From NCBI RefSeq assembly GCF_003626975.1, contig NZ_CP032616.1, positions 2,232,001 to 2,296,000 on the forward strand: a DNA stretch of 64,000 nt, written 5' to 3'. The translations under genes and the position numbers were made by a program. Positions within the stretch are counted from its first letter, which is position 1. Every line of letters begins with the position of its first letter. The stretch is from Pseudomonas sp. DY-1 (lineage in GTDB: Bacteria > Pseudomonadota > Gammaproteobacteria > Pseudomonadales > Pseudomonadaceae). The notes under the pieces are model-generated. The model ran no database searches. It worked only from the letters and a program-made list of their open reading frames with translations, and had not been told where the DNA came from. This document shows, piece by piece, positions 1 through 64,000 of the stretch.

Positions 1-276
1 AGTGACGTCGCCCAGCAAGTCCTGGTCGGCCGCGCCGCCGCCGGCCTGTCCCAGGACACCGAGCTTGCGTATCGCGAACTGCAGACCCCGGGCCAGTTCA
101 AGACCCTCTACGCATTCCCCGAGAAGGACATCTTCGGCGCCTACATGCGCCCCAACCCGGAAGACAAGCAGGCCGTTCAGGACGCCGTGTCTGCACTGAA
201 GGCCGATGGAACCCTCAAGGCCATCGCCGAGAAATGGAAGCTCGATCCAGCCAACCTGGAAACCGCCGCGCAGTAA
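1..276 (+). CDS. Amino-acid-type ABC transporter substrate-binding protein (3' end only)
   Basis: Only the last 91 residues are in the window, read in frame from base 1 to a TAA at 274-276. The tail contains a run near residues 45-60 resembling FPEKDIFGAYMRPNPED and ends with an alpha-helical stretch (LKADGTLKAIAEKWKLD) typical of the C-terminus of periplasmic family 3 solute-binding proteins, where 'G-T-hydrophobic-K-I-x-x-K-W' is a common closing motif. A matching permease and ATPase follow in the same direction, so it should be the periplasmic receptor of that transporter. The ligand cannot be told from this fragment; a polar amino acid or opine-like compound is likely from the family. Confidence 0.85.
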   Translation, partial: SDVAQQVLVGRAAAGLSQDTELAYRELQTPGQFKTLYAFPEKDIFGAYMRPNPEDKQAVQDAVSALKADGTLKAIAEKWKLDPANLETAAQ

Positions 277-294
277 GCAAGGCCAACCGCCCGC

Positions 295-318
295 CCCTCT
301 CCCGTATGCGGGAGAGGG
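295..318. promoter_or_regulatory. Intergenic hairpin between binding-protein and permease genes
   Basis: Perfect 9-bp inverted repeat, CCCTCTCCC (295-303) and GGGAGAGGG (310-318), with a 6-base loop. It lies just after the binding-protein stop and 36 bp before the permease start. Such stem-loops commonly protect the 3' end of the binding-protein message or attenuate read-through, so the receptor is made in excess of the membrane parts; that role is inferred. The same CCCTCTCC/GGAGAGGG core recurs in this window near 9.9, 26.65, 42.87, 53.77 and 62.08 kb, so it is also a member of a dispersed repeat family. Confidence 0.7.
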
Positions 319-354
319 TGCGAAGGCACGCTTCCATTCACGCAGGACACGTAC

Positions 355-1098
355 ATGAACTTCGATGTGACTGTCTTCTGGGACGCCCTGACGTCCTGGC
401 ACTTCTTCCGCGGCGCCTGCATCACCCTGATCCTGGCGCTGGTGTCCCATTCGGTGGGCATCCTGATTTCCATTCCCTGCGCCCTGGCCCTGGACGGTCC
501 GCCGAGCGTCTGGCGCAGCACCCTGCGCGGGGTTCTCAGCGTCTTCCGTGGCGCGCCGACCCTTCTGCAACTGCTGTTCGTGTGGAACGCACTGCCGCAA
601 TTCTTCCCGGTGTTCCGTGAAGAGTGGTTCACCCCCTTCATCGCCGCCTGGATCGCGCTGTCCCTCAACGAAGCCGCCTACCAGGTGGAAATCAACCGCG
701 CTGCACTGAAGGCCGTCGACAAGGGGCAGTACGCCGCCGGCCACGCCCTGGGCCTGTCGCGCTGGCACACCTTCCGCTACGTCATCATGCCCCAGGCCGC
801 GCGCATCGCCGTGCCGCCAACGGCTAACGAATTCATCACCCTGCTGAAGATCACCTCGCTGGCCTCGGTCATCTCCCTGCAGGAACTGATGGCGGTCACC
901 TCGCAGACGGTATCCACCACCTTCCAGTTCTCCGAGTACTACGCCGTCGCCCTCGTTTACTACCTCGTCATGGTCTACACCCTGACCTGGATGCAAAGCG
1001 GCCTCGAACGACGCCTGTCCTGGGATGCCCAGGGTGGTGCCAGCAGCAAATCCGTCGGCCTGGTGCAACGCACCCTGGCTCGTATGCGCCGTATCTGA
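355..1098 (+). CDS. Amino acid ABC transporter permease, His/Glu/Gln/Arg/opine type
   Basis: A 247-residue inner-membrane protein of the binding-protein-dependent permease family. Hydrophobic helices begin near residue 18 ([18 protein letters not shown]). The cytoplasmic EAA loop, which docks the ATPase, is at about residues 104-148: [20 protein letters not shown], then GLSRW and RYVIMPQA. Length and motif order fit the short HisM/GltK-type permeases. It is followed after 10 bp by its ATPase, and preceded by the receptor gene and a hairpin. Only one permease gene is visible; a second could lie upstream of the window, or this protein may form a homodimer. Confidence 0.9.
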
Positions 1099-1108
1099 GG
1101 AGCCCGCC

Positions 1109-1840
1109 ATGAACGAAATCATTCGTCTGCAGAACGTCGGCAAGCACTATGACGATTTCCAGGTGCTGCAGGGCATCAACCTGTCGGTACGCCAGGGCGA
1201 GAAGATCGTCATCTGCGGCCCGTCGGGCTCTGGCAAGTCGACCCTGATCCGCTGCATCAATCGCCTCAATCCCCATGACAGCGGCACCATCACGGTCGAG
1301 GACCAGGACATCTCCACCAAATCCGGAAGCGACCACGTGCGCCGTGAAGTCGGCATGGTGTTCCAGAACTTCAACCTGTTCCCGCACATGACAGTGCTGG
1401 AGAACTGCACCCTGGCCCCGATGAAGGTGCGAGGCATGGGCCGCAAGCAGGCCGAGGAACTCGCCCTGCGTTACCTGAACCGGGTGCACATCGGCTCCCA
1501 GGCACACAAGAAGCCCGGCCAACTGTCCGGCGGCCAGCAGCAACGGGTGGCCATTGCCCGTGCCCTGTGCATGAACCCCAAGGTCATGCTCTTCGACGAG
1601 CCCACCTCGGCGCTGGACCCGGAAATGGTCGGCGAAGTACTCGAAGTGATGACCGAGCTGGCCCTGGACGGCATGACCATGCTCTGCGTGACCCATGAGA
1701 TGGGCTTCGCCCGCAAGGTGGCCGACCGCGTGGTGTTCATGGACGCGGGCCAGATCGTGGAAACCGCCACCCCGAACGAGTTCTTCGATAACCCGCAGCA
1801 TCCGCGAACCCGCGCATTCCTCTCGCAGATCCGTCACTGA
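1109..1840 (+). CDS. Amino acid ABC transporter ATP-binding protein
   Basis: A 243-residue ATPase powering the upstream permease. Walker A is GPSGSGKST at residues 37-45; the signature LSGGQQQR and Walker B VMLFDEP follow, then the D-loop [11 protein letters not shown] and the switch histidine in CVTHEMGFA. These are the hallmarks of the GlnQ/HisP subfamily. An in-frame start exists upstream at 1025, but 1109 is chosen because it gives the family's usual N-terminus ([17 protein letters not shown]) and has GAGGAG eight bases upstream. Its TGA overlaps the ATG of the next gene by one base, so the downstream aldolase-like gene is translationally coupled to the transporter. Confidence 0.93.
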
Positions 1841-2562
1841 TGAACGCACAAAACGAAGCCATCCTTCGCCGTGACCTGGCGGCCGCCTACCGGCTGGCCG
1901 CCCTGTTCGACTGGGATGACACCCTCTACACCCACTTCTCGGTGCGCTTGCCGGGCGTGGAGCCGCGCTTCCTGATCAACCCGTTCGGGCTGATGTTCGA
2001 GGAAATCCGCGCCAGCGACCTGATAGTCGTGGACATGCACGGCCGCGTGCTGGAAGGCAACGCCGACTACAACATCGCCGGTTTCACCATTCACAGCGCG
2101 GTGCACATGGCCCGCGCCGATGCCCACTGCGTGATCCACACCCATACCCTCGCGGGTATGGCGGTGGCCGCCTCGGACAACGGCCTGGCCCAGCTCAACC
2201 AGATCAGCGCCGAGTTCCATCAGCGGGTCGGCTACCACACCTACGAAGGCATTGCCCTGGACCTGGGTGAGCGCGAGCGCCTGGTGGACTCCCTCGGCGA
2301 CAACATCGCCCTGATGCTGCGCCACCACGGGCTGCTCAGCGTCGGCGCCAGTGTCGCCGATGCCTTCTACGTCATGTACTACCTGAACAAGGCGTGCGAA
2401 ATACAAGTCGCCGCCTCGTCACTGCGCGGCATCCGCGAGATGCCGAACGAGCTCAGCGTGCACGCCTGCGAACAGTTCCAGGCCTGCGAATGGCAACGCC
2501 AGCTGGTCTGGGAAGCCTGGCTGAGAAAGCTCGAAAGGGACTGCCCGGAATACAAGGACTAA
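1840..2562 (+). CDS. Class II aldolase/adducin family protein
   Basis: A 240-residue protein of the AraD/FucA fold, usually a zinc-dependent aldolase, epimerase or decarboxylase acting on small hydroxy-acid or sugar-phosphate substrates in the cytoplasm. The metal ligands expected of the family are visible as His100 and His102 (VIHTHTLAG) and the His162-His163 pair (LRHHGLLSVG). The start overlaps the stop of the ABC ATPase by one base, suggesting the enzyme handles the transported compound. Many members with this N-terminus are annotated only as class II aldolase/adducin, and its substrate cannot be assigned from sequence alone. Confidence 0.85.
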   Translation: MNAQNEAILRRDLAAAYRLAALFDWDDTLYTHFSVRLPGVEPRFLINPFGLMFEEIRASDLIVVDMHGRVLEGNADYNIAGFTIHSAVHMARADAHCVIHTHTLAGMAVAASDNGLAQLNQISAEFHQRVGYHTYEGIALDLGERERLVDSLGDNIALMLRHHGLLSVGASVADAFYVMYYLNKACEIQVAASSLRGIREMPNELSVHACEQFQACEWQRQLVWEAWLRKLERDCPEYKD

Positions 2563-2659
2563 GACGAATACAAGAGGCGCAGTGTGAAGCGTTGCGCGCC
2601 TTGCAACACCTGTCGCGGCCTCAAAGTCGCGGCAACAACAATAGAAAGAGAGACCTGTA

Positions 2660-4045
2660 ATGGCTTTGGATATTTTCGTAGTACTCCTATACGTAGCTGC
2701 CATGCTCGCACTGGGCTGGTACGGCATGCGCCGCGCCAAGACCCGTGAAGACTACCTGGTTGCCGGACGCAACCTTGGCCCGGGCTTCTACCTCGGCACC
2801 ATGGCTGCCACCGTACTCGGCGGCGCCGCCACCATCGGTACCGTTCGCCTGGGCTACGTCCATGGCATTTCCGGTTTCTGGCTGTGCGCCAGCCTCGGCT
2901 TCGGCATCATGGGCATCAGCCTGTTCCTGGCCAAGCCGCTGCTGAAACTGAAGATCTACACCGTGACCCAGGTGCTGGAACGTCGCTACAACCCGACCGC
3001 TCGCCATGCCAGCGCCGCCATCATGCTGGTGTACGCGCTGATGATCGGCGCCACTTCCACCATCGCCATCGGCACCGTGATGCAAGTCCTGTTCGGCCTG
3101 CCGTTCTGGGTGTCCGTGCTGATCGGCGGCGGCATCGTGGTTGCCTACTCCACCATCGGCGGTATGTGGTCCCTGACCCTGACCGACATCGTGCAGTTCA
3201 TGATCATGACCATCGGCCTGGTATTTATCCTGCTGCCGATGACCATGAGCGACGCGGGTGGCTGGGATGCTCTGGTGGCCAAGCTGCCGGAAAGCTACTT
3301 CTCCCTGACCGCCATCGGCTGGGACACCATCATCACCTACTTCCTGATCTACTTCTTCGGCATTTTCATCGGCCAGGACATCTGGCAGCGCGTGTTCACC
3401 GCTCGCAGCGAGAACGTCGCCAAGGTCGCGGGTACCGCCGCAGGCGTGTACTGCGTGCTCTACGGCCTGGCCGGCGCCCTGATCGGCATGGCCGCCAAGG
3501 TGCTGCTGCCTGACCTGGACAACGTCAACAACGCCTTCGCCACCATCGTCGACACCACCCTGCCGGACGGCATCCGTGGCCTGGTAGTCGCCGCTGCCCT
3601 GGCCGCCCTGATGTCCACCGCCAGCGCCGGCCTGCTGGCCGCCTCCACTACCGCTGCCCAGGACCTGTGGCCGCTGCTGGGTGGCAAGGCCGATGACGAA
3701 GGCGACGCGCACAAGAACCGCCTGTTCACCCTGCTGCTGGGTGTCGTGGTACTGGGCATCGCCCTGGTCGTGAGCGACGTGATCAGCGCTCTGACCCTGG
3801 CCTACAACCTGCTGGTCGGCGGCATGCTGATTCCGCTGCTGGGCGCCATCTACTGGAAGCGCGCCAGCACCGCCGGCGCCATCGCCAGCATGATCCTGGG
3901 CAGCGTCACCGCCTGCATCTTCATGTTCACCGACGGCCTCGAAGCCAACACTCCGATCTACTACAGCCTGGCTGTAGGCGCGGTGAGCTTCGTTGTGATC
4001 AGCCTGCTGTCCCGTCGCTCGGAAACTGCCGGCGAACTGGCCTGA
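2660..4045 (+). CDS. Sodium:solute symporter family protein
   Basis: A 461-residue multi-pass inner-membrane protein. The N-terminus (YGMRRAKTREDYLVAGRNLG) carries the 'S/T-x-E-D-Y-x-V-A-G-R' signature after the first helix of the SSS family, followed by MAATVLGGAATIG and about twelve further hydrophobic segments. Length fits the shorter SSS members. It follows the aldolase-like gene by 97 bp with AAAGAGAGA before the ATG, and is closed by a strong terminator, so it may be the last gene of the transporter operon or have its own promoter in the gap. The substrate is not identifiable from sequence; a carboxylate, amino acid or nucleobase is possible. Confidence 0.9.
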   Translation: MALDIFVVLLYVAAMLALGWYGMRRAKTREDYLVAGRNLGPGFYLGTMAATVLGGAATIGTVRLGYVHGISGFWLCASLGFGIMGISLFLAKPLLKLKIYTVTQVLERRYNPTARHASAAIMLVYALMIGATSTIAIGTVMQVLFGLPFWVSVLIGGGIVVAYSTIGGMWSLTLTDIVQFMIMTIGLVFILLPMTMSDAGGWDALVAKLPESYFSLTAIGWDTIITYFLIYFFGIFIGQDIWQRVFTARSENVAKVAGTAAGVYCVLYGLAGALIGMAAKVLLPDLDNVNNAFATIVDTTLPDGIRGLVVAAALAALMSTASAGLLAASTTAAQDLWPLLGGKADDEGDAHKNRLFTLLLGVVVLGIALVVSDVISALTLAYNLLVGGMLIPLLGAIYWKRASTAGAIASMILGSVTACIFMFTDGLEANTPIYYSLAVGAVSFVVISLLSRRSETAGELA

Positions 4046-4082
4046 CTTGCACTGCCGCCTCTCCCCGGAGGCGGCATTTCCG

Positions 4083-4118
4083 GCCCCGGTCCGGCCCCCG
4101 CCGACCGGGGCTTTTTTT
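4083..4118 (+). terminator. Rho-independent terminator after the symporter gene
   Basis: A 9-bp stem GCCCCGGTC (4083-4091) and GACCGGGGC (4103-4111) is followed at once by seven T residues (4112-4118). It lies 38 bp after the symporter stop. Confidence 0.9.
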
Positions 4119-4143
4119 ATTCGGGGCCGAGAGAACCTAACCT

Positions 4144-4169
4144 GTAGGGGCGAATTCATTCGCCCCTAC
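4144..4169. repeat. REP-type palindrome, GTAG...CTAC (type A)
   Basis: GTAGGGGCGAAT followed by ATTCGCCCCTAC around a short centre forms an almost perfect palindrome; the outer bases also pair (CCT...AGG). The GTAG tetranucleotide followed by a palindrome is the layout of REP sequences mobilised by RAYT transposases. The same sequence recurs in at least eight other places in this window. Confidence 0.85.
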
Positions 4170-4207
4170 AGGTTCAGCCCCTAGGCAATCAATGCACGGA
4201 GCACCCC

Positions 4208-4933
4208 ATGAAAATCGTCCGCCGCGACCAATGGTTCGAAGTCGAGCACTGCTACGACGGCATCAGCCTGATCAGCGAGCCCTACGTGCGGCCGTTCTAC
4301 CGCTGCAACCTTTGGCATATCCAGGGCCGCGACAAGGATGTGCTGATCGACTCCGGCTCCGGTCTGGTCAGCCTGCGCGAGCAGCTGCCCTGGCTCACTC
4401 AGCGGCCGCTGCTGGCGGTGGCCAGCCACACCCATTTCGACCATATCGCCGGCCACCACGAGTTCCCCGAGCGCCTGGTGCACCCGGCGGAGGCGGACAT
4501 CCTCGCCGCCCCCACCGGGGCCAATACCCTGTCGGCGGACTACGTCGGTGATGAGATGTTCGAGGCGCACCCCGATTGTCCGCTGTGCTACGCGGAGTAC
4601 CGTGTGAAGGCGGCTCCGGCAACGCGGTTGATCGATGAGGGCGATGTGCTGGACCTGGGTGACAGGGTCCTGGAGGTGCTGCATACCCCCGGTCATTCAC
4701 CGGGCGGCATCAGCCTGTGGGAAGCGAAGACGCAAACGCTGTTCAGCGGCGACATCGTCTACGACGGTCCGCTGATCGATAACGCCTATCACTCGAATCT
4801 TGAGGATTACGCGAAAAGCCTTACACGGCTGCGCGACCTTCCGGTGCGCACCGTGCATGGCGGTCATTTCCACAGCTTTTCCGGTGAGCGCCTGCGCCAG
4901 CTGGCGAACAACTGGCTCAAGGCACACGAGTAA
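4208..4933 (+). CDS. MBL-fold metallo-hydrolase
   Basis: A 241-residue metallo-beta-lactamase-fold protein, probably cytoplasmic as no signal peptide is seen. The metal site motif His74-x-His76-x-Asp78-His79 (SHTHFDHIAGHHEF) is intact, with later ligands in HTPGHSPGGISLW, SGDIVYDG and the final HGGHFHSF. This arrangement is that of glyoxalase II-like and related thioesterase or lactonase enzymes. The start has GGAGCACCCC upstream. It stands alone between a terminator with REP element and the convergent small gene, six bases past its stop. The substrate is unknown. Confidence 0.88.
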   Translation: MKIVRRDQWFEVEHCYDGISLISEPYVRPFYRCNLWHIQGRDKDVLIDSGSGLVSLREQLPWLTQRPLLAVASHTHFDHIAGHHEFPERLVHPAEADILAAPTGANTLSADYVGDEMFEAHPDCPLCYAEYRVKAAPATRLIDEGDVLDLGDRVLEVLHTPGHSPGGISLWEAKTQTLFSGDIVYDGPLIDNAYHSNLEDYAKSLTRLRDLPVRTVHGGHFHSFSGERLRQLANNWLKAHE

Positions 4934-4938
4934 GCCGG

Positions 4939-5076
4939 TTACCCTTTCGGGCGGCGCTGCTCGGCGAGACGGCGCTGCTCTTCACTACGGACCGGAATGG
5001 GTTGCAGGCGCGGTGCCTCGATGAGGCCCAGCGCGACACCCAACTGCCACATCCACGCATCTAGCCGCTTCTTCAT
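4939..5076 (-). CDS. 45-residue small protein gene, PA1414/SicX-locus-like
   Basis: A 46-codon frame, below the usual gene-finding limit, beginning MKKRLDAWMWQLGVALGLIE and ending in a basic tail (EEQRRLAEQRRPKG). It is preceded by a run of six G as ribosome binding site (GGGGGGCAAGC-ATG), with an untranslated leader of about 80 bases, a TATTTT -10 and an Anr/FNR box. From memory, P. aeruginosa has an Anr-induced low-oxygen transcript, PA1414, whose leader gives rise to the small RNA SicX, located near a LysR gene and the aphA region as here. Homology is inferred from context, promoter and size; whether the peptide or the RNA is the functional product is open. Confidence 0.6.
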   Translation of the reverse strand: MKKRLDAWMWQLGVALGLIEAPRLQPIPVRSEEQRRLAEQRRPKG

Positions 5077-5158
5077 GCTTGCCCCCCTTTCCCGGAAGTT
5101 GGTCGGGTGGCCCTTGCTTCTTGGACCACCCTTGTCTGGAGCTTAGTTGCTCCGGGCA
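5077..5158 (-). ncRNA. Putative Anr-dependent leader / small RNA
   Basis: This is the predicted 5' leader of the small gene. The start near 5158 is deduced from the -10 hexamer. It contains a hairpin at 5105-5131 whose nine-base arms (minus strand GGGTGGTCC and GGGCCACCC) pair with one G-U wobble. A regulatory RNA could be processed from it, as described for SicX. The exact ends and its function are inferred. Confidence 0.4.
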
Positions 5159-5164
5159 AGATCC

Positions 5165-5205
5165 AAAATACGCTCACCCGGAAATTTCCTACTGATCTGA
5201 ATCAA
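5165..5205 (-). promoter_or_regulatory. Anr/FNR box and -10 element
   Basis: Read on the minus strand, TTGATTCAGATCAG (5205-5192) matches the consensus TTGAT-N4-ATCAA at all but the last base. A -10 candidate TATTTT is at 5170-5165. A start near 5158 places the box centre at about -41, the standard class II position, so oxygen limitation should switch on the small gene downstream. Confidence 0.75.
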
Positions 5206-5278
5206 ACCGCTGAACGGTACAAGGGACGGCGCCTACAAGCATCTTCCATACGATCATGCCTCCCGAATGCAAATGCCG

Positions 5279-5387
5279 ATGGATATCGCTTCGCTCGTGG
5301 ACTACCCATCCATAACTCAACGCAGGGGGTGCTACGCGCACCAGATTGCCGGCGAGCAGATGCATCGGTGCGCACAGCGCACCCTAC
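5279..5387. repeat. Degenerate repeat ending in a GTAG-type REP
   Basis: On the minus strand the element begins GTAG at 5387-5384 and is followed by a perfect 7-bp hairpin GGTGCGC-TGT-GCGCACC (5383-5367), the classical REP layout. The adjoining stretch GTGGACTACCCATCC (about 5298-5312) resembles another common pseudomonad intergenic repeat. The TAG of the GTAG is the stop codon of the LysR gene. The remaining DNA between this repeat and the Anr box shows no further gene. Confidence 0.6.
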
Positions 5388-6271
5388 ACTGGAATCGGCG
5401 ACGATGACCCATCGCGCCGCTCCTGCTGCAGGTCGATCCAGGCGCGCAAGTTGGCCCCAAGCATGCCCTTGCGCCACATCAGCCAGGTGGTGGCGCGATC
5501 GAATGGCGCGCCCAACTCATGCACCCGCACCTCTTCCCTGCCCGGCAGGCTGTTCAACATCGAACGTGGCACCAGGGCAATGCCGCCGCCAGCGATTACA
5601 CAGGCCAGCATGCTGTGGTAGGACTCGATTTCCATCGGCGGCGACATCGGCACCCGTGAAGCCACGAACCAGCCCTCCAGGCGTCTGCGGTAGGAGCAAC
5701 TCTGGCGAAACGCATAGACTTCCAGCCCTGCCACATCCTCGGCCGAGCGCACCGGACCGTGGCTGGCCTCGGTGATCAGCACCATCTCTTCTTCGAACAT
5801 CGGCAGCCCATCCAGCTCGGCGAACTCCACCGGGCCATCCACCAGGGCAGCATCCAGGCGACCGCCCAGCAGGCCATCCAGGAGTTCACCGCTGGGAGCG
5901 GTCTGCACTTGCAGGTTCACCGCCGGCCAAGTGCGGTGGTAGCGCACCAGCATGGGCGGCAAGTGGATGGCGGCCGTGCTGAACATCGAACCAATGACGA
6001 AATCCCCCGCTGGCTCGCCGCCGCGCAAGGCCGCCTCGGCTTCCGCCTGCAGGGCGAACATGCGTTCGGCGTATCCCAGCAGCACCTTGCCCGCCGGCGA
6101 CAGGGTCAGCCGCTGCCGTTCACGCAGGAACAGCTCCACCCCCAGGTTCTCTTCCAGCTGCTTGAGGCGCGTGGAGAGGTTGGATGGCACCCGGTGCAGG
6201 CGGGACGCGGCGCGGGTAATGGAGCCCTCCTCGGCCACGGCCTGGAAGATGCGGAGCTGGCTGAGTTCCAT
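5384..6271 (-). CDS. LysR-family transcriptional regulator
   Basis: A 295-residue regulator. The N-terminal winged helix (MELSQLRIFQAVAEEGSITRAASRLHRVPSNLSTRLKQLE) is followed by a periplasmic-binding-protein-like effector domain from about residue 90 (GDFVIGSMFSTAAIHLP). The start at 6271 is preferred to one five codons upstream because it gives the family N-terminus. It is divergent from an MFS exporter gene across 110 bp holding a long inverted repeat, so it very likely controls that gene. Its stop codon TAG is the first part of a GTAG repeat, so the final residues may differ from relatives. The effector is unknown. Confidence 0.9.
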   Translation of the reverse strand: MELSQLRIFQAVAEEGSITRAASRLHRVPSNLSTRLKQLEENLGVELFLRERQRLTLSPAGKVLLGYAERMFALQAEAEAALRGGEPAGDFVIGSMFSTAAIHLPPMLVRYHRTWPAVNLQVQTAPSGELLDGLLGGRLDAALVDGPVEFAELDGLPMFEEEMVLITEASHGPVRSAEDVAGLEVYAFRQSCSYRRRLEGWFVASRVPMSPPMEIESYHSMLACVIAGGGIALVPRSMLNSLPGREEVRVHELGAPFDRATTWLMWRKGMLGANLRAWIDLQQERRDGSSSPIPV

Positions 6272-6284
6272 GAATTCACCATTC

Positions 6285-6316
6285 AATAAAAGAGAACAAC
6301 TGCATTCTTTTTTATT
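6285..6316. promoter_or_regulatory. Candidate LysR operator between divergent genes
   Basis: Inverted repeat AATAAAAGAGAA (6285-6296) and TTCTTTTTTATT (6305-6316) match at 11 of 12 positions with an 8-base spacer. It is strikingly AT-rich for this genome and begins 13 bp before the LysR start codon, between the two divergent genes. Confidence 0.6.
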
Positions 6317-6381
6317 CGTTTTTCATGAACAACACCAGTACTTAGGATGGAATCCCGATGATCTGCTTCGGAGCCCTTTCC

Positions 6382-7569
6382 ATGTCCCCGCTGATCCGAC
6401 TAATTGCCTGCTTCACGGCCCTGTTGGTGGCCATGGGGGTCGGCCGCTTCGCCCTCACTCCGCAGCTCCCGCACCTGATCGCCGAAGGTCAGGTGAGCCT
6501 GACCGGCGCCAGCCTGGTGGCGGCCGCCAACTACCTGGGCTATCTGGTCGGCGCCCTGGACGCCTTCCGCTCCAGCTCGTCGCGCCAGGCACGACTGCGC
6601 CTGGTCCTGGGGCTCTGGGCCACCGTATTGCTGACACTGGTTTCAGTGCCGGCCGACGGCTTCTGGTCCCACGCGCTGCTGCGCTTCGGCCTGGGCGTGA
6701 GCAGTGCCTGGGTGTTGGTGGTAGTCACCGGCCTCAGCCAGCGTATAGCCGCCGAAGCCAATCGGCCGCGCCTGGGCAGCCTGGTCTTCGCTGGTCCCGC
6801 CTTCGGAGTGATGCTGACCGGGCTCCTGGCCCTTGAACTGAACCTGCAAGGCCGGGGCTCCACCGCTATCTGGCTCGCCTTCGGTGGCCTCGCCCTGGTG
6901 CTCACCCTGATTGTCCAGCCGCTGCTACCACATCAGCAGCCGGCCACGACTGTGACCGAACAACCCGCACGGCAACGACCACGCGCGTTGTATACCCTGC
7001 TCGCCGCCTATGGCCTGGTAGGCCTGGGTTACATCATTCCCGCCACCTTTCTTTCGCAGATGGCTGCCGCGCGTTTTCACGGGCAATGGCAGGCGGACCT
7101 GTTCTGGCCTGCCTTTGGCCTGGCGGCTGCACTCGGTGTTCTGCTGGTCAGCCAGCGCCGTCAGCGACCGGGTGGCACCCGCCGCTGGCTGGTAGTCGCG
7201 CTCTGGCTGCAGGCTGCGGGTACCCTGGCCTGCGCTCTGCCGGGCATGGCCGGGTTGGTTCTGGGAGTGATCCTCAGTGGTGGCCCCTTCCTCGCCGGCA
7301 TGCAACTGGTGATGCAGCAAGCGCGCGAACTGGACCCGCATGGCCACGCCCGCAATGTCGGCCTGCTGACCGCTGCCTTCGCCCTGGGCCAACTGGCAGG
7401 CCCGTTGCTGGCGGCCTTGAGCAGCCACCTTTCCGGCGGGCTGCAACCGGCACTCTATGTAGCCGGCGCGGGGCTGATGCTGGCGGGGGGATTGATGATA
7501 GGGACCTGGGGTCGGAAACCTGTGGGGGCGAATTCATTCGCCAAGCAGGCCGAAGGGCTGCCCCATTGA
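6382..7569 (+). CDS. YbfB/YjiJ-family MFS transporter
   Basis: A 395-residue inner-membrane transporter. The first helix ends in MGVGRFALTPQLPHLI, the recognisable signature of the YbfB/YjiJ branch of the major facilitator superfamily; about twelve hydrophobic segments follow. The start at 6382 is preferred over one eight codons upstream because GGAG lies 9 bases before it. Divergent from the LysR gene, so probably under its control. The last roughly 16 residues (VGANSFAKQAEGLPH) are encoded by a type A repeat: the ORF enters the element at 7522 and stops inside it at 7567-7569, so the natural C-terminus has been replaced. Substrate unknown. Confidence 0.88.
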   Translation: MSPLIRLIACFTALLVAMGVGRFALTPQLPHLIAEGQVSLTGASLVAAANYLGYLVGALDAFRSSSSRQARLRLVLGLWATVLLTLVSVPADGFWSHALLRFGLGVSSAWVLVVVTGLSQRIAAEANRPRLGSLVFAGPAFGVMLTGLLALELNLQGRGSTAIWLAFGGLALVLTLIVQPLLPHQQPATTVTEQPARQRPRALYTLLAAYGLVGLGYIIPATFLSQMAAARFHGQWQADLFWPAFGLAAALGVLLVSQRRQRPGGTRRWLVVALWLQAAGTLACALPGMAGLVLGVILSGGPFLAGMQLVMQQARELDPHGHARNVGLLTAAFALGQLAGPLLAALSSHLSGGLQPALYVAGAGLMLAGGLMIGTWGRKPVGANSFAKQAEGLPH

Positions 7570-7616
7570 GGTTGAGGGGCTGCTACGCAGCCCTTCGCGA
7601 ATGAATTCGCCCCCAC
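7522..7616. repeat. Paired REP element (REPIN-like), type A, overlapping MFS 3' end
   Basis: GTGGGGGCGAATTCATTCGC at the left end and its inverted counterpart GCGAATGAATTCGCCCCCAC at the right end enclose about 55 bp, which itself contains GGGCTGCTACGCAGCCC. Two REPs in opposite orientation is the REPIN arrangement. The left half is translated as the tail of the MFS protein. Confidence 0.85.
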
Positions 7617-7644
7617 AAAAGGCAGGCACCAACGAGGAGAGTAT

Positions 7645-8730
7645 CTAGGTCCCGGTCTTGATCTTGGTCCAGGTGCGGGTACGGATGCGCTCCAGCTTCG
7701 GCGGCAGCATCTCCACCGAGAACAGCTTGGCCTGCACCTCCGCCGGCGGGTAGACGTTGGGGTTGTCGCGCAGCTCGGCGGAGATCAGCGAGTCTGCCGC
7801 CTGGTTCGGGTTGGCGTAGGCGACGTGGTCGGAGATCGGCGCCACCACTTCAGGACGCAGCAGGTAGTTGAGGAAGGCGTGGGCCTGCTCGACGTTCTTC
7901 GCATCCTTCGGAATCGCCAGCACATCGAACCAGGCCGCGGTGCCCTCCTTGGGGATGCGGTACTCCACCTTCACGCCGTTACCGGCTTCCCGCGCACGGG
8001 CGGCCGCCTGCATCGCACCGCCAGACCAGGCGAGGGCCACGCAGACCTCGCCATTGGCGAGGTCGGTGACGAACTTCGACGAGCTGAAGTAGGTGATGTT
8101 CGGCCGGAGTCTGACCAGCAATTCCTCGGCCTTCTGGTAGTCCTCGGGATTACGGCTGTTGGGCGACAGGCCCAGGTAATGCAGGACTTCAGGAATCACT
8201 TCGGTGGGCGAGTCGAGGAAGGCAACGCCGCATTGCTTGAGCTTGGCCAGGTTGTCCGGGTTGAAGATCAGCTCCCAGGAATCCACCGGCGCGTTTTCGC
8301 CCAGCACAGCCTTCACCTTGTCGACGTTGTAAGCAATGCCGTTGGTGCCCCACATGTACGGCATCACGTACTGGTTGCCCGGGTCCTTGGCGGCCAGGAC
8401 CTTGAGCAGCGCCGGGTTGAGGTTCTTCCAGTTCGGCAACTTGCTCTTGTCCAGAGGCTGGAACACGCCGGCCTTCATGTAGTTGGGCAGGAAGCTGTCG
8501 CTGGGTACCACCAGGTCGTAACCCGAATGGCCGGAGAGCAGCTTGGCCTCCAGCAATTCGTTGCTGTCATACACGTCGTACTGGGGCTTGATGCCACTGT
8601 CGGCCTGGAAATTCTTCAGGGTATCCGGAGCGATGTAGTCGAACCAATTGTAGATACGCACCTGGGATTCGGCGGCAGCATTCAGCGAGGCGCCCAGCAA
8701 GGCACCGGCCAGCAGGATTCGAGTCTTCAT
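7645..8730 (-). CDS. PotF-like polyamine-binding periplasmic protein
   Basis: A 361-residue extracellular solute-binding protein with a signal peptide (residues 1-20, ending ...SLNAAAES). The mature start VRIYNWFDYIAPDTLKNF is the hallmark of the PotF/SpuD/SpuE group. Its start codon overlaps the stop of the upstream acetylpolyamine amidohydrolase gene as ATGA, so the two are translationally coupled, indicating acetylated polyamines or a product as ligand. No PotG, PotH or PotI partners are here, so it either shares another transporter's membrane parts or acts as a sensor. A paralogue of equal length lies at 21549-22634. Confidence 0.9.
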   Translation of the reverse strand: MKTRILLAGALLGASLNAAAESQVRIYNWFDYIAPDTLKNFQADSGIKPQYDVYDSNELLEAKLLSGHSGYDLVVPSDSFLPNYMKAGVFQPLDKSKLPNWKNLNPALLKVLAAKDPGNQYVMPYMWGTNGIAYNVDKVKAVLGENAPVDSWELIFNPDNLAKLKQCGVAFLDSPTEVIPEVLHYLGLSPNSRNPEDYQKAEELLVRLRPNITYFSSSKFVTDLANGEVCVALAWSGGAMQAAARAREAGNGVKVEYRIPKEGTAAWFDVLAIPKDAKNVEQAHAFLNYLLRPEVVAPISDHVAYANPNQAADSLISAELRDNPNVYPPAEVQAKLFSVEMLPPKLERIRTRTWTKIKTGT

Positions 8731-9767
8731 TGCGCAGCCCCTTCGTAGCCCTGCAGGACGTTCACCGCGTTCACACCGATGGCTTCCACCGCGTAGCCGC
8801 CTTCCATGATGAACAGCGTCGGCAGGCCGAGGGCGGCGATGCGCTGGCCCATGCGGATGTAATCCGGCGAGTCCAGCTTGAACTTGGAAATCGGGTCGTC
8901 CTTGTAAGTGTCCACGCCCAGGGAGATCACCAGGGCATCCGGCGCGTAGGCAGCGATCCTTCGGCAGGCGTCGTCGAGGGCGGCGGACCAGCCGTCCCAG
9001 TCGGTGCCGTGGGGCAACGGGTAGTTGAGGTTGAAGCCTGCGCCCGCACCTTCACCGCGCTCGTCGGCGTGGCCCAGGTAGTAGGGGTACTCCACCAGCG
9101 GGTCGCCATGGATCGAGGCGAACAGGACATCGGCGCGGTCGTAGAACAGTTCCTGCGTGCCGTTGCCGTGGTGGTAGTCGACATCGAGGATCGCCACTCG
9201 TTTCGCGCCCTGGTCGAGGAAGGCCTGAGTGACGATGGCGGCGTTGTTGAAGAAGCAGTAGCCGCCCATGAAATCGCTGCCGGCATGGTGGCCCGGCGGC
9301 CGGCAGAGGGCGAAGGCGGTGTTGGCGCCCTGGCGCATGTGGTCCTGGGCGGTCAGCGCCACCTGGGCAGAGCTGTACACGGCCTGCCAGGTGCCGGCGG
9401 TGATCGGCGCTTCGGTGTCGAAGCAGTAGTGGCCGAGTTGGCCATGCAGCGCGGTGGGGATGGGGCCATCGCGGCGCAGACGGCGTGCCGGGAAGGTGGT
9501 GGGGAGCATGTCGCAGCTATGGCCTTCGGCGGCCCAGCGATCCCAGGCACCCTTGAGGAACTCCACATAAGCCGCGTCATGCACGCGCAGGACCGGCTCC
9601 AGGCCGAAGTCCTTCGGCTCGATCACTTCGCCGATTTCCTGCTGACGGACCCGCGCCAGCACGGTGTCTGCGCGGCTAGGCATTTCGAAGCAGGGCTGGA
9701 GCTTGCCGTCGACCAGTTCAGACTGGCCGAAATGGAGACGGTGATCGTCGCTATAGACTGTCAGCAT
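8727..9767 (-). CDS. aphA: Acetylpolyamine amidohydrolase (histone deacetylase fold)
   Basis: A 346-residue zinc-dependent deacetylase that removes the acetyl group from acetylated polyamines. Active-site features are visible: RPPGHHAG with the catalytic His160-His161 pair, and DVDYHHGNGTQ with zinc ligands Asp197 and His199; the third ligand should be the Asp in SLGVDTYKDDP. The start at 9767 (MLTVYSDDHRLHFG) is chosen because the open frame upstream is repeat-derived and not conserved-looking. It is followed by a coupled PotF-like protein. The pair suggests uptake and deacetylation of acetylputrescine or acetylcadaverine as nutrients; the precise substrate is inferred. Confidence 0.9.
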   Translation of the reverse strand: MLTVYSDDHRLHFGQSELVDGKLQPCFEMPSRADTVLARVRQQEIGEVIEPKDFGLEPVLRVHDAAYVEFLKGAWDRWAAEGHSCDMLPTTFPARRLRRDGPIPTALHGQLGHYCFDTEAPITAGTWQAVYSSAQVALTAQDHMRQGANTAFALCRPPGHHAGSDFMGGYCFFNNAAIVTQAFLDQGAKRVAILDVDYHHGNGTQELFYDRADVLFASIHGDPLVEYPYYLGHADERGEGAGAGFNLNYPLPHGTDWDGWSAALDDACRRIAAYAPDALVISLGVDTYKDDPISKFKLDSPDYIRMGQRIAALGLPTLFIMEGGYAVEAIGVNAVNVLQGYEGAAQ

Positions 9768-9885
9768 GGGAGGCACCTTATCGGTCTTGTTATTGATGGG
9801 GGGATTCTGTGCGGAACCGGGGGTGTTTGCGCAGTGGCAAGGACGGCCAATAGGGGATTGATATGGCCAACTTTCCTGGCCGGAC

Positions 9886-9928
9886 ACCCTCTCTCCCATC
9901 CCCTCACCCTGAAGTGGGGAGGGGTGAC
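9886..9928. repeat. Degenerate CCCTCTCC-type intergenic repeat
   Basis: CACCCTCTCTCCCATCCCCT followed by CACCCTGAAGTGGGGAGGGGTG can fold through CCCCT/AGGGG arms. It belongs to the same dispersed family as the hairpins at 295 and 26650. The remaining DNA of this 208-bp gap shows no gene. Confidence 0.5.
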
Positions 9929-9975
9929 TCGCGCCTGATGTCTTGAATGTGCGGCGCTGAACCCTGCTCCCCCAT

Positions 9976-10995
9976 CTACCCCCGGAAATGACTCGGCGGC
10001 TGCCCACTCCAGCGCTGGAAAGCATGGCGCAGGCTGGCGGTTTCGCTGAAGCCGAGTTCTTCGGCGATGCGGTAGATGGGCATGTCACCTTGCTGGAGCA
10101 TTTCCTTGGCACGGGTGAAGCGCAGTTCGTCCAGCAGTTGCTGGTAGCTGGTCTGCTGCTGGGCCAGGTGACGGCGCAGGCTGCGCGAGGAGCAGTTCAT
10201 CTGCCGGGCCAGCTCTTCCAGCCCTGGCGGGTCCTGCAGACGCGCGGCAAGCAGGCCGCGAACGCGTTCCAGCCAGGCGCGGCGGGCAGCGAACTCGACA
10301 TTCTGTCGGCGGCACTGTTCGAGCATTTCCTTGTGGGTCACCGGGTCGGCGAGCGGTAGGCGGCGTGCCAGCCAGGCAGCATCGAACCCCATGGCGCTGC
10401 GAGTGGCGCCAAAGCTCACCGGGCAGCCGAAGCCACGCGCATAGGGTCGCACCATGCCACTGCCGGCGGGGTAATCCAGCTGCACTGCGCGCAGTGGCAA
10501 AGACTGCCCCAACAGGTCGGCGAAAGTGACCTTGAGCGAGCCCAGGCACACCTCGGTGTTGAACGCCCGCAGGGATTCATCTTCGCTGTAGCCACAGGCA
10601 CTGAGCCACGCAGTGTCGCCGTCCTGCTCCAGGGCAAGTCGAAAGTAGGTGCCCAGCAGCACCGGGTAACTGAGGCCGACGCGCAAGGCATCGCCGAAGG
10701 TCGGTGCGGAAAGCATCGCGTAGCCGAGCAGGCCATAGGCGGAGATGCGCGTGCGCAGTCCGAGGGTCAGGCCCAGAGCGGGGCGCGGCATCAGGCGCAC
10801 GGCGTTGGCGTAGACCTGCTGCTCCTGTTCCGGATTGATCAGCCGCTGCAACTCGAGCAGGTCCTGCTCGCTGATGCCGCTGCCGGCCAGTACATCGGCG
10901 GTTTCGATGCCCTCCTCCTGCAACAGCGCGGCGGTCAGCGCCGACATGTGCAGGGAGTTGAGCCAGGTGGCGCGGGAGAACGTGTGCTCGACCAT
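9976..10995 (-). CDS. AraC-family regulator with PF12625-type N-terminal domain
   Basis: A 339-residue regulator. The first about 210 residues match the layout of the arabinose-binding-like domain seen in OruR/ArgR-type regulators (LMPRPALGLTLGLRTRISAYGLLGYAMLSA). The C-terminal double helix-turn-helix runs from about residue 240 (LEELARQMNCSSRSLRRHLAQ ... IAEELGFSETASLRHAFQRW). It starts only 5 bp after the aceK stop with TAAGGATC as ribosome binding site, so it is probably cotranscribed with aceK. It may instead control the neighbouring polyamine genes downstream on the same strand. Its effector is unknown. Confidence 0.85.
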   Translation of the reverse strand: MVEHTFSRATWLNSLHMSALTAALLQEEGIETADVLAGSGISEQDLLELQRLINPEQEQQVYANAVRLMPRPALGLTLGLRTRISAYGLLGYAMLSAPTFGDALRVGLSYPVLLGTYFRLALEQDGDTAWLSACGYSEDESLRAFNTEVCLGSLKVTFADLLGQSLPLRAVQLDYPAGSGMVRPYARGFGCPVSFGATRSAMGFDAAWLARRLPLADPVTHKEMLEQCRRQNVEFAARRAWLERVRGLLAARLQDPPGLEELARQMNCSSRSLRRHLAQQQTSYQQLLDELRFTRAKEMLQQGDMPIYRIAEELGFSETASLRHAFQRWSGQPPSHFRG

Positions 10996-11000
10996 GATCC

Positions 11001-12737
11001 TTACTGGATTGCCTCGGTAAGTTCCCGCTCCTGGCGCCGGTACGGGAAAACGTCGATCACCTTGCCGGAGCGGATTGCCACCTGCAGGGTCTTCCAGTAC
11101 TCGGCGTCATAGAGGTCGCCATGGAGCTTGGCGAACAGGCGGCGTTGGCCGATATCAGCAAAAAGGAAGCGCGGGAACTCCTCGGGGAACACATCGTTCG
11201 GCGCCACGGAGTACCAGGGTTCGGCGGAAAGCTCGTCCTCCGGATAACGCGGTGGCGGAATGACGCGGAAGTTCACCTCGGTGAGGTAGCAGATTTCGTC
11301 ATAGTCGTAGAACACAACGCGGCCGTGACGGGTGACGCCGAAGTTCTTCAGCAGCATGTCGCCGGGAAAGATGTTCGCCGCCGCCAGTTGCTTGATGGCC
11401 AGGCCATAGTCATAGAGCGCCTCGTGCACCTGGGCATCGCTGGCGCTTTCCAGGTAGATGTTCAGCGGGGTCATGCGGCGCTCGGTCCAGCAGTGGCGGA
11501 TCAGTACCACATCGCCCTCCAGCGCCACGGTGGACGGCGCGACCTCCAGCAGTTCGGCCAGGCATTCCGGCTCGAACTTGGATCTGGGGAAGCGGAAGTC
11601 AGCGAACTCCTGGGTATCGGCCATGCGCCCTACCCGGTCGACGTTCTTCACCAGGCGGTACTTCTCGATCACGGTGTTGCGATCCACCGTCTTTGCGTGG
11701 GCGAAGCGGTCCTTGATGATCTTGAACACGGTATTGAAGCCCGGCAGCGTGAACACGCTCATCACCATGCCGCGTACACCGGGCGCCATGATGAAGCGGT
11801 CGTCGGTGTTGGCCAGGTGGTTGATCAACGCACGATAGAACTCCGACTTGCCGTGCTTGTAGAAGCCGATGGAGGTGTACAGCTCGGCGATGTGCTTGCC
11901 CGGCAGTATGCGCTTGAGGAAGCCGACGAACTCGGCCGGCACGGCGACATCCACCATGAAGTAGGAACGGGTGAAGGAGAAGATGATCGACACTTCGGCT
12001 TCGTCGGTGATCATGGCGTCGGCCTGGATGCCACGCCCCTCGCGGTGAAGCAGCGGGATTACCAGCGGCCATTGCTCGTCGCGGGTATAGATGCGGCCGA
12101 CCAGGTAGGCGCCCTTGTTGCGGTACAGCGGGGACGCAAAGAGTTCGATGCACAGCTCCGGGTCCTTGCACACCCAGTCCGGCAGGTTCTCGCGCAATTG
12201 GGCTTCGAGGCGTTCGATGTCGCCGGCGCGGTCGTCGTAGGGCACATCGAAGCGGAAGTCGTCGAGTATCGCCGACAGCGCCGCATGCAGCCGGCCCTCG
12301 GGGCGATAGCTGCGGGTCTGGGGCGCGCGTTCATGTACGCGCAAGGAAGGCCGTGTGGTGTGAATGAACATGCAGCCGTCGCTGATCAGGTCATGGCTGA
12401 ACAGGCTGCAGAAAATCGAGTTGTACCAGGTCTCGGACAACTCGTCGTCGAAGCGCACGTCGATCAGACCGATGTAGGCGCTCTTCACCAGGGGCCAGAG
12501 CTGTACATCCAGCAACTCGTCCATCGCATAGGCCCCACGGAGCCGCTCGCTGGTTTCGCCAACCTTCACTTCGTAGAGGGCGATCCGCGCGGCCGCCGCA
12601 AACTGCGTTGCCTGCCATTGTGCCTCCTCGAATCGGGCACGGGCGCCATCGGTGATCTGGCGGAAATGCTCACGGTAATCATCGAAACCATCGAGGATCA
12701 GTCGGGCGATGCCTTCGGCCGGCCATTGCTGCGCCAT
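11001..12737 (-). CDS. aceK: Isocitrate dehydrogenase kinase/phosphatase
   Basis: A 578-residue cytoplasmic enzyme that phosphorylates and dephosphorylates isocitrate dehydrogenase, setting the split between the TCA cycle and glyoxylate shunt. The full-length family pattern is present: an N-terminal regulatory half ([20 protein letters not shown]), the ATP loop [20 protein letters not shown] followed by KDRF, and a kinase core with [20 protein letters not shown] near residues 460-480. Length equals that of other AceK proteins. Here it is not next to aceA or aceB; an AraC-type regulator follows after 5 bp. Confidence 0.96.
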
Positions 12738-12796
12738 GGTGATTTCTCTGCTGCGGAAACGGGAAAGCCGAGCTTAGCCAGAAAAAAGTGCCCGTT

Positions 12797-12893
12797 GTAG
12801 GGGCGAATTCATTCGCCAAGGGCGGCGTAGCAGCCCCTAGCGACGGTATAGGGCAAACCTGCGGCCTGCCTGGAGATTGCAATCGCCCCTAGA
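12797..12893. repeat. Paired REP element, type A, left border of duplicated module
   Basis: Left REP GTAGGGGCGAATTCATTCGC (12797-12816) and a degenerate right REP GATTGCAATCGCCCCTAG (12876-12893) enclose GGCGTAGCAGCCCCTAGCGA. It fills the gap between aceK and the first LysR gene. Confidence 0.8.
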
Positions 12894-12910
12894 GGAGTCC
12901 TCTCGCCTAC

Positions 12911-13825
12911 CTAGGCGATTCCCCTCTCCCGCAGGCAGGCCTCCACCATCTCGATGAACACCCGCACCTTGCGGGTGCGACGGCGATGGGCCAGATAGAG
13001 GACATGGACCCAGGGCCCGAAGGCGTCAGGTTCCAGCTCGTAGTCGGACATCACCCGAACCAGTTGGCCACTGGCCAGGTAGGGTGCCGCACTCCATTGC
13101 GGCACCACCTGCAACCCATGACCGCCTAGCAGGCAGGCGAGCAGGAAGTCGTAGTTGTCGCTGGTCATTCGCGGCGTGGGCTGCGATACACGGATGCGTT
13201 CCTCACCACGCCACAGCCACCAGTAGTGTCGGTTGAGCAGCGGGTGCTGGAAGATCAGCCAGTCATGCTGCTGGTAGGTGTCCAGCGACACGGGAAGCCT
13301 CTTGCGCTCCAGATAGGCGGGGCTGGCGCAGAGGTAGATGCGGTTCTTGGTCAACGGCCGGGCGATCAGCCCAGGCAGGTCGGTGGGCCCGTCGCGCAGG
13401 GCCAGGTCGTAGCCGCCGTCAATCAGGTCGACAAAGGCGTCGTTCAGGTCCACGTCCAGGCGCACCTGCGGATGTTCGCTCATGAAGCGGCAGCACACCT
13501 CACTGAGAAAGGCCGGGCCGAAGGACGGCGGCGCCGTGAGGCGTAGGGTGCCGCGCAATTCGTCCTGCAGTTGGTCCACTTCTTCCCCGGCCAGTTGCAG
13601 TTGCATAAGCGCCTGCCGGGCACCTTCCAGGTAAATGTGGCCGGCTTCGGTCAGCGCCATGCGACGGGTGGTGCGTTCGAACAGGCGCACGCCCAGCTCG
13701 CTCTCCAGGTGCCCCACTGCCTTGGTCAGCGCGGACGGCGTCTTGCCGATCTGCTCCGCGGCACGGCTGAAGCTGCCGTACTCGGCAGTGGCGACGAACA
13801 TGTTGAGCGCGCTGAGCTTGTCCAT
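12911..13825 (-). CDS. LysR-family regulator, copy 1 of duplicated module
   Basis: A 304-residue regulator of the group with N-terminus MDKLSALNMFVATAEYGSFS; helix-turn-helix AAEQIGKTPSALTKAVGHLE lies near residues 20-42, and the effector domain begins around residue 88 (GTLRLTAPPSFGPAF). The start at 13825 is chosen over an in-frame start 15 codons upstream because it matches copy 2 (MDKFGAITMFVATAEFGSFS). It is divergent from an exported amidohydrolase gene over 106 bp containing a perfect GCACAA-N3-TTGTGC repeat, so it likely regulates that gene and the porin behind it. The inducer is unknown. Confidence 0.9.
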   Translation of the reverse strand: MDKLSALNMFVATAEYGSFSRAAEQIGKTPSALTKAVGHLESELGVRLFERTTRRMALTEAGHIYLEGARQALMQLQLAGEEVDQLQDELRGTLRLTAPPSFGPAFLSEVCCRFMSEHPQVRLDVDLNDAFVDLIDGGYDLALRDGPTDLPGLIARPLTKNRIYLCASPAYLERKRLPVSLDTYQQHDWLIFQHPLLNRHYWWLWRGEERIRVSQPTPRMTSDNYDFLLACLLGGHGLQVVPQWSAAPYLASGQLVRVMSDYELEPDAFGPWVHVLYLAHRRRTRKVRVFIEMVEACLRERGIA

Positions 13826-13842
13826 TGATCTGTTCCGGATCG

Positions 13843-13857
13843 GCACAAAAGTTGTGC
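13843..13857. promoter_or_regulatory. Candidate LysR operator, copy 1
   Basis: Perfect inverted repeat GCACAA-AAG-TTGTGC, 15 bp, has the T-N11-A geometry of LysR binding sites and lies 18 bp from the LysR start codon in the divergent intergenic region. Confidence 0.55.
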
Positions 13858-13931
13858 GAGAACATAGCATTCTGCCGCTTCACCGGCTTGGTTAGGCTCT
13901 CCGGCAGACCAACAAGAACCGGAATCACCTG

Positions 13932-15662
13932 ATGAAAACCTTCGCCCCTAAACTCCTGGCCGTCGCACTGGCTTGTTCCTCGATGGAAAGCTTCGCGGCG
14001 GTCGATCTCATCCTGCATAACGCCAAGGTCTACACCGCCGAACCCGGCCAGGCCCTGCAACAGGCCGTGGCCGTGGAAGACGGCAAGGTGCGCGCCGTCG
14101 GCAGTAACGCCGAAATCCTGCGCCTGAAGGAGTCCGGCACCCAGGTGATGGACCTCGGCGGCAAAGTGCTCATGCCGGGCTTCATCGACTCACACTCCCA
14201 CGCGATTTTCGGCGGCCTGGAACTGGACTCGGCCTCCATGGGCGGCCAGCTGATTCCCGTGGCGGAACTGGAGCAGCGCCTGCGCCAATGGCGCGACAAC
14301 GGCAAGGCGCGGCATGGCGACGCGCTCAGTGTCAGCGGTCTGCCGTCAGCTGCCTGGAGCCAAGTGGCTGAACTGGAACAGCGCTTCAACCGGGGCGAAT
14401 GGGCCGACGTGCCGATCTTTTTCCTCGGCTGGGACCATCACACCGGCTGGGCCAACCAGGCCATGCTCAAGCGCGCCGGCATCGATGCGGCCAAGGTGAA
14501 AGGCCTGAAGGGCGAAGCACAGGCCACCATTGGCCACCATCCCGATGGCCGCCCCAATGGTTTCCTTGCCGATGCCGGGCTGGACCCGGTGATGGCGCAA
14601 CTCCCACCCGCCTCGGCCGAGCAACTGCTGAAGGCCGCGCGCTCGGCACTGCGCTACAACCTCAGCCTGGGCATTACCGCGTGGATGGACCCGGCGGCCA
14701 ACGCCGCGCCGGGGGAGCCCCTGTTCGATTTCAAGCCCACCGCCCAGACCCTCGGCGTGTTGCCGGCCTACAAGGCGCTGGCGGAAAAGGGTGAGCTTAC
14801 GGCCCACGTCGCCGCCCTGCTGGTGGCCAACCCGAAGAGCAAGCCGGCCGACCTGGACACTCTCGACCAGGTGCGCCAGCGATTCCAGGGCGTGCCCAAC
14901 CTCACCCTGCCCGGCATCAAGGTCTTCGCCGACGGCGTGGCGGAGGTCCCGGCACAAACCGCCGCGATGCTCGATCCCTACAAGAACTCGAACAAACGTG
15001 GCGAACTGCTGATCGACCCGGCGCACTTCGGCGATCTGGTCAGCGCGGCCGACGCCCGCGGCTGGCTGGTGCATGTTCATGCCATCGGCGACCGCGCAGT
15101 GCGTGAGTCGCTCAATGGCATCGAACAGGCGCGTAAAGACCGCCAGAGCGGCATCGCCCATTCAGTCACCCACTTGCAGATGGTCAACCCGAAGGAGTTT
15201 GCGCGCTTCAAGCCGCTGGATGTGATCGCCTCCATGCAGCTCTACTGGGCCAGCGCCGATGAGGTCAGCATCGACCTGGTGCAGCCCTACATCAGCGCCA
15301 TGGCCTTCCAGTTCCAGTACCCGGCCCGTTCGCTGCTGAAGAACGGCGCCACCATCTCCGGCGCCAGCGACTGGCCGGTAACCACGCCGGAACCCTGGAA
15401 GGCGATCAGCCGCAAGGGTCCGAAAGGCGTACTGAACGCCGCCGAGGAAATCGACCGGGAAACCATGTTCCAGGCCTACACCCTCAACTCTGCCCGCACC
15501 ATTGGCCTCGAAAAGCAGATCGGCTCGCTCTCGCCCGGCAAGCAGGCCGACCTGATCCTCCTCGACCGCGACGTGTTCCAGGTCGAACCCGAAGCCCTGC
15601 AGGGCACCCAGGTACTGAAAACCTGGTTCGCCGGTCGCGAAGTCTTCAACGCCGCCCTCTAA
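13932..15662 (+). CDS. Exported amidohydrolase (YtcJ-like), copy 1
   Basis: A 576-residue member of the amidohydrolase-3 group with a signal peptide (MKTFAPKLLAVALACSSMESFAA), so probably periplasmic. The beta-barrel metal motif His-x-His is in DSHSHAIFGG near residue 92. Later family features include VHAIGDRAVRESLNG, SGASDWPV and the C-terminal GSLSPGKQADLILLDRD. Compared with copy 2 at 17772 it lacks four residues in the loop after PEPWKAI (ISRKG here, IYQAVTREG there). A putative porin follows 102 bp downstream, and the divergent LysR gene lies upstream. Substrate unknown; an N-acylated or cyclic amide nutrient is plausible. Confidence 0.88.
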   Translation: MKTFAPKLLAVALACSSMESFAAVDLILHNAKVYTAEPGQALQQAVAVEDGKVRAVGSNAEILRLKESGTQVMDLGGKVLMPGFIDSHSHAIFGGLELDSASMGGQLIPVAELEQRLRQWRDNGKARHGDALSVSGLPSAAWSQVAELEQRFNRGEWADVPIFFLGWDHHTGWANQAMLKRAGIDAAKVKGLKGEAQATIGHHPDGRPNGFLADAGLDPVMAQLPPASAEQLLKAARSALRYNLSLGITAWMDPAANAAPGEPLFDFKPTAQTLGVLPAYKALAEKGELTAHVAALLVANPKSKPADLDTLDQVRQRFQGVPNLTLPGIKVFADGVAEVPAQTAAMLDPYKNSNKRGELLIDPAHFGDLVSAADARGWLVHVHAIGDRAVRESLNGIEQARKDRQSGIAHSVTHLQMVNPKEFARFKPLDVIASMQLYWASADEVSIDLVQPYISAMAFQFQYPARSLLKNGATISGASDWPVTTPEPWKAISRKGPKGVLNAAEEIDRETMFQAYTLNSARTIGLEKQIGSLSPGKQADLILLDRDVFQVEPEALQGTQVLKTWFAGREVFNAAL

Positions 15663-15764
15663 ACACAAGAAACCACCTGCTCCGCATTCGTCCCCGCCAT
15701 CTGGCGGGGCGGGCGGAGCCTTGCCTGCGTCTGCCCGAACAATCACAACAACGGGAAACCCTCG

Positions 15765-16496
15765 ATGAAACGCTTCACGCTCCTTGCGCTCGCCCTGGCT
15801 CCGCTCGCCTGCCAGGCCATAGAACTGAACGACGATTTTTCCTTGCAAGTCGACCTGGCGCTGGTCAGTGACTACCGCACCCGTGGCATTTCCCAGACCC
15901 AGAACGACCCGGCTGCCCAGGCTAGCGCCACCCTGCTCCATAGCAGCGGCCTGTACGCCGGGATATGGACCTCCAACGTCGACTTTGGCCTTGGCCTGAA
16001 GACCCGCCAGGAAGTGGACTACTACGCCGGCTGGTACTGGCAGGCCACCGATGAAGTGAACCTTGACCTCGGCTACATCAAGTACAGTTTTCCGAAGGAA
16101 GGCCAGTTCAACCAGAGCGAGGCCTACGCCATCCTCGGCGCCTACGGCTTCAAGTTCGGCGCCCAGTACTCCAACGACGCGAAGAACCTGATCGGCGAAA
16201 AGCAGGACACGTTCTACAGCTACGTCAGCTACGAGTACGCCCTGCCCCTGGATGTGGGCCTGAAGCTGCGCTACGGGCGCAACGACTTCAAGGACCCGCT
16301 GTTCTGGTCTGCCCGCGGCGAAAGCTCCAATGCCTACCACGAGTGGGAAGCCAGGCTGACCCGCGACTTTGTCGGTGTCACCTGGGGCATCGCCTACATC
16401 GACACCGACCTGTCCGAGTCCGAATGCACCAGTTATTACGGCTTCACCGATGTGTGCAGCTCGACCTGGGTGGCGAGTGTGAGCAAGCATTTCTAG
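15765..16496 (+). CDS. TorF-family putative porin, copy 1
   Basis: A 243-residue outer-membrane beta-barrel protein with signal peptide (MKRFTLLALALAPLACQA). The conserved head LVSDYRTRGISQTQNDPAAQ and LYAGIWTSNVDFG is the pattern of the TIGR02001/TorF family, and the last residue is Phe (SKHF), as expected for outer-membrane insertion. The 102-bp gap before it contains a small hairpin CCCCGCC-ATCT-GGCGGGG (15692-15709), which is also kept in shape before copy 2. Probably cotranscribed with the exported amidohydrolase, giving its substrate a route through the outer membrane; this coupling is inferred. Confidence 0.85.
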   Translation: MKRFTLLALALAPLACQAIELNDDFSLQVDLALVSDYRTRGISQTQNDPAAQASATLLHSSGLYAGIWTSNVDFGLGLKTRQEVDYYAGWYWQATDEVNLDLGYIKYSFPKEGQFNQSEAYAILGAYGFKFGAQYSNDAKNLIGEKQDTFYSYVSYEYALPLDVGLKLRYGRNDFKDPLFWSARGESSNAYHEWEARLTRDFVGVTWGIAYIDTDLSESECTSYYGFTDVCSSTWVASVSKHF

Positions 16497-16515
16497 GTCA
16501 GGGTGAGGTCTCCCT

Positions 16516-16611
16516 GTAGGAGCGATTTCAATCGCGAAGCAGGCCGCAGGTCTGCCCCTCAATTCCAAATGGGGCAACGTTGCTGCCCTTCGCGAATGAA
16601 TTCGCTCCTAC
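16516..16611. repeat. Paired REP element, type A, between the two module copies
   Basis: Left REP GTAGGAGCGATTTCAATCGC and right REP GCGAATGAATTCGCTCCTAC in inverted orientation around a GGGGCAACGTTGCTGCCC core. It lies between porin copy 1 and LysR copy 2. The remaining about 137 bp to the LysR stop shows no gene. Confidence 0.85.
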
Positions 16612-16748
16612 AACCAGTGCGCAGGGCGAAGATCGCTCTTCATTGCCGCCATCAGTTCCGCGCCAGACTCCAATGGAGGATCGGTGAAGCATGATCCACC
16701 TTTGCGAATCCCACCCTCCGCCCCCAGCGGCAATTCGTATTCAACCGT

Positions 16749-17666
16749 TCACGCCAGCCCACGCTGCTCCAGAAAGCCCGCCAGGTAGTCGATGAACGCC
16801 AGCACCTTGCCGGTGGCACGGCGGTGGCTGGGGTAGACCGCGAGAATCTGCGGGCCAAAGGCGTCCGGGTCGATCTCGTAGTCGGCCATCAACCGCACCA
16901 AGCGGCCATCGGCGAAGTAAGGGGCGCCACTCCACAGAGGTGCGTGAAACAGTCCGCCGCCAGCCAGCGCATTGGCCAGCAACAGGTCGTAGTTGTCGCT
17001 CTCCAGACGCGGTGCGGCGGGCTGCAGGAGGCTAAGCCGCTGGCCGTCCTTCTCCACCCACCAGTACGTTCGGCTCAACGCCGCGTGCCGGTAGAGCAAC
17101 CAGTCGTGCTGGTCGAGGGTTGCCGGGGTTACCGGTACCGGATTGCGGGCCAGGTAAGTCGGGCTGGCGCACAAGGCCAGGCAGTTGCGCCCGACAGTCT
17201 TGGCGATCAGCCCGGGCTGGTCGCCGCGTCCTTCGCGCAAGGCCAGGTCGTAGCCCGCATCGACGAGATCGATGAATGAGTCGGAAAGATCCACCCGCAA
17301 CCGAATTTGCGGGTACTCGGCAAGGAACCCCGCGCAGACCTCATCGAGAAAAGCGCGACCGAAAGCCAGTGGCGCAGTCAATCGCAGGCTGCCGTAAAGA
17401 CCGTGCTGCAACTGGCCGACCTCTTCCCCCACCTCATGCAGGCGCTGCAGTACCTGGCGCGCGGTTTCCAGGTAGACCCGCCCGGCTTCGGTCAGCACGG
17501 TGCGCCGGGTACTGCGTTCGAACAGCCGCACGCCGAGCTCTTCTTCCAGGTGGCTGACGGCCTTGGTCAGGGCCGAGGGAGTCTTGCCGAGCTGCTCGGC
17601 GGCGCGGCTGAAACTACCGAACTCCGCCGTGGCGACGAACATGGTGATGGCACCGAACTTGTCCAT
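16749..17666 (-). CDS. LysR-family regulator, copy 2 of duplicated module
   Basis: A 305-residue paralogue of the regulator at 12911, with the same start (MDKFGAITMFVATAEFGSFS) and helix-turn-helix (AAEQLGKTPSALTKAVSHLE). The effector domain is clearly more diverged (LPVTP region, FHAPLWSGAPYFADGRL versus VVPQWSAAPYLASGQL). It faces amidohydrolase copy 2 across 105 bp. The perfect operator of copy 1 is not preserved there, in keeping with a change of DNA or ligand specificity after duplication. Confidence 0.9.
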   Translation of the reverse strand: MDKFGAITMFVATAEFGSFSRAAEQLGKTPSALTKAVSHLEEELGVRLFERSTRRTVLTEAGRVYLETARQVLQRLHEVGEEVGQLQHGLYGSLRLTAPLAFGRAFLDEVCAGFLAEYPQIRLRVDLSDSFIDLVDAGYDLALREGRGDQPGLIAKTVGRNCLALCASPTYLARNPVPVTPATLDQHDWLLYRHAALSRTYWWVEKDGQRLSLLQPAAPRLESDNYDLLLANALAGGGLFHAPLWSGAPYFADGRLVRLMADYEIDPDAFGPQILAVYPSHRRATGKVLAFIDYLAGFLEQRGLA

Positions 17667-17680
17667 GGTTTTTCCATTCA

Positions 17681-17700
17681 GGAAAAAAGGTTTTGCACGT
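17681..17700. promoter_or_regulatory. Diverged operator candidate, copy 2
   Basis: At the place corresponding to the copy 1 operator, copy 2 has GGAAAAAAGGTTTTGCACG. A palindromic core AAAAGGTTTT replaces GCACAAAAGTTGTGC. Weak evidence on its own; the positional match to copy 1 supports it. Confidence 0.35.
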
Positions 17701-17771
17701 TTCGGGCGTTCTGCCAGCCCTGTCGAGTCGCTAGTCTCGCTGCCAGATCAATAAAAACAAGAGGTTCACCA

Positions 17772-19514
17772 ATGAAAGGTTTCAAGCCCACCCTGCTGGC
17801 AGTGGCGCTGGCTTTTTCCTCGATGGAGTCCATGGCGGCCGCCGACCTGGTGCTACTCAATGGCAAGCTCTACACCGCCGATCCCTCCAAGCCTTCTGCG
17901 CAAGCCATGGCGGTGGCGGACGGCAAGGTGCTGAAGGTGGGTAGCGACGCCGAGATCAAGGCGCTGGCCGATGCGTCCACAAAAATCATCGACCTGGCCG
18001 GCAAGCGCCTGCTGCCTGGACTGGTGGACACCCATTCCCATGCCATTTTCGGTGGCCTGGAGATGACCTCCGCGAACATGGAAGACGAGGTGGTGGAACC
18101 TGCCGAGCTGGAAAAACGCCTGCGAACCTGGCGTGACGATGGCAGTGCCCGCCATGGCGATGTGCTGAACATCGCGGGCATGAGTTCGGCGTACTGGAGC
18201 CGTGCGGAAGAATTTCGCCGCATTTTCAACAACGGCGAATGGACAAAGGTGCCGGTAGTGTTCAGCGGCAGCGATCATCACACCGGTTGGGCCAACCAGG
18301 CCATGCTGGATCGCGCCGGCATCGACGCGAAGCTGGTCGCCTCCCTGCCCGAAGCCGAACGCGGCCCCCTGGGCATCGACAAGGATGGCAAACCCAACGG
18401 CTTCGCGGTGGATGCCGGCTGGGACCGCATTGCCGCCTCCATGCCGTCGGCCAGTGCAGAAGAAATGCTGCGAGCTGGCGAGGCCGCCGTTAAATACAAC
18501 AACAGCCAGGGCATCACCGCCTGGATGGACCCGGCAGCCAACGCTGCGCCGGGCGAAGCGGTGTTCGCCCTCAAGCCCACGGAAAAGACCGTCGGCGTGT
18601 TGCCGGTGTACAAGGCGCTGGCCGACAAGGGTGAGCTGAACGCGCATGTCGCCGCCTTGCTGGTGGCCAACCCGAAGAGCCGTCCCGCCGATCTGGATAC
18701 CCTCGACAAGGTGCGCAAGCAGTTCCAGGGCATCTCCAACCTGAGCCTGCCCGGCATCAAGGTCTTCGCCGATGGCGTGCTGGAGTACCCGGCCCAGAGC
18801 GCCGCGTTGATCGATCCGTACAACAACTCGCAGAAGAAAGGCGAGCTGCTGATCGACCCGGCGCACTTCGGTGAGTTGGTCAGCGCAGCCGACGCCCGTG
18901 GTTGGCTGGTGCATATCCATGCCATCGGCGACCGCGCCGTGCGCGAGTCCCTCAACGGCATCGAGCAGGCGCGCAGGGACCGCCAGAGCGGCGTCACCCA
19001 CTCCATTACCCACCTGCAACTGGTAAACCCCAAGGAATTCGCGCGATTCAAGCCGCTGAACGTGATTGCCTCGATGCAACTGCTGTGGGCCTCAGGCGAC
19101 GACTACACCCTGGACCTGGTGAAGCCCTACGTCAGCGCGTTCGCCTTCCGCTATCAGTATCCGGCCCACTCGCTGCTGCAACAGGGCGCGACCATTGCCG
19201 GCGCCAGCGACTGGCCGGTTTCCTCGCCCAATCCCTGGCAGGCCATCTACCAGGCAGTGACCCGTGAAGGGCCCAAGGGCGTGCTCAACGCCGACGAGCG
19301 CATCGACCGCGAAACGATGCTGCAGGCCTACACCCTGAATGCCGCCCGCACCATCGGCCTGGAACAACAGATCGGTTCCCTCGCGCCCGGCAAGCAGGCC
19401 GACTTCATCATCCTCGACCGCGACGTGCTCAGCGTCGACGACAAGGACCTGGCCGAAACCCGCGTCCTCAAGACTTACTTCGGCGGCCGCGAAGTCTTCG
19501 ACGCGGCGCTCTGA
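17772..19514 (+). CDS. Exported amidohydrolase (YtcJ-like), copy 2
   Basis: A 580-residue paralogue of the protein at 13932, with signal peptide (MKGFKPTLLAVALAFSSMESMAA) and the metal motif in DTHSHAIFGGLE. Large stretches are the same in both copies, such as AGIDAK/AAGIDAA contexts, LLVANPKS, LPGIKVFADGV, ELLIDPAHFG and IGDRAVRESLNGIEQA. The open frame extends far upstream, but 17772 is chosen because it gives a proper signal peptide, aligns with copy 1, and follows the divergent LysR gene. It has the full loop that copy 1 lost. The TorF-like porin copy 2 follows 102 bp later. Confidence 0.88.
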   Translation: MKGFKPTLLAVALAFSSMESMAAADLVLLNGKLYTADPSKPSAQAMAVADGKVLKVGSDAEIKALADASTKIIDLAGKRLLPGLVDTHSHAIFGGLEMTSANMEDEVVEPAELEKRLRTWRDDGSARHGDVLNIAGMSSAYWSRAEEFRRIFNNGEWTKVPVVFSGSDHHTGWANQAMLDRAGIDAKLVASLPEAERGPLGIDKDGKPNGFAVDAGWDRIAASMPSASAEEMLRAGEAAVKYNNSQGITAWMDPAANAAPGEAVFALKPTEKTVGVLPVYKALADKGELNAHVAALLVANPKSRPADLDTLDKVRKQFQGISNLSLPGIKVFADGVLEYPAQSAALIDPYNNSQKKGELLIDPAHFGELVSAADARGWLVHIHAIGDRAVRESLNGIEQARRDRQSGVTHSITHLQLVNPKEFARFKPLNVIASMQLLWASGDDYTLDLVKPYVSAFAFRYQYPAHSLLQQGATIAGASDWPVSSPNPWQAIYQAVTREGPKGVLNADERIDRETMLQAYTLNAARTIGLEQQIGSLAPGKQADFIILDRDVLSVDDKDLAETRVLKTYFGGREVFDAAL

Positions 19515-19616
19515 CAACCAGCACCACCCGCTCCCCGCTCTGCTCCCGCCCCAAGGCGGGGGCCGGGCGGAGCCTTGCCCGCATCTGCCAGAACAATCAC
19601 AACAACGGGTATCACC

Positions 19617-20348
19617 ATGCGCCGCATCACGCTCCTCGCCCTCACCCTGGCCCCGCTCGCCTGCCAGGCCCTGCAACTGAACGATGATTTTTCCGTGCAA
19701 GTCGACCTGGCCGTGCTCAGCGACTACCGCACCCGTGGCATTTCCCAGACCCAGAACGACCCGGCCGCCCAGGCCGGCGCGACGCTGCTCCACTCCAGCG
19801 GCCTCTATGCAGGTGCCTGGACCTCCAACGTGGACTACGGCTTCGGCCTGAAGACCCGCCAGGAAGTGGACTACTACGCCGGCTGGTACTGGCAGGCTAC
19901 AGACGAGGTGAACCTGGACCTCGGTTACATCAAGTACAGCTATCCGAAGGAAAGCCAGTTCAACCAGAGCGAGGTCTACGCCATCCTCGGTGCCTATGGC
20001 TTCAAGCTCGCCGCCTTCTACTCCAACGACGCATCGACCGTGTTCGGCGAAGACCAGGACGCGCTCTACAGCTATGCCGGCTACCAGACCAGCCTGCCCC
20101 TGGAGGTCGAGCTGGAACTGCGTTACGGGCGCATGGACTTCAAGGACCCGATGTTCTGGTCCACCGGTGGCGACAGCACCGACAGCTACCACGAGTGGGA
20201 GGCGAAGCTGACCCGGGACTTCCTAGGGGTTACCTGGGGTCTGTCCTACATCGACACCGACCTGTCCGAGTCCGAATGCGCCAGCAACTACGGATTCACC
20301 GACGTGTGCACTGCAACCTGGGTGGCCAGCGCGAGAAAGACCTTCTGA
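19617..20348 (+). CDS. TorF-family putative porin, copy 2
   Basis: A 243-residue outer-membrane protein, identical in length to copy 1, with signal peptide MRRITLLALTLAPLACQA and terminal Phe (RKTF). The barrel sequence is nearly the same over long stretches (QEVDYYAGWYWQATDEVNLD in both). The in-frame start 14 codons upstream is rejected because it lies in the conserved intergenic leader (GAACAATCACAACAACGGG) shared by both copies. Context is as for copy 1. Confidence 0.85.
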   Translation: MRRITLLALTLAPLACQALQLNDDFSVQVDLAVLSDYRTRGISQTQNDPAAQAGATLLHSSGLYAGAWTSNVDYGFGLKTRQEVDYYAGWYWQATDEVNLDLGYIKYSYPKESQFNQSEVYAILGAYGFKLAAFYSNDASTVFGEDQDALYSYAGYQTSLPLEVELELRYGRMDFKDPMFWSTGGDSTDSYHEWEAKLTRDFLGVTWGLSYIDTDLSESECASNYGFTDVCTATWVASARKTF

Positions 20349-20356
20349 TGGCTCTT

Positions 20357-20452
20357 GTGGGGGCGATTTCAATCGCCAGACGTACCGCAGGTTCGCCCTA
20401 GTCCGACGGAGGAGGCAGCTACGCTGCCTTTGGCGAATGATTTCGCCCCTAC
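20357..20452. repeat. Paired REP element, type A, right border of duplicated module
   Basis: Left REP GTGGGGGCGATTTCAATCGC and right REP GGCGAATGATTTCGCCCCTAC in inverted orientation around GGCAGCTACGCTGCC. It begins 9 bp after the porin copy 2 stop. Confidence 0.85.
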
Positions 20453-20572
20453 AAAGGGAGCGCCCCCCAGCCGGTACATCCCCAAACTGTTCCGCCAATT
20501 TGAAAGCAAGTTGTAGATTGCGCCGCCACCCGAGGCGGCGCATCGTGCCGGCTCCAATGCCTGGAGCCTGTC

Positions 20573-21481
20573 ATGAAACCCGCCGATCTCGTCCGCCTGC
20601 TGAGCCTCGCCGCCATCTGGGGTGCCAGCTTCCTGTTCATCCGCATGCTGGTGCCGGAAATCGGAGCGCTACCCACGGCCTTCCTGCGGGTACTGCTGTC
20701 GGCTATCGGTCTTGCCGTGCTCCTCGCGGTGCTGCGCAGCAACTGGGACTTTCGCGGCAAGCTGGGCAAGACCCTGATAATCGGCATCGTCAGCTCCGGG
20801 GTTCCGGCGGCCATGTATGCCCTGGCGGCAAAAGTGCTGCCGGCCGGCTACTCGGCCATCTTCAACGCAACGACGCCGCTGATGGGTGTTCTGATCGGGG
20901 CGTTGTTCTTCAGCGAGAAGCTCACCGGCACAAAAGCCCTCGGGGTACTGATGGGCCTGGCCGGGGTAGCGGTGCTGACCCGCACCGGCCCCGTGGCCTT
21001 CGATGCCCAGCTGCTTTGGGGTGCGGCCGCCTGCCTGGTGGCCACCACCTGCTACGGCTTCGCCGGTTTCATGACCAAGCGCTGGATTACCGAAGCGGGC
21101 GGCATGGACAGCGGAATGGTCGCCCTCGGCTGCCAGATCGGCGCCACTCTCTGCCTGGTGCCGGTGTTCGCCTGGGATGCGCCGAGCATGCCGCTGGCGC
21201 CCCTCCTGCAACCTGTCACCTGGCTGGCCCTGGCCGCTCTGGGATTCATCTGCACCTCGTTCGCCTACATCCTCTACTTCCGACTGATCGCCAACGTCGG
21301 CCCGGTGAAGACCATGACCGTGACCTTCCTGATCCCGCCGTTCGGCGTGTTCTGGGGCGTGCTGCTGCTCGATGAGTCGGTGTCGATGGCGCACCTGCAA
21401 GGCGGCGTGCTGATCGCCCTGGCGTTGTGGCTGGTGCTCAAGCCGGCGCCGGTGCCGGCTGCGGTGAAATCGGCGGGATAG
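20573..21481 (+). CDS. EamA/DMT-family transporter
   Basis: A 302-residue inner-membrane protein with two EamA repeats and about ten hydrophobic helices. The first repeat begins LLSLAAIWGASFLFIRM and contains the family's PTAFLRVLLSAIGL stretch; the second begins about residue 150 (AAACLVATTCYGFAGF) and ends GVLLLDESV. Such drug/metabolite transporters usually export amino acids or other metabolites. It ends in TAG 6 bp before a REP palindrome. No regulator is adjacent, and its substrate is unknown. Confidence 0.9.
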   Translation: MKPADLVRLLSLAAIWGASFLFIRMLVPEIGALPTAFLRVLLSAIGLAVLLAVLRSNWDFRGKLGKTLIIGIVSSGVPAAMYALAAKVLPAGYSAIFNATTPLMGVLIGALFFSEKLTGTKALGVLMGLAGVAVLTRTGPVAFDAQLLWGAAACLVATTCYGFAGFMTKRWITEAGGMDSGMVALGCQIGATLCLVPVFAWDAPSMPLAPLLQPVTWLALAALGFICTSFAYILYFRLIANVGPVKTMTVTFLIPPFGVFWGVLLLDESVSMAHLQGGVLIALALWLVLKPAPVPAAVKSAG

Positions 21482-21487
21482 TTTTCT

Positions 21488-21513
21488 GTAGGGGCGAATG
21501 AGTTCGCCCCTAC
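21488..21513. repeat. Single REP-type palindrome (type A)
   Basis: GTAGGGGCGAAT and GTTCGCCCCTAC form a compact palindrome between the convergent EamA and PotF-like genes; it could act as a bidirectional terminator. It is nearly identical to the element at 4144. Confidence 0.85.
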
Positions 21514-21548
21514 AAGGTGAATCCCCCAACACATTCACCTTGGCAGGA

Positions 21549-22634
21549 TCAACGCCCCGTCTTGATCGCACTCCAAACACGGGTCCGTACGCGATCGATC
21601 TTCGGTGGCATGGACTCCAGGGCGAAGAGGTTCTTCATCACGTCGGCCGGCGGGTAGATGGCCGGGTCGGACTTGATTTCGGCTTCCACAAGAGAGTCGG
21701 CCGCGGCATTGCCGTTGGCGTAGTGCACCGAGTTGCTGATGCCAGCCATCACATCCGGACGCAGCAGGTAGTTGAGGAAGGCATAGCCAGCCGCTTCATC
21801 GGGCGCATCGGCGGGCATGGCGACCATGTCGAACCACATCGGCGAGCCTTCCTTCGGCGTCGAGTACTGGATATTCACACCGTTGTTGGCTTCCTTGGCG
21901 CGGGTGGCGGCCTGCAGGATGTCGCCGGAGAATCCGACGGCCACACAGATGTCGCCGTTGGCCAGGTCGCTGACGTACTTCGAGGAGTGGAAGTAGGTGA
22001 TGTACGGGCGCACCTTCATCAGCTCGGCTTGCGCCGTCTTGTAGTCCTCGGCTTTCTGGCTGTGGTGCGGCAGGCCCAGGTAGTTGAGGGTGATGGGCAG
22101 TAGCTCCGGGCCATTGTCGAGTACGGCGACGCCGCACTTGGCGAGTTTCTCCATGTTCTCCGGCTTGAAGAACAGGTCCCACGAATCTACCGGGGCGTTG
22201 TCGCCCAGCACGGCCTTGACCTTGTCGACGTTGTAGCCGATGCCGGTACTGCCCCAGAGGTAGGGGAAGCCGTACTGGTTGCCAGGGTCGTTCACTTCCA
22301 GCGCCTTGAGCAGCACCGGATTGAGATTCTTCCAGTTGGGCAGCTGGTTCTTGTCCAGCTTCTTCAGGGCGCCGGCCTGGATCTGCTTGGCCATGAAGTG
22401 GTTGGAGGGCACCACCACGTCGTAGCCGGATTGGCCGGTCATCAGTTTGCCGTCGAGGGTCTCGTTGCTGTCATAGACGTCGTAGCTGGCCTGGATGCCG
22501 CTTTCCTTGCTGAAGTTGGCGACGGTGTCCGGGGCGATGTACTCGCTCCAGTTGTAGATCTTCACCGTATCGGCCGCCTGGGCGGCGGCGGACATGGCCA
22601 GCGTCAGAAGGAGGGGCGCGAAGGAACGTGTCAT
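21549..22634 (-). CDS. PotF-like polyamine-binding periplasmic protein, second paralogue
   Basis: A 361-residue solute-binding protein with signal peptide (residues 1-20, AMSAAAQA). The mature start VKIYNWSEYIAPDTVANFSK and the closing RVRTRVWSAIKTG mark it as PotF/SpuD-like. It is the same length as the paralogue at 7645, but its neighbours are unrelated transporters and no membrane or ATPase components are in reach. It is probably transcribed alone from the 200-bp gap upstream. Ligand: putrescine, spermidine or a related amine, by family. Confidence 0.9.
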   Translation of the reverse strand: MTRSFAPLLLTLAMSAAAQAADTVKIYNWSEYIAPDTVANFSKESGIQASYDVYDSNETLDGKLMTGQSGYDVVVPSNHFMAKQIQAGALKKLDKNQLPNWKNLNPVLLKALEVNDPGNQYGFPYLWGSTGIGYNVDKVKAVLGDNAPVDSWDLFFKPENMEKLAKCGVAVLDNGPELLPITLNYLGLPHHSQKAEDYKTAQAELMKVRPYITYFHSSKYVSDLANGDICVAVGFSGDILQAATRAKEANNGVNIQYSTPKEGSPMWFDMVAMPADAPDEAAGYAFLNYLLRPDVMAGISNSVHYANGNAAADSLVEAEIKSDPAIYPPADVMKNLFALESMPPKIDRVRTRVWSAIKTGR

Positions 22635-22844
22635 TGTCTTTTTGTCCTGGCTGCTTGTGGATCGAGACCCCGTCGTGCGGGGCTTCCAGCTTCTCCATCA
22701 CCGCCACCAGTGACAATGCGCGGCAAGTCCCAGCGTGCCCGCGAGGAAGCCTGACCTGGAGCAAAACCAGGCCATTGGCGGCGTCTACACTTCTGCCTTG
22801 ACCGGCCCGCCTGCCTGGGGCCGTGCAGCGCAAGGATGGTCGCC

Positions 22845-24503
22845 ATGCTCCAGTCCGTCTCACCGAAGAACGATCTCCCCCTCGACGCCGAACCCGAAGC
22901 CACTCCACGCAAGGGCCTGTTCAGTCCCTTCACCATTGCCGCCTTCCGCATCATCTGGATCGCCAACCTGTTCGCCAACCTGGGTACCTGGGCGCAGTCG
23001 GTGGCCGCCGCCTGGGTGGTCACCGAGGCGCACGCCAGTCCCTTGCTGGTCGCGATGATTCAGGTCGCCTCGGCCCTGCCCCTTGTGCTCATGTCGATCC
23101 TCTCAGGCGTGCTGGCAGACAACCACGACCGGCGCAAGATCATGCTCGCCGGACTTTGCTTCGAGATGAGCGGCGCCATCTTCCTCAGCGCCATTGCGTT
23201 CCTCGGCTATCTGGACCCGATCCTGCTGATCGTCTCCATCCTCTGGATCAGCATTGGCGGCGCCATCACCATCCCGGCCTGGCAGGCGGCGGTGAGCGAG
23301 CAGGTGCCAGGAGAAATGCTGGGCAATGCGGTGCTGCTCAACAGCGTCAACTACAACGTCGCCCGCGCCGCAGGCCCAGCCCTGGGCGGCCTGATGCTCA
23401 GCGCCGTGGGCCCGGCCTGGGTGTTCCTGTTCAACTGCCTGTGCTACCTGGGCCTGATAGGCGCGATCTGGCAGTGGCGCCGCAGCATTCCCGTTCGTTC
23501 CCTGCCACCCGAAGGCCTGATACAGGGCGTGGTAGCGGCCCTGCGCTTCACCCAGTACTCCAGCGTCACCCGCCTGGTCATGCTGCGCTCGTTCTCTTTC
23601 GGCATTTCCGCCAGCGCCGTCTGGGCACTGCTTCCGCTGCTGGCGCACCGCAACCCGGATGGCGACGCCACGGTATACGGCTACATGCTCGGCGCCCTTG
23701 GAGTTGGCGCCATCAGCGGCAGCCTGCTGGTCAACCGTGGACGCCTGCTGATCGGTACCAGCAAGCTGATCAGCCTGGCCGGCCTGTTATTTGGCGTGGT
23801 GATGCTGGCGCTGGGCTCGCTGGACAGCCTCTGGGTGATCTTCCCAGCCCTGCTTTTGGGCGGCATCTGCTGGATCGCAGCAGTGGCCAGCTATAACTCG
23901 GCGGTGCAGATTCTGGTGCCGGACTGGGTCAAGGCCCGCGCCCTGGCGCTGTACCAGACGGCGATCTATGGCGGGCTGGCGCTCGGCTCTTACCTCTGGG
24001 GCCACCTGGCGGAAAGCATGGGTGTGAAGGGAGCACTGTTCAGCGCCGGCTGCCTGATGATCGCCTGCGCCTTCCTGCTCTACCCACGCCGCCTGCCGGA
24101 GCTGGACGCTTCCAGCATCGCCCACGCCGACAGCCCGCAGCCTGGCCAACCGAGCTTCTCATTCGATCCGGATCGGGGCTCCGTGCTGGTGACGATCGAA
24201 TACCGCATTCCCCAGGAACGCACCCGCGACTTCGTCCGCGCCAGCCGCCCGCTTCGCCGTCTGCGTCTGCGCAACGGCGCCGAACGCTGGGCGCTCTATC
24301 GCGATGCCAGCGAACCGGAGCTGTGGCAGGAAACCATGGTGGTGGAGAACTGGCTGCAGCACCTGCGGATGCTCGACCGCCTGACCATCGCGGACAAGGC
24401 GATCATCGACAACCTGGCCATGCTGCACGAAGGCGATGGCCCGCCTCGCGTGCGCCACGGAGTGAGCTATGAGTCGGGGAGCTATGAACCTGCGCAGACG
24501 TAG
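22845..24503 (+). CDS. MFS_3-type (enterobactin-exporter-like) transporter with C-terminal soluble domain
   Basis: A 552-residue protein. Residues 1-410 form a twelve-helix major facilitator domain with the MFS_3 head (FSPFTIAAFRIIWIANLFAN) and the loop ADNHDRRKIML. The last about 110 residues (VLVTIEYRIPQERTRDFVRA onward) form a soluble dimeric alpha-beta-like domain typical of the longer MFS_3 members. The start at 22845 is favoured over 22836 because AAGGA overlaps the earlier ATG and is well spaced for the later one. The stop codon TAG is the edge of a repeat element. Substrate unknown; efflux of a siderophore or toxic compound is suggested by relatives. Confidence 0.85.
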   Translation: MLQSVSPKNDLPLDAEPEATPRKGLFSPFTIAAFRIIWIANLFANLGTWAQSVAAAWVVTEAHASPLLVAMIQVASALPLVLMSILSGVLADNHDRRKIMLAGLCFEMSGAIFLSAIAFLGYLDPILLIVSILWISIGGAITIPAWQAAVSEQVPGEMLGNAVLLNSVNYNVARAAGPALGGLMLSAVGPAWVFLFNCLCYLGLIGAIWQWRRSIPVRSLPPEGLIQGVVAALRFTQYSSVTRLVMLRSFSFGISASAVWALLPLLAHRNPDGDATVYGYMLGALGVGAISGSLLVNRGRLLIGTSKLISLAGLLFGVVMLALGSLDSLWVIFPALLLGGICWIAAVASYNSAVQILVPDWVKARALALYQTAIYGGLALGSYLWGHLAESMGVKGALFSAGCLMIACAFLLYPRRLPELDASSIAHADSPQPGQPSFSFDPDRGSVLVTIEYRIPQERTRDFVRASRPLRRLRLRNGAERWALYRDASEPELWQETMVVENWLQHLRMLDRLTIADKAIIDNLAMLHEGDGPPRVRHGVSYESGSYEPAQT

Positions 24504-24596
24504 GTTGGTGCAGGCGGCGTTACGTCAGAGCGCAGCGAAGCCCGACACTGCGAGGCCCAAAGCCTGAATGTTGGGCCTCGCGAAGCTCGGACCAAC

Positions 24597-24600
<4 letters not shown>
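24500..24600. repeat. 101-bp element with GTAGGTTGGT terminal inverted repeats
   Basis: Begins GTAGGTTGGT (24500-24509) and ends ACCAACCTAC (24591-24600). The interior contains a perfect 11-bp stem GCGAGGCCCAA (24550-24560) and TTGGGCCTCGC (24571-24581), probably a bidirectional terminator for the convergent flanking genes. The TAG at each end is the stop codon of the gene on that side. A related end (ACCAACCTAC) is present at 42910-42919. Confidence 0.85.
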
Positions 24601-25571
<971 letters not shown>

Positions 25572-25791
25572 GGCGGAATCCTTGTCATGGCGGAAAAGTG
25601 CCCAAGCCTAAGGCCGTGACATTGGAGCGTCCAGCGCCCCGCCAAGCCGGTTCGAGGGCATTCCTGCCATTCAGTGACTGAATGAAGCTTCTGCGTTCAC
25701 AGTCGACTCGTGCGCGCGTTATATTCAGCTCTTTACCAAATACTGAACCGTCCGGTATTCCAACCGGAGTCTTACGTCCGAGGATTTACTG

Positions 25792-26637
25792 ATGAAGTTC
25801 GAAGGCACCCAGTCCTACGTCGCCACCGACGACCTCAAGCTCGCGGTGAACGCCGCCATCACCCTGCAGCGCCCGCTGCTGGTCAAGGGTGAACCGGGTA
25901 CCGGCAAGACCATGCTGGCCGAGCAACTGGCCGCCGCCTTCGGCGCCAAGCTGATCACCTGGCACATCAAGTCGACCACCAAGGCTCACCAGGGCCTGTA
26001 CGAGTACGACGCGGTGAGCCGTCTGCGCGATTCCCAGCTGGACTCCGACAAGGTCCACGACGTTCGCAACTACATCAAGAAAGGCAAGCTGTGGGAGGCG
26101 TTCGAATCCGAAGAGCGCGTCATCCTGCTGATCGACGAAATCGACAAGGCCGACATCGAGTTCCCCAACGACCTGCTGCAAGAACTCGACAAGATGGAGT
26201 TCTACGTTTACGAGACCAACGAGACCATCAAGGCCAAGCAGCGCCCAATCATCATCATCACCTCCAACAACGAGAAGGAACTTCCGGACGCCTTCCTGCG
26301 CCGCTGCTTCTTCCACTACATCGCCTTCCCCGACCGCGACACGCTGCAGAAAATCGTCGACGTGCACTACCCGAACATCAGCAACTCGCTGGTGGCCGAG
26401 GCCCTGGACGTGTTCTTCGATGTGCGCAAGGTCCCTGGCCTGAAGAAGAAGCCTTCCACTTCCGAACTGGTGGACTGGCTGAAGCTGCTGATGGCAGACA
26501 ACATCGGCGAAGCCGTGCTGCGCGAACGCGACCCCACCAAGGCCATCCCGCCGCTGGCTGGTGCCCTGGTGAAGAACGAGCAGGACGTGCAACTGCTGGA
26601 ACGACTGGCCTTCATGAGCCGCCGCGCCAGCCGCTGA
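25792..26637 (+). CDS. MoxR-family AAA ATPase
   Basis: A 281-residue AAA+ ATPase, thought to act as a chaperone with VWA-domain partners. Walker A is GEPGTGKT at residues 33-40; Walker B is VILLIDEIDKAD near residue 110; sensor 1 is IIITSNNEKELPDAFLRRC, with the arginine finger RRC. A VWA protein lies two genes downstream in the same direction, the usual partner arrangement. The upstream 220 bp contain the divergent cysK promoter and a likely promoter for this operon. Confidence 0.92.
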   Translation: MKFEGTQSYVATDDLKLAVNAAITLQRPLLVKGEPGTGKTMLAEQLAAAFGAKLITWHIKSTTKAHQGLYEYDAVSRLRDSQLDSDKVHDVRNYIKKGKLWEAFESEERVILLIDEIDKADIEFPNDLLQELDKMEFYVYETNETIKAKQRPIIIITSNNEKELPDAFLRRCFFHYIAFPDRDTLQKIVDVHYPNISNSLVAEALDVFFDVRKVPGLKKKPSTSELVDWLKLLMADNIGEAVLRERDPTKAIPPLAGALVKNEQDVQLLERLAFMSRRASR

Positions 26638-26649
26638 GTGCCGATTCCC

Positions 26650-26669
26650 CCCTCTCCCTCCGGAGAGGG
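26650..26669. repeat. CCCTCTCC/GGAGAGGG hairpin between moxR and GFA genes
   Basis: Perfect 8-bp arms CCCTCTCC and GGAGAGGG with a 4-base loop, 12 bp after the moxR-like stop. A member of the same repeat family as 295-318. It may reduce read-through within the operon. Confidence 0.75.
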
Positions 26670-26711
26670 TCGGGATGAAGGAAGCCCGGCCGAACGCAGG
26701 AGATTGAAGCC

Positions 26712-27107
26712 ATGCACCACGGCAGTTGCCTGTGCGGCGCAGTGAAATACGAGATCGACGCGCCCATCGAATCCGCCACCCATTGCCATTGCAGCCAATG
26801 CCGCAAGGGCCACGGTGCGGCCTTCGGCACCTACTTCACCGTGCACTGGAACAGCTTCCGCTGGGTGCAAGGCGAGGACATGGTTGGCGAGTTCCACTCC
26901 TCTCCCGGCGTGACCCGGACCTTCTGCCGGCAGTGTGGGTCGACCCTGCAGTGGTACAGCCAGAGCGCCAACCCCGACTGGGTTGGCGTCACGCTGGGCA
27001 CGCTGGATTCACCGCTGAGCCCCATCCCGCAGAAGCACATCTACTCGGAATCCAAGGCCGACTGGTACGCCATCGCCGACGGCCTGCCCCAGGAGCCCCG
27101 CTCCTGA
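26712..27107 (+). CDS. GFA-family (Mss4-fold) zinc protein
   Basis: A 131-residue protein of the family named for glutathione-dependent formaldehyde-activating enzyme. The zinc-binding cysteines are in order: Cys6 and Cys8 (GSCLCGAVKY), Cys25, Cys27 and Cys30 (CHCSQCRK), and Cys72 and Cys75 (FCRQCGS). Most members have no proven reaction, so a formaldehyde role should not be assumed. It lies between the MoxR ATPase and its VWA partner, 31 bp before the latter, and looks cotranscribed with them. Confidence 0.9.
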   Translation: MHHGSCLCGAVKYEIDAPIESATHCHCSQCRKGHGAAFGTYFTVHWNSFRWVQGEDMVGEFHSSPGVTRTFCRQCGSTLQWYSQSANPDWVGVTLGTLDSPLSPIPQKHIYSESKADWYAIADGLPQEPRS

Positions 27108-27138
27108 GGCCCTACAGATAAACAACGAGGGTGCAGCC

Positions 27139-28317
27139 ATGCTGCTCAACCTGTTCAACGAAATGCGTGCAGCCAAGGTGCCGGTCTCGGTCCGCGAGCT
27201 GCTGGATCTGATCAACGCGTTGAAGCACAACGTGGTATTCGCCGACATGGACGAGTTCTACTTCCTCGCCCGCACGGTGCTGGTCAAGGACGAACGCCAT
27301 TTCGACAAGTTCGACCGAGCCTTCAGTGCCTACTTCAAAGGCCTGGAAAAGCTCGACGACTACCTCCAGGCGCTGATTCCCGAGGAATGGCTGCGCAAGG
27401 AGTTCGAACGCATGCTGACCGACGAGGAAAAGGCGCAAATCCAGACCCTGGGCGGCCTCGACAAGCTGATCGAAGAGTTCAAGAAGCGTCTGGAAGAGCA
27501 GAAGGAACGCCATGCCGGCGGCAACAAGTGGATCGGCACCGGCGGTACCAGCCCCTTTGGCTCCGGCGGCTTCAACCCCGAAGGCATTCGCGTGGGCGAT
27601 GCCGGCAAGCGCCAGGGCAAGGCCGTCAAAGTCTGGGATCAGCGTGAGTACAAGAACCTCGACGACCAAGTGGAACTCGGTACCCGCAACATCAAGGTCG
27701 CCCTTCGCCGCCTGCGCAAGTTCGCCCGCGAAGGTGCGGCAGAAGAACTGGACCTGGAAGGCACAATCGACCACACCGCGAAGGATGCCGGCCTGCTCAA
27801 CATCCAGATGCGCCCGGAACGCCGCAATACTGTGAAGCTGCTGCTCCTGCTGGATATCGGCGGCTCCATGGACGCCCACGTGAAGGTCTGCGAAGAACTG
27901 TTCTCCGCCTGCAAGACCGAGTTCAAGCACCTGGAGTACTTCTACTTCCACAACTTCATCTACGAGTCAGTGTGGAAAAACAACCTGCGTCGCACCTCCG
28001 AGCGCACCTCCACCCTCGACCTGCTGCACAAGTACGGTCCCGACTACAAAGTGGTTTTCGTCGGCGACGCCGCCATGGCCCCTTACGAAATCACCCAGGC
28101 CGGCGGCAGCGTCGAACATTGGAACGAAGAGCCGGGCTACGTCTGGATGAAACGCTTCATGGAGAAATACAAGAAGCTCATCTGGATCAACCCCTACCCC
28201 AAAGACACCTGGAACTACACCTCCTCCACCAACATCGTCCGCGAACTGATCAACGAGCAGATGTTCCCACTGACCCTGCAGGGGTTGGAGGACGGGATGA
28301 AGTTTCTGTCCAAATGA
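27139..28317 (+). CDS. VWA (CoxE-like) domain protein, MoxR partner
   Basis: A 392-residue protein without signal peptide or membrane segments. The first about 150 residues are alpha-helical (FFNEMRAAKVPVSVREL-like head), with a Gly-rich linker near residues 128-150 (GGNKWIGTGGTSPFGSGG); the VWA domain begins near 230. The MIDAS motif reads LLDIGGSMDAH, with Gly where the canonical D-x-S-x-S has its first Ser. The late stretch WINPYPKDTWNYTSSTNIVRE is characteristic of this subgroup. It forms a MoxR-VWA chaperone-like pair; the client is unknown. A terminator follows. Confidence 0.9.
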   Translation: MLLNLFNEMRAAKVPVSVRELLDLINALKHNVVFADMDEFYFLARTVLVKDERHFDKFDRAFSAYFKGLEKLDDYLQALIPEEWLRKEFERMLTDEEKAQIQTLGGLDKLIEEFKKRLEEQKERHAGGNKWIGTGGTSPFGSGGFNPEGIRVGDAGKRQGKAVKVWDQREYKNLDDQVELGTRNIKVALRRLRKFAREGAAEELDLEGTIDHTAKDAGLLNIQMRPERRNTVKLLLLLDIGGSMDAHVKVCEELFSACKTEFKHLEYFYFHNFIYESVWKNNLRRTSERTSTLDLLHKYGPDYKVVFVGDAAMAPYEITQAGGSVEHWNEEPGYVWMKRFMEKYKKLIWINPYPKDTWNYTSSTNIVRELINEQMFPLTLQGLEDGMKFLSK

Positions 28318-28319
28318 GC

Positions 28320-28341
28320 AACGGGCCCTGCGGGGCCCGTT
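28320..28341 (+). terminator. Terminator-like hairpin after the VWA gene
   Basis: Perfect 9-bp stem AACGGGCCC and GGGCCCGTT with a 4-base loop, immediately after the VWA stop. The following T tract is poor (CTGCTTTGTTG), so termination may be partial. Confidence 0.6.
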
Positions 28342-28398
28342 CTGCTTTGTTGCCAAAGCCGCTAGGCTTGGCGCGTATTCCTTCGAAACGAGTCGATC

Positions 28399-28893
28399 AT
28401 GCAAGACATCTCCCTGCAGGACACCGCCGCGCCGGACGGCGTCTGCTATGGCTGCGGCGGTCGCAATCATCATGGACTGCAAATCAAGAGCCACTGGCAC
28501 GAGGACGGCGTACACGTCGTGGCCGAACACATGCCGGATGCCAAGTACTGTGGCTGGCCGGACCTGGTGTATGGCGGGCTGATCGCCATGTTGGTGGACT
28601 GCCACTCCAACTGGACCGCCATGGCCTACCACTACCGCGCCGAGGGCCGCGAGCCCGGTAGCCTGCCGCGCATCGAGTGCGTCACCGGCAATCTCGGCAT
28701 CAAGTTCATCAAGCCGACGCCCATGGGCGTGCCGCTGCTGCTGCGCGCCCGGCTGGAGGGCGAAGCGGGCCGCAAGACCCGGGTGATCTGCGAGGTTTAT
28801 GCGGGAGAGTTGCTGACCGCCGTTGGCGATTCCGTATTCGTCCGGGTGGACACCGGTCAACTGGCTGCCTCGGCCCATAGTCGCGAGTCTTGA
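28399..28893 (+). CDS. PaaI-type hotdog-fold thioesterase
   Basis: A 164-residue protein of the hotdog-fold acyl-CoA thioesterase superfamily. A Cys/Gly-rich head CYGCGGRNHHGLQIKS precedes the fold; the central helix motif is YGGLIAMLVDCHSNWTA, where the Asp is expected in catalysis, and later strands include GNLGIKFIKPTPMG. The 'CxxCG..N..GL' head is typical of the subgroup. Acyl substrate unknown. The 80-bp gap after the VWA gene holds a terminator, so it may have its own promoter. Confidence 0.85.
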   Translation: MQDISLQDTAAPDGVCYGCGGRNHHGLQIKSHWHEDGVHVVAEHMPDAKYCGWPDLVYGGLIAMLVDCHSNWTAMAYHYRAEGREPGSLPRIECVTGNLGIKFIKPTPMGVPLLLRARLEGEAGRKTRVICEVYAGELLTAVGDSVFVRVDTGQLAASAHSRES

Positions 28894-28938
28894 GCAACGC
28901 GGGAGCCCAGCGGAGTCAGCCAAAGGCGTCGCCCCGGC

Positions 28939-29964
28939 TCAGCCATTGCGCAGCGGAGATCGCTGCGGGCGCTTCGCCCTCGCGAGCCTGCGCGCGGTAT
29001 CCACGAATGGAGTAACGATCAGGCTGTAGATCGTCAGGTAGCGGTCGTGGTCCTTTTCCAGGGTGCCGAAGCGAAGATCCTCAGGCCTGGAGGTGGTGAC
29101 GTAGAGCGTGCCGAACATCCAGTCCCAGATCGACAGGTTGGTGCCGAAATTCTTGTTGAAATGCCGGGGCGCGTCGCTGTGGTGGATCTGGTGCTGGGCC
29201 GGGCTGTTCAGCACATGCTCGACCACGGGACCGAACGACAGCCAGACGTGGCTGTGACGCAGATTCGCCGCCAAGGCATTGCAGATGAACACCAGGTAGG
29301 TGACGCCAAACAAGGTGTAGCGGCTGATCTCGCCGCCGCAGGTGTACCAGAAGGCGCCAATGTAGACGCCCAGGACCACGCCGGTGGCCACTTTCTCGAC
29401 AATCTTCTCAACGAAGTGGACGCGGCTCGCCGTCGCCGGCACCAGCACGGGCGCCGAGTGGTGAACCTTGTGGAAGGCCCAGAGCCAACGGGAATGAAAG
29501 GCCCGGTGAGCCCAGTAGTGCACGAAATCCTTCACCAGGAATACGCCCAGCCCGAATAGCAGGGAAAGCCCAAGGTTCTCGCCCAGTTGCGGGCGCGCCC
29601 CCCAGAGGTTGGTAAAGAAGGCGACGTAGTCTCCAGAACGGAGTATGAGCGGGTCGACCAGCCCGACTATGGGTAGGACCACGGCGACCTTGAGGATGCC
29701 GCGGACGAAGTAGTAGCGGTAGTCGAGCAGCGCCGAGCGGTGGAAGTACACCTGGCGACCGCCGATGAACTGCCAGAAGGAGTTCGCCTTGGTAAGGCCA
29801 CGGTGCTTCCTGAAGCGGAACAGCGCATAGGCGATGCAGTACGAAATGCCGAGGAACAGCACGCCGAAGCGGCCATTCAGGTCGAAGATGCCGGCGAATT
29901 GCTGGACGACCGGGTCGATCACCCATTCGGCCAGACGGTCATAGGCATGCGAGAGAGCATCCAT
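28939..29964 (-). CDS. Sterol desaturase / fatty acid hydroxylase superfamily membrane enzyme
   Basis: A 341-residue integral membrane di-iron protein. Four hydrophobic segments occur before and between the three histidine clusters of the superfamily: HYWAHRAFHSRWLWAFHKVHH, the later NLRHSHVWL, and HQIHHSDAPRHFNKNFG. The pattern HxxxH, HxxHH, HxxHH that binds the di-iron centre is intact. Bacterial relatives hydroxylate or desaturate lipids; the substrate cannot be named. It is encoded alone, with a 283-bp gap before the next gene on this strand. Confidence 0.9.
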   Translation of the reverse strand: MDALSHAYDRLAEWVIDPVVQQFAGIFDLNGRFGVLFLGISYCIAYALFRFRKHRGLTKANSFWQFIGGRQVYFHRSALLDYRYYFVRGILKVAVVLPIVGLVDPLILRSGDYVAFFTNLWGARPQLGENLGLSLLFGLGVFLVKDFVHYWAHRAFHSRWLWAFHKVHHSAPVLVPATASRVHFVEKIVEKVATGVVLGVYIGAFWYTCGGEISRYTLFGVTYLVFICNALAANLRHSHVWLSFGPVVEHVLNSPAQHQIHHSDAPRHFNKNFGTNLSIWDWMFGTLYVTTSRPEDLRFGTLEKDHDRYLTIYSLIVTPFVDTARRLARAKRPQRSPLRNG

Positions 29965-30107
29965 GAAAGGCTGGCCTCAATCTAAAGGACGGGCATATTA
30001 AATCAAATTGGGAATCATCTACGAATTCGCCTTGTTCGCATTGCGTACAGGCGACCACCGGCATTAGTCAGCCGATGCAGCGTTGACCTTTGCTTGTCGG
30101 ACGGGAC

Positions 30108-30228
30108 AAGCCCGCAACCAGCAGCGCTACAGCGGGCCTCGAATGGTGGACGGGTGGTGCGCAGTCCACCCTACCGCTCCATGCTGGCAGCGGGAGCGAA
30201 CTCATTCGCGATTCAAATCGCTCCCATC
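30108..30228. repeat. Degenerate repeat cluster
   Basis: GGTGGACGGGTGGTGCGCAGTCCACC (about 30149-30174) is a hairpin-forming repeat of the family also seen near 5300, and CGGGAGCGAACTCATTCGCG with GATTCAAATCGCTCCC (30190-30226) is a degenerate type A REP pair. The rest of the gap 29965-30107 is comparatively AT-rich and shows no gene; it probably holds the sterol-desaturase promoter. Confidence 0.6.
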
Positions 30229-30247
30229 GTCCGAATGTGTGCAGGGC

Positions 30248-30772
30248 TCAGAGCCTGTGCCGCTGCTGCACGTTCCTGTTGCGGCCCACACCGGCTGCGG
30301 CACCGATAAGCAGCAGGATGCTTTCCACCACCCAGGCCAGCAGCACTCCAGAGCTGAGGCCCCAGGCAATGGCTTCGGGCTTGAGCAGGAGTTGGTAGCT
30401 GTAGACCGCGAGGGTTTCCTGACGCAGTTCGGGGTTTGCAGTGGCCAGGACATGCCAGGCGCGCTGGTACCATGGGCCTTGCAGAGCCTGCCATTCCCGT
30501 TGCATGAGGTCATTGCGAGCTACAAGGTGGGCGACGCTGTCGGCATCGCTGCGCATGACCTCGTCCGTGCTTGCGCGGTAATGCTCCACCAGGACGTTGA
30601 GGTCGCCCTGGAAAAAGCGCTGTGCGGTCTCGCGGAACCCCTTGAGCCCCTGTTCCGCCTCCAGTCGATGGGCGTCAACGCGCTTGGCGTAGTCATCGAT
30701 GAAACCTGGCACTTGTACGCCGATCAGCAGGCCGAGAGTGAAGAGGACCAGTCGCAGGTAGCTTCGCAACAT
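30248..30772 (-). CDS. DUF2937-family membrane protein
   Basis: A 174-residue protein with a transmembrane helix at each end (LRLVLFTLGLLIGVQVPGF and ILLLIGAAAGV) and a soluble helical middle (RVDAHRLEAEQGLKGFRET, LLARNDLMQREWQAL-like), the organisation of DUF2937. The start at 30772 (MLRSYLRL) is preferred to one 16 codons upstream, which would overlap the preceding gene. It follows the YafJ-type gene by 16 bp and is likely cotranscribed. No function is known for the family. Confidence 0.75.
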   Translation of the reverse strand: MLRSYLRLVLFTLGLLIGVQVPGFIDDYAKRVDAHRLEAEQGLKGFRETAQRFFQGDLNVLVEHYRASTDEVMRSDADSVAHLVARNDLMQREWQALQGPWYQRAWHVLATANPELRQETLAVYSYQLLLKPEAIAWGLSSGVLLAWVVESILLLIGAAAGVGRNRNVQQRHRL

Positions 30773-30788
30773 TCCCTGATTCTCCGCG

Positions 30789-31562
30789 TCAGGCCCGGCC
30801 CTGGGTGACGATCTCGCCACGGCGCCAGAGGATCCACTCGCCCGGCTGGTAGATGTTCCAGGTTTCGTTGTCGGTCAGGGGCTCGGTGGCGATCACCGTG
30901 ACCACGTCGTTGGGCGTGGTTTCGGCCTGGAAGTCCACGATCAGGTCGGCGTCCTTCAGGCGTGCCGGACCGAAGGGCGCTCGGCGGGTGATGTGGGCGA
31001 GCTTGGTGGAGCAGAAGCTGAACAGCCAGTCGCCGTCACTGAGCAGACAGTTGAATACGCCTTTCTGGCGATACTCGAAGCATGCCTGGATCAGCACCGG
31101 CAGGAGAATTTCCGCCATCACCGGCTCGGGGAAAGCACCGCGCACGCGGTTCAGAAGGTCGCAAAAGGCGGCTTCGCTATCGGTATCCCCCACTGCACAG
31201 TAAAAGCCCTTTGGCGGTTCGAAACCGGCCAATTGGCCGTTATGCGCAAAGCACCAGTTGCGCCCCCAGAGTTCACGCACGAAGGGATGGGTATTGGACA
31301 GACAGACCTTGCCAACGTTGGCCTGGCGGATGTGGCCGATCACCGTTTCGCTCTTGATCGGGTAGCGCTGCACCAGGCGCGCCACTTCGGACTCCACGCT
31401 CGCCGACGGGTCCTGGAACAGGCGCAGGCCTCGTCCTTCATAGAATCCGATGCCCCAGCCATCGCGGTGCGGGCCGGTGCCGCCGCCGCGCTGCATCAGG
31501 CCGGTGAAGCTGAAAACGATATCGGTGGGGACGTTGGCGCTCATGCCGAGCAATTCGCACAT
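30789..31562 (-). CDS. Class II glutamine amidotransferase, YafJ-type
   Basis: A 257-residue cytoplasmic protein of the N-terminal nucleophile class. The catalytic Cys2 is exposed after removal of Met1 ([14 protein letters not shown]). Other marks of the fold are [35 protein letters not shown] and [10 protein letters not shown]. It is about the size of the E. coli YafJ protein, whose acceptor reaction is undefined. Transcribed ahead of the DUF2937 gene. Confidence 0.9.
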
Positions 31563-31692
31563 GGTTCAGGACTCTGGCGTCAGGCGTTCTGGGGATTGGA
31601 AATACTTCCCGGGCCGGGAAGTCGATCAGAGCGCTCCAGGCCGGGGTGGCCCATGCTGAACGCCCTGTGGCCGAGTCGCAAGGTCCGGCAGG

Positions 31693-32172
31693 TCAGAGGC
31701 GGGGCTCGATGCGCAGTCGGCGGTCGCCATTCTGGTCGAGGCGGGTGTCCGCGTCAGGTCGGCTATCGCGCATCACCTCACGCAAGGTCGGCTCGTCAGC
31801 GGCCTGCTGGGCGGCTTCTCGCTCGGCGCGGCGCGCCTTGAGCTTGTTCTCGATGGGCCAGCGGATACCGGCGAATACCAGGTACAAGGCCAGGGCAATG
31901 ATGCTGTACATGGTCAGGTCGAGGGTCGCCTTCCAGGCGTTGTTGCCGACCTTGAAGACCACGTCGAGCGCAGTGATGGCCACAGCCGGGGCGAACAGGT
32001 CCTTGGCCGGGTCGACGATGGTCGGTGTCAGCAGCAACACCGCTACCAATAGGCGCAGCGGCTCGCGCAGCCAGCGCCACATCCAGCCGGTAAGGCGAAA
32101 CCAGACCAGCAGACAGCCGAGCGCGGCGACTCCGTAGGCGGCCCAGGCGAGCAGGTAGTCGTTTTCAGTCAT
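31693..32172 (-). CDS. Conserved inner-membrane protein of unknown function
   Basis: A 159-residue protein with three or four transmembrane helices (YLLAWAAYGVAALGCLLVWF, PLRLLVAVLLLTPTIV, TMYSIIALALYLVFAGI) followed by a charged cytoplasmic tail of about 50 residues rich in Arg, Glu and Asp. The start at 32172 (MTENDYLLAW) is chosen over one eight codons upstream. It is divergent from the oligopeptidase gene. I recognise the shape as a conserved pseudomonad protein but can assign no function. Confidence 0.75.
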   Translation of the reverse strand: MTENDYLLAWAAYGVAALGCLLVWFRLTGWMWRWLREPLRLLVAVLLLTPTIVDPAKDLFAPAVAITALDVVFKVGNNAWKATLDLTMYSIIALALYLVFAGIRWPIENKLKARRAEREAAQQAADEPTLREVMRDSRPDADTRLDQNGDRRLRIEPRL

Positions 32173-32273
32173 TGGCGTCCGTGGCAAGGCTGGCAAAAGG
32201 GCGCTTATGATAAACGCTTTTCGCGGTTCCGGCGCTCCTGCCGTCGCCGTACCGCCTGCCCTCGAGAGTGCCC

Positions 32274-34310
32274 ATGCCCCAAGCCCCCATCGCCCGTATC
32301 GAACCCGGTGACGACCCCTACCGCTGGCTGGAGGAACGCGACGCGCCCGACGTACTCGCCCACCTCGAAGCAGAGAACGCCTGGCTGGAAACCGAGCTGG
32401 CCGAACAGAAGGATCTGCGCGAAGCGCTGTTCCAGGAAATCAAGGGTCGCATCCGCGAGACCGACCTGTCGCTACCAGTGCCCTGGGGCCCCTGGCTCTA
32501 CTATCAGCGCACCACCGCTGGCGACGAGTACCCCCGTCACTACCGCTGTCCGCGTCCAGCGGACGGCTCGCTGATCCTGGACGAAGATGCCGAGGAATTG
32601 CTGCTGGACCCGAACCTGCTGGCGAACGGCGGGTTCCTTTCGCTCGGCGCCTTCAGCGTCAGCCCGGATCATTCGCGCCTGGCCTACAGCCTGGATACCA
32701 GCGGCGACGAAATCTACCAACTGTTCGTCAAGGACCTGGGTACGGGAGAAGTGACCGCCCTGCCCTTCGAGCAGTGCGACGGCAGCATGACCTGGGCCAA
32801 CGACAGCGCCACGCTGTTCTTCGGCGAACTGGACGAAACCCACCGACCGCATCGCCTGCACCGCCACCGCCTGGGTGAAGCCAGCGCCGAGCAGGTCTTC
32901 GAGGAGGGCGACGGGCGCTTCTTCCTGCACTGCTATCGCGCCAGCTCCGAGCGCCATTTGATCCTGCTGCTGAACAGCAAGACCACCAGCGAAACCTGGG
33001 TGCTGGATGCCGATACCCCGAACGGTGCCTGGACCTGCCTGGCACCCCGCGAAGAGGACCACGAGTACTACGCGGACCACGGCAAGCTGGACGGACAGTG
33101 GACCTGGCTGATCCGCAGCAACCAGACCGGCATCAACTTCGCCCTGTACAAGGCGTCGGAGGCCGCGCCCGCCCGCAGCCACTGGCAGGAACTGATCGCC
33201 CACGACGAAACACGCATGCTGGAAGGCGTCAGCCTGAATGCCGGTGGTTACACCCTCAGCCTGCGTGAAGGTGGCCTGCCATTGATCCAGGTGCACCCTG
33301 AAGGCGGCGCACCCTACCCACTACAACTGCCGGACGCCGCCTACAGCCTCTACGTACAGGACACACTGGAGTTCGACAGCCCGGTGATTCGTCTGCGTTA
33401 TGAGGCACTGAATCGCCCAGCCCAGGTCCGCCAGCTTGACCTGGCCAGTGGAGCGCAGGTGGTGCTCAAGGAAACCCCGGTAGAGGGTCCCTTCGATGCG
33501 GACGCCTACGTCAGCCAGCGTCTCTGGGCCACGGCGGCGGACGGCACACGCATTCCCATCAGCCTGGTTGCCCGCCGCGACAGCCTGGGCATGCCCGCCC
33601 CGCTCTACCTCTATGGCTACGGCGCCTACGGCGAAAGCCTCGATCCCTGGTTCTCCCATGCGCGCCTCAGCCTTCTGGAACGCGGCTTCGTCTTTGCCAT
33701 CGCCCATGTGCGCGGCGGAGGCGAACTGGGCGAGGCCTGGTACCGCGCCGGCAAGCTGGAGCACAAGGCCAATACCTTTGGCGACTTCATCGCCTGCGCT
33801 GAGCACCTGATCGCCGAGGGCTACACAACCCCGGCACAACTGGCGGTCAGCGGCGGCAGCGCTGGCGGCCTGCTGATCGGCGCCGTGCTCAACCTGCGCG
33901 CCGACCTGTTCGGCGCGGCCATCGCCGAAGTCCCCTTCGTCGACGTCCTCAACACCATGCAGAACCCCGATCTGCCGCTGACAGTGACCGAGTACGACGA
34001 ATGGGGCGACCCGAATGAGCCGGAGGTATACGCGCGCATCAAGAGCTACGCGCCCTACGAGAACGTTCGCGCCCAGGCGTATCCGGCGATGCTGGTGGTG
34101 GCTGGCTATAACGACAGCCGCGTGCAGTACTGGGAAGCGGCCAAGTGGGTCGCCCGCCTGCGCGCGTCTAAGACCGACGGCAACCCCCTGCTGCTCAAGA
34201 CCGACCTTGGTGCCGGACATGGCGGAATGAGCGGCCGCTACCAGGCGCTACGCGATGTTGCGCTGGAATATGCGTTCCTGCTGAAGGTGCTTGGCCTGCT
34301 CCCGCAGTAA
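32274..34310 (+). CDS. ptrB: Oligopeptidase B (S9 prolyl oligopeptidase family)
   Basis: A 678-residue cytoplasmic serine peptidase that cuts peptides after Lys or Arg. An N-terminal beta-propeller (YRWLEERDAPDVLAHLEAEN; LDTSGDEIYQLFVKDL) gates an alpha/beta-hydrolase domain. The nucleophile is Ser529 in AVSGGSAGGLL; the Asp is expected in VVAGYNDSRVQYWE, and the His in DLGAGHGGMSGRY. Start: an ATG at 32274 is preferred to an in-frame GTG two codons earlier. Length fits the family. It is convergent with the next small gene, whose stop lies at the very next base. Confidence 0.93.
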   Translation: MPQAPIARIEPGDDPYRWLEERDAPDVLAHLEAENAWLETELAEQKDLREALFQEIKGRIRETDLSLPVPWGPWLYYQRTTAGDEYPRHYRCPRPADGSLILDEDAEELLLDPNLLANGGFLSLGAFSVSPDHSRLAYSLDTSGDEIYQLFVKDLGTGEVTALPFEQCDGSMTWANDSATLFFGELDETHRPHRLHRHRLGEASAEQVFEEGDGRFFLHCYRASSERHLILLLNSKTTSETWVLDADTPNGAWTCLAPREEDHEYYADHGKLDGQWTWLIRSNQTGINFALYKASEAAPARSHWQELIAHDETRMLEGVSLNAGGYTLSLREGGLPLIQVHPEGGAPYPLQLPDAAYSLYVQDTLEFDSPVIRLRYEALNRPAQVRQLDLASGAQVVLKETPVEGPFDADAYVSQRLWATAADGTRIPISLVARRDSLGMPAPLYLYGYGAYGESLDPWFSHARLSLLERGFVFAIAHVRGGGELGEAWYRAGKLEHKANTFGDFIACAEHLIAEGYTTPAQLAVSGGSAGGLLIGAVLNLRADLFGAAIAEVPFVDVLNTMQNPDLPLTVTEYDEWGDPNEPEVYARIKSYAPYENVRAQAYPAMLVVAGYNDSRVQYWEAAKWVARLRASKTDGNPLLLKTDLGAGHGGMSGRYQALRDVALEYAFLLKVLGLLPQ

Positions 34311-34637
34311 TCAGGGATTACCTGTGCCGGTGCCCAGTCCCCTGGAGTTGCGTTCCAGTTGCTGCTCCAGCACCGGGATCGACTGATCGCGCTGTTCCAT
34401 GGATTCGCGCAGGCGCTGTTCCTGGTCCGGCCGCTTCATCATCTGCGGGCTGCCACTCTGCGGCGCGGGGCTGGTAACCGCGCGCGGCACCACCTGGGGA
34501 TAAGGCTGCGGACTGACGGTACCGGGCGCCCCTGCCGGCGCCTGCAGCGGCGCCCGCAGCAGAGGTGGGTTCTGTGCCGTTGCCGCACCGGTCATCAGGG
34601 CCAGCGCCAGCATTAGTGGAACTCGGGAACGGATCAT
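34311..34637 (-). CDS. Small proline-rich exported hypothetical protein
   Basis: A 108-residue protein with signal peptide (MIRSRVPLMLALALMTGAATA). The mature part is rich in Pro, Gln and Ala (LLRAPLQAPAGAPGTVSPQP) and ends in a charged, possibly helical segment (EQRLRESMEQRDQSIPVLEQ). No domain is recognised. It is probably periplasmic. Its stop codon is directly abutted to that of oligopeptidase B. Confidence 0.6.
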   Translation of the reverse strand: MIRSRVPLMLALALMTGAATAQNPPLLRAPLQAPAGAPGTVSPQPYPQVVPRAVTSPAPQSGSPQMMKRPDQEQRLRESMEQRDQSIPVLEQQLERNSRGLGTGTGNP

Positions 34638-34771
34638 CGTGCCGGCCTCCTGCTCATCACCCTGATCAGTCTAATCCCCGCACGCCGGGGTGTTCCCCCA
34701 TGCGACGGGCTGTCGGCGATCGACCGCGCCCGGAACTAGACTTTTCTCAGATGCAGGCACCGGAGCTGGCG

Positions 34772-35137
34772 ATGAGTACGCCCCCCTCAGCAAACAAGCT
34801 GGACAAGCTGCTCGCCGACGAGCGCAAACGGCGCGAACACAGCTATCGCGAGCAGGCACTGAAGCTGTTCCCCTGGGTATGCGGCCGCTGCGGTCGCGAG
34901 TTCAGTGGCAAGCGCCTCTCCGAACTAACGGTGCATCACCGCGATCACAACCATGACAACAACCCGCCCGATGGTTCGAACTGGGAGCTGCTCTGTCTCT
35001 ACTGCCATGACAACGAGCACGCCCGCTACACCGACCAGCAGTGGCAAAACGATGAGAAACCCGGTGCGCGGCAAGGGCCGCGTGCCACCTACAAGGCATT
35101 CGCCGACATTGGCGACCTGTTGAAGCGCGAGGAATAG
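34772..35137 (+). CDS. yajD: YajD-type HNH nuclease
   Basis: A 121-residue protein with an HNH fold. Two CxxC knuckles (WVCGRCGREF and LCLYCHDNEH) frame the core TVHHRDHNHDNNPPDGSNWE, where the HH and the Asn-His pair carry the metal-dependent nuclease signature. The open frame runs 69 codons further upstream, but 34772 gives the typical length of YajD. The role of YajD is not established. The next gene starts 41 bp later. Confidence 0.88.
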   Translation: MSTPPSANKLDKLLADERKRREHSYREQALKLFPWVCGRCGREFSGKRLSELTVHHRDHNHDNNPPDGSNWELLCLYCHDNEHARYTDQQWQNDEKPGARQGPRATYKAFADIGDLLKREE

Positions 35138-35178
35138 CCCGCTGGGCCGTTCGTAACCGAGTCCACAAGGAGATCACG

Positions 35179-35874
35179 ATGAAGATCCTGATGGTACTGA
35201 CCTCCCACGACCAGTTGGGCAATACCGGCAAGAAGACCGGATTCTGGCTGGAGGAGTTCGCCGCGCCCTACTTCGCATTTCGCGACGCGGGCGCCGAGGT
35301 GGTACTGGCCTCGCCCAGGGGCGGGCAGCCACCACTGGACCCGAAGAGCGACGACCCGGAGGCGCAGACTGAAGCGACCCATCGCTTCCGCGAGGATGAC
35401 GAAGCGCGCCGTGCGCTGGCCAATACCCACATGCTTGCCGGGCTGGCGCCGGCTGACTACGACGCCCTCTTCTATCCTGGCGGCCATGGCCCGATGTGGG
35501 ACCTGGTGGACGACCTCCATTCCATCGTGCTGGTCGAAAGCTTCTACGCCGCCGGCAAGCCGGTGGGTGCCGTGTGCCACGCGCCGGCCGTACTGCTGAA
35601 TGCCAAGGCACCGGACGGCGCGCCGCTGGTACAGGGCAACGCGGTAACCGGCTTCGCAAACTCCGAGGAAACCGCCGTTGGCCTGGCCGAGGTAGTGCCC
35701 TTCCTGTTGGAGGACGCGCTGAAGGAGAAAGGCGGCCATTACTCCAAGGTGGCGGATTGGCAGCCCCATGTGGTCACCGACGGAAACCTGATCACCGGGC
35801 AGAACCCGGCATCGTCCGAGGCGACGGCGGCCGCCATTCTGGAACTATTGAGCGGTCGACGGGGGGAGATATAG
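35179..35874 (+). CDS. DJ-1/PfpI-family type 1 glutamine amidotransferase-like protein
   Basis: A 231-residue protein of the DJ-1/PfpI superfamily, close in layout to the Hsp31/YhbO-like stress proteins. The nucleophile elbow is GAVCHAPAVLL with Cys133 followed by His134; an acidic residue at 25 or 26 (GFWLEEF) completes the site, and the FYPGGHGPMWDL loop is typical. Members act as chaperones, deglycases or glyoxalase III; which applies here is unknown. A REP pair follows 22 bp after the stop. Confidence 0.88.
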   Translation: MKILMVLTSHDQLGNTGKKTGFWLEEFAAPYFAFRDAGAEVVLASPRGGQPPLDPKSDDPEAQTEATHRFREDDEARRALANTHMLAGLAPADYDALFYPGGHGPMWDLVDDLHSIVLVESFYAAGKPVGAVCHAPAVLLNAKAPDGAPLVQGNAVTGFANSEETAVGLAEVVPFLLEDALKEKGGHYSKVADWQPHVVTDGNLITGQNPASSEATAAAILELLSGRRGEI

Positions 35875-35895
35875 GCATCCCGCGAGGGGGCGCTT

Positions 35896-35964
35896 GTGGG
35901 AGCGAATTCATTCGCGATACAGGCTGCGCCAAGCACGGCCATTCGCGAATGAATTCGCTCCCAC
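35896..35964. repeat. Paired REP element, type A
   Basis: GTGGGAGCGAATTCATTCGC and GCGAATGAATTCGCTCCCAC lie 28 bp apart in inverted orientation with perfectly matching arms; a compact REPIN-like element between convergent genes. Confidence 0.9.
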
Positions 35965-35979
35965 GATGTAAAGCAACAA

Positions 35980-37203
35980 TCAACGCAACAGTTTGGTATC
36001 CAGCACGTCCGACGCGCCGCCCATGATGTTCTCGCTGATCTCGATGAAGTCCTTGGTGCTGGCCTTGTCCAGGCGCATCAGGCCACGGGCGACATCGTCC
36101 ATGGAACGCTGGCCGTCGGTGCGCAGGCGGATTTCCTTGTCCAGGTCCTGAAGCAGCAGGACGGCGCGTGCGGTGACCGGGCCGCTGGCGTGTTCGCCGC
36201 GCAGGCTGTCTACTTTCTTGCTCCACTGGCGCAGTTGCTTGCGAATGGCTTCGTAGCGATCGTCGCCCAGGCCGCCAGCGCGGCGCATCAGTTCGATGGC
36301 GTAGTACTCGGCCACGCCTTCGCTGATCCAGTCGCTGCGGTCGGTATCGCTTATGCGGCTAAGTACGTGCACCAGTTCATGCACCAGCGAACTGGTGCCG
36401 TTCTCGCTCACCAGCGGACGCGCCGAGTGCATGAATAACGAGTTGGGTGCCGACAGGCCGCCACGCCACATGGGGTCGTTGGCGCCGACGATCAGCAACT
36501 TGCCCGGCTCGCGGGGGAAAACTTCCTGGGCATGGGGCCAGACGAAGGTCAGCATCGTCAGGATGTCCATGCGCCGCATGCCCTCGCCCACCGGAGCGCT
36601 CACGGTGACGTCGGTATTGCCCAGCGTGGCGCGGCGGCTTCCCAGCTTGCCGGCCAGGATCCAGCCGGTGGGACGGTCGAGCATGCGCTCGGGGTTGTCG
36701 ATGCGGAAACGGTTCTTGCCGATGCGCGGCCAACCGGTTTCCACCGATTCCCAGTCCTTGGGCAGATCGAACTGCAGGCGCGCCACCAAGTCGACGCCGT
36801 CCGCCAGGTCCAGGCGTGCGGCAGGCACCAGGTCGTCGCCACGCAGCAGCGCCCAGTCGGGGGTCATGCGGGCATCGAAGCGGCCGTCGCCACGAGGATG
36901 GCTGATGCGTACCTTGTAGCTCAGGCTGGCCTTGCCCTTTCCGGGTATCCAGGTGCCATGGCCGGGGTCTTCCTGGCTCCAGTCGCCGCTGGCCTTGAAG
37001 TCGCTGTAGTAGCCCTTGTCACCCAGGTCGAAACGCAGTCCACGCACGCCGTCGCCCTTATCCAGCACCAGGCTGACTTCGGCCTGGTCGCTCTCGGGCA
37101 AGAAGCGAACCTGATAGTCGAGATCGACCTTCTTGGCCGCCCACAACGGGGCGCTCAGGGTCAGCAGGACGGTGGACAGCAGAAGCTGGGAACGGGCGGA
37201 CAT
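35980..37203 (-). CDS. Exported metallopeptidase-like protein (M61/gluzincin pattern)
   Basis: A 407-residue protein with signal peptide (LLLSTVLLTLSAPLWA), thus periplasmic. The first about 200 residues are predicted beta-rich, as in the N-terminal domain of M1/M61 peptidases. The zinc motif His275-Glu-x-x-His279 (LVHELVHVL) is followed by WISEGVAEYYAIEL, where Glu295 would be the third ligand; this is the gluzincin arrangement. I do not recognise a named gene; the glycyl-aminopeptidase-like assignment rests on these motifs only. The 125-bp gap before it contains the promoter and the ycgN end. Confidence 0.72.
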   Translation of the reverse strand: MSARSQLLLSTVLLTLSAPLWAAKKVDLDYQVRFLPESDQAEVSLVLDKGDGVRGLRFDLGDKGYYSDFKASGDWSQEDPGHGTWIPGKGKASLSYKVRISHPRGDGRFDARMTPDWALLRGDDLVPAARLDLADGVDLVARLQFDLPKDWESVETGWPRIGKNRFRIDNPERMLDRPTGWILAGKLGSRRATLGNTDVTVSAPVGEGMRRMDILTMLTFVWPHAQEVFPREPGKLLIVGANDPMWRGGLSAPNSLFMHSARPLVSENGTSSLVHELVHVLSRISDTDRSDWISEGVAEYYAIELMRRAGGLGDDRYEAIRKQLRQWSKKVDSLRGEHASGPVTARAVLLLQDLDKEIRLRTDGQRSMDDVARGLMRLDKASTKDFIEISENIMGGASDVLDTKLLR

Positions 37204-37328
37204 CGAGGATGGCTTCCTTGGTGGGTGTGACGGTCAGTCCCTGAGACTCGAAAGACGGCGGTTTGATCCGTGACCGGCCCGGCGGCTCATTGAAAAAGTG
37301 AGCGAGTCGGCCCGTTTTCAACCGCCTG

Positions 37329-37778
37329 CTAGCCGGCGCGGAAAATCAGGTAGTCCTCCCAATCATCCTCCGCCACGCTGCTTTCGCTCAGCATGCGACC
37401 GGATTGGGAAATACCTGCCTTGTGCACCGCTTCGGGGTCATTGCAGATCAGGTGGTGCCACGGCGGCAGGTCCTTGCCCTCGGCCACCAGGCGGTAACCG
37501 CAAGTGGGCGGCAACCAGCGGAACTCGTCGGCCTGCGCCGGGGTGAGCTGGATGCAGTCGGCAACGAACTGACGACGATTAGCGTAGTCGGTGCAGCGGC
37601 AGGTATTGAGATCCAGCAACTTGCAGGCGATACGCGTGTAGTAGACGCTGCCGTCGTCCTCGTCTTCGAGCTTCTGCAGGCAGCACAGGCCACAGCCATC
37701 GCAGAGGGATTCCCACTCCTCCTGATCGAGCTGTTCGAGGGTCTTGCGCTTCCAGAAGGGTTCGACTTTGGCGGCCAT
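37329..37778 (-). CDS. ycgN: YcgN-family cysteine-cluster protein
   Basis: A 149-residue cytoplasmic protein of the zinc/iron-chelating CxxCxxCC family. Cysteine groups: CDGCGLCC near residue 27, [15 protein letters not shown], and later Cys in PTCGYRL and ICNDPEA. The start at 37778 ([12 protein letters not shown]) is chosen since it gives the family's length of about 148 residues; the reading frame continues 20 codons upstream. It is the last gene of the rnd-ycgL-hydroxyacid dehydrogenase-ycgN cluster. No biochemical role is established. Confidence 0.9.
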
Positions 37779-37859
37779 GGTATGCGGGGGGGTTGGTTCG
37801 GGGGGCGGTATTCTAGTCGCGTCCAGGGTGTCGGCCAAGCAGAGCTGACGCGCGGCTCG

Positions 37860-38789
37860 TCAGTAGCCGCGCTCGAAGTTGACTTGTCCGCGCAGGGTCG
37901 CGCCGGAGCGATAGCGGCTGAGGTTCTCGACGAACAGCCGGGCCATGGCACTGGGCAGCGTCGGTGCAGAGCTGTGGCCGGTGACCAGCAGGTTGGGCGC
38001 GCCCCAGAACGGATGCCAGGCGGGCAAGGGTTCTTCGCGGCAGACGTCGATCACCGCCCCGGCCAGTTGGCCGGCCTCCAGCGCCGCCACCAGGTCATGG
38101 TCAACGACCGCCACACCACGTCCGGCGTTGATGAACAACGCGGTCGGCTGCATGCAGGCGAAGATTCTGGCGTCGTAGATGTCACGGGTAGCCGGGGTGT
38201 CGGGCAGCAGGTTGACCACGCAGTCGGCCCAGGCCACCTGCTCGGCCAGTGCCTCCATGCCGGAGACCCGTTCGAAAGGTTCGAACTGGCGCGGCTCGCG
38301 GGCGATGCCATGCAGTTCGATGCCGAAGGGTTCGAGGAACCCGGCAACGCTCTGCCCGATGTCCCCCGCACCGACGATCAGCACCCGCTTGCCCTCCAGG
38401 CTGCGTGGCAGGCGGTTGTCCCAGCGCTTCTCGGATTGTGCGGCAACCCGCGAGAAGAGCTGCCGTTGGTGAGCAAGAAGGTAGGTGAGCACGTACTCGG
38501 CCATGACCTGGCCGAAGATGCCAACGGCACGGGTCAGCCGATAATCCGTGGGCAGGTCGGTGGCCAGCAGCGGGGTGATGCCGGCCCAGGTGGATTGCAT
38601 CCACTCCGGCTTGCAGCCCTTGCGCAGAAGCTCAGCCATCAGGTCGGGCTCGCCCAGCCACACCGTGCACTCGCGCGCGGCGTAAAGCAGGCGCTCCACC
38701 TCGCTGCCGCCGTGAAGCTGCAGACCGGACTCGGTGCGCAGCAGGTCGGCGTAGAGGGCGAACTCGGATTCGGCGATGAGGATCTTCAT
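37860..38789 (-). CDS. D-2-hydroxyacid dehydrogenase family protein
   Basis: A 309-residue NAD(P)H-dependent oxidoreductase. The cofactor loop is VLIVGAGDIGQSVAGFL near residue 136; catalytic Arg is in FINAGRGVAVVD, and the His of the Arg-Glu-His triad is expected in VTGHSSAP. Similar to glyoxylate/hydroxypyruvate reductase A-type proteins. Its start overlaps the stop of ycgL (TGATG). The substrate is unknown. Confidence 0.88.
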   Translation of the reverse strand: MKILIAESEFALYADLLRTESGLQLHGGSEVERLLYAARECTVWLGEPDLMAELLRKGCKPEWMQSTWAGITPLLATDLPTDYRLTRAVGIFGQVMAEYVLTYLLAHQRQLFSRVAAQSEKRWDNRLPRSLEGKRVLIVGAGDIGQSVAGFLEPFGIELHGIAREPRQFEPFERVSGMEALAEQVAWADCVVNLLPDTPATRDIYDARIFACMQPTALFINAGRGVAVVDHDLVAALEAGQLAGAVIDVCREEPLPAWHPFWGAPNLLVTGHSSAPTLPSAMARLFVENLSRYRSGATLRGQVNFERGY

Positions 38790-39082
38790 CAGATGGGGTC
38801 GTTCATCCGCAGGAGTTCTTCCGGCAGGTGCTCGATGTACTCATCCTGGGCCGGCGGCATCTGCAAGTGATAGCCCTGCTTCTCGATGTTCTCCAGCACC
38901 TTGCCGATGTCTTCACGGGCCAGTTGGCGCTCGGGGCTGAGCACCAGGTCGAAGGTGTGCTGCGGGGCGCCAAAGGCGGTGAGCAGACCTTCGGGCACGC
39001 GGCTCAGGGCTTCACGCTTGTCGACATAGAGGTACATCTCGTTCTTGCGCGGGCTTTTGTAGATGGAGCAGATACGTTTCAT
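38789..39082 (-). CDS. ycgL: YcgL-domain protein
   Basis: A 97-residue protein beginning [20 protein letters not shown], the conserved head of the YcgL family, with LPEELL near the end. Its stop shares one base with the start of the hydroxyacid dehydrogenase. It follows rnd by 46 bp. The family has a solved fold but no known function. Confidence 0.93.
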
Positions 39083-39128
39083 GATCGGGCTCGTGGGGCA
39101 GGCCGTGCGAGAGGCACGGCGGAAAGGT

Positions 39129-40256
39129 TCATTGGCCGGCCGCGGCCAGGGTATCCAGCAGGGCCTGGCCCATCAGCTCACGGCGCCAGCCACGCAGCCC
39201 TTCAGGCAGGGTATAGGGGCCGTTGGGGAAGCCGGTTTTCAACAGGGCCTCCAGGTGTTTCTTGCGCAGCATGAGTTCAGGAGCCATCCCCAGGCGCTCT
39301 GCCTCGGCCTGACCGACAGCGCGCAGCGTTTTCAGCAGCGCCGAAGCCTCGGGCGGCAACGGCTCGGGCAGTGCCTCGGGCCACTGGTCAGGCGGTGTCT
39401 CGGCGGCATCGCGGATCAGTTTGAGCAGCGTATTGCCGTCCTGGCGCACGGTACGCGGGTGCATGTCGTCGATTCGCGCCAGCGCCACGAGGTTGTCCGG
39501 CTGGAAGCGCGCCAGCGGCCATAGGCTGTGCTCGCGCAGGATCCGGTTGCGCGGCTGGTCGCGCAGGCGGGCCTCGATCTCGCGCCAGGCGCAGAGCTCG
39601 CGAAGTACGGCCAGTTGGGCGCGGGAGAGCTTCCACGCCAGCTTGGCCTCGCGATAGAGCTCTTCAGGAAGGATTTCTCGACGCAGGTTGGCCACCAGTT
39701 CGGCACCATCCTCCAGCACCCAGTCACGCTTGGGCTCGGTCAGGCGCGGCTTCAGGGCGGCATAGAGCTCGGCCAGGTGCTGCACGTCCTCGGCGGCATA
39801 GCGCACCTGCATGTCGGTGAGCGGTCGCTGCAGCCAGTCGGAACGGGTTTCGTCCTTGGGCAGGTCGATGCCGAGCACCGCCTGCACCAGACGCGAATAG
39901 CCCATGGAATAACCGATGCCGAGATAGCCGGCAGCCAGTTGTGTATCCAGCAGAGGCTGCGGCATGGCACCGGTCAGGCGCAGGAAGACTTCCAGGTCCT
40001 CGCTGCAGGCGTGCAGCACCTTGAGCACCGCCTGATCTTCCAGCAGCTCGGCGAAAGGCGACCAGTCCCGAATCAGCAATGGGTCGACCAGGTACGCCCG
40101 CTCGCTGTCACCGATCTGCACCAGGCCGGCCTTGGGATAGAAGGTGTCGACCCGCATGAACTCGGTGTCCAGGGCCACGAAGGGCAGGCGACGCCACTCG
40201 GCGCAGTGTTTGGCCAGCGCAGCGTCGTCGCGGATCCAGATAATGTCGATGGCCAC
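39129..40256 (-). CDS. rnd: Ribonuclease D
   Basis: A 375-residue 3'-5' exoribonuclease that trims tRNA precursors. The DEDDy motifs are visible: [19 protein letters not shown] (Asp-Glu), [11 protein letters not shown], and YAAEDVQHL with the Tyr of DEDDy. An HRDC domain lies near residues 210-285 ([20 protein letters not shown]). Length equals that of E. coli-type RNase D. Its promoter must be in the 110 bp between it and the DapA-like gene, with TATATAT at about 40284. Confidence 0.95.
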
Positions 40257-40366
40257 AGGGCTCTCCTTGAATCAGTGGCGCGCAGTATATATCGCGCAGC
40301 GTGCTCGCTTCGCGCCTTGCATCGCCCCCGCCCCGCCGCTGCCATTTGCGCGGGGCGGGCAAACGC

Positions 40367-41221
40367 CTAGGCCAGCTCGGCGCCGAGGCGTTGGCGCAAG
40401 GCTTCGGAACTGCGCTGCATGGGCAGGCGCAACTCATCCTGGATCAACCCCTGAATCGCCAGCAGGCTTTTCACCGGCGCCGGATTCGGCTCGGCGAAGG
40501 CCAGGCGAATCAGCGGCTGCAATTTCTGGAAGATCGCGCGCGCGGCCTCGAGTTCACCCTTGCCTATACATTCGGCCATGTGCACGAACTGTCGCGGATG
40601 GATATGCGCCGATGCGCAGATCGCACCGCGGCCGCCCATGCAAAGGGTGGTGAAGATCTGCCCGTCTTCGCCCGTCAGCACGTCCAGCTCGCCATCGGCG
40701 ATCAGCGCTTGGGTGGTTTCCGGGTTGCCGCCGCAATCCTTGATGGCTGCCACGCGGGGATGGCGGGCGAGTTGGCGCAGGGTCGCCAGCTCCATGCGCA
40801 CGCCGGTGCGATAGGGAATGTCGTAGAGGATCACCGGCACGGTCGAGGCATCGGCGATGGCACCGAACCAGGCCAACAAGCCGTCCTGGGATGGACGGAT
40901 GTAATAAGGCGCCGGAACCAGCACGCCGGCAATTGGCCGCCGTTGCACCTCGCTCTGGAACTCGAGAACCTCCGCCAGGTTGTTTCCTGCCATCCCCATT
41001 ACCAGTCGGTCACCAGGCACTTCTTCCAGCAGCGTATCCAGCACCGCCAGTTGCTCCACCTTCGACAGCGCGGCCGCCTCTCCCGTGGTGCCGCAGGCCA
41101 CCAGACCGGCGACGCCTTCGCCCAGAAGATGCCGGGCCAGGCGGCGCAAGGCCGGAAAGTCGATGGCGCCATCGTTGAAGGGGGTTACCAGGGCAACCCA
41201 GATTCCAGAAAACACAGGCAT
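40367..41221 (-). CDS. Dihydrodipicolinate synthase-family aldolase
   Basis: A 284-residue TIM-barrel lyase. Residues for pyruvate condensation are present: GLVACGTTGEAAALS, YYIRPSQDGLLAWF, YDIPYRTGV, and Schiff-base Lys in VAAIKDCGGN. The start at 41221 (MPVFSGIWVALVTPF) fits the family. It ends 110 bp before rnd. The lysine-pathway dapA is normally linked to bamC, which is absent here, so this may be a second DapA or another N-acetylneuraminate-lyase-family enzyme. Confidence 0.85.
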   Translation of the reverse strand: MPVFSGIWVALVTPFNDGAIDFPALRRLARHLLGEGVAGLVACGTTGEAAALSKVEQLAVLDTLLEEVPGDRLVMGMAGNNLAEVLEFQSEVQRRPIAGVLVPAPYYIRPSQDGLLAWFGAIADASTVPVILYDIPYRTGVRMELATLRQLARHPRVAAIKDCGGNPETTQALIADGELDVLTGEDGQIFTTLCMGGRGAICASAHIHPRQFVHMAECIGKGELEAARAIFQKLQPLIRLAFAEPNPAPVKSLLAIQGLIQDELRLPMQRSSEALRQRLGAELA

Positions 41222-41633
41222 TGCAGATCTCCATTGGCTGACCGTCAAAGTCACCGTCGGAGGGATACAGGGAGGAAATTCGAGGGAGGATCGACCTACT
41301 TCGCGCCTACTGTCCTGTCAGCCCATCTGACGGGACAGCGCGCCCCGGTCAAATGAGCGACTGTTTCTTCGATTTACCTGCGGCAACGCCAATAGCCGAC
41401 GCCTGGGCCGGGAAGACCAGGGCAGAAGCGGCGAAGAAGGCGATGGCAGGCATTGAATGCTCGGGTGAGTGCAGCGAGGGCCAGATACTGCGCAGGCGGC
41501 CCCGGCACTGTCAACTGCGCTCTGTCTAATGCGGCAACATTCAGCCCTGGCGCCTGTGGCAGACGACTGCTAAAAAAGCCCGCGCAGAAGAACAAGGCTC
41601 CGGCCGCCATCCCACCTCAATGGATACAAGAAG
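41222..41633. other. Intergenic region with a long hairpin, no gene seen
   Basis: This 412-bp gap separates two divergent genes. It holds one clear structure: CTGTCCTGTCAG (41310-41321) and CTGACGGGACAG (41327-41338), 12-bp arms with one G-T wobble around CCCAT. No T tract follows on either side, so it is not a simple terminator; an operator or leader structure for the DapA-like gene is possible. Short frames on both strands have no plausible ribosome binding site or conserved look. Confidence 0.5.
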
Positions 41634-42695
41634 ATGAAGAAGCTGCTGGGCGTGTTCGCCCTGCTGATCGTCGCCCTGACGGTCTATCTCGCGATTACCC
41701 CCTCCCCCATCGATCCGCAGGCATGGGAGGCCCCCAAGGCACCGACCATGACCGGCGTACTGGAACCCAACGACACACTGATGAAGGCCGAGCTCATTGC
41801 CCAGGGTCAGATCCATGGCCCGGAGGACACCGCCATCGATCCCCAGGGACGCCTCTATGCCGGCCTGCATGACGGCCGCATCGTGCGTATCAGCGACAAG
41901 GGCGAGATCGAAACCTTCGCCGAAACCGGCGGCCGCCCCCTGGGCATGGACTTCGACGCAACCGGAAACCTGATCGTCGGCGACGCTTACAAGGGCCTGC
42001 TGCGCATCGACCCGCAAGGCAAGATCAGCGTGCTGACCACCGAGGCCGAAGGCGTGCCGTTCCGCTTCACCGACGACCTGGATATCGCCCAGGACGGCCG
42101 CATCTACTTCACCGACGCCTCCAGCAAGTTCCAGCAACCGGACTACCTGCTCGACCTGCTCGAGGCCCGCCCCCACGGCCGGCTGATGCGCTTCGACCCG
42201 GCCACAGGCAACACCGAAGTGCTGCTCAAGGACCTGTACTTCGCCAACGGCGTGGCGCTGTCCGCCAACGAGGACTTCGTGCTGGTCAACGAAACCTATC
42301 GCTATCGCATCACCCGCTACTGGCTGAGCGGCGAGAAGGCCGGCACCCATGACGTGTTCATCGACAACCTGCCGGGCCTTCCGGACAACCTGCAAGGTGA
42401 TCACCAAGGCACCTTCTGGGTCGCCCTGCCCACCCCGCGCAAGTCCGATGCCGACTTCCTCCATACCCAGCCCTGGCTGAAGGCGCAGATCGCCAAGCTG
42501 CCGCGCATGTTCTGGCCCAAACCGGTGTCCTACGGTTTCGCTATCCAACTGAACGAGAAGGGCGAGATCGTCCATAGCCTGCACGACACCAGCGGCACCC
42601 ACCTGCGCATGGTGACGTCGGTCAAGCCGGTGGGGGACTACCTGTATTTCGGCAGCCTCGACAATGACCGGATCGGGAAATTGAAGATTCGTTGA
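41634..42695 (+). CDS. SMP-30/strictosidine-synthase-like beta-propeller protein
   Basis: A 353-residue protein with an N-terminal membrane anchor (LLGVFALLIVALTVYLAI) and a six-bladed beta-propeller outside it. Blades are suggested by repeats of the type GPEDTAIDPQGRLYAGLHDG, GRPLGMDFDATGNLIVGDA and FTDDLDIAQDGRIYFTDAS. The stretch FANGVALSANEDFVLVNET and YRITRYWL are typical of the strictosidine synthase/APMAP group. Family members hydrolyse lactones or organophosphates, but no reaction can be assigned. Confidence 0.87.
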   Translation: MKKLLGVFALLIVALTVYLAITPSPIDPQAWEAPKAPTMTGVLEPNDTLMKAELIAQGQIHGPEDTAIDPQGRLYAGLHDGRIVRISDKGEIETFAETGGRPLGMDFDATGNLIVGDAYKGLLRIDPQGKISVLTTEAEGVPFRFTDDLDIAQDGRIYFTDASSKFQQPDYLLDLLEARPHGRLMRFDPATGNTEVLLKDLYFANGVALSANEDFVLVNETYRYRITRYWLSGEKAGTHDVFIDNLPGLPDNLQGDHQGTFWVALPTPRKSDADFLHTQPWLKAQIAKLPRMFWPKPVSYGFAIQLNEKGEIVHSLHDTSGTHLRMVTSVKPVGDYLYFGSLDNDRIGKLKIR

Positions 42696-42774
42696 ACACC
42701 GAGGCGAGCCTTGCACTGCTTGGCGAATGAAATGGCTATGTCTGCATTGCATATTGCAAGCAGCTGCATTGCCC

Positions 42775-42829
42775 GTAGGAGCTGGCTTGCCAGCGAATGA
42801 CCCCGTTTCGCTGGCGAGCCAGCTCCTAC
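42775..42829. repeat. REP-type palindrome, type C (GTAGGAGCTGGCTTGCCAG)
   Basis: Left arm GTAGGAGCTGGCTTGCCAGC and right arm GCTGGCGAGCCAGCTCCTAC are inverted around CGAATGACCCCGTTTC. It shares the GTAGG edge with type A but has a different palindrome. The second copy is at 56718-56777. Confidence 0.85.
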
Positions 42830-42959
42830 AAGGTTCGCGCCGGGGGCGGGCATGAAGTCACCCCTCGCCCTTCAGGGAGAGGGGCTGGTGGGGTTCGCTA
42901 CGCTCAGCACCAACCTACGGCAGGACTGCGTCCTGCTTGGCGAATGAATTCGCCCCTAC
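42830..42959. repeat. Composite repeat region abutting plsC
   Basis: In order: a copy of the plsC 3' end (42830-42868, 'AAGGTTCGCGCCGG...GGC'), a CCCTCTCC-family repeat (CCCCTCGCCCTTCAGGGAGAGGGG, 42861-42884), an end of the GTAGGTTGGT family (ACCAACCTAC, 42910-42919) and half of a type A REP (GGCGAATGAATTCGCCCCTAC, 42939-42959). The gap 42696-42774 also holds GGCGAATGAAATGGC, a REP relic. Several repeat families seem to have accumulated here. Confidence 0.65.
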
Positions 42960-43765
42960 AGGGTTCGCGCCGGAGGTGGATAAGAAGTCACCCCGTCAGG
43001 ATTCGTGGCGTCACCGAGCTGCTGCCCCAGCAACCCCTCCATCCGCTCGCGAGTCTCGGCCATCAGCTCACCGAGCCGCTCCGGGCCGTACCGGCTGGCA
43101 TCGATGGGCTCGCCCACGTGCACTTCCACCTTCTGCCCAAGGTTCAGGCGGAAGGTGCGGGCCGGCAGCACGCGGTGGATGCCGCGGATGGACACGGGAA
43201 TGATCACCGCATCGGTATCCAGCGCCAGATGGAAGCAGCCCTTCTTGAACTTCAGCAGACGGCCATCGGCGGATCGGGTGCCCTCAGGCGCAGCCCAGAG
43301 GACGATGCCGCTTTCCATCATCTGCCGAGCGGTGGCCAGATCAGCCAGGGCCTGGCGCCGGTTGTGCCGATCGATGGAGGGGAATTCCGCCGCACGCATG
43401 GCCGGGCCGAGGAAGGGAATGCGGAACAGCTCCTTCTTCGCCAGCATGCGGATCGACCCCGGCAGCGCGACGAAGCTGGCCGGAATGTCGTAATGGCTGG
43501 AATGGCTGCAAAGAACCAGATAGCGGCGGCCATCATTGAAATCAGGTATCGCGCCGTGCACCGACAGGTCCATGCGCACCAGGCGCAGAAGCAGGCGTGA
43601 CATGGCACGGGTATAGCGGTCCACACAGGCGCGGTCGAGGCGCCCCAGCGGCGCGCGCATCAGCACAAGGCAGCAGTAGTAGAAGACCACCGAAAGAGTC
43701 CCCAGGATCACGCCCAGACGGCGGATCAGCGAGGCACGTTCACTCAGAATTTGCAGGCTTGGCAT
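42956..43765 (-). CDS. plsC: 1-acylglycerol-3-phosphate acyltransferase (PlsC-like)
   Basis: A 269-residue membrane-associated acyltransferase that forms phosphatidic acid from lysophosphatidic acid. Transmembrane segment near residues 16-36 (LGVILGTLSVVFYYCCLVLM). Block I is HSSHYD with His88 and Asp93 (H-x4-D); block III reads EGTRSADGRLLKFKKGCFHL; block IV VIIPVSI. The last residues (PPPARTL) end at a TAG contributed by a REP element, and a second copy of the coding sequence just before the stop lies about 130 bp away outside the gene. Confidence 0.9.
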   Translation of the reverse strand: MPSLQILSERASLIRRLGVILGTLSVVFYYCCLVLMRAPLGRLDRACVDRYTRAMSRLLLRLVRMDLSVHGAIPDFNDGRRYLVLCSHSSHYDIPASFVALPGSIRMLAKKELFRIPFLGPAMRAAEFPSIDRHNRRQALADLATARQMMESGIVLWAAPEGTRSADGRLLKFKKGCFHLALDTDAVIIPVSIRGIHRVLPARTFRLNLGQKVEVHVGEPIDASRYGPERLGELMAETRERMEGLLGQQLGDATNPDGVTSYPPPARTL

Positions 43766-43892
43766 TTAGCTCTCCCATCTTCTCCCCGGGCGACTTCATG
43801 CGCGGGTGACCTTATGATGCCGATTGTCATCGTTTCGACACACTTGGCACGCCAGCCTCCTGACCAAACGCCTCCGCCACGGACCCGCCCCC

Positions 43893-44357
43893 ATGGACAA
43901 GAAAGACCTGCAGATCATCGAACTCCTGCAGCAGGACGCCTCCATCTCCCTTGCGGAGCTCGCCGAAGCGGTGAATCTTTCCCCCACGCCCTGCTGGCGA
44001 CGCCTGCAGAAACTGCGTGAGGACGGGGTAATCCGTAAACAGGTGACGCTCTGCGATGCCGAGCGGCTCAACCTAGGGGTCACGGTATTCGTCACTATCC
44101 GCACCAGCCGCCACAGCGACGACTGGACCCGACAATTCATCGAAGGCACCCGCGACATTCCCGAGATCGTCGAGATCTACCGCATGACCGGCGATGTCGA
44201 CTACCTGCTGAAAATCGTGGTACCGGACATCAAGGGTTACGACGCGGTATATAAGCGCCTGATCCGCGTCGCGGACCTGTCCGACGTCAGCTCCGGCTTC
44301 GCCATGGAAGTGATCAAGCACACCACGGCACTGCCGCTCGGCCACCTGGCGCTGTAG
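43893..44357 (+). CDS. Lrp/AsnC-family transcriptional regulator
   Basis: A 154-residue regulator. The N-terminal helix-turn-helix is MDKKDLQIIELLQQDASISL followed by AELAEAVNLSPTPCWRRLQK; the C-terminal RAM ligand domain starts about residue 64 (LNLGVTVFVTIRTSRHSDD). The start at 43893 is chosen because it gives the family's N-terminus, although the frame is open 23 codons more. Located just upstream of a cystathionine beta-lyase gene, with an AT-rich spacer; an amino-acid-responsive activator of that gene is a reasonable guess. Confidence 0.9.
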   Translation: MDKKDLQIIELLQQDASISLAELAEAVNLSPTPCWRRLQKLREDGVIRKQVTLCDAERLNLGVTVFVTIRTSRHSDDWTRQFIEGTRDIPEIVEIYRMTGDVDYLLKIVVPDIKGYDAVYKRLIRVADLSDVSSGFAMEVIKHTTALPLGHLAL

Positions 44358-44390
44358 AACGAAGGTTGCCTTCCCGATCCGGATGCATGA

Positions 44391-44470
44391 CTGGAAATAT
44401 TTTTCCAAATTCTCCTATTTTGTAGATTTATTTCCTACACGCAAACCAACTCTCGCAAATCAAAGCAAAG
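44391..44470. promoter_or_regulatory. AT-rich regulatory region between lrp-like and metC-like genes
   Basis: A block of A/T-rich DNA (AATATTTTTCCAAATTCTCC and TATTTTGTAGATTTATTTCC) stands out in a GC-rich genome. It lies 100-180 bp before the GTG start of the lyase gene and just after the Lrp gene. Such tracts suit Lrp binding and a sigma-70 promoter; no exact site is claimed. Confidence 0.45.
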
Positions 44471-44570
44471 AATTTCCCCGCCCCCACCCGTAATCTTTCT
44501 TCCACTCCAGACGCCGCCATCGCCAGGCAGGCGCATACTTTTCGCTATCCGGAATCAGAGGAAACACCAG

Positions 44571-45746
44571 GTGGACGACCGCAAGCTGCACCTTGAAACA
44601 CTCCTGGCCCATGAAGGTCGCGAACGGGGCCGGGTCGGCGGCACCGTCAATACACCGGTCTATCGCGCCTCCACGCTGCTCTTCCCCACCGTGGAAGCCC
44701 TGCACGCGCAGAGCGGCACCCTCAATACCTACGGACGCCATGGCAACCCCACCACCCGCTCCCTGGAACATGCCCTGGCGGGCCTGGAAGGCGCCTTCGG
44801 GGCAATGCTCACCCCCAGCGGCCTGAGCGCCCTTACCACCGCCCTGCTGGCGACCCTCAAGCCCGGCGACCACCTGCTGATGACCGATTCGGTGTACGAC
44901 CCGACTCGCGCCTTCTGCGACGAAACCCTGAAGCGCTTCGGCATCGAGACCACCTACTACGACCCGCTGATCGGCGGCGGCATAGCCGAGCTGATCCGTC
45001 CGAATACCCGTGTGGTGTTCCTCGAATCTCCTGGCTCCCTGACCTTCGAGGTACAGGATGTGCCGGCCATAGCCGAGGTCGCCCATGCCCACGGTGCCCT
45101 GGTGATGCTCGACAACACCTGGGGCACCCCGGTGCACTTCGCTTCCTTCAAGCACGGCGTAGACATCTCCATCCACGCCGCCACCAAGTACATCGTCGGC
45201 CACTCGGACGTGCTGATGGGCGTAATCATGACCACCGAGGCGCTGTTCCCCCAGGTGCGCGGCTTCTACAAGCAGCTCGGCCTGTCGGTCAGCGCCGACG
45301 ATGCCTACCTTGCCCTGCGCGGCCTGCGTACCCTGTCCACGCGCCTGGAACGCCACCAGCGCAACGCGGAAAAGGTCGCGCAGTGGCTGGCCGAGCAGCC
45401 GGAAGTGGAACGCATCCTCTATCCCGCCCTACCCGGCGCCCCCGGCCATGAGCTGTGGAAACGCGACTTCAGCGGCGCCTGCGGTCTCTTCGGAGTGATG
45501 TTAAAGGCGATGCCAGAGCAAGCCGTGCGCGCCATGCTCGACGGCATGAACCTGTTCGGCATGGGCTTCAGCTGGGGCGGCTTCGAGAGCCTCATCCTGC
45601 TGACCAATCCCAGCGCCCATCGCAGCGCGACGACCTGGAAGGCCGACGGCCCGCTGATACGCCTGCACATCGGCCTGGAGCATCCGGACGACCTGATCGC
45701 CGACCTTGACGCTGGCTTCCAGCGTCTTCGCGCCATCTGCCGTTGA
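44571..45746 (+). CDS. metC: Cystathionine beta-lyase / Cys-Met metabolism PLP enzyme
   Basis: A 391-residue PLP-dependent enzyme of the trans-sulfuration family. The PLP lysine is Lys206 in SIHAATKYIVGHSD; other marks are YGRHGNPTTRSLEHALAGLE, LTPSGLSALTTAL and DNTWGTP. The head HLETLLAHEGRE and the SIHAATKYI motif match cystathionine beta-lyase better than gamma-synthase. It starts with GTG (MDDRKLH), preceded by GAGGAAAC. The Lrp-like gene upstream could be its regulator. Confidence 0.85.
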   Translation: MDDRKLHLETLLAHEGRERGRVGGTVNTPVYRASTLLFPTVEALHAQSGTLNTYGRHGNPTTRSLEHALAGLEGAFGAMLTPSGLSALTTALLATLKPGDHLLMTDSVYDPTRAFCDETLKRFGIETTYYDPLIGGGIAELIRPNTRVVFLESPGSLTFEVQDVPAIAEVAHAHGALVMLDNTWGTPVHFASFKHGVDISIHAATKYIVGHSDVLMGVIMTTEALFPQVRGFYKQLGLSVSADDAYLALRGLRTLSTRLERHQRNAEKVAQWLAEQPEVERILYPALPGAPGHELWKRDFSGACGLFGVMLKAMPEQAVRAMLDGMNLFGMGFSWGGFESLILLTNPSAHRSATTWKADGPLIRLHIGLEHPDDLIADLDAGFQRLRAICR

Positions 45747-45852
45747 CCCCGCGGGCGGCGCGGGCTCCGCGCCGCCGCCAATAGCGCGCGACAGCCAGTG
45801 CGGGCGTCCTTATGATGCTTGCCACAACAATGGTCACGACAAGGAACCCGCC

Positions 45853-46707
45853 ATGTCGCTCGCACAGCTCATCAGCCCTGCCCAACTCAGTGCCCGCCAG
45901 GATGAACCGGGCCTGATCATCCTCGACTGCCGCTTCTCCCTCGACGATCCGGCCTACGGCCAGCGCAGCTACAACGAGAGCCACATTCCCAAGGCCCGCT
46001 TCGCCGACCTGGAACGTGACCTTTCCAGCCCAGTGATCCGTGGCGTGACCGGCCGCCATCCGCTGCCGGACCCGACGGCTCTGGCCGGAAAACTGCGCGA
46101 CTGGGGCATCGCTGCCGACAGCACCATCGTGCTTTACGACGACGGCCCCGGCGCATTCGCCGCGCGCGCCTGGTGGCTACTGGCCTGGCTGGGCAAACGC
46201 GACGGCGTATTCCTCCTGGATGGCGGCCTCAAGGCCTGGCGAGATGCAGAACTGCCGCTGACCGCCGTAACACCAACGGCGCAGGCCGGCACTTTCTCCG
46301 GGCAACCCGACGCCAGCCTGCTGGTCGACGCCGACGACCTCCAGCAGCGCCTGGGCAATGCGAATCTGACCCTGCTGGACGCCCGCGCGCTACCCCGCTT
46401 CAAGGGAGAAGTGGAGCCCATCGACCCGGTCGCCGGCCATATTCCGGGCGCCCAGTGCGCCGCCTTCACCGATAACCTCGGCAGCGATGGTCGCTTCCTC
46501 CCGGCCGACGCCCTCAAGCAGCGCTTCGCCACCCTGATCGGTGATCGTCCACTGGACGAGTTGGTGGCCTATTGCGGCTCTGGCGTCACTGCCTGCCACA
46601 ACCTCTTCGCCTTGAGCCTCGCCGGTTACCCTCTCGCACGGCTCTACGCCGGCTCCTGGAGCGAGTGGATCACCCAGCCTTCGCGGCCGCTGGCCACTGG
46701 CGAATAA
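45853..46707 (+). CDS. sseA: 3-mercaptopyruvate / thiosulfate sulfurtransferase
   Basis: A 284-residue cytoplasmic protein with two rhodanese domains. The active Cys241 is in YCGSGVTACHN, with the CGSGVTA loop of 3-mercaptopyruvate sulfurtransferases. The first domain shows the inactive rhodanese core (LIILDCRFSLDDPAYGQRSY). Start at 45853 (MSLAQLISPAQL), with AAGGAAC upstream. It follows the lyase gene by 106 bp, so a link in sulfur metabolism is plausible. A strong terminator follows. Confidence 0.9.
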   Translation: MSLAQLISPAQLSARQDEPGLIILDCRFSLDDPAYGQRSYNESHIPKARFADLERDLSSPVIRGVTGRHPLPDPTALAGKLRDWGIAADSTIVLYDDGPGAFAARAWWLLAWLGKRDGVFLLDGGLKAWRDAELPLTAVTPTAQAGTFSGQPDASLLVDADDLQQRLGNANLTLLDARALPRFKGEVEPIDPVAGHIPGAQCAAFTDNLGSDGRFLPADALKQRFATLIGDRPLDELVAYCGSGVTACHNLFALSLAGYPLARLYAGSWSEWITQPSRPLATGE

Positions 46708-46716
46708 GCCCTGAAT

Positions 46717-46764
46717 GCCAGCGCACAAGGGACCTGGCGGCCCTTGTGCGCTGGCTGTTTTTTA
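46717..46764 (+). terminator. Strong rho-independent terminator after sseA
   Basis: A perfect 15-bp stem GCCAGCGCACAAGGG (46717-46731) and CCCTTGTGCGCTGGC (46741-46755) is followed by TGTTTTTTAA. Confidence 0.93.
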
Positions 46765-46950
46765 ATCACAGGCAGCTATATAGACAATAACCAGAAGCCT
46801 GAAACAGTTTAAAAACAGGCCTTTACAGCAGGAATATCGCACTAGACTTCAAATCGAGCGGCTAACTCCGCTCCCGGTGGGGCTCTTTCCTAGAACGATG
46901 AGAAGCTGCCAAAACGCCCCGGCCCCGCCGGCACCTTTCGCGAGGGCCAT

Positions 46951-47430
46951 ATGGGAATTGCCGCCAGCGATCTCCGCCAGCATGTGATACGACCGACGCT
47001 GCTCTACCTGCAGCGCCCCTCCCCCACCGCCGAAAGCCTGCTGCTGGGCGCCGCCGCCTGCCAATCCGCCCTCGGCGCTGCCCTGGACTGCGGTGCGGGA
47101 CGCGGCCTCTACCGCATCAGCGACGAACGCCACCAGCAACTCTGGGACCAGCACCTGGCCCATGACCCGGAACTCGCCAGCCAGGTACGCGGGTTGGCGA
47201 GCCAGCATGCCTTTCTCACCGCTCCGCACCTGGAACTGATCGTCAACCTGCGCTACGCCACTGCTATCGCCTGGATGCTGGTGGAATCGACCGTTCTAGT
47301 ACTTCCCGCCGCAGATGACCTGATCGGCATGGCGATGATCTGGCGCCAGGTCTTCCAGCCCGACGGCAGTCCACGGGAGTTCATCGACGCCTGGCAGCGC
47401 CATGTCGGAGGGCTCTGCCAGGTCGCCTGA
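46951..47430 (+). CDS. Conserved hypothetical protein
   Basis: A 159-residue protein, mostly alpha-helical, without signal peptide. Head MGIAASDLRQHVIRPTLLYL; central GLYRISDERHQQLWDQHLAH; then LTAPHLELIVNLRYATAIAW. I recognise it as a conserved pseudomonad protein type beside fadL but not its function. No motif points to catalysis. The 243-bp gap before it contains the sseA terminator and an AT-rich stretch (CAGGCAGCTATATAGACAAT) likely to hold its promoter. Confidence 0.7.
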   Translation: MGIAASDLRQHVIRPTLLYLQRPSPTAESLLLGAAACQSALGAALDCGAGRGLYRISDERHQQLWDQHLAHDPELASQVRGLASQHAFLTAPHLELIVNLRYATAIAWMLVESTVLVLPAADDLIGMAMIWRQVFQPDGSPREFIDAWQRHVGGLCQVA

Positions 47431-47497
47431 TCATTGACCAACCAGTCAGGAACAAGCGTACCAAGCGCTCTGCACGATCGACGAAAATGCCATCGTT

Positions 47498-47524
47498 TTG
47501 CCTTTTGTTCGACAATCTTACAAT
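47498..47524 (+). promoter_or_regulatory. Possible sigma-70 promoter of the fadL-like gene
   Basis: TTGCCT (47498-47503) and TACAAT (47519-47524) are spaced 15 bp, slightly short, 87 bp before the start codon. A moderate match only. Confidence 0.3.
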
Positions 47525-47610
47525 ACTTATTGCCGTACTTTTCCAAGCTGGCCAGGCCGGTGGATTCCTGTTAGCGTGCCGCCCTTTGCACGACCGATCA
47601 GGAGTTCACC

Positions 47611-48879
47611 GTGATAAGCAGAGTCCTCAAGACCGCCCTCGCCCTGGCCGTCAGCGCCGCTTCCAGCTACAGCCTGGCCGCTGGCTTCGCCCTCAACGAG
47701 CAAAGCGTGAGTGGCATGGGCACCGCCTTCGCCGGCCGTTCGTCCTCCGCCGACGACGCCACCACCGTGTACGGCAACCCCGCCGGCATGTCGCGCCTGA
47801 AGCGCGAGCAGGTCAGCGTCGGCGCCGCCGCCATCTTCGCGAAGACCGATATCGACGACGCTCGCGGTACTTTCGGTGGCAGCAACGATGGCGACATGGT
47901 TCCCACCGTGGGCGTTCCCATGGGCTATTACGTCAAGCCGATCGATGACAACTGGACCTTCGGCCTCGGCATGTACGTGCCCTTCGGCCTGATCACCGAC
48001 TACGAAACCGGTTTCGCCGGCCGTTACTACGGCGACAAGAGCGAAGTGCGCGTGATCACCCTGCAGCCCACCGTCAGCTATCGCATCAACGACCAGCTGT
48101 CCGTCGGCTTCGGCCCCACCATCAACCGCATCGACGGCGAGCTGACCTCCTCCGTGCTCAACCCGCTGTCCCCGGGCCGCAACGACGGCCGCGTGAAGGT
48201 CAAGGGCGACGACACCGCGCTGGGCTTCAACGCTGGCATCCTCTTCGAGCTGGACCCGCGCACCCGCTTCGGCCTGACCTACCACTCCAAGGTGGACTAC
48301 AAGCTGAAGGGCGACACCACCGTTTCCGGCAGTGGCCCGGTACTGGCCAGCTCCGCCGGCAAGTACGATGCCTCGTTGGACCTGGAGACCCCGGAATCGG
48401 TCGACTTCTCCGTCACCCACGACCTGAACGACGCCTGGACCCTCTACGCCGGCAGCACCTGGACCCGCTGGAGCCGCCTGGAAGAAATCAAGGTGGATAA
48501 CGAGGGGATTCGCGGACTGCTGGCACCGGCCCTCGGCACCATCACCGAAGAGCAGGACTGGCGTGATACCTGGTCCTACGCCGTAGGTGCGGCCTACAAG
48601 CTGAACCAGCAGTGGACCCTCCGTGCAGGTCTCGCCTACGACCAGTCCCCGGCCCGCAATGAGCACCGCTCGCCGCGCATCCCGACCAATGATCGCAAGA
48701 TCTTCAGCCTGGGCGCCGCCTGGAGCCCCAACGACGACGTGACCGTCGACGTGGCCTACTCCTACCTGAAGGAAGATGACGCCGACATCAATCAGGTCAG
48801 CGCCTCCAAAGGGGCCTATCGCGCCACCTTCCAGAACAGTGCCCACGGCCTGGGTGCGCAGTTGACCTACCGCTTCTAA
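47611..48879 (+). CDS. FadL/OmpP1-family outer-membrane fatty acid transporter
   Basis: A 422-residue beta-barrel for uptake of long-chain fatty acids or other hydrophobics, with signal peptide (VISRVLKTALALAVSAASSY to SLA). The conserved plug start is AGFALNEQSVSGMGTAFAGR, followed by DDATTVYGNPAGMSRL and the C-terminal QLTYRF ending in Phe. It starts with GTG. A terminator follows, shared with the convergent glutathione peroxidase gene. An acyl-CoA dehydrogenase lies 2.6 kb downstream, in line with fatty acid use. Confidence 0.92.
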   Translation: MISRVLKTALALAVSAASSYSLAAGFALNEQSVSGMGTAFAGRSSSADDATTVYGNPAGMSRLKREQVSVGAAAIFAKTDIDDARGTFGGSNDGDMVPTVGVPMGYYVKPIDDNWTFGLGMYVPFGLITDYETGFAGRYYGDKSEVRVITLQPTVSYRINDQLSVGFGPTINRIDGELTSSVLNPLSPGRNDGRVKVKGDDTALGFNAGILFELDPRTRFGLTYHSKVDYKLKGDTTVSGSGPVLASSAGKYDASLDLETPESVDFSVTHDLNDAWTLYAGSTWTRWSRLEEIKVDNEGIRGLLAPALGTITEEQDWRDTWSYAVGAAYKLNQQWTLRAGLAYDQSPARNEHRSPRIPTNDRKIFSLGAAWSPNDDVTVDVAYSYLKEDDADINQVSASKGAYRATFQNSAHGLGAQLTYRF

Positions 48880-48896
48880 GCAGGAATCAGCGCCAC

Positions 48897-48926
48897 AAAA
48901 AAGCCCGGACTTGTCCGGGCTTTTTT
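48897..48926. terminator. Bidirectional terminator between fadL-like and GPx genes
   Basis: AAAAAAGCCCGGAC, TT and GTCCGGGCTTTTTT: a perfect GC stem flanked by A and T tracts works for both convergent genes. Confidence 0.93.
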
Positions 48927-48939
48927 CATGGTTCGCCAA

Positions 48940-49491
48940 TCACGGCCGGCTTGCCAACGCCTGCTCCACGGCCTTCAGCAGATCAGGGTCGTCGGGCTTG
49001 GTCAGGCTGGAGAAGTGCGCAATCACCTTGCCCTGGCGATCCACCACGTACTTGTAGAAGTTCCAGCGCGGTTTCTGCCCTGACTGGGCGATCAGTTCCT
49101 TGTAAAGCGGTGTCGCCTCGTCACCAGTGACGTGCTGCGGCTGGGTCATGGCGAACGTCACACCATAGTTGACGTAGCAGACCTTGGCGGTTTCCTCGGT
49201 ACTGGCGGCTTCTTGCTTGAAGTCGTCCGAAGGCACGCCGAGCACTTCCAGCCCCTGGTCCTTATAGCGCTTGTAGAGCGCTTCAAGCCCTTTGAACTGC
49301 GGGGTGAAACCGCAGTGACTGGCGGTGTTGACGATCACCAGCGGCTTGCCGGCGAAGCGCTGGCAAAGGTCGATGGTGTTCTTGGAACGAAGTTGCGGCA
49401 GCTCGTGCTGCAGCAGCGAAGGACATTCGGCAGCCATGGCCTGGCCGCCGAGCAAGGCAAGCGACAGGAAGAGGATGGGCGAGGCTTTCAT
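48940..49491 (-). CDS. Glutathione peroxidase family protein, exported
   Basis: A 183-residue thiol peroxidase with signal peptide ([20 protein letters not shown]). The peroxidatic Cys60 is in [20 protein letters not shown], in place of selenocysteine, and the second motif [10 protein letters not shown] and the later [12 protein letters not shown] are present. It probably reduces peroxides in the periplasm, taking electrons from thioredoxin-like partners as bacterial Cys-GPx do. It stands alone. Confidence 0.9.
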
Positions 49492-49546
49492 GGCGGACTC
49501 CGGCGCAGGTCGATTGATCCGCTTAAGCTACTGCCAAGTGCAGCGC

Positions 49547-49666
49547 CTAGCAATTGAAGCCCAGCTGCATCAACGCCAGCCCACCCTGCTCCCAGCCCCA
49601 CCAGCCCAAGGCCAGCAGCGAGCCCGCGAGCAGGGCGCCAAGTGCCCAGCCCAGGTACAGGCTCAT
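49547..49666 (-). CDS. 39-residue single-span membrane protein, coupled to MFS gene
   Basis: A 40-codon frame starting MSLYLGWALGALLAGSLLAL and ending with LGFNC, essentially one hydrophobic helix followed by a Trp/Gly segment. Its ATG overlaps the TGA of the upstream MFS transporter gene in the ATGA form, the usual sign of translational coupling. It could be an accessory subunit of that transporter. No name is known to me; the frame could be chance, but the coupling and membrane character argue for a real gene. Confidence 0.5.
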   Translation of the reverse strand: MSLYLGWALGALLAGSLLALGWWGWEQGGLALMQLGFNC

Positions 49667-50868
49667 GCGGCCCCGGCGGGTTGAAGGCGCGCCACCGGCT
49701 GTTCGCGCACCGGCCAGTTCAGCACGGCGGCCAGCAGGCTGAGGAAGATGGAAATCTGCCATACCAGTTCATAACTGCCCGTGTGGTCATAGAGGTAGCC
49801 ACCCAGCCAACCGCCGAGGAAGGCGCCGAGCTGGTGGAACAGGAAGACGATACCACCGAGCATGGACAGGTTGCGCACGCCGAAGAGGGTCGCGACCGTG
49901 CCATTGGTCAGGGGGACTGTAGACAGCCACAACAACCCCATGGCCATACCGAAGGCATAGGCGCTCCAAATGCTCAGCGGCGAATAGACGAACGCCACGA
50001 TCACCACGCCACGCAGCAGGTAAAGCCCGGTAAGCAGCTTCGGTTTGGCGTGACGGCCTCCCAGCCAGCCGGCGATGTAAGTGCCGAACACGTTGAACAG
50101 CCCTACCAGCGCCAGCACCGTGGTGCCCACCGAAGCTGGCAAGTGTTGGTCAACCAGGTAGGCCGGCAGATGCACGCCGATGAATACCACCTGGAAGCCA
50201 CAGACAAAGAAACCGAGGGCCAACAGCCAGAAACCGCTATGCGATGTCGCCTCGCGCAGGGCTTCGCCCAAGCTCTGTTCATGGGCCTGGGGCGGCGGCG
50301 GATTGTCCTTGAGTAGCCCTACCAGCGGCACGATCAGCGCCACCAGCAGGCCCAGCGCCAACAGCGCGGACGACCAGCCTAGCCAGCCGATCAACCCGAG
50401 GGTGCCGGGCAGCATGGCGAACTGGCCGAAGGAGCCGGCGGCTGCGGCGATGCCCATCGCCATGCTGCGCTTATCCACAGGCACGGCGCGCCCTACCACG
50501 CCGAGAATCACCGAGAAGGAGGTGCCCGACAGGCCGATACCGATGAGCAGACCGGCACTGAACGACAGCGACAGGGCCGAATCGGCGAACCCCATCAGCA
50601 CCAGGCCCAAGGCATAGAGCACGCCGCCCACGATCACCGTCTTCGCCGCGCCGAAGCGGTCGGCCAGAGCCCCGGTGAAGGGCTGCGCCAGACCCCAGAT
50701 CAGGTTCTGCAGGGCGATGGCGAAGGCGAATACCTCGCGGCCCCAGCCGAACTCGCTGCTCATCGGCGCCAGGAACAGGCCAAAGCCATGCCGAATGCCC
50801 AGGGAAAGCGCCAGGATCAGTGACGCCCCAAGAAGAACCCAGCCACTCGTACGCCATACCGATGTCAT
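49663..50868 (-). CDS. MFS transporter (OFA-like)
   Basis: A 401-residue twelve-helix transporter. Head MTSVWRTSGWVLLGASLILALSLGIRHGFGL with FGWGREVFAFAIALQNLIWG is typical of the oxalate:formate antiporter-like MFS branch. The start at 50868 (MTSVWRTS) is preferred over one 22 codons upstream. It is downstream of and in line with a MarR regulator, with a CGGGTA-CA-TACCCG palindrome between them, so it is probably repressed by that MarR protein. Substrate unknown. Confidence 0.88.
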   Translation of the reverse strand: MTSVWRTSGWVLLGASLILALSLGIRHGFGLFLAPMSSEFGWGREVFAFAIALQNLIWGLAQPFTGALADRFGAAKTVIVGGVLYALGLVLMGFADSALSLSFSAGLLIGIGLSGTSFSVILGVVGRAVPVDKRSMAMGIAAAAGSFGQFAMLPGTLGLIGWLGWSSALLALGLLVALIVPLVGLLKDNPPPPQAHEQSLGEALREATSHSGFWLLALGFFVCGFQVVFIGVHLPAYLVDQHLPASVGTTVLALVGLFNVFGTYIAGWLGGRHAKPKLLTGLYLLRGVVIVAFVYSPLSIWSAYAFGMAMGLLWLSTVPLTNGTVATLFGVRNLSMLGGIVFLFHQLGAFLGGWLGGYLYDHTGSYELVWQISIFLSLLAAVLNWPVREQPVARLQPAGAA

Positions 50869-50881
50869 AGAAAATCCTTTA

Positions 50882-50895
50882 CGGGTACATACCCG
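50882..50895. promoter_or_regulatory. MarR operator candidate before the MFS gene
   Basis: Perfect palindrome CGGGTA-CA-TACCCG, 14 bp upstream of the MFS start codon. A near copy precedes the marR gene at 51332-51345. Confidence 0.6.
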
Positions 50896-50911
50896 CTTTC
50901 CATCGAAAGAA

Positions 50912-51325
50912 TCAGCTGATGTGTTCCAGATCATCCAGCAGCGCCATCAGCGCCGCTCGCTTCTCCAGTCCTATGCGTTGCCCCAGTTGCACCTGTACCT
51001 GTTCCCAGGCCCGCAGCGCTTCATCGAGCCTGGCGTGCCCGGCAGCGGTTAGCGAAACCAGACGATTGCGCTGGTCCTCACCGCCCTCCAACTGCACCAG
51101 CCCCTTGCCTTCAAGCACCTTCAGATTGCGCCCGAGGGTGCTGCGATCCAGACCCAGGGCTTCCGCCAGGCTGGTGATGCTGGGCTGATCCAGCCGCGCC
51201 AGGTTCTTCAACAGCGAATACTGGGCGACGTTCACCCCAACGCCCTCGAGAGCATCGTCGTAGAGCCGGGTCACGCTTCGCGTGACGCGGCGCAGCTTGG
51301 TACAGAGGCATTGGGTCGGCAACAT
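50912..51325 (-). CDS. MarR-family transcriptional regulator
   Basis: A 137-residue winged-helix repressor. The DNA-binding helices are SITSLAEALGLDRSTLGRNL, with wing EGGEDQRNRLVSLTAAGHAR and flanking dimerisation helices. The start at 51325 (MLPTQCLCTKLR) is preferred; Cys6 and Cys8 near the N-terminus could make it redox-sensitive, as in OhrR, which is speculation. It lies 43 bp upstream of the MFS gene and has matching palindromes at both promoters. Confidence 0.9.
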   Translation of the reverse strand: MLPTQCLCTKLRRVTRSVTRLYDDALEGVGVNVAQYSLLKNLARLDQPSITSLAEALGLDRSTLGRNLKVLEGKGLVQLEGGEDQRNRLVSLTAAGHARLDEALRAWEQVQVQLGQRIGLEKRAALMALLDDLEHIS

Positions 51326-51331
51326 GAGATA

Positions 51332-51345
51332 CGTGTATATACCCG
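51332..51345. promoter_or_regulatory. MarR autoregulatory operator candidate
   Basis: CGTGTA-TA-TACCCG differs from the operator at 50882 at one arm position and the centre. It is 7-20 bp upstream of the marR start codon, over the probable promoter. Confidence 0.55.
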
Positions 51346-51496
51346 CAACTGCCTGATCGTCAATCCAAGCCTGCCGTTCGACGCCCGCTGGCCGAAGGTG
51401 ATTGTCCCAATTGCCAGAGGCTGTCGTAGCCGCTGCCAAGGATCTCGCGTGGCCTGCCCCGTATAAACCGGGCCATCAACGCACGCCGAGGTCACC

Positions 51497-53317
51497 ATGC
51501 CCAGCTACAAAGCCCCGCTGCGCGACACGCGCTTCCTGCTCAACGAAGTCTTCGACTTTCCCGCCCACTACCGCGCCCTGGCCAATGGCGGCGAAGCGAC
51601 CCCTGACATGGTCGACGCCATCCTCGGCGAATGCGCACGGCTCTGCGAAGAAGTGATCGCCCCGCTCTACCACAGCGGCGACGAGGAAGGTTGCCACCTG
51701 GAAAACGGCGAGGTACGCACACCCAAGGGTTTCAAGGAAGCCTACGACGCCTATGTCGCCGGCGGCTGGCAAGGCCTGTCGCACCCGGTGGAATACGGCG
51801 GCCAGGGCTTGCCGATGAGCCTCGGTGCTCTTAAGCAGGAAATGCTCGGCACCGCCAACTGGCCGTTCTCCATGTATCCGGGCCTCTCCCTCGGCGCCAT
51901 GAACACCCTGATGCAGCACGGCACCGAGGAACAGAAAAGGACCTACCTGGTGCCTCTCACCGAAGGCCGCTGGGGCGGCACCATGTGCCTGACCGAGCCC
52001 CAGTGCGGCACCGACCTTGGCCAGGTGAAGACCCGCGCCGATGCCAATCCCGACGGCAGCTATTCCCTGACCGGTACCAAGATCTTCATCTCCTCGGGCG
52101 AGCACGACCTCACCGAGAACATCGTGCACATCGTGCTCGCCCGACTGCCGGATGCGCCGAAAGGTACGCGCGGCATCTCCCTGTTCATCGTACCCAAGTT
52201 CCTTCCCGGCACCGATGGCGGCCTGGGCGAGCGCAACGGGGTGAGCTGCGGGGCGCTGGAGAAGAAAATGGGCATCAAGGCCTCCAGCACCTGCGTGATG
52301 AACTTCGACGGTGCCACCGGCTTTCTCATCGGTCCGGCGAACAAGGGCCTCGAATGTATGTTCACCTTCATGAACAGCGCCCGTATCGGGACTGCCATCC
52401 AGGGCGTGGCCACCGCGGAACTGGCCTATCAGGGTGCCCTCGCCTACGCCCGCGAACGCCGCTCCATGCGCGCCCTGTCCGGCACCAAGGAACCCGACTC
52501 CGTCGCCGACCCACTGATGGTCCACGGCGACGTACGACGCATGCTACTGACCCAGAAAGCCGTGGCCGAAGGTGGCCGTGCGCTGGTCTACCTCGCTACC
52601 CAGTACGCCGACCGCATGATCGAAGGCATCCTGCACAAGGACGAACGGCAGTACGCCCACTGGGATGACAAACTCGGTTTCCTCACGCCGATTCTCAAGG
52701 GCTGCCTGACCGAGCTGGGCCTGGAAAGCGCCAACCTCGGCATGCAGGTGTTCGGCGGCCATGGCTACATCCGAGAACACGGTATGGAGCAGATCGTCCG
52801 CGACGCCCGAATTGCCACCCTCTACGAGGGCACCACCGGCATCCAGGCCCTTGACCTGCTGGGCCGCAAGGTGCTGCTGATGACCCAAGGCAAGGCCGTG
52901 CGTGACTTCACAGGCGAGCTCGCCCGTTTCGCCATCGAACTGCTGAAGACCGAACCCGCCATGCGCGGACGAGCCCTGGTGCTGCTCAGGATGGCCGCGC
53001 AATGGAACTGGCTGACCCTGCGCATCGCCCTGCGCGCCCGCAAGGACCGCGACCTGGTGAGCACCGCCAGCCACGACTTCCTGATGTACTCCGGCTACGC
53101 CGCCCTGGCCTATGCCTGGGCCCTGCAAGAGCGCGCGGCCCGCGTGCGGCTGCGCGAAGGTGGCGCGGACTCCGCCGAGTTCTACCGCGCCAAACTGGCC
53201 ACCAGCGACTTCTACTTCGCCCGCCTGCTACCTCGCGCAAAAGGGCACGCGACGGCCATGCTGAAGCCGACTGGGACGGTGATGGGACTGGCGGGCGAGC
53301 ATTTTGTATTTGAGTGA
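51497..53317 (+). CDS. Acyl-CoA dehydrogenase with C-terminal extension
   Basis: A 606-residue flavoenzyme, longer than classic (about 380-residue) members because of a C-terminal domain typical of the FadE5-like group. FAD/substrate signatures: MCLTEPQCGTDLGQVKTRA and FISSGEHDLTENI; the second core motif HGYIREHGMEQIVRDARIATLYEGTTGIQALDLLGRK includes the catalytic Glu region. It catalyses the first step of fatty acid beta-oxidation, chain length unknown. The gene has no regulator in line; the divergent marR-mfs pair is 170 bp upstream. Confidence 0.92.
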   Translation: MPSYKAPLRDTRFLLNEVFDFPAHYRALANGGEATPDMVDAILGECARLCEEVIAPLYHSGDEEGCHLENGEVRTPKGFKEAYDAYVAGGWQGLSHPVEYGGQGLPMSLGALKQEMLGTANWPFSMYPGLSLGAMNTLMQHGTEEQKRTYLVPLTEGRWGGTMCLTEPQCGTDLGQVKTRADANPDGSYSLTGTKIFISSGEHDLTENIVHIVLARLPDAPKGTRGISLFIVPKFLPGTDGGLGERNGVSCGALEKKMGIKASSTCVMNFDGATGFLIGPANKGLECMFTFMNSARIGTAIQGVATAELAYQGALAYARERRSMRALSGTKEPDSVADPLMVHGDVRRMLLTQKAVAEGGRALVYLATQYADRMIEGILHKDERQYAHWDDKLGFLTPILKGCLTELGLESANLGMQVFGGHGYIREHGMEQIVRDARIATLYEGTTGIQALDLLGRKVLLMTQGKAVRDFTGELARFAIELLKTEPAMRGRALVLLRMAAQWNWLTLRIALRARKDRDLVSTASHDFLMYSGYAALAYAWALQERAARVRLREGGADSAEFYRAKLATSDFYFARLLPRAKGHATAMLKPTGTVMGLAGEHFVFE

Positions 53318-53374
53318 GATCGGGGGAATCGCGGGGAATTTTCGGAAGGCAACGAAGCTGATTGCATAGAAGAT

Positions 53375-53415
53375 CGAGCCTTTCCACATCAGAGGAAAGG
53401 CCATGGAAAGGCTCG
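53375..53415 (+). promoter_or_regulatory. Hairpin masking the start of the DUF559 gene
   Basis: CGAGCCTTTCC (53375-53385) can pair with GGAAAGGCTCG (53405-53415), which covers codons 1-4 of the gene. The same left arm can instead pair with the ribosome binding site GGAAAGG at 53394-53400. Either fold would reduce translation. Confidence 0.45.
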
Positions 53416-53987
53416 AGTTTGCCAGGCGGCTTCGGGTAGAACAGACGGATGCGGAGCAGCGGCTTTGGCAGCATCTGCGCGCAAAGCGGTTACTCGGAAT
53501 GGAGTTTCGGCGGCAGAAACCCATTGGACCCTACATCGTCGAATTCATCTGCCAGGAACGGATGCTGGTGATTGAAGTGGACGGCGGGCAGCACCCGGAA
53601 AGTAAGTCCAATGAAGCGCGAGACACCTGGTTCGTCGTGCGGGTATTCCGGGTCCTGCGGTTCTGGAACCACGAAGTGCTGCAGGAAACTGAAGCCGTGC
53701 TCGAAGCCATCCGATTGGCAGCGGAGGAAGCATTTCCCGGCAATCCCCTCTCCCCCGGCCCCTCTCCTCTTCAGGGAGAGGGGCCGGGGGAGAGGGCAGA
53801 TCAGGCGAACAACGCCACCCCCACCAACACCCCCACCTCCACCAACTCCACCATCGCTCCCGCCGTATCCCCGGTCGTGCCACCCAGGCGTTGCATGAAC
53901 CGCCCGCGCAGCCAGCCAAACAGCGCCAGCGCCGCCACCAGGGCGATCCAGGCGGGCCAGCCCAGCAGCAGAATCAGTGCCCCCTGA
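53403..53987 (+). CDS. DUF559 (Vsr-like endonuclease fold) protein, read-through 3' end
   Basis: A 194-residue frame. Residues 1-113 are a typical DUF559 protein: EQRLWQHLRAKRLLGMEFRRQ, PIGPYIVEFICQERMLVIEV, DGGQHPES and VFRVLRFWNHEVLQETEAVLEAI. The PD-(D/E)xK-like core has Glu in YIVEF where most relatives have Asp. DUF559 proteins are usually about 110-130 residues. Here there is no stop before the 53746 repeat, so translation runs through it (NPLSPGPSPLQGEGPGERAD) and continues 187 bases antisense to cobS. The tail is thus probably an artefact of repeat insertion. The function of DUF559 proteins is not established. Confidence 0.75.
   Translation: MERLEFARRLRVEQTDAEQRLWQHLRAKRLLGMEFRRQKPIGPYIVEFICQERMLVIEVDGGQHPESKSNEARDTWFVVRVFRVLRFWNHEVLQETEAVLEAIRLAAEEAFPGNPLSPGPSPLQGEGPGERADQANNATPTNTPTSTNSTIAPAVSPVVPPRRCMNRPRSQPNSASAATRAIQAGQPSSRISAP
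53746..53796. repeat. 22-bp perfect hairpin repeat between DUF559 and cobS
   Basis: Left arm CCCTCTCCCCCGGCCCCTCT plus CC (53746-53767) and its exact inverted copy (53775-53796) with a TCTTCAG loop. It is the longest member of the CCCTCTCC/GGAGAGGG family in the window and likely terminates the cob operon. Confidence 0.9.
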
Positions 53988-54532
53988 ACCGCCAACCACA
54001 TCGGCAATTCGCGGCGCGGGAGATGTTCGGCAATCGCCTGTCCCAGGCCGCCGGGACGGACGTAAGGGGTGGTAAGGAACAGCAGGGGCAACATCCCTCG
54101 CGCCAGCCAGGGCGCCAGCAACAGGGGCAGCCATTGCCCTGCCTGCAACAGGGCCGTCAATGCAGCGAACTTGAGCAGCAGCACCACCACCAGCACCACC
54201 ACCGCGATCGGCCCGCTGCGTGGGTCCTTCATGATCGTCAGGGTGCGTTCGCGGTCGCCGTAGCCACCTACCCAGGCATCGGCCGTGTCCGCCAATCCGT
54301 CCAGATGCAGGCCGCCCGACAATCCGATCCAGAGTGCCAGCAACAGGGCCGCCGACAACAGCGGCGGATGCCCGTCCAGCAGCCAGGCACCGCCCAACAG
54401 CAGTGCGCCGAGCAGCAATCCGACCGGGGGATACCAGAGCAGCGACCGGCCGATCTGCGCCGGCTCCGGCATACCCGGCAGACGCACGGGCAGACGGGTG
54501 AGGAATTGCAGGGCGATCAGCAGGGGCGTCAT
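53801..54532 (-). CDS. cobS: Adenosylcobinamide-GDP ribazoletransferase (cobalamin synthase)
   Basis: A 243-residue inner-membrane enzyme that joins adenosylcobinamide-GDP with alpha-ribazole, the last or near-last step of cobalamin synthesis. The family signature GGLHLDGLADTADAWVGG is followed by GDRERTLTIMKDPRSGPI; five to six helices follow. Also named cobV. Its start overlaps the cobC stop as ATGA with GGAG eight bases upstream. It is the last gene of the operon. Confidence 0.95.
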   Translation of the reverse strand: MTPLLIALQFLTRLPVRLPGMPEPAQIGRSLLWYPPVGLLLGALLLGGAWLLDGHPPLLSAALLLALWIGLSGGLHLDGLADTADAWVGGYGDRERTLTIMKDPRSGPIAVVVLVVVLLLKFAALTALLQAGQWLPLLLAPWLARGMLPLLFLTTPYVRPGGLGQAIAEHLPRRELPMWLAVQGALILLLGWPAWIALVAALALFGWLRGRFMQRLGGTTGDTAGAMVELVEVGVLVGVALFA

Positions 54533-55095
54533 GGGCGCTCCCGCAGACCGTGTACGTCGAAGGTCAGGCGGAACAGCTCGCCATGGGCCACTTCCACCTG
54601 CATCAACCCGGTGCGCGGCAACTGCCGGGCGCGGGCCACCAGGATGCGGATCACACCGCCATGGGTGACCAGCAGCACCCGCTTTCCGGCGAAGCGCTCC
54701 AGCAGACGCTCACCGGCAGCCAGCACCCGAACCTCGAAGTCCAGCAGGGTTTCACCGTCCGGCGGGGTGAAGCTATAGGGGTCATTCCAGAACTGGCCAA
54801 GCCCCTCGGCGTGATCCTCCATCAATTCGGCGGCGCTGCGGCCTTCCCATTGACCGAAGTGCAGTTCGCGCAGGTCGGAATCGAAATGCAGCGGCAGGCC
54901 AAGCTGCAGCTCCAGCTCGCAGGCGAACGCGGCGCAACGTTGCAGGGGCGAACTCACCAGCACGTCCCATGGCCCGGCACCGACGATGCCCGCGCGCATC
55001 TGCGTCCAGCCTTTGTCGGTCAGGGCGTCGTCGAGGCTGCCACGAAAGCCGCCGCCCCGTTCGGTTTCACCATGCCTCAGGAGGTCGAGCTTCAT
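54529..55095 (-). CDS. cobC: Alpha-ribazole phosphatase (histidine phosphatase family)
   Basis: A 188-residue phosphatase that removes the phosphate from alpha-ribazole-5'-phosphate or adenosylcobalamin phosphate. The phosphohistidine motif is [15 protein letters not shown]; the second histidine is in [10 protein letters not shown], and the acid in [11 protein letters not shown]. The frame is open far upstream but 55095 ([10 protein letters not shown]) fits. Overlaps both neighbours by ATGA junctions; ends RERP followed by TGA. Confidence 0.92.
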
Positions 55096-56150
55096 TCCGG
55101 CCGGTCCGAAACCGAAGCTTCGGCGAAGGTCGCCATGCCGCCATGGAGTTCGCAGGCCAGGCGCAATAGCGGCAGTGCGATGGCGGCCCCGCTGCCTTCG
55201 CCCAGGCGCAGGCCCAGGTCCAGTAGCGGCTGAGCCTCCAGTGCCTCGAGCACGGCGACGTGACCCGGCTCGGCGGAACGATGGGAGAACAGAAGCCACT
55301 CGCGACAGGCGGGGTTCAGGCGCACGGCGCATAGCGCCGCCACGCTGCAGATGAAGCCGTCCACCAACGCCGGCAGGCCCAGCTGGGCGCAGGCGAGGTA
55401 GGCGCCGGTCAGCGCCGCTACTTCGAAGCCGCCGAGGCGGCGCAGGGTTTCCTGCGGGCTGTCGCAGCCTTCGCGATGCAACGCCAGGGCATGTTCGATG
55501 ACCTGGATCTTGTGGGCCACTCCCTTGCCGTCGAGACCGGTGCCTGGGCCAGCCATCGCGGTGGCGGGCAGGTCCAGCAGGGCACAGGCCAGGGCGCTGG
55601 CGGTGGTGGTGTTGCCGATGCCCATTTCGCCGCCGACGTAAAGATCGGCGCTCGCGCCCAAGGCGCGCTCGACGCTGGAGCGGCCGGCTTGCAGGGCGAT
55701 CAGGCACTGGGCGGCGGTCATTGCCGGTTCGCGGGCGAAATTCGCGGTGCCGGCGCCCACGTGCAGGTGCAGCACACCCGGCAGGGGTTCCAATGGCAAC
55801 GCTGTGCCCAGGTCCACCAGTTCCAGGGTTGCGCCGAGGCTTTTGGCCAGCACGCTGATGGCGGCACCGCCGCGGACGAAGTTGCGCAGCATCTCGCCGG
55901 TCACCGCCTGTGGATAGGCGGACACGCCCTCTTCCACCACGCCGTGGTCACCGGCGAAGACCGCGAACCAGGGGCGATCGATGCACGGCCGCTCGCGCCC
56001 TTGTTGGGCGGCGAGCGTGATGGTGAGGTCCTCGAGTTGACCGAGGGCGCCACGGGGCTTGGTCAGCTGATCCTGCCGGGCCTGGGCCTTGGCACGAGCG
56101 ATGGGATCGAGGGGCTGGCAGGGGGCCTGCCACCAGTGCAGCGGAGTCAT
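55092..56150 (-). CDS. cobT: Nicotinate-nucleotide--dimethylbenzimidazole phosphoribosyltransferase
   Basis: A 352-residue enzyme making alpha-ribazole-5'-phosphate from dimethylbenzimidazole and nicotinate mononucleotide. Visible motifs: [34 protein letters not shown], and near the end [16 protein letters not shown] with the catalytic Glu. The dimethylbenzimidazole is supplied by bluB of the same operon. Overlaps cobC and cobU by four bases each. Confidence 0.96.
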
Positions 56151-56668
56151 AGGGAATCTCCCTTGAGGATCATGGGCAAGCCGGCGACGGTGAAGATCAC
56201 CCGTTCGCTGCGTTCGGCCAGGGCCTGGTGCAGCCAGCCGGCCTCGTCGACATAGCGACGGGTCAGCTCGCCCAGGGGCACGACGCCCAGGCCGGTTTCA
56301 TTGCTTACCAGCAGCACGCGACCGGGAAGCCCGGCGATGCAACCGAGCAGCGCTTCGCGCTCTTCGTCCAGCCGCGCCGGATCGTCCAGCATGAGCAGGT
56401 TGGTCAGCCAGAGCGTCAGGCAGTCCACCAGCAGGCAGGTATCGTCGGCGGCGCTCTCGCGCAGCACTCGAGCGAGTTGCGACGGTTCTTCCACCAGCCC
56501 CCAGTGCTCCGGACGGCGGGCACGATGATGGGCGACCCGCGCGCTCATCTCGCCGTCCAGCGGCTGGCTGGTGGCGATATAAATGACCTTGAGGCCGCTT
56601 TCAGCAGCGAGCTTTTCCGCCAACCGGCTTTTGCCGGAGCGGGCACCGCCGAGGATGAGTTCAAGCAT
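56147..56668 (-). CDS. cobU: Adenosylcobinamide kinase / guanylyltransferase
   Basis: A 173-residue bifunctional enzyme that phosphorylates and then guanylylates adenosylcobinamide. The P-loop is [17 protein letters not shown] at the N-terminus; HRARRPEHW carries the His that becomes guanylylated; [12 protein letters not shown] and [11 protein letters not shown] follow. Also named cobP. It is separated from cobQ upstream by 105 bp with a REP element, the only real gap in the distal operon. Confidence 0.95.
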
Positions 56669-56717
56669 CGTTAAACCTCGTCGTTCGTGGGGCTGGCCCT
56701 AGATAGGGAGCACGGCC

Positions 56718-56777
56718 GTAGGAGCCTGCTTGCTGGCGAAGGTTGCGCCGAAGGTCCGCCAGCAAGCTGGCTCCTAC
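56718..56777. repeat. REP-type palindrome, type C, inside the cob operon
   Basis: GTAGGAGCCTGCTTGCTGGC and GCCAGCAAGCTGGCTCCTAC-like arms are inverted around a 20-bp centre; it is the same family as 42775-42829. The TAG of its right edge on the minus strand is the cobQ stop codon. Confidence 0.85.
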
Positions 56778-58231
56778 AGGGACAATCCGCACAGTAATTG
56801 CAGCCTCCGCGTATCCAGATGCTGCTCTACCAGGTCTGCCAGGCGTTCGATATCGCGCTCGCGTAGTGCGTTGTAGTCCACCGCCTGGACAGCGGCGAGA
56901 CCGGCCCAGCGCAGGATGGCGGCACTGGCGGCGGAGGATTCGAACAACCCGTGCAGGTAGGTGCCCATGATCTGGCCGTCGACACTGCGGGCGCCATCGG
57001 TGCGGCCGTCGTCCAGCACCACCATGGGGTTTTCCAGGCCAACGCCGGTGGTGACGCCAGCGTGGATCTCGTAGCCGCTCACCGCCGCGTCTTCCAGGCG
57101 GAGGGTGCCAGCGACATTGCGTAGCTGCTTCTCCGGCTCCAGCACCGTGTCGATGTCCAGCAACCCAAGGCCGACGCTCTCCCCTGCCGGACCTTCCAGG
57201 GCGTGAGGGTCGACGATGGTGCGTCCGAGCATTTGGAAACCGCCGCAGATTCCGAGCACCTTGCCGCCATAGCGCAAGTGACGTTGCAGCGCCTGATCCC
57301 AGCCGTGCTCGCGCAGCCGTGCAAGGTCGGCACGCACGCTCTTCGAGCCGGGAAGGATGATCAGGTCTGCTGGCGGAATGGGCTGGCCGGGGGCGACGAA
57401 GGTGAGCTGTACCTGTGGGTGCAATCGCAGCGGATCGAAGTCCGTGTGGTTGCTGATGCGCGGCAACACCGGCACCGCAACCCGCAGCACATCGCCAGTC
57501 TTGGCGGACTGCCGCTGGTCGATGGCGTCCTCGGCTTCCAGGTGGAAGTCGGTGAGGTAGGGCAGAACGCCGAGCACCGGCTTGCCGGTGCGTTGCTCCA
57601 GCCAGTCCAGGCCCGGCTCGAGGAGGGCGATATCACCCCGGAAGCGGTTGATGACGAAGCCCTTCACCCGCGCCTGTTCGCTTTCCGACAGCAGCTCCAG
57701 GGTGCCCACCAGATGGGCGAACACGCCACCGCGATCGATGTCGGCTACCAGAATCACCGGGCAGTCGACCGCTTCGGCAAAGCCCATGTTGGCAATGTCG
57801 TTGGCGCGCAGATTGATCTCCGCCGGGGAGCCGGCACCCTCAACCATCACCACGGAATACTGGCTGCTCAGGCGCTGGTGGGACTCAAGCACCGCTGCCA
57901 TCGCGACCTTCTTGTAGTCGTGATAAGCGACCGCATTCATGCTGGTGACGGCGCGGCCATGGATGATCACCTGGGCGCCAATATCGGTATTGGGCTTGAG
58001 CAGCACCGGGTTCATGTCGGTATGCGGCGCCAATCCGCAGGCCAGGGCCTGCACCGCCTGGGCACGACCGATTTCGCCACCGTCGGCGGTCACCGCGCTG
58101 TTCAGCGCCATGTTTTGCGGCTTGAAGGGCACCACCGCGATGCCCCGGCGCTTGAGCCAGCGGCACAAGGCCGTCACCAGGGTGCTCTTGCCCGCATCGG
58201 ACGTGGTGCCCTGCACCATCAGGGTCGTCAT
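56774..58231 (-). CDS. cobQ: Cobyric acid synthase
   Basis: A 485-residue amidotransferase that amidates four side chains of adenosylcobyrinic acid a,c-diamide. N-terminal dethiobiotin-synthetase-like domain: [20 protein letters not shown] and [14 protein letters not shown]-terminal glutaminase with nucleophile in [11 protein letters not shown] and the His in [11 protein letters not shown]. Start at 58231, coupled by ATGA to cobD. Its last codon CTG is followed by TAG of a REP element. Confidence 0.96.
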
Positions 58232-59220
58232 GGGCGCTCCTTGGAAAAATCTGTCAGAGCCCGGTCGAGGCGTGCCCAGCCGGCTTCGTCCGGCGGCAGA
58301 CCAAAGCGCAAGCTGGGTGGCGAGGTGAAAAGCCGGGTAAGAATGCCGCGAGCGGCGAGAAATTCGTGCAGGGCCAAAGCGTCGTCGCGGAGCAGGCGCT
58401 GGAACAACGCGGTGCCGCCAGCGGGAGGCAGGCCGCAATCACGCAACAACGTTTCCAGACGCAAACCATCGCGCAGCAAGGTTTGCCGCTGAACCGTTTG
58501 TCCCGCTTCATCTTGCAACAGCGCCTTGGCCAGGGCCCGGGCCGGACCGCTGACCGCCCAGGGGCCGAGCCATTCGTTGAGTCGATCCAGCAACGCTGTT
58601 TCGGCCAGGACGAAGCCCAGGCGGATTCCCGCCAGGCCGAAGAACTTGCCAAAGGAACGCAGCACCACCAGCCCCGGCAACGGGCAATGACTCGCCAGGC
58701 TCTGCTGCGGCGTGCAGTCCATGAAGGCTTCGTCCACCAGCAGCCAGCCGCCCCGCTCGGCAAGACGAGCGCGCCAGCCCAGCAGGGTTTGCGGCGTCAG
58801 TCGCTCGCCAGTGGGGTTGTTCGGGTTGACCACCAGCACCACGTCGAAACGCTCCAGCTCACGCTCGGCGGTTTGCGCATCCAGCGCCTCCAGCTCGTGA
58901 CCCTCACGGCGCCAGGCATGGGCATGCTCGGCATAGCAAGGCGAGATCACCCCTACCCGGCTGCGCTCACGGAGGCGCGGCAATGCCTGGATCGCGGCCT
59001 GGGAACCGGCCACCGGCAGTAGCGACTCGCAGCCGTAGTAACGCCGGGCCGCGTCTTCCAGGCCGTCCTCCAGCTCGGGCAGACGCGCCCAGGCCGCGAC
59101 CGGAATGGCCGGCAATTCCCAACCATAGGGGGCGATGCCGGTGGAAAGATCGAGCCAGCCCGCTTCGGCAATTCCGTAACGCCGCGCCGCCGCGCGAAGT
59201 CGTCCGCCATGTTCAAGCAA
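58228..59220 (-). CDS. cobD: Threonine-phosphate decarboxylase (aminotransferase fold)
   Basis: A 330-residue PLP enzyme that makes (R)-1-amino-2-propanol phosphate, the linker of the nucleotide loop. Marks: [39 protein letters not shown] and PLP lysine in [18 protein letters not shown]. Also called cobC in some Pseudomonas schemes. Overlaps cbiB by 8 bp and cobQ by ATGA; ends KERP-stop. Confidence 0.94.
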
Positions 59221-60121
59221 GGAGCCAGCCTCCGATGATCAGCGCCGCGAGCCAGAGCATCACGCCCTGGCGCACCAGGTCGATCGCACGACGGATGTCT
59301 TCGGCGCGAGCGGCCGGACCTTCGCCCAGTACCGGGCGGTCGTGCAGTTCGCCGTGATAGACCGCCGGGCCACCGAGGGCCACGCCCAGGGCGCCCGCGC
59401 CAGCGGCCATCACCGGCCCGGCGTTGGGGCTATCCCACTGCGGCGCTTGCCGGCGCCAACAACGCAGGGCCAGGCCGGTTTTGCCGAGCACGGCGTAGGT
59501 CAGGGCCACCAGCCGGGCCGGGATGTAGTTGAGGACGTCGTCGATGCGCGCAGCAGCCCAACCAAAGCGCTCGTATCGCTCGTTGCGGTAACCCCACATG
59601 GCATCCAGCGTGTTGGAAAGGCGGTACAGCACCACACCGGGCGCGCCCGCCACGGCGAACCAGAACAGCGCAGCGAACACGGCGTCACTGCCGTTCTCCA
59701 GCACCGACTCGGTAGCGGCGCGGGCCACGGCCCCTTCGTCCAGCTCGCGGGTTTCGCGACTGACCATGTAGCCGACGCACTTGCGTGCTTCCGGCAAGTC
59801 CCCCGCTTGCAGTGCGTTGGCTACCGGCTCTGCGTGCTCGTTGAGGCTGCGCAGGCCAATGGCGGCGTAGAGCGCAATGACGCCCACCAGCCAACCGATA
59901 TAGGGCAGTTCCGAAAGCAGCCAGGCAGCGAAGGTCAGCGGCAACACGGCAAGTACCCAGGCACTCACGCCATGACTGCGCCAGCCACGCCCGCCCGTGT
60001 TGAAGCGTTGCTCCAGGCGGTTGGCGAGCCTGCCGAAGGCCACCAGCGGGTGCCAGCCCCTGGGCTCACCGAACAGGGCATCCAGCGCCACGGCGCCGAG
60101 CGTGAGGAAACCCAGGCTCAT
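59213..60121 (-). CDS. cbiB: Adenosylcobinamide-phosphate synthase
   Basis: A 302-residue membrane enzyme that attaches aminopropanol phosphate to cobyric acid. Family head [20 protein letters not shown]; later [37 protein letters not shown] and [19 protein letters not shown]. The start at 60121 (MSLGFLTLG) is set by the ATGA junction with bluB. Called cobD in the aerobic nomenclature. Confidence 0.94.
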
Positions 60122-60768
60122 GGGCGCTCCCCCCACTGGTTCTCGAATACCAGATCCGCCAGCGGACGTGGCTTGGCCCAGCCCTCGAGCGCAAGCATGG
60201 GGGCCGGATAAAACGCATTCACCGGGCCAAGGCAAAGCACCGCAACAGGCTTGCTGCCCGCCGGCATGCCCAGCAGTTCGGCGAGGGCATCCGGCTCGAA
60301 CAGCGACACCCAGCCCATTCCCAGGCCTTCGGCGCGGGCCGCCAGCCAGAGGTTCTGGATGGCGCAGGAAAGCGAGGCCAGGTCCATTTCCGGCAGGGTG
60401 CGGCGGCCGAACACATGGGCTTCACGGCCGTCCATCAAGGCGGCCACCAGCAGTTCGGCACAATCGCGAATGCCTTCTACCTTGAGTTTCATGAACTCGT
60501 CGGAGCGTTCACCCAGGGCTTCGGCGGTGCTTATCCGTTCGGCGTCCACCAGCGCGTGAATACCATCGCGCAGCCCTTGCGAGGTGATGCGGATAAACCG
60601 CCAGGGCTGCATCAGCCCGACACTGGGCGCATGGTGCGCCGCCTCCAGCAGCCGGGCCAGTACCTCGGGCAGAACCTCACCGCCGCTGAAGTGGCGCATG
60701 TCGCGGCGTTCGGCAATGGCGCGGTAGACCGCTGCCCGTTCGTCAGGGCTGAAGGCATGCTCGCTCAT
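60118..60768 (-). CDS. bluB: 5,6-dimethylbenzimidazole synthase
   Basis: A 216-residue nitroreductase-fold enzyme that breaks down reduced FMN with oxygen to give dimethylbenzimidazole, the lower ligand of B12. Characteristic: [35 protein letters not shown], and [13 protein letters not shown]. Presence of bluB shows that the pathway needs oxygen. Its start is fixed by ATGA overlap with cobB, and it ends WGERP-stop. Confidence 0.95.
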
Positions 60769-62063
60769 GGTCGGAACAGCTCCACGGCCGCCCGTGGATT
60801 GGACGGCAGGTAGAAGTGAATGTAGGAGGCGGTCAGTCGGCCACTGCGGAACACCGCCTCGGCCACCGGTTTGTCGTTCGGGCACAGGGCGCGCACCAAG
60901 GGTTCCTGCGGCGAATCCAGCAACGAATGGTGGAAGGTGTGGCCGCGCAGGCTGCCTTCCGGCAGTGGCGCTTCCTGAAGGGCCAGGGCCGCCAGGCGCT
61001 TCTGCAGGGTGGCGCGGCCGGGCAGCAGGCCAACCAGCTCGGCGCATTCACCTCCTGCATCGGTCAGGGCGTCCAGCAGGTAAAGCATGCCACCGCATTC
61101 GGCGAGGATCGGTTTGCCAGCGCCGTGGTGCGCGCGGATGGCCTCAGCCATGGCGCGGTTACCCTCCAGCTGGCGCAAATGCAGCTCGGGGTAGCCGCCC
61201 GGCAGGTACAGGCTGTCCACCTCGGGCAGGCACTCATCGGCCAGTGGCGAGAAGTACACCAGTTCGGCGCCAAGCTGCTGCAGTAGGTCGAGGTTGGCCT
61301 GGTAGAGGAAAGCAAAGGAGGTATCCCGCGCGATGCCGATACGCACGCCGGCCAGTTCCTTGCCGAGCGACTGCAGTTCGGGTGCGGCGAAACTCACCGC
61401 TGGCGGTAGCGCCACTTCTGCGCTGGCGGCCAGGGCGTCGGCGGCGGCGTCCAGGCGTGCATCCAGGTCGGCCAGTTCCTCGGCCTGCACCAGCCCCAGG
61501 TGGCGACTGGGCAGCTCCACATCCGCGCTGCGCGGCAGCGAGCCATACCAGCGAATCCAGTCCGGCAGGCTGTCGCGGATCAGGTCGCTGTGGCGCTGGC
61601 TGCCGACGCGATTACCGAGCACACCGGCAAAGGGCAGGTCCGGCTGGTAGGTGGCCAGGCCCACAGCCAGAGCACCGAAGGTCTGCGCCATGGCGGCACC
61701 ATTGATCACGCCGAGTACCGGCACACCAAAATGGCGAGCCAGGTCGGCGGCGGACGGCGAGCCGTCGAACAGGCCCATCACGCCCTCGATGAGGATCAGA
61801 TCAGCCTCTCCGGCAGCTTCCCAAAGCAGGCGGCGACTTTCCGCCTCGCCCACCATCCACAGGTCCAACTGGTAGACCGGTGCGCCGGACGCGCGGGCGA
61901 GGATCATCGGGTCGAGAAAGTCCGGCCCGCACTTGAACACCCGCACCCGCTTGCCCTCGCGGGCGTGCAGGCGAGCGAGCGCTGCGGTGACGGTGGTCTT
62001 GCCCTGGCCGGAGGCCGGGGCGGCGATCAGAAGTGCGGGGCAGCTCCGAGTGAGGTCAGACAT
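60765..62063 (-). CDS. cobB: Cobyrinic acid a,c-diamide synthase (CbiA-type)
   Basis: A 432-residue glutamine-dependent amidotransferase acting on hydrogenobyrinic or cobyrinic acid. N-terminal P-loop ALLIAAPASGQGKTTVTAAL; FKCGPDFLDPMI; glutaminase Cys in ILAECGGMLYLLDAL; closing ASYIHFYLPSNP with His. A CCCTCTCC-type hairpin separates it from cobO. Confidence 0.95.
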   Translation of the reverse strand: MSDLTRSCPALLIAAPASGQGKTTVTAALARLHAREGKRVRVFKCGPDFLDPMILARASGAPVYQLDLWMVGEAESRRLLWEAAGEADLILIEGVMGLFDGSPSAADLARHFGVPVLGVINGAAMAQTFGALAVGLATYQPDLPFAGVLGNRVGSQRHSDLIRDSLPDWIRWYGSLPRSADVELPSRHLGLVQAEELADLDARLDAAADALAASAEVALPPAVSFAAPELQSLGKELAGVRIGIARDTSFAFLYQANLDLLQQLGAELVYFSPLADECLPEVDSLYLPGGYPELHLRQLEGNRAMAEAIRAHHGAGKPILAECGGMLYLLDALTDAGGECAELVGLLPGRATLQKRLAALALQEAPLPEGSLRGHTFHHSLLDSPQEPLVRALCPNDKPVAEAVFRSGRLTASYIHFYLPSNPRAAVELFRP

Positions 62064-62070
62064 GGCAAAA

Positions 62071-62106
62071 CCTCTCCCCTTCCCTCTCCCTGAATAGAGA
62101 GGGGGT
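62071..62106. repeat. CCCTCTCC-family repeat between cobO and cobB
   Basis: CCTCTCCCCTTCCCTCTCCC, then TGAATA and GAGAGGGGG, can fold through CCCTCTC/GAGAGGG arms. It occupies most of the 66-bp gap between these two genes. Confidence 0.65.
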
Positions 62107-62129
62107 AAAAACAGCGGCAGTGCCTGACA

Positions 62130-62741
62130 TCAGAACTCCACACCCTTCTGGGCTTTCACACCGGACTTGAAGGCGTGCTTGACCAGAGTCATTTCGGTAA
62201 CGGTGTCGGCGGCGTCGATCAGGCCCTGGGGCGCGCCCCGGCCGGTGGCGACGACATGCTGGTGTTCGGGGCGGGACTCGATGTCGCGCAACACGTCGTC
62301 CAGCTCCAGGTAGCCATGCTTGAGGGCGATGTTCAGCTCATCCAGTACCACCAGGCCGATCTGCGGGTCGTCCATCAGTCCGCGCGCGACCGTCCAGGCG
62401 GCGCGCGCCTTCTCGATATCACGCTGGCGATCCTGGGTATCCCAGGTGTAGCCCTCGCCCATCACGTGGTAGCTGACTTCTTCTGGGAAACGACGGAAGA
62501 AATTCTCTTCACCGGTGGACATACCGCCCTTGATGAATTGCACCACGCCCACCTTGAGGCCGTGGCCGAGGGCACGGGCGACCATGCCGAATGCCGAACT
62601 GCTCTTGCCCTTGCCGTTGCCGGTGTGCACCAGCAGCAGGCCGTACTCGTCCTGGGCCTGGGCGATCTTTTCGTCGACCACGGCCTTCTTGCGTTGCATG
62701 CGCGCCTTGTGGCGGGCGTCGCGGTCTGCGGATTCGGTCAT
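62130..62741 (-). CDS. cobO: Cob(I)yrinic acid a,c-diamide adenosyltransferase
   Basis: A 203-residue enzyme that transfers the adenosyl group from ATP to cobalt. P-loop LLLVHTGNGKGKSSSAFGMV; VGVVQFIKGGMSTGEENFF, and VLDELNIALKHGYL are typical of CobO/BtuR/CobA. Start at 62741 (MTESADRDARHKARM) is chosen; the open frame goes on upstream into the btuB end. The gene follows btuB by 13 bp. Confidence 0.96.
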   Translation of the reverse strand: MTESADRDARHKARMQRKKAVVDEKIAQAQDEYGLLLVHTGNGKGKSSSAFGMVARALGHGLKVGVVQFIKGGMSTGEENFFRRFPEEVSYHVMGEGYTWDTQDRQRDIEKARAAWTVARGLMDDPQIGLVVLDELNIALKHGYLELDDVLRDIESRPEHQHVVATGRGAPQGLIDAADTVTEMTLVKHAFKSGVKAQKGVEF

Positions 62742-62754
62742 CGTGAGTACCTCG

Positions 62755-64000
62755 TCACAGGGCTTGATAGCGGACGGTGAAGTAAACAGCTTGCCCCGGC
62801 TGGTTGTAGTCCAGCGCGGTTTCGTAGTCGGCATCCAGCAGGTTGGTCACCTTGGCCTGCAGGCGCCACTCCTCGGTCAGCCAGTACTCACCGCGCAGGT
62901 CGACGGTGGCATAGCCGGCGACGCGTTCGCGATTGGCCAGGTCGTTGTAGCTGCGACCCTCGGCATGCACAGTGGCCCCGACGCCAAATTGACCGATACG
63001 CCGGTCCAGATCGAGATTGAATACTTCCCTGGCGCGACGCGGCAGTTCATTGCCGGCGTTGGTGTCGGCGCTGCGGTTCTCGGTGTCGAGGAAACTGGCG
63101 TTGGCGTTCCAGCTCCAGCCCAGCCATTGACTGCCCAGCACCAGTTCGAGTCCGTCGATGCGCGCCTTGCCGATGTTGTTAGGGCCACCATAAAGACCGA
63201 GGGTGGAATCGTAGGCGATCAGGTCGTCCACATGAGTGCGATAGGCATTGATCGACCAGTGGCCCCACTCGTGCTGCCCGGCAAGGCCGGCCTCGAAGCT
63301 TTCCGAAGTTTCTGCGTCCAGGTCGGGATTGCCATATCCGGGGTAGTAAAGCTCGTTGAAGCTGGGCGCCTTGAAGGCAGTGCCATAGCTCAGGCTGAAG
63401 CGCACCGCATCGGTCATCGCATAGCCCCAGGCGGCATTGCCGGTGTCGTGGGTGCCAAACTGTTCGTTGTCATCACGACGCAGGCTGAGCTGCCAGTCCT
63501 GGCGTCCGTGCTCTCCCAGGTACTGGGCAAACCAGCCCTTGTTCAGGCGCGAGTCCTTGTCGAATACGGTTGAACTGCTGATCCGGTCGCGCTGCCAGTC
63601 GTAGCCCAGGGTCAGTACGTGCCCTTCGGCCAGGGTCAGGTCGTTGAGCCATGAGGCACTGTCGCGCTTGGAGTCGAAGCGCGCATCGAAGACACCGTCG
63701 GTGCGGCTGGTGGTCTTGTCTTCGCTGCGACCGGCCTGCAGGGTCACATCCCAGATTTCCGCCGGACTGAAACGCGCGCGGCCGCCCAGCAGCTCCTGAC
63801 GGTTGTCTGCATTGGCGTTGTGCCCGCCCAGGGGGTGGAAGTAGCCGAACTGGTCGATATCGTCGTAGTCGTTGTGGGCCTTGGCGCGCATCAGCGTGCC
63901 ATCGAGTTCCAGGCCGTTCTCGAAGCGATAGCCTGCACGCAGGCTGCCGGAAAGATTGCGGTAACCGTCGGCATCGGGCTCGTAATAGTCGCTGACCTGC
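62755..64000 (-). CDS. btuB: TonB-dependent receptor, BtuB-like (5' end beyond window)
   Basis: The C-terminal 414 or so residues of an outer-membrane vitamin B12/corrinoid receptor; the frame stays open to the window edge. Barrel strands alternate polar and aromatic residues (SLSYGTAFKAPSFNELYYPG, NPDLDAETSESFEAGLAG), both hallmarks of the BtuB/TonB-receptor barrel, and the protein ends VYFTVRYQAL with an aromatic-rich last strand. As first gene of the cob cluster, it should be preceded by a cobalamin riboswitch, which would lie outside the window. Confidence 0.88.
   Translation of the reverse strand, partial: QVSDYYEPDADGYRNLSGSLRAGYRFENGLELDGTLMRAKAHNDYDDIDQFGYFHPLGGHNANADNRQELLGGRARFSPAEIWDVTLQAGRSEDKTTSRTDGVFDARFDSKRDSASWLNDLTLAEGHVLTLGYDWQRDRISSSTVFDKDSRLNKGWFAQYLGEHGRQDWQLSLRRDDNEQFGTHDTGNAAWGYAMTDAVRFSLSYGTAFKAPSFNELYYPGYGNPDLDAETSESFEAGLAGQHEWGHWSINAYRTHVDDLIAYDSTLGLYGGPNNIGKARIDGLELVLGSQWLGWSWNANASFLDTENRSADTNAGNELPRRAREVFNLDLDRRIGQFGVGATVHAEGRSYNDLANRERVAGYATVDLRGEYWLTEEWRLQAKVTNLLDADYETALDYNQPGQAVYFTVRYQAL

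Follow-up and report, generated by a model that had tools for sequence, protein, structure and literature searches.

REPs with GTAG or GTGG edges, lying very near or directly downstream of the stop codons of rayt genes, are described by Nunvar 2010 (PMC2817692) and in PMC8266576. According to the latter, TnpAREP recognizes the REP and cleaves at CT, and the GTAG tetranucleotide is its likely guide. In their accessible parts, both papers deal with the recognition and evolution of REPs rather than with REPs as the stops of ordinary genes. Closest to the case considered here are Di Nocera et al. 2013 (PMC3733652), who find REPs close to gene 3' ends and state in one sentence that GTAG-tagged REPs provide TAG stop codons; the initial annotation, which knew of no description of the pattern, has to be corrected on this point. 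The accessible part of that study, however, contains no stop count, repeat-free comparison, frame test, or note of different families at one stop. In E. coli, REPs at most 15 nt from a stop codon stall ribosomes (as cited in the accessible part of the RepRanger paper, PMC12306157); the likeness is a REP hairpin beside the stop, whereas what matters there is distance after the stop and not a stop inside the repeat edge. A literature search in which most subscription papers and all supplements lay outside the accessible text retrieved no count against chance, no comparison with repeat-free stops, and no different REP families on one stop. The core phenomenon is already known and some of its detail is new, namely that stops were counted and compared with those of related species lacking the repeat.

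Five genes ending on repeat edges

The window, that is, the whole 64,000-nucleotide stretch of Pseudomonas sp. DY-1 that was analyzed, contains five genes whose TAG stop codon is supplied by the GTAG edge of a repeat (Table 1). Direct reading bore out all five of these junctions as given in the initial annotation, and its gene names (LysR, MFS_3, cysK, plsC, and cobQ) are in line with the Pfam matches. Three repeat types had been claimed; the five genes in fact stop on four repeats of four types, F1b (GTAGGAGCCAGC), F2 (GTAGGGGCGAATTC), F3 (GTAGGTTGG), and F4 (GTAGGGTGCGC). Each edge of the F3 element is the stop of one of two convergent genes, MFS_3 and cysK. This element is about 100 bp long with imperfect ends, compared with 20-40 bp for a short REP palindrome.

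Table 1. Genes of the window that stop on repeat edges, and the repeats concerned
Feature	Coordinates	Strand	Stop, edge, and junction	Pfam
LysR-type regulator	5384..6271	-	TAG 5384-5386; CCA GTG TAG GGTGCGC	LysR
F4 repeat pair	5326..5387	-	half 5367-5387 (GTAGGGTGCGC...GCGCACC, minus strand) gives LysR stop via GTAG edge	
MFS_3 transporter	22836..24503	+	TAG 24501-24503 on F3 left edge; ACG TAG GTTGG	MFS_3
F3 element (GTAGGTTGG...CCAACCTAC)	24500..24600	.	between convergent MFS_3 and cysK	
cysK-like PALP enzyme	24597..25571	-	TAG 24597-24599 on F3 right edge; CAG TAG GTTGG	PALP
plsC-like acyltransferase	42956..43765	-	TAG 42956-42958; CTG TAG GGGCGAATTC	Acyltransferase
F2 repeat (GTAGGGGCGAATTCATTCGCC)	42939..42959	-	edge is plsC stop	
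cobQ	56774..58231	-	TAG 56774-56776; CTG TAG GAGCC	CbiA/GATase_3
F1b REP pair (GTAGGAGCC...GGCTCCTAC)	56718..56777	.	right edge is cobQ stop	

The REP-type character and RAYT-linked GTAG edge that had been proposed for these repeats are credible, as the repeats look the part. GTAG or GTGG stands at the foot of the palindrome: where the body was found independently, the edge is one of the two in 42 of 50 F1, 98 of 131 F2, and 28 of 41 F2b matches. The repeats are present in many copies, one F2 pattern having 74 exact matches in the genome and its reversed control none, and the stop-to-edge distances in the sample described below agree with a mainly intergenic location. F1b matches a REP listed in the RAYT/REP literature, GTAGGAGCCAGCTTGCTGGCGAA (PMC2817692, PMC8266576, as far as their text is accessible), and F3 resembles the Coxiella REP GTAGGTTGGGC... 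in the accessible list of PMC2817692.

The genome itself has two Y1_Tnp genes, which we read as RAYTs. The one in stretch L043 encodes 150 aa and contains PDHLHWL, which we take to be the HuH motif. The stop of this gene lies on the GTAG edge of an F1 REP, the first in a long F1/F1b array behind the gene, so that a RAYT gene is flanked by its cognate REP.

Repeat edges and stop codons across the genome

From the genome of 5.91 Mb we sampled 80 evenly spaced 20-kb stretches and the window, 1.664 Mb altogether. In this sample 1379 genes were called by a purpose-written script rather than a standard tool; the script missed the RAYT gene, and its ends for E. coli mutT and rcsC are the RefSeq ends. 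Repeats were recognized by their body alone, with the edge left free, which gave 416 matches. F4 is weaker than the other families, with GTAG on only 15 of 129 body matches, and therefore includes chance palindromes; the test of edge position rests on edges only.

Of the 90 GTAG edges that the sample, window included, has within 150 nt of a gene end, 13 lie at position 0, where the TAG of the edge is itself the stop; none of the 90 is entered by a gene. Three more such cases are known outside these 13, namely MFS_3 itself, an ATAG edge (L039), and the RAYT gene, bringing the position-0 genes of the sample to 16. Because the pattern was first noticed in the window, the independent counts leave it out; in them, 9 of 80 GTAG edges within 150 nt coincide exactly with a stop. 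Within 60 nt the same nine stand among 56 edges, against an expectation of 0.46 under uniform placement (Poisson 2e-9) or of 1.6 when the density at offsets 9-32 is taken as the basis (5e-5). The count against random expectation called for in the initial annotation, made on 1.6 Mb outside the window, thus came out in favor of an excess. Coincidence of a common motif with stops predicts some overlap, every GTAG edge containing TAG, but with nine cases seen against these expectations it is refuted and has practically no chance of being correct.

The excess depends on the edge and on the frame. Among GTGG edges within 150 nt of a gene end in the sample, none of 40 is at position 0, because GTGG cannot give TAG; a single edge is at offset 8, and a single gene reads into its edge. 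Under a looser F3 rule, the 72 GTAG edges within 60 nt comprise 13 at position 0, 58 farther downstream, and one inside a gene. At this distance 13 genes enter the GTAG edge in the TAG frame and a single one in the other two frames together. In the sample from our own genome, the base before GTAG is A at 3 of 13 edges at stops and at 2 of the 168 other edges (P 0.003); in those position-0 genes the last codon has therefore been kept intact up to the border. With all species pooled the figures are 8/24 and 4/258, three genes being counted several times across species. A rule of T-GTAG insertion at stops was tried and rejected: T precedes F1/F2 edges in 134 of 167 cases elsewhere and in 9 of 14 at stops, which is not significant (P 0.18).

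The sampled stops are TGA in 1002 genes, TAA in 221, and TAG in 156, so TAG, initially described as rare, is better called uncommon (156/1379, and 15 of the 62 called window genes). A repeat-edge pentamer follows 19/156 TAG, 16/1002 TGA, and 2/221 TAA stops (Fisher 1e-9); with the window left out, it follows 14/141 TAG and 18/1176 TGA or TAA stops (1e-6).

Comparison of orthologous genes

Eleven of the 16 position-0 genes were compared within 18 genomes of the same genus, which represent other species and not strains; those left aside are the genes in L015, L035, L037, and L039 and the RAYT gene. Length at the repeat-supplied stop is often unchanged (cysK, LysE, plsC, SBP), sometimes trimmed (cobQ), and sometimes extended (LysR, LacI).

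CysK has 324 aa in 18 of 18 rows, ending in TAG with F3 in nine and in TAA without F3 in the other nine. Among 14 rows of plsC, the same junction carries TAG with F2 in two, TAG with F1c in one, and TAA in two; one form reads through a REP in another frame, and eight end with TGA at 263-267 aa, one of them (G013) in a degenerate repeat edge. The 14 rows of LysE (L043) share a common end, made by F2 in three, F3 in one, and a GTAGGGCGGGTGAAACCCGC palindrome, a candidate repeat of untested copy number, in two, with TAG without a clear repeat in one and TGA in seven. In SBP (L065; 15 rows, 320 or 321 aa) the stop is TAG in nine rows, five with F2 and four lacking a full repeat, and TAA and TGA in three rows each. 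HGLS (L066; 12 rows, 339-341 aa) ends on TAG in ten rows, of which five have F2, two a broken repeat, and three, all distant, no repeat; the remaining two rows have TAA and TGA, respectively. In these two genes TAG may have preceded the repeat. An exact case in G003 (the L218 gene) has TAA at the same length in both comparators.

In plsC and LysE, different repeat families end on the same codon in different species. This observation hints at an effect of the site itself, against a reading by selection only.

Other ends have moved. CobQ (18 rows) has 485 aa in the four forms with the repeat and 488-495 aa with TGA in 13, the G005 form (676 aa) being set aside. LysR has 295 aa in the window genome and 289 aa in 7 of 17 other rows (range 284-301). 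Its G011 form still has a TGA, 21 nt ahead of the same F4 repeat, and this TGA is gone in the window genome; in G013 the end, at 284, is supplied by an F3-like element. LacI (L034) ends at KER or KQR in nine rows (TGA in six, TAG in two, TAA in one), and the repeat-bearing forms of G000, the own genome, and G005 are three residues longer. The end of the glycosyltransferase (L005; ten rows and our own) is variable: it is set by a GTAG edge in G000 and in G005, where the repeat is broken, by a GTAGCCCGGATGGAATCCGGG palindrome in G006, and by TGA in five others, and in G007, G015, and G010 the edge is GTGG and the gene runs on into the REP. MFS_3 has no close repeat-free row, and the L045 gene has one close row (81% identity, 317 aa vs 310).

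The view that the edge donates the stop, put forward initially, agrees with these data, most repeat-free orthologues in other species ending in TAA or TGA and not in the same TAG. Its companion, that insertion trims the protein, holds for cobQ, where 13 of the 14 rows without the repeat have 488-495 aa and TGA, but is not general, lengths being often unchanged or extended. The other proposal, insertion at pre-existing TAG stops, fails as a rule, since the repeat-free rows have TAA in 9/9 for cysK and 2/2 for the G003 gene and TGA in 7/8 for LysE. The idea that only TAA stops are targets, to which cysK, plsC, SBP, and the G003 gene had pointed, was dropped because LysE has TGA rows.

Retention of the edge once trapped as a stop was also tested and is not supported: repeats at position 0 are common to both members in 24 of 65 ordered orthologue pairs, and downstream repeats in 94 of 220, counted in stretches that had been selected for known position-0 genes. 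Some broken repeats do retain the edge (HGLS, and L005 in G005). By our reading, only 7 of 258 TAG stops have an F1/F2-like pentamer with no intact body, a number we judge to be near chance.

The zone behind the stop

Counted from the first base of the stop, GTAG offsets 1 and 2 are impossible and 3 requires a TAG stop, which leaves 4-8 (a gap of 0-4 nt) as a fair zone. No GTAG edges occur there, compared with about 8-10 expected from the density farther out (P 2e-4), and GTGG edges number one against about six (P 0.02). Non-REP hairpins are scarcer near stops, not absent: the two 4-nt bins closest to the stop contain 13 and 19, and the bin at 16-19 nt contains 70. Within the zone, relatives provide an F3 edge and a GTGG edge as counter-examples, and in two Citrobacter rows of mutT (L278, L287) 3 nt separate the TAG stop from GTAG. 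The near-empty zone beside a full position 0 is not accounted for by selection alone, as repeats there should be harmless.

Other genomes

In five related species and three stretches of our own genome, 6/37 REP-type and 5/29 F3-type GTAG edges are at position 0. These stretches are not an independent replicate, because those of the relatives were chosen around the already known window, SBP, and HGLS genes; nine of the 11 position-0 cases are orthologues of known ones, and only L218:16215-16706 and L225:18242-18589 are new. The pentamer count in the relatives (18/102 TAG vs 8/534 other stops) has the same choice bias. E. coli K-12 (450 kb) is an independent sample; of its 30 GTAG edges within 150 nt, two have position 0, those of mutT and rcsC. 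Over 80 of 247 mutT loci, four of the six Escherichia rows have CTG or ATG followed by TAG on the REP edge, while the other two have the same REP body, TAA as the stop, and no GTAG edge; thus, the edge can be lost and the stop kept. Among 17 Citrobacter-labelled rows of these loci, mutT has 129 aa with TAA in 11, and the E. coli protein also has 129 aa.

Origin of the repeat-supplied stops

We consider it likely, with a probability of roughly three in four, that the pattern results from ordinary REP insertion, probably by RAYT, combined with selection for junctions that still stop translation. REP/REPIN-type elements and their longer GTAG-edged relative F3, spread probably by RAYT transposases, would land at or beside the 3' end of a gene, and translation would go on until a stop came up in frame. 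For one of the three frames, the TAG of the GTAG edge would be that stop and the protein would finish neatly at the border; for the remaining two, or where the edge is GTGG, translation would enter the hairpin. Selection would then keep mainly junctions with an in-frame edge stop, often at exactly the ancestral position. Insertion followed by selection for a working stop fits the data because of the frame bias and the last codon left intact to the border. We infer both that RAYT is the agent and that selection, rather than target choice, is the filter.

Exact positions could also arise if REP insertion favored stop contexts, for example because the gene end has a short stretch matching GTAG or because single-stranded DNA is exposed there; position 0 would then be a hotspot. 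Such a preference would suit the unchanged length of cysK, plsC, SBP, LysE, the G003 gene, and E. coli mutT, the occurrence of more than one family on the same codon in LysE (F2, F3, and the GTAGGGCGGGTGAAACCCGC palindrome) and plsC (F2 and F1c), and the near-empty zone. However, the ends of cobQ, LysR, LacI, and the G013 LysR are not exact, GTGG edges do not pile up near stops, and the transposase cleavage rule, as reported in the accessible text, concerns a CT dinucleotide and not a stop codon; moreover, a constrained C-terminus would give exactness through selection alone. We therefore regard this explanation as unlikely. That stops are real hotspots of GTAG repeats, on which different families land independently at the same codon of the same gene in different species and overwrite TAA or TGA with the protein unchanged and the few bases behind the stop spared, is improbable. 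Capture by stop loss, in which the repeat first lies downstream, the native stop is then mutated, and the edge serves as the next in-frame stop, would explain LysR with its G011 counterpart; but of 65 ordered orthologue pairs with a position-0 repeat in one member, just three have the repeat 9-60 nt downstream in the other. Stop loss is therefore not the principal route and is very improbable as a general account.

The frame filter and the near-empty zone provide testable numbers for the effect of a hairpin beside a stop on termination, and repeat edges offer a check on the annotation of genes near REPs. Were stops indeed hotspots, a mobile element would have a share in determining how often such genomes use TAG. 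Outside the window, roughly one TAG stop in ten precedes a repeat-edge pentamer, and the mobile repeat thus helps to set stop-codon usage and some protein C-termini.

Repeats at the 3' ends of genes

At gene ends, almost no REP starts 0-4 nt past the stop codon; hairpins other than REPs are also few near stops, and their distances peak at 16-19 nt. In two Escherichia genomes (L270 and L272) the REP body is kept directly behind mutT, but where its GTAG edge would lie the sequence reads TTTAA.

In-frame readthrough of a REP at the gene end was observed for plsC in one genome (L134), where REP-coded residues are added to the protein, and for the glycosyltransferase of locus L005 in three genomes (L362, L363 and L369), where the repeat that is read through, again with a gain of REP-coded residues, has a GTGG edge. 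The reading frame of cobQ in the relative G005 (L113) extends to 676 aa, beyond the stop position of the other rows.

In the Pseudomonas sp. DY-1 genome itself, a RAYT-like gene is followed by a long F1/F1b tandem array, and the first REP of that array supplies the gene's own stop codon with its GTAG edge.

RAYT-like gene ending on a REP
Locus	Position	Strand	Product length
L043 (own genome)	19011-19463	+	150 aa
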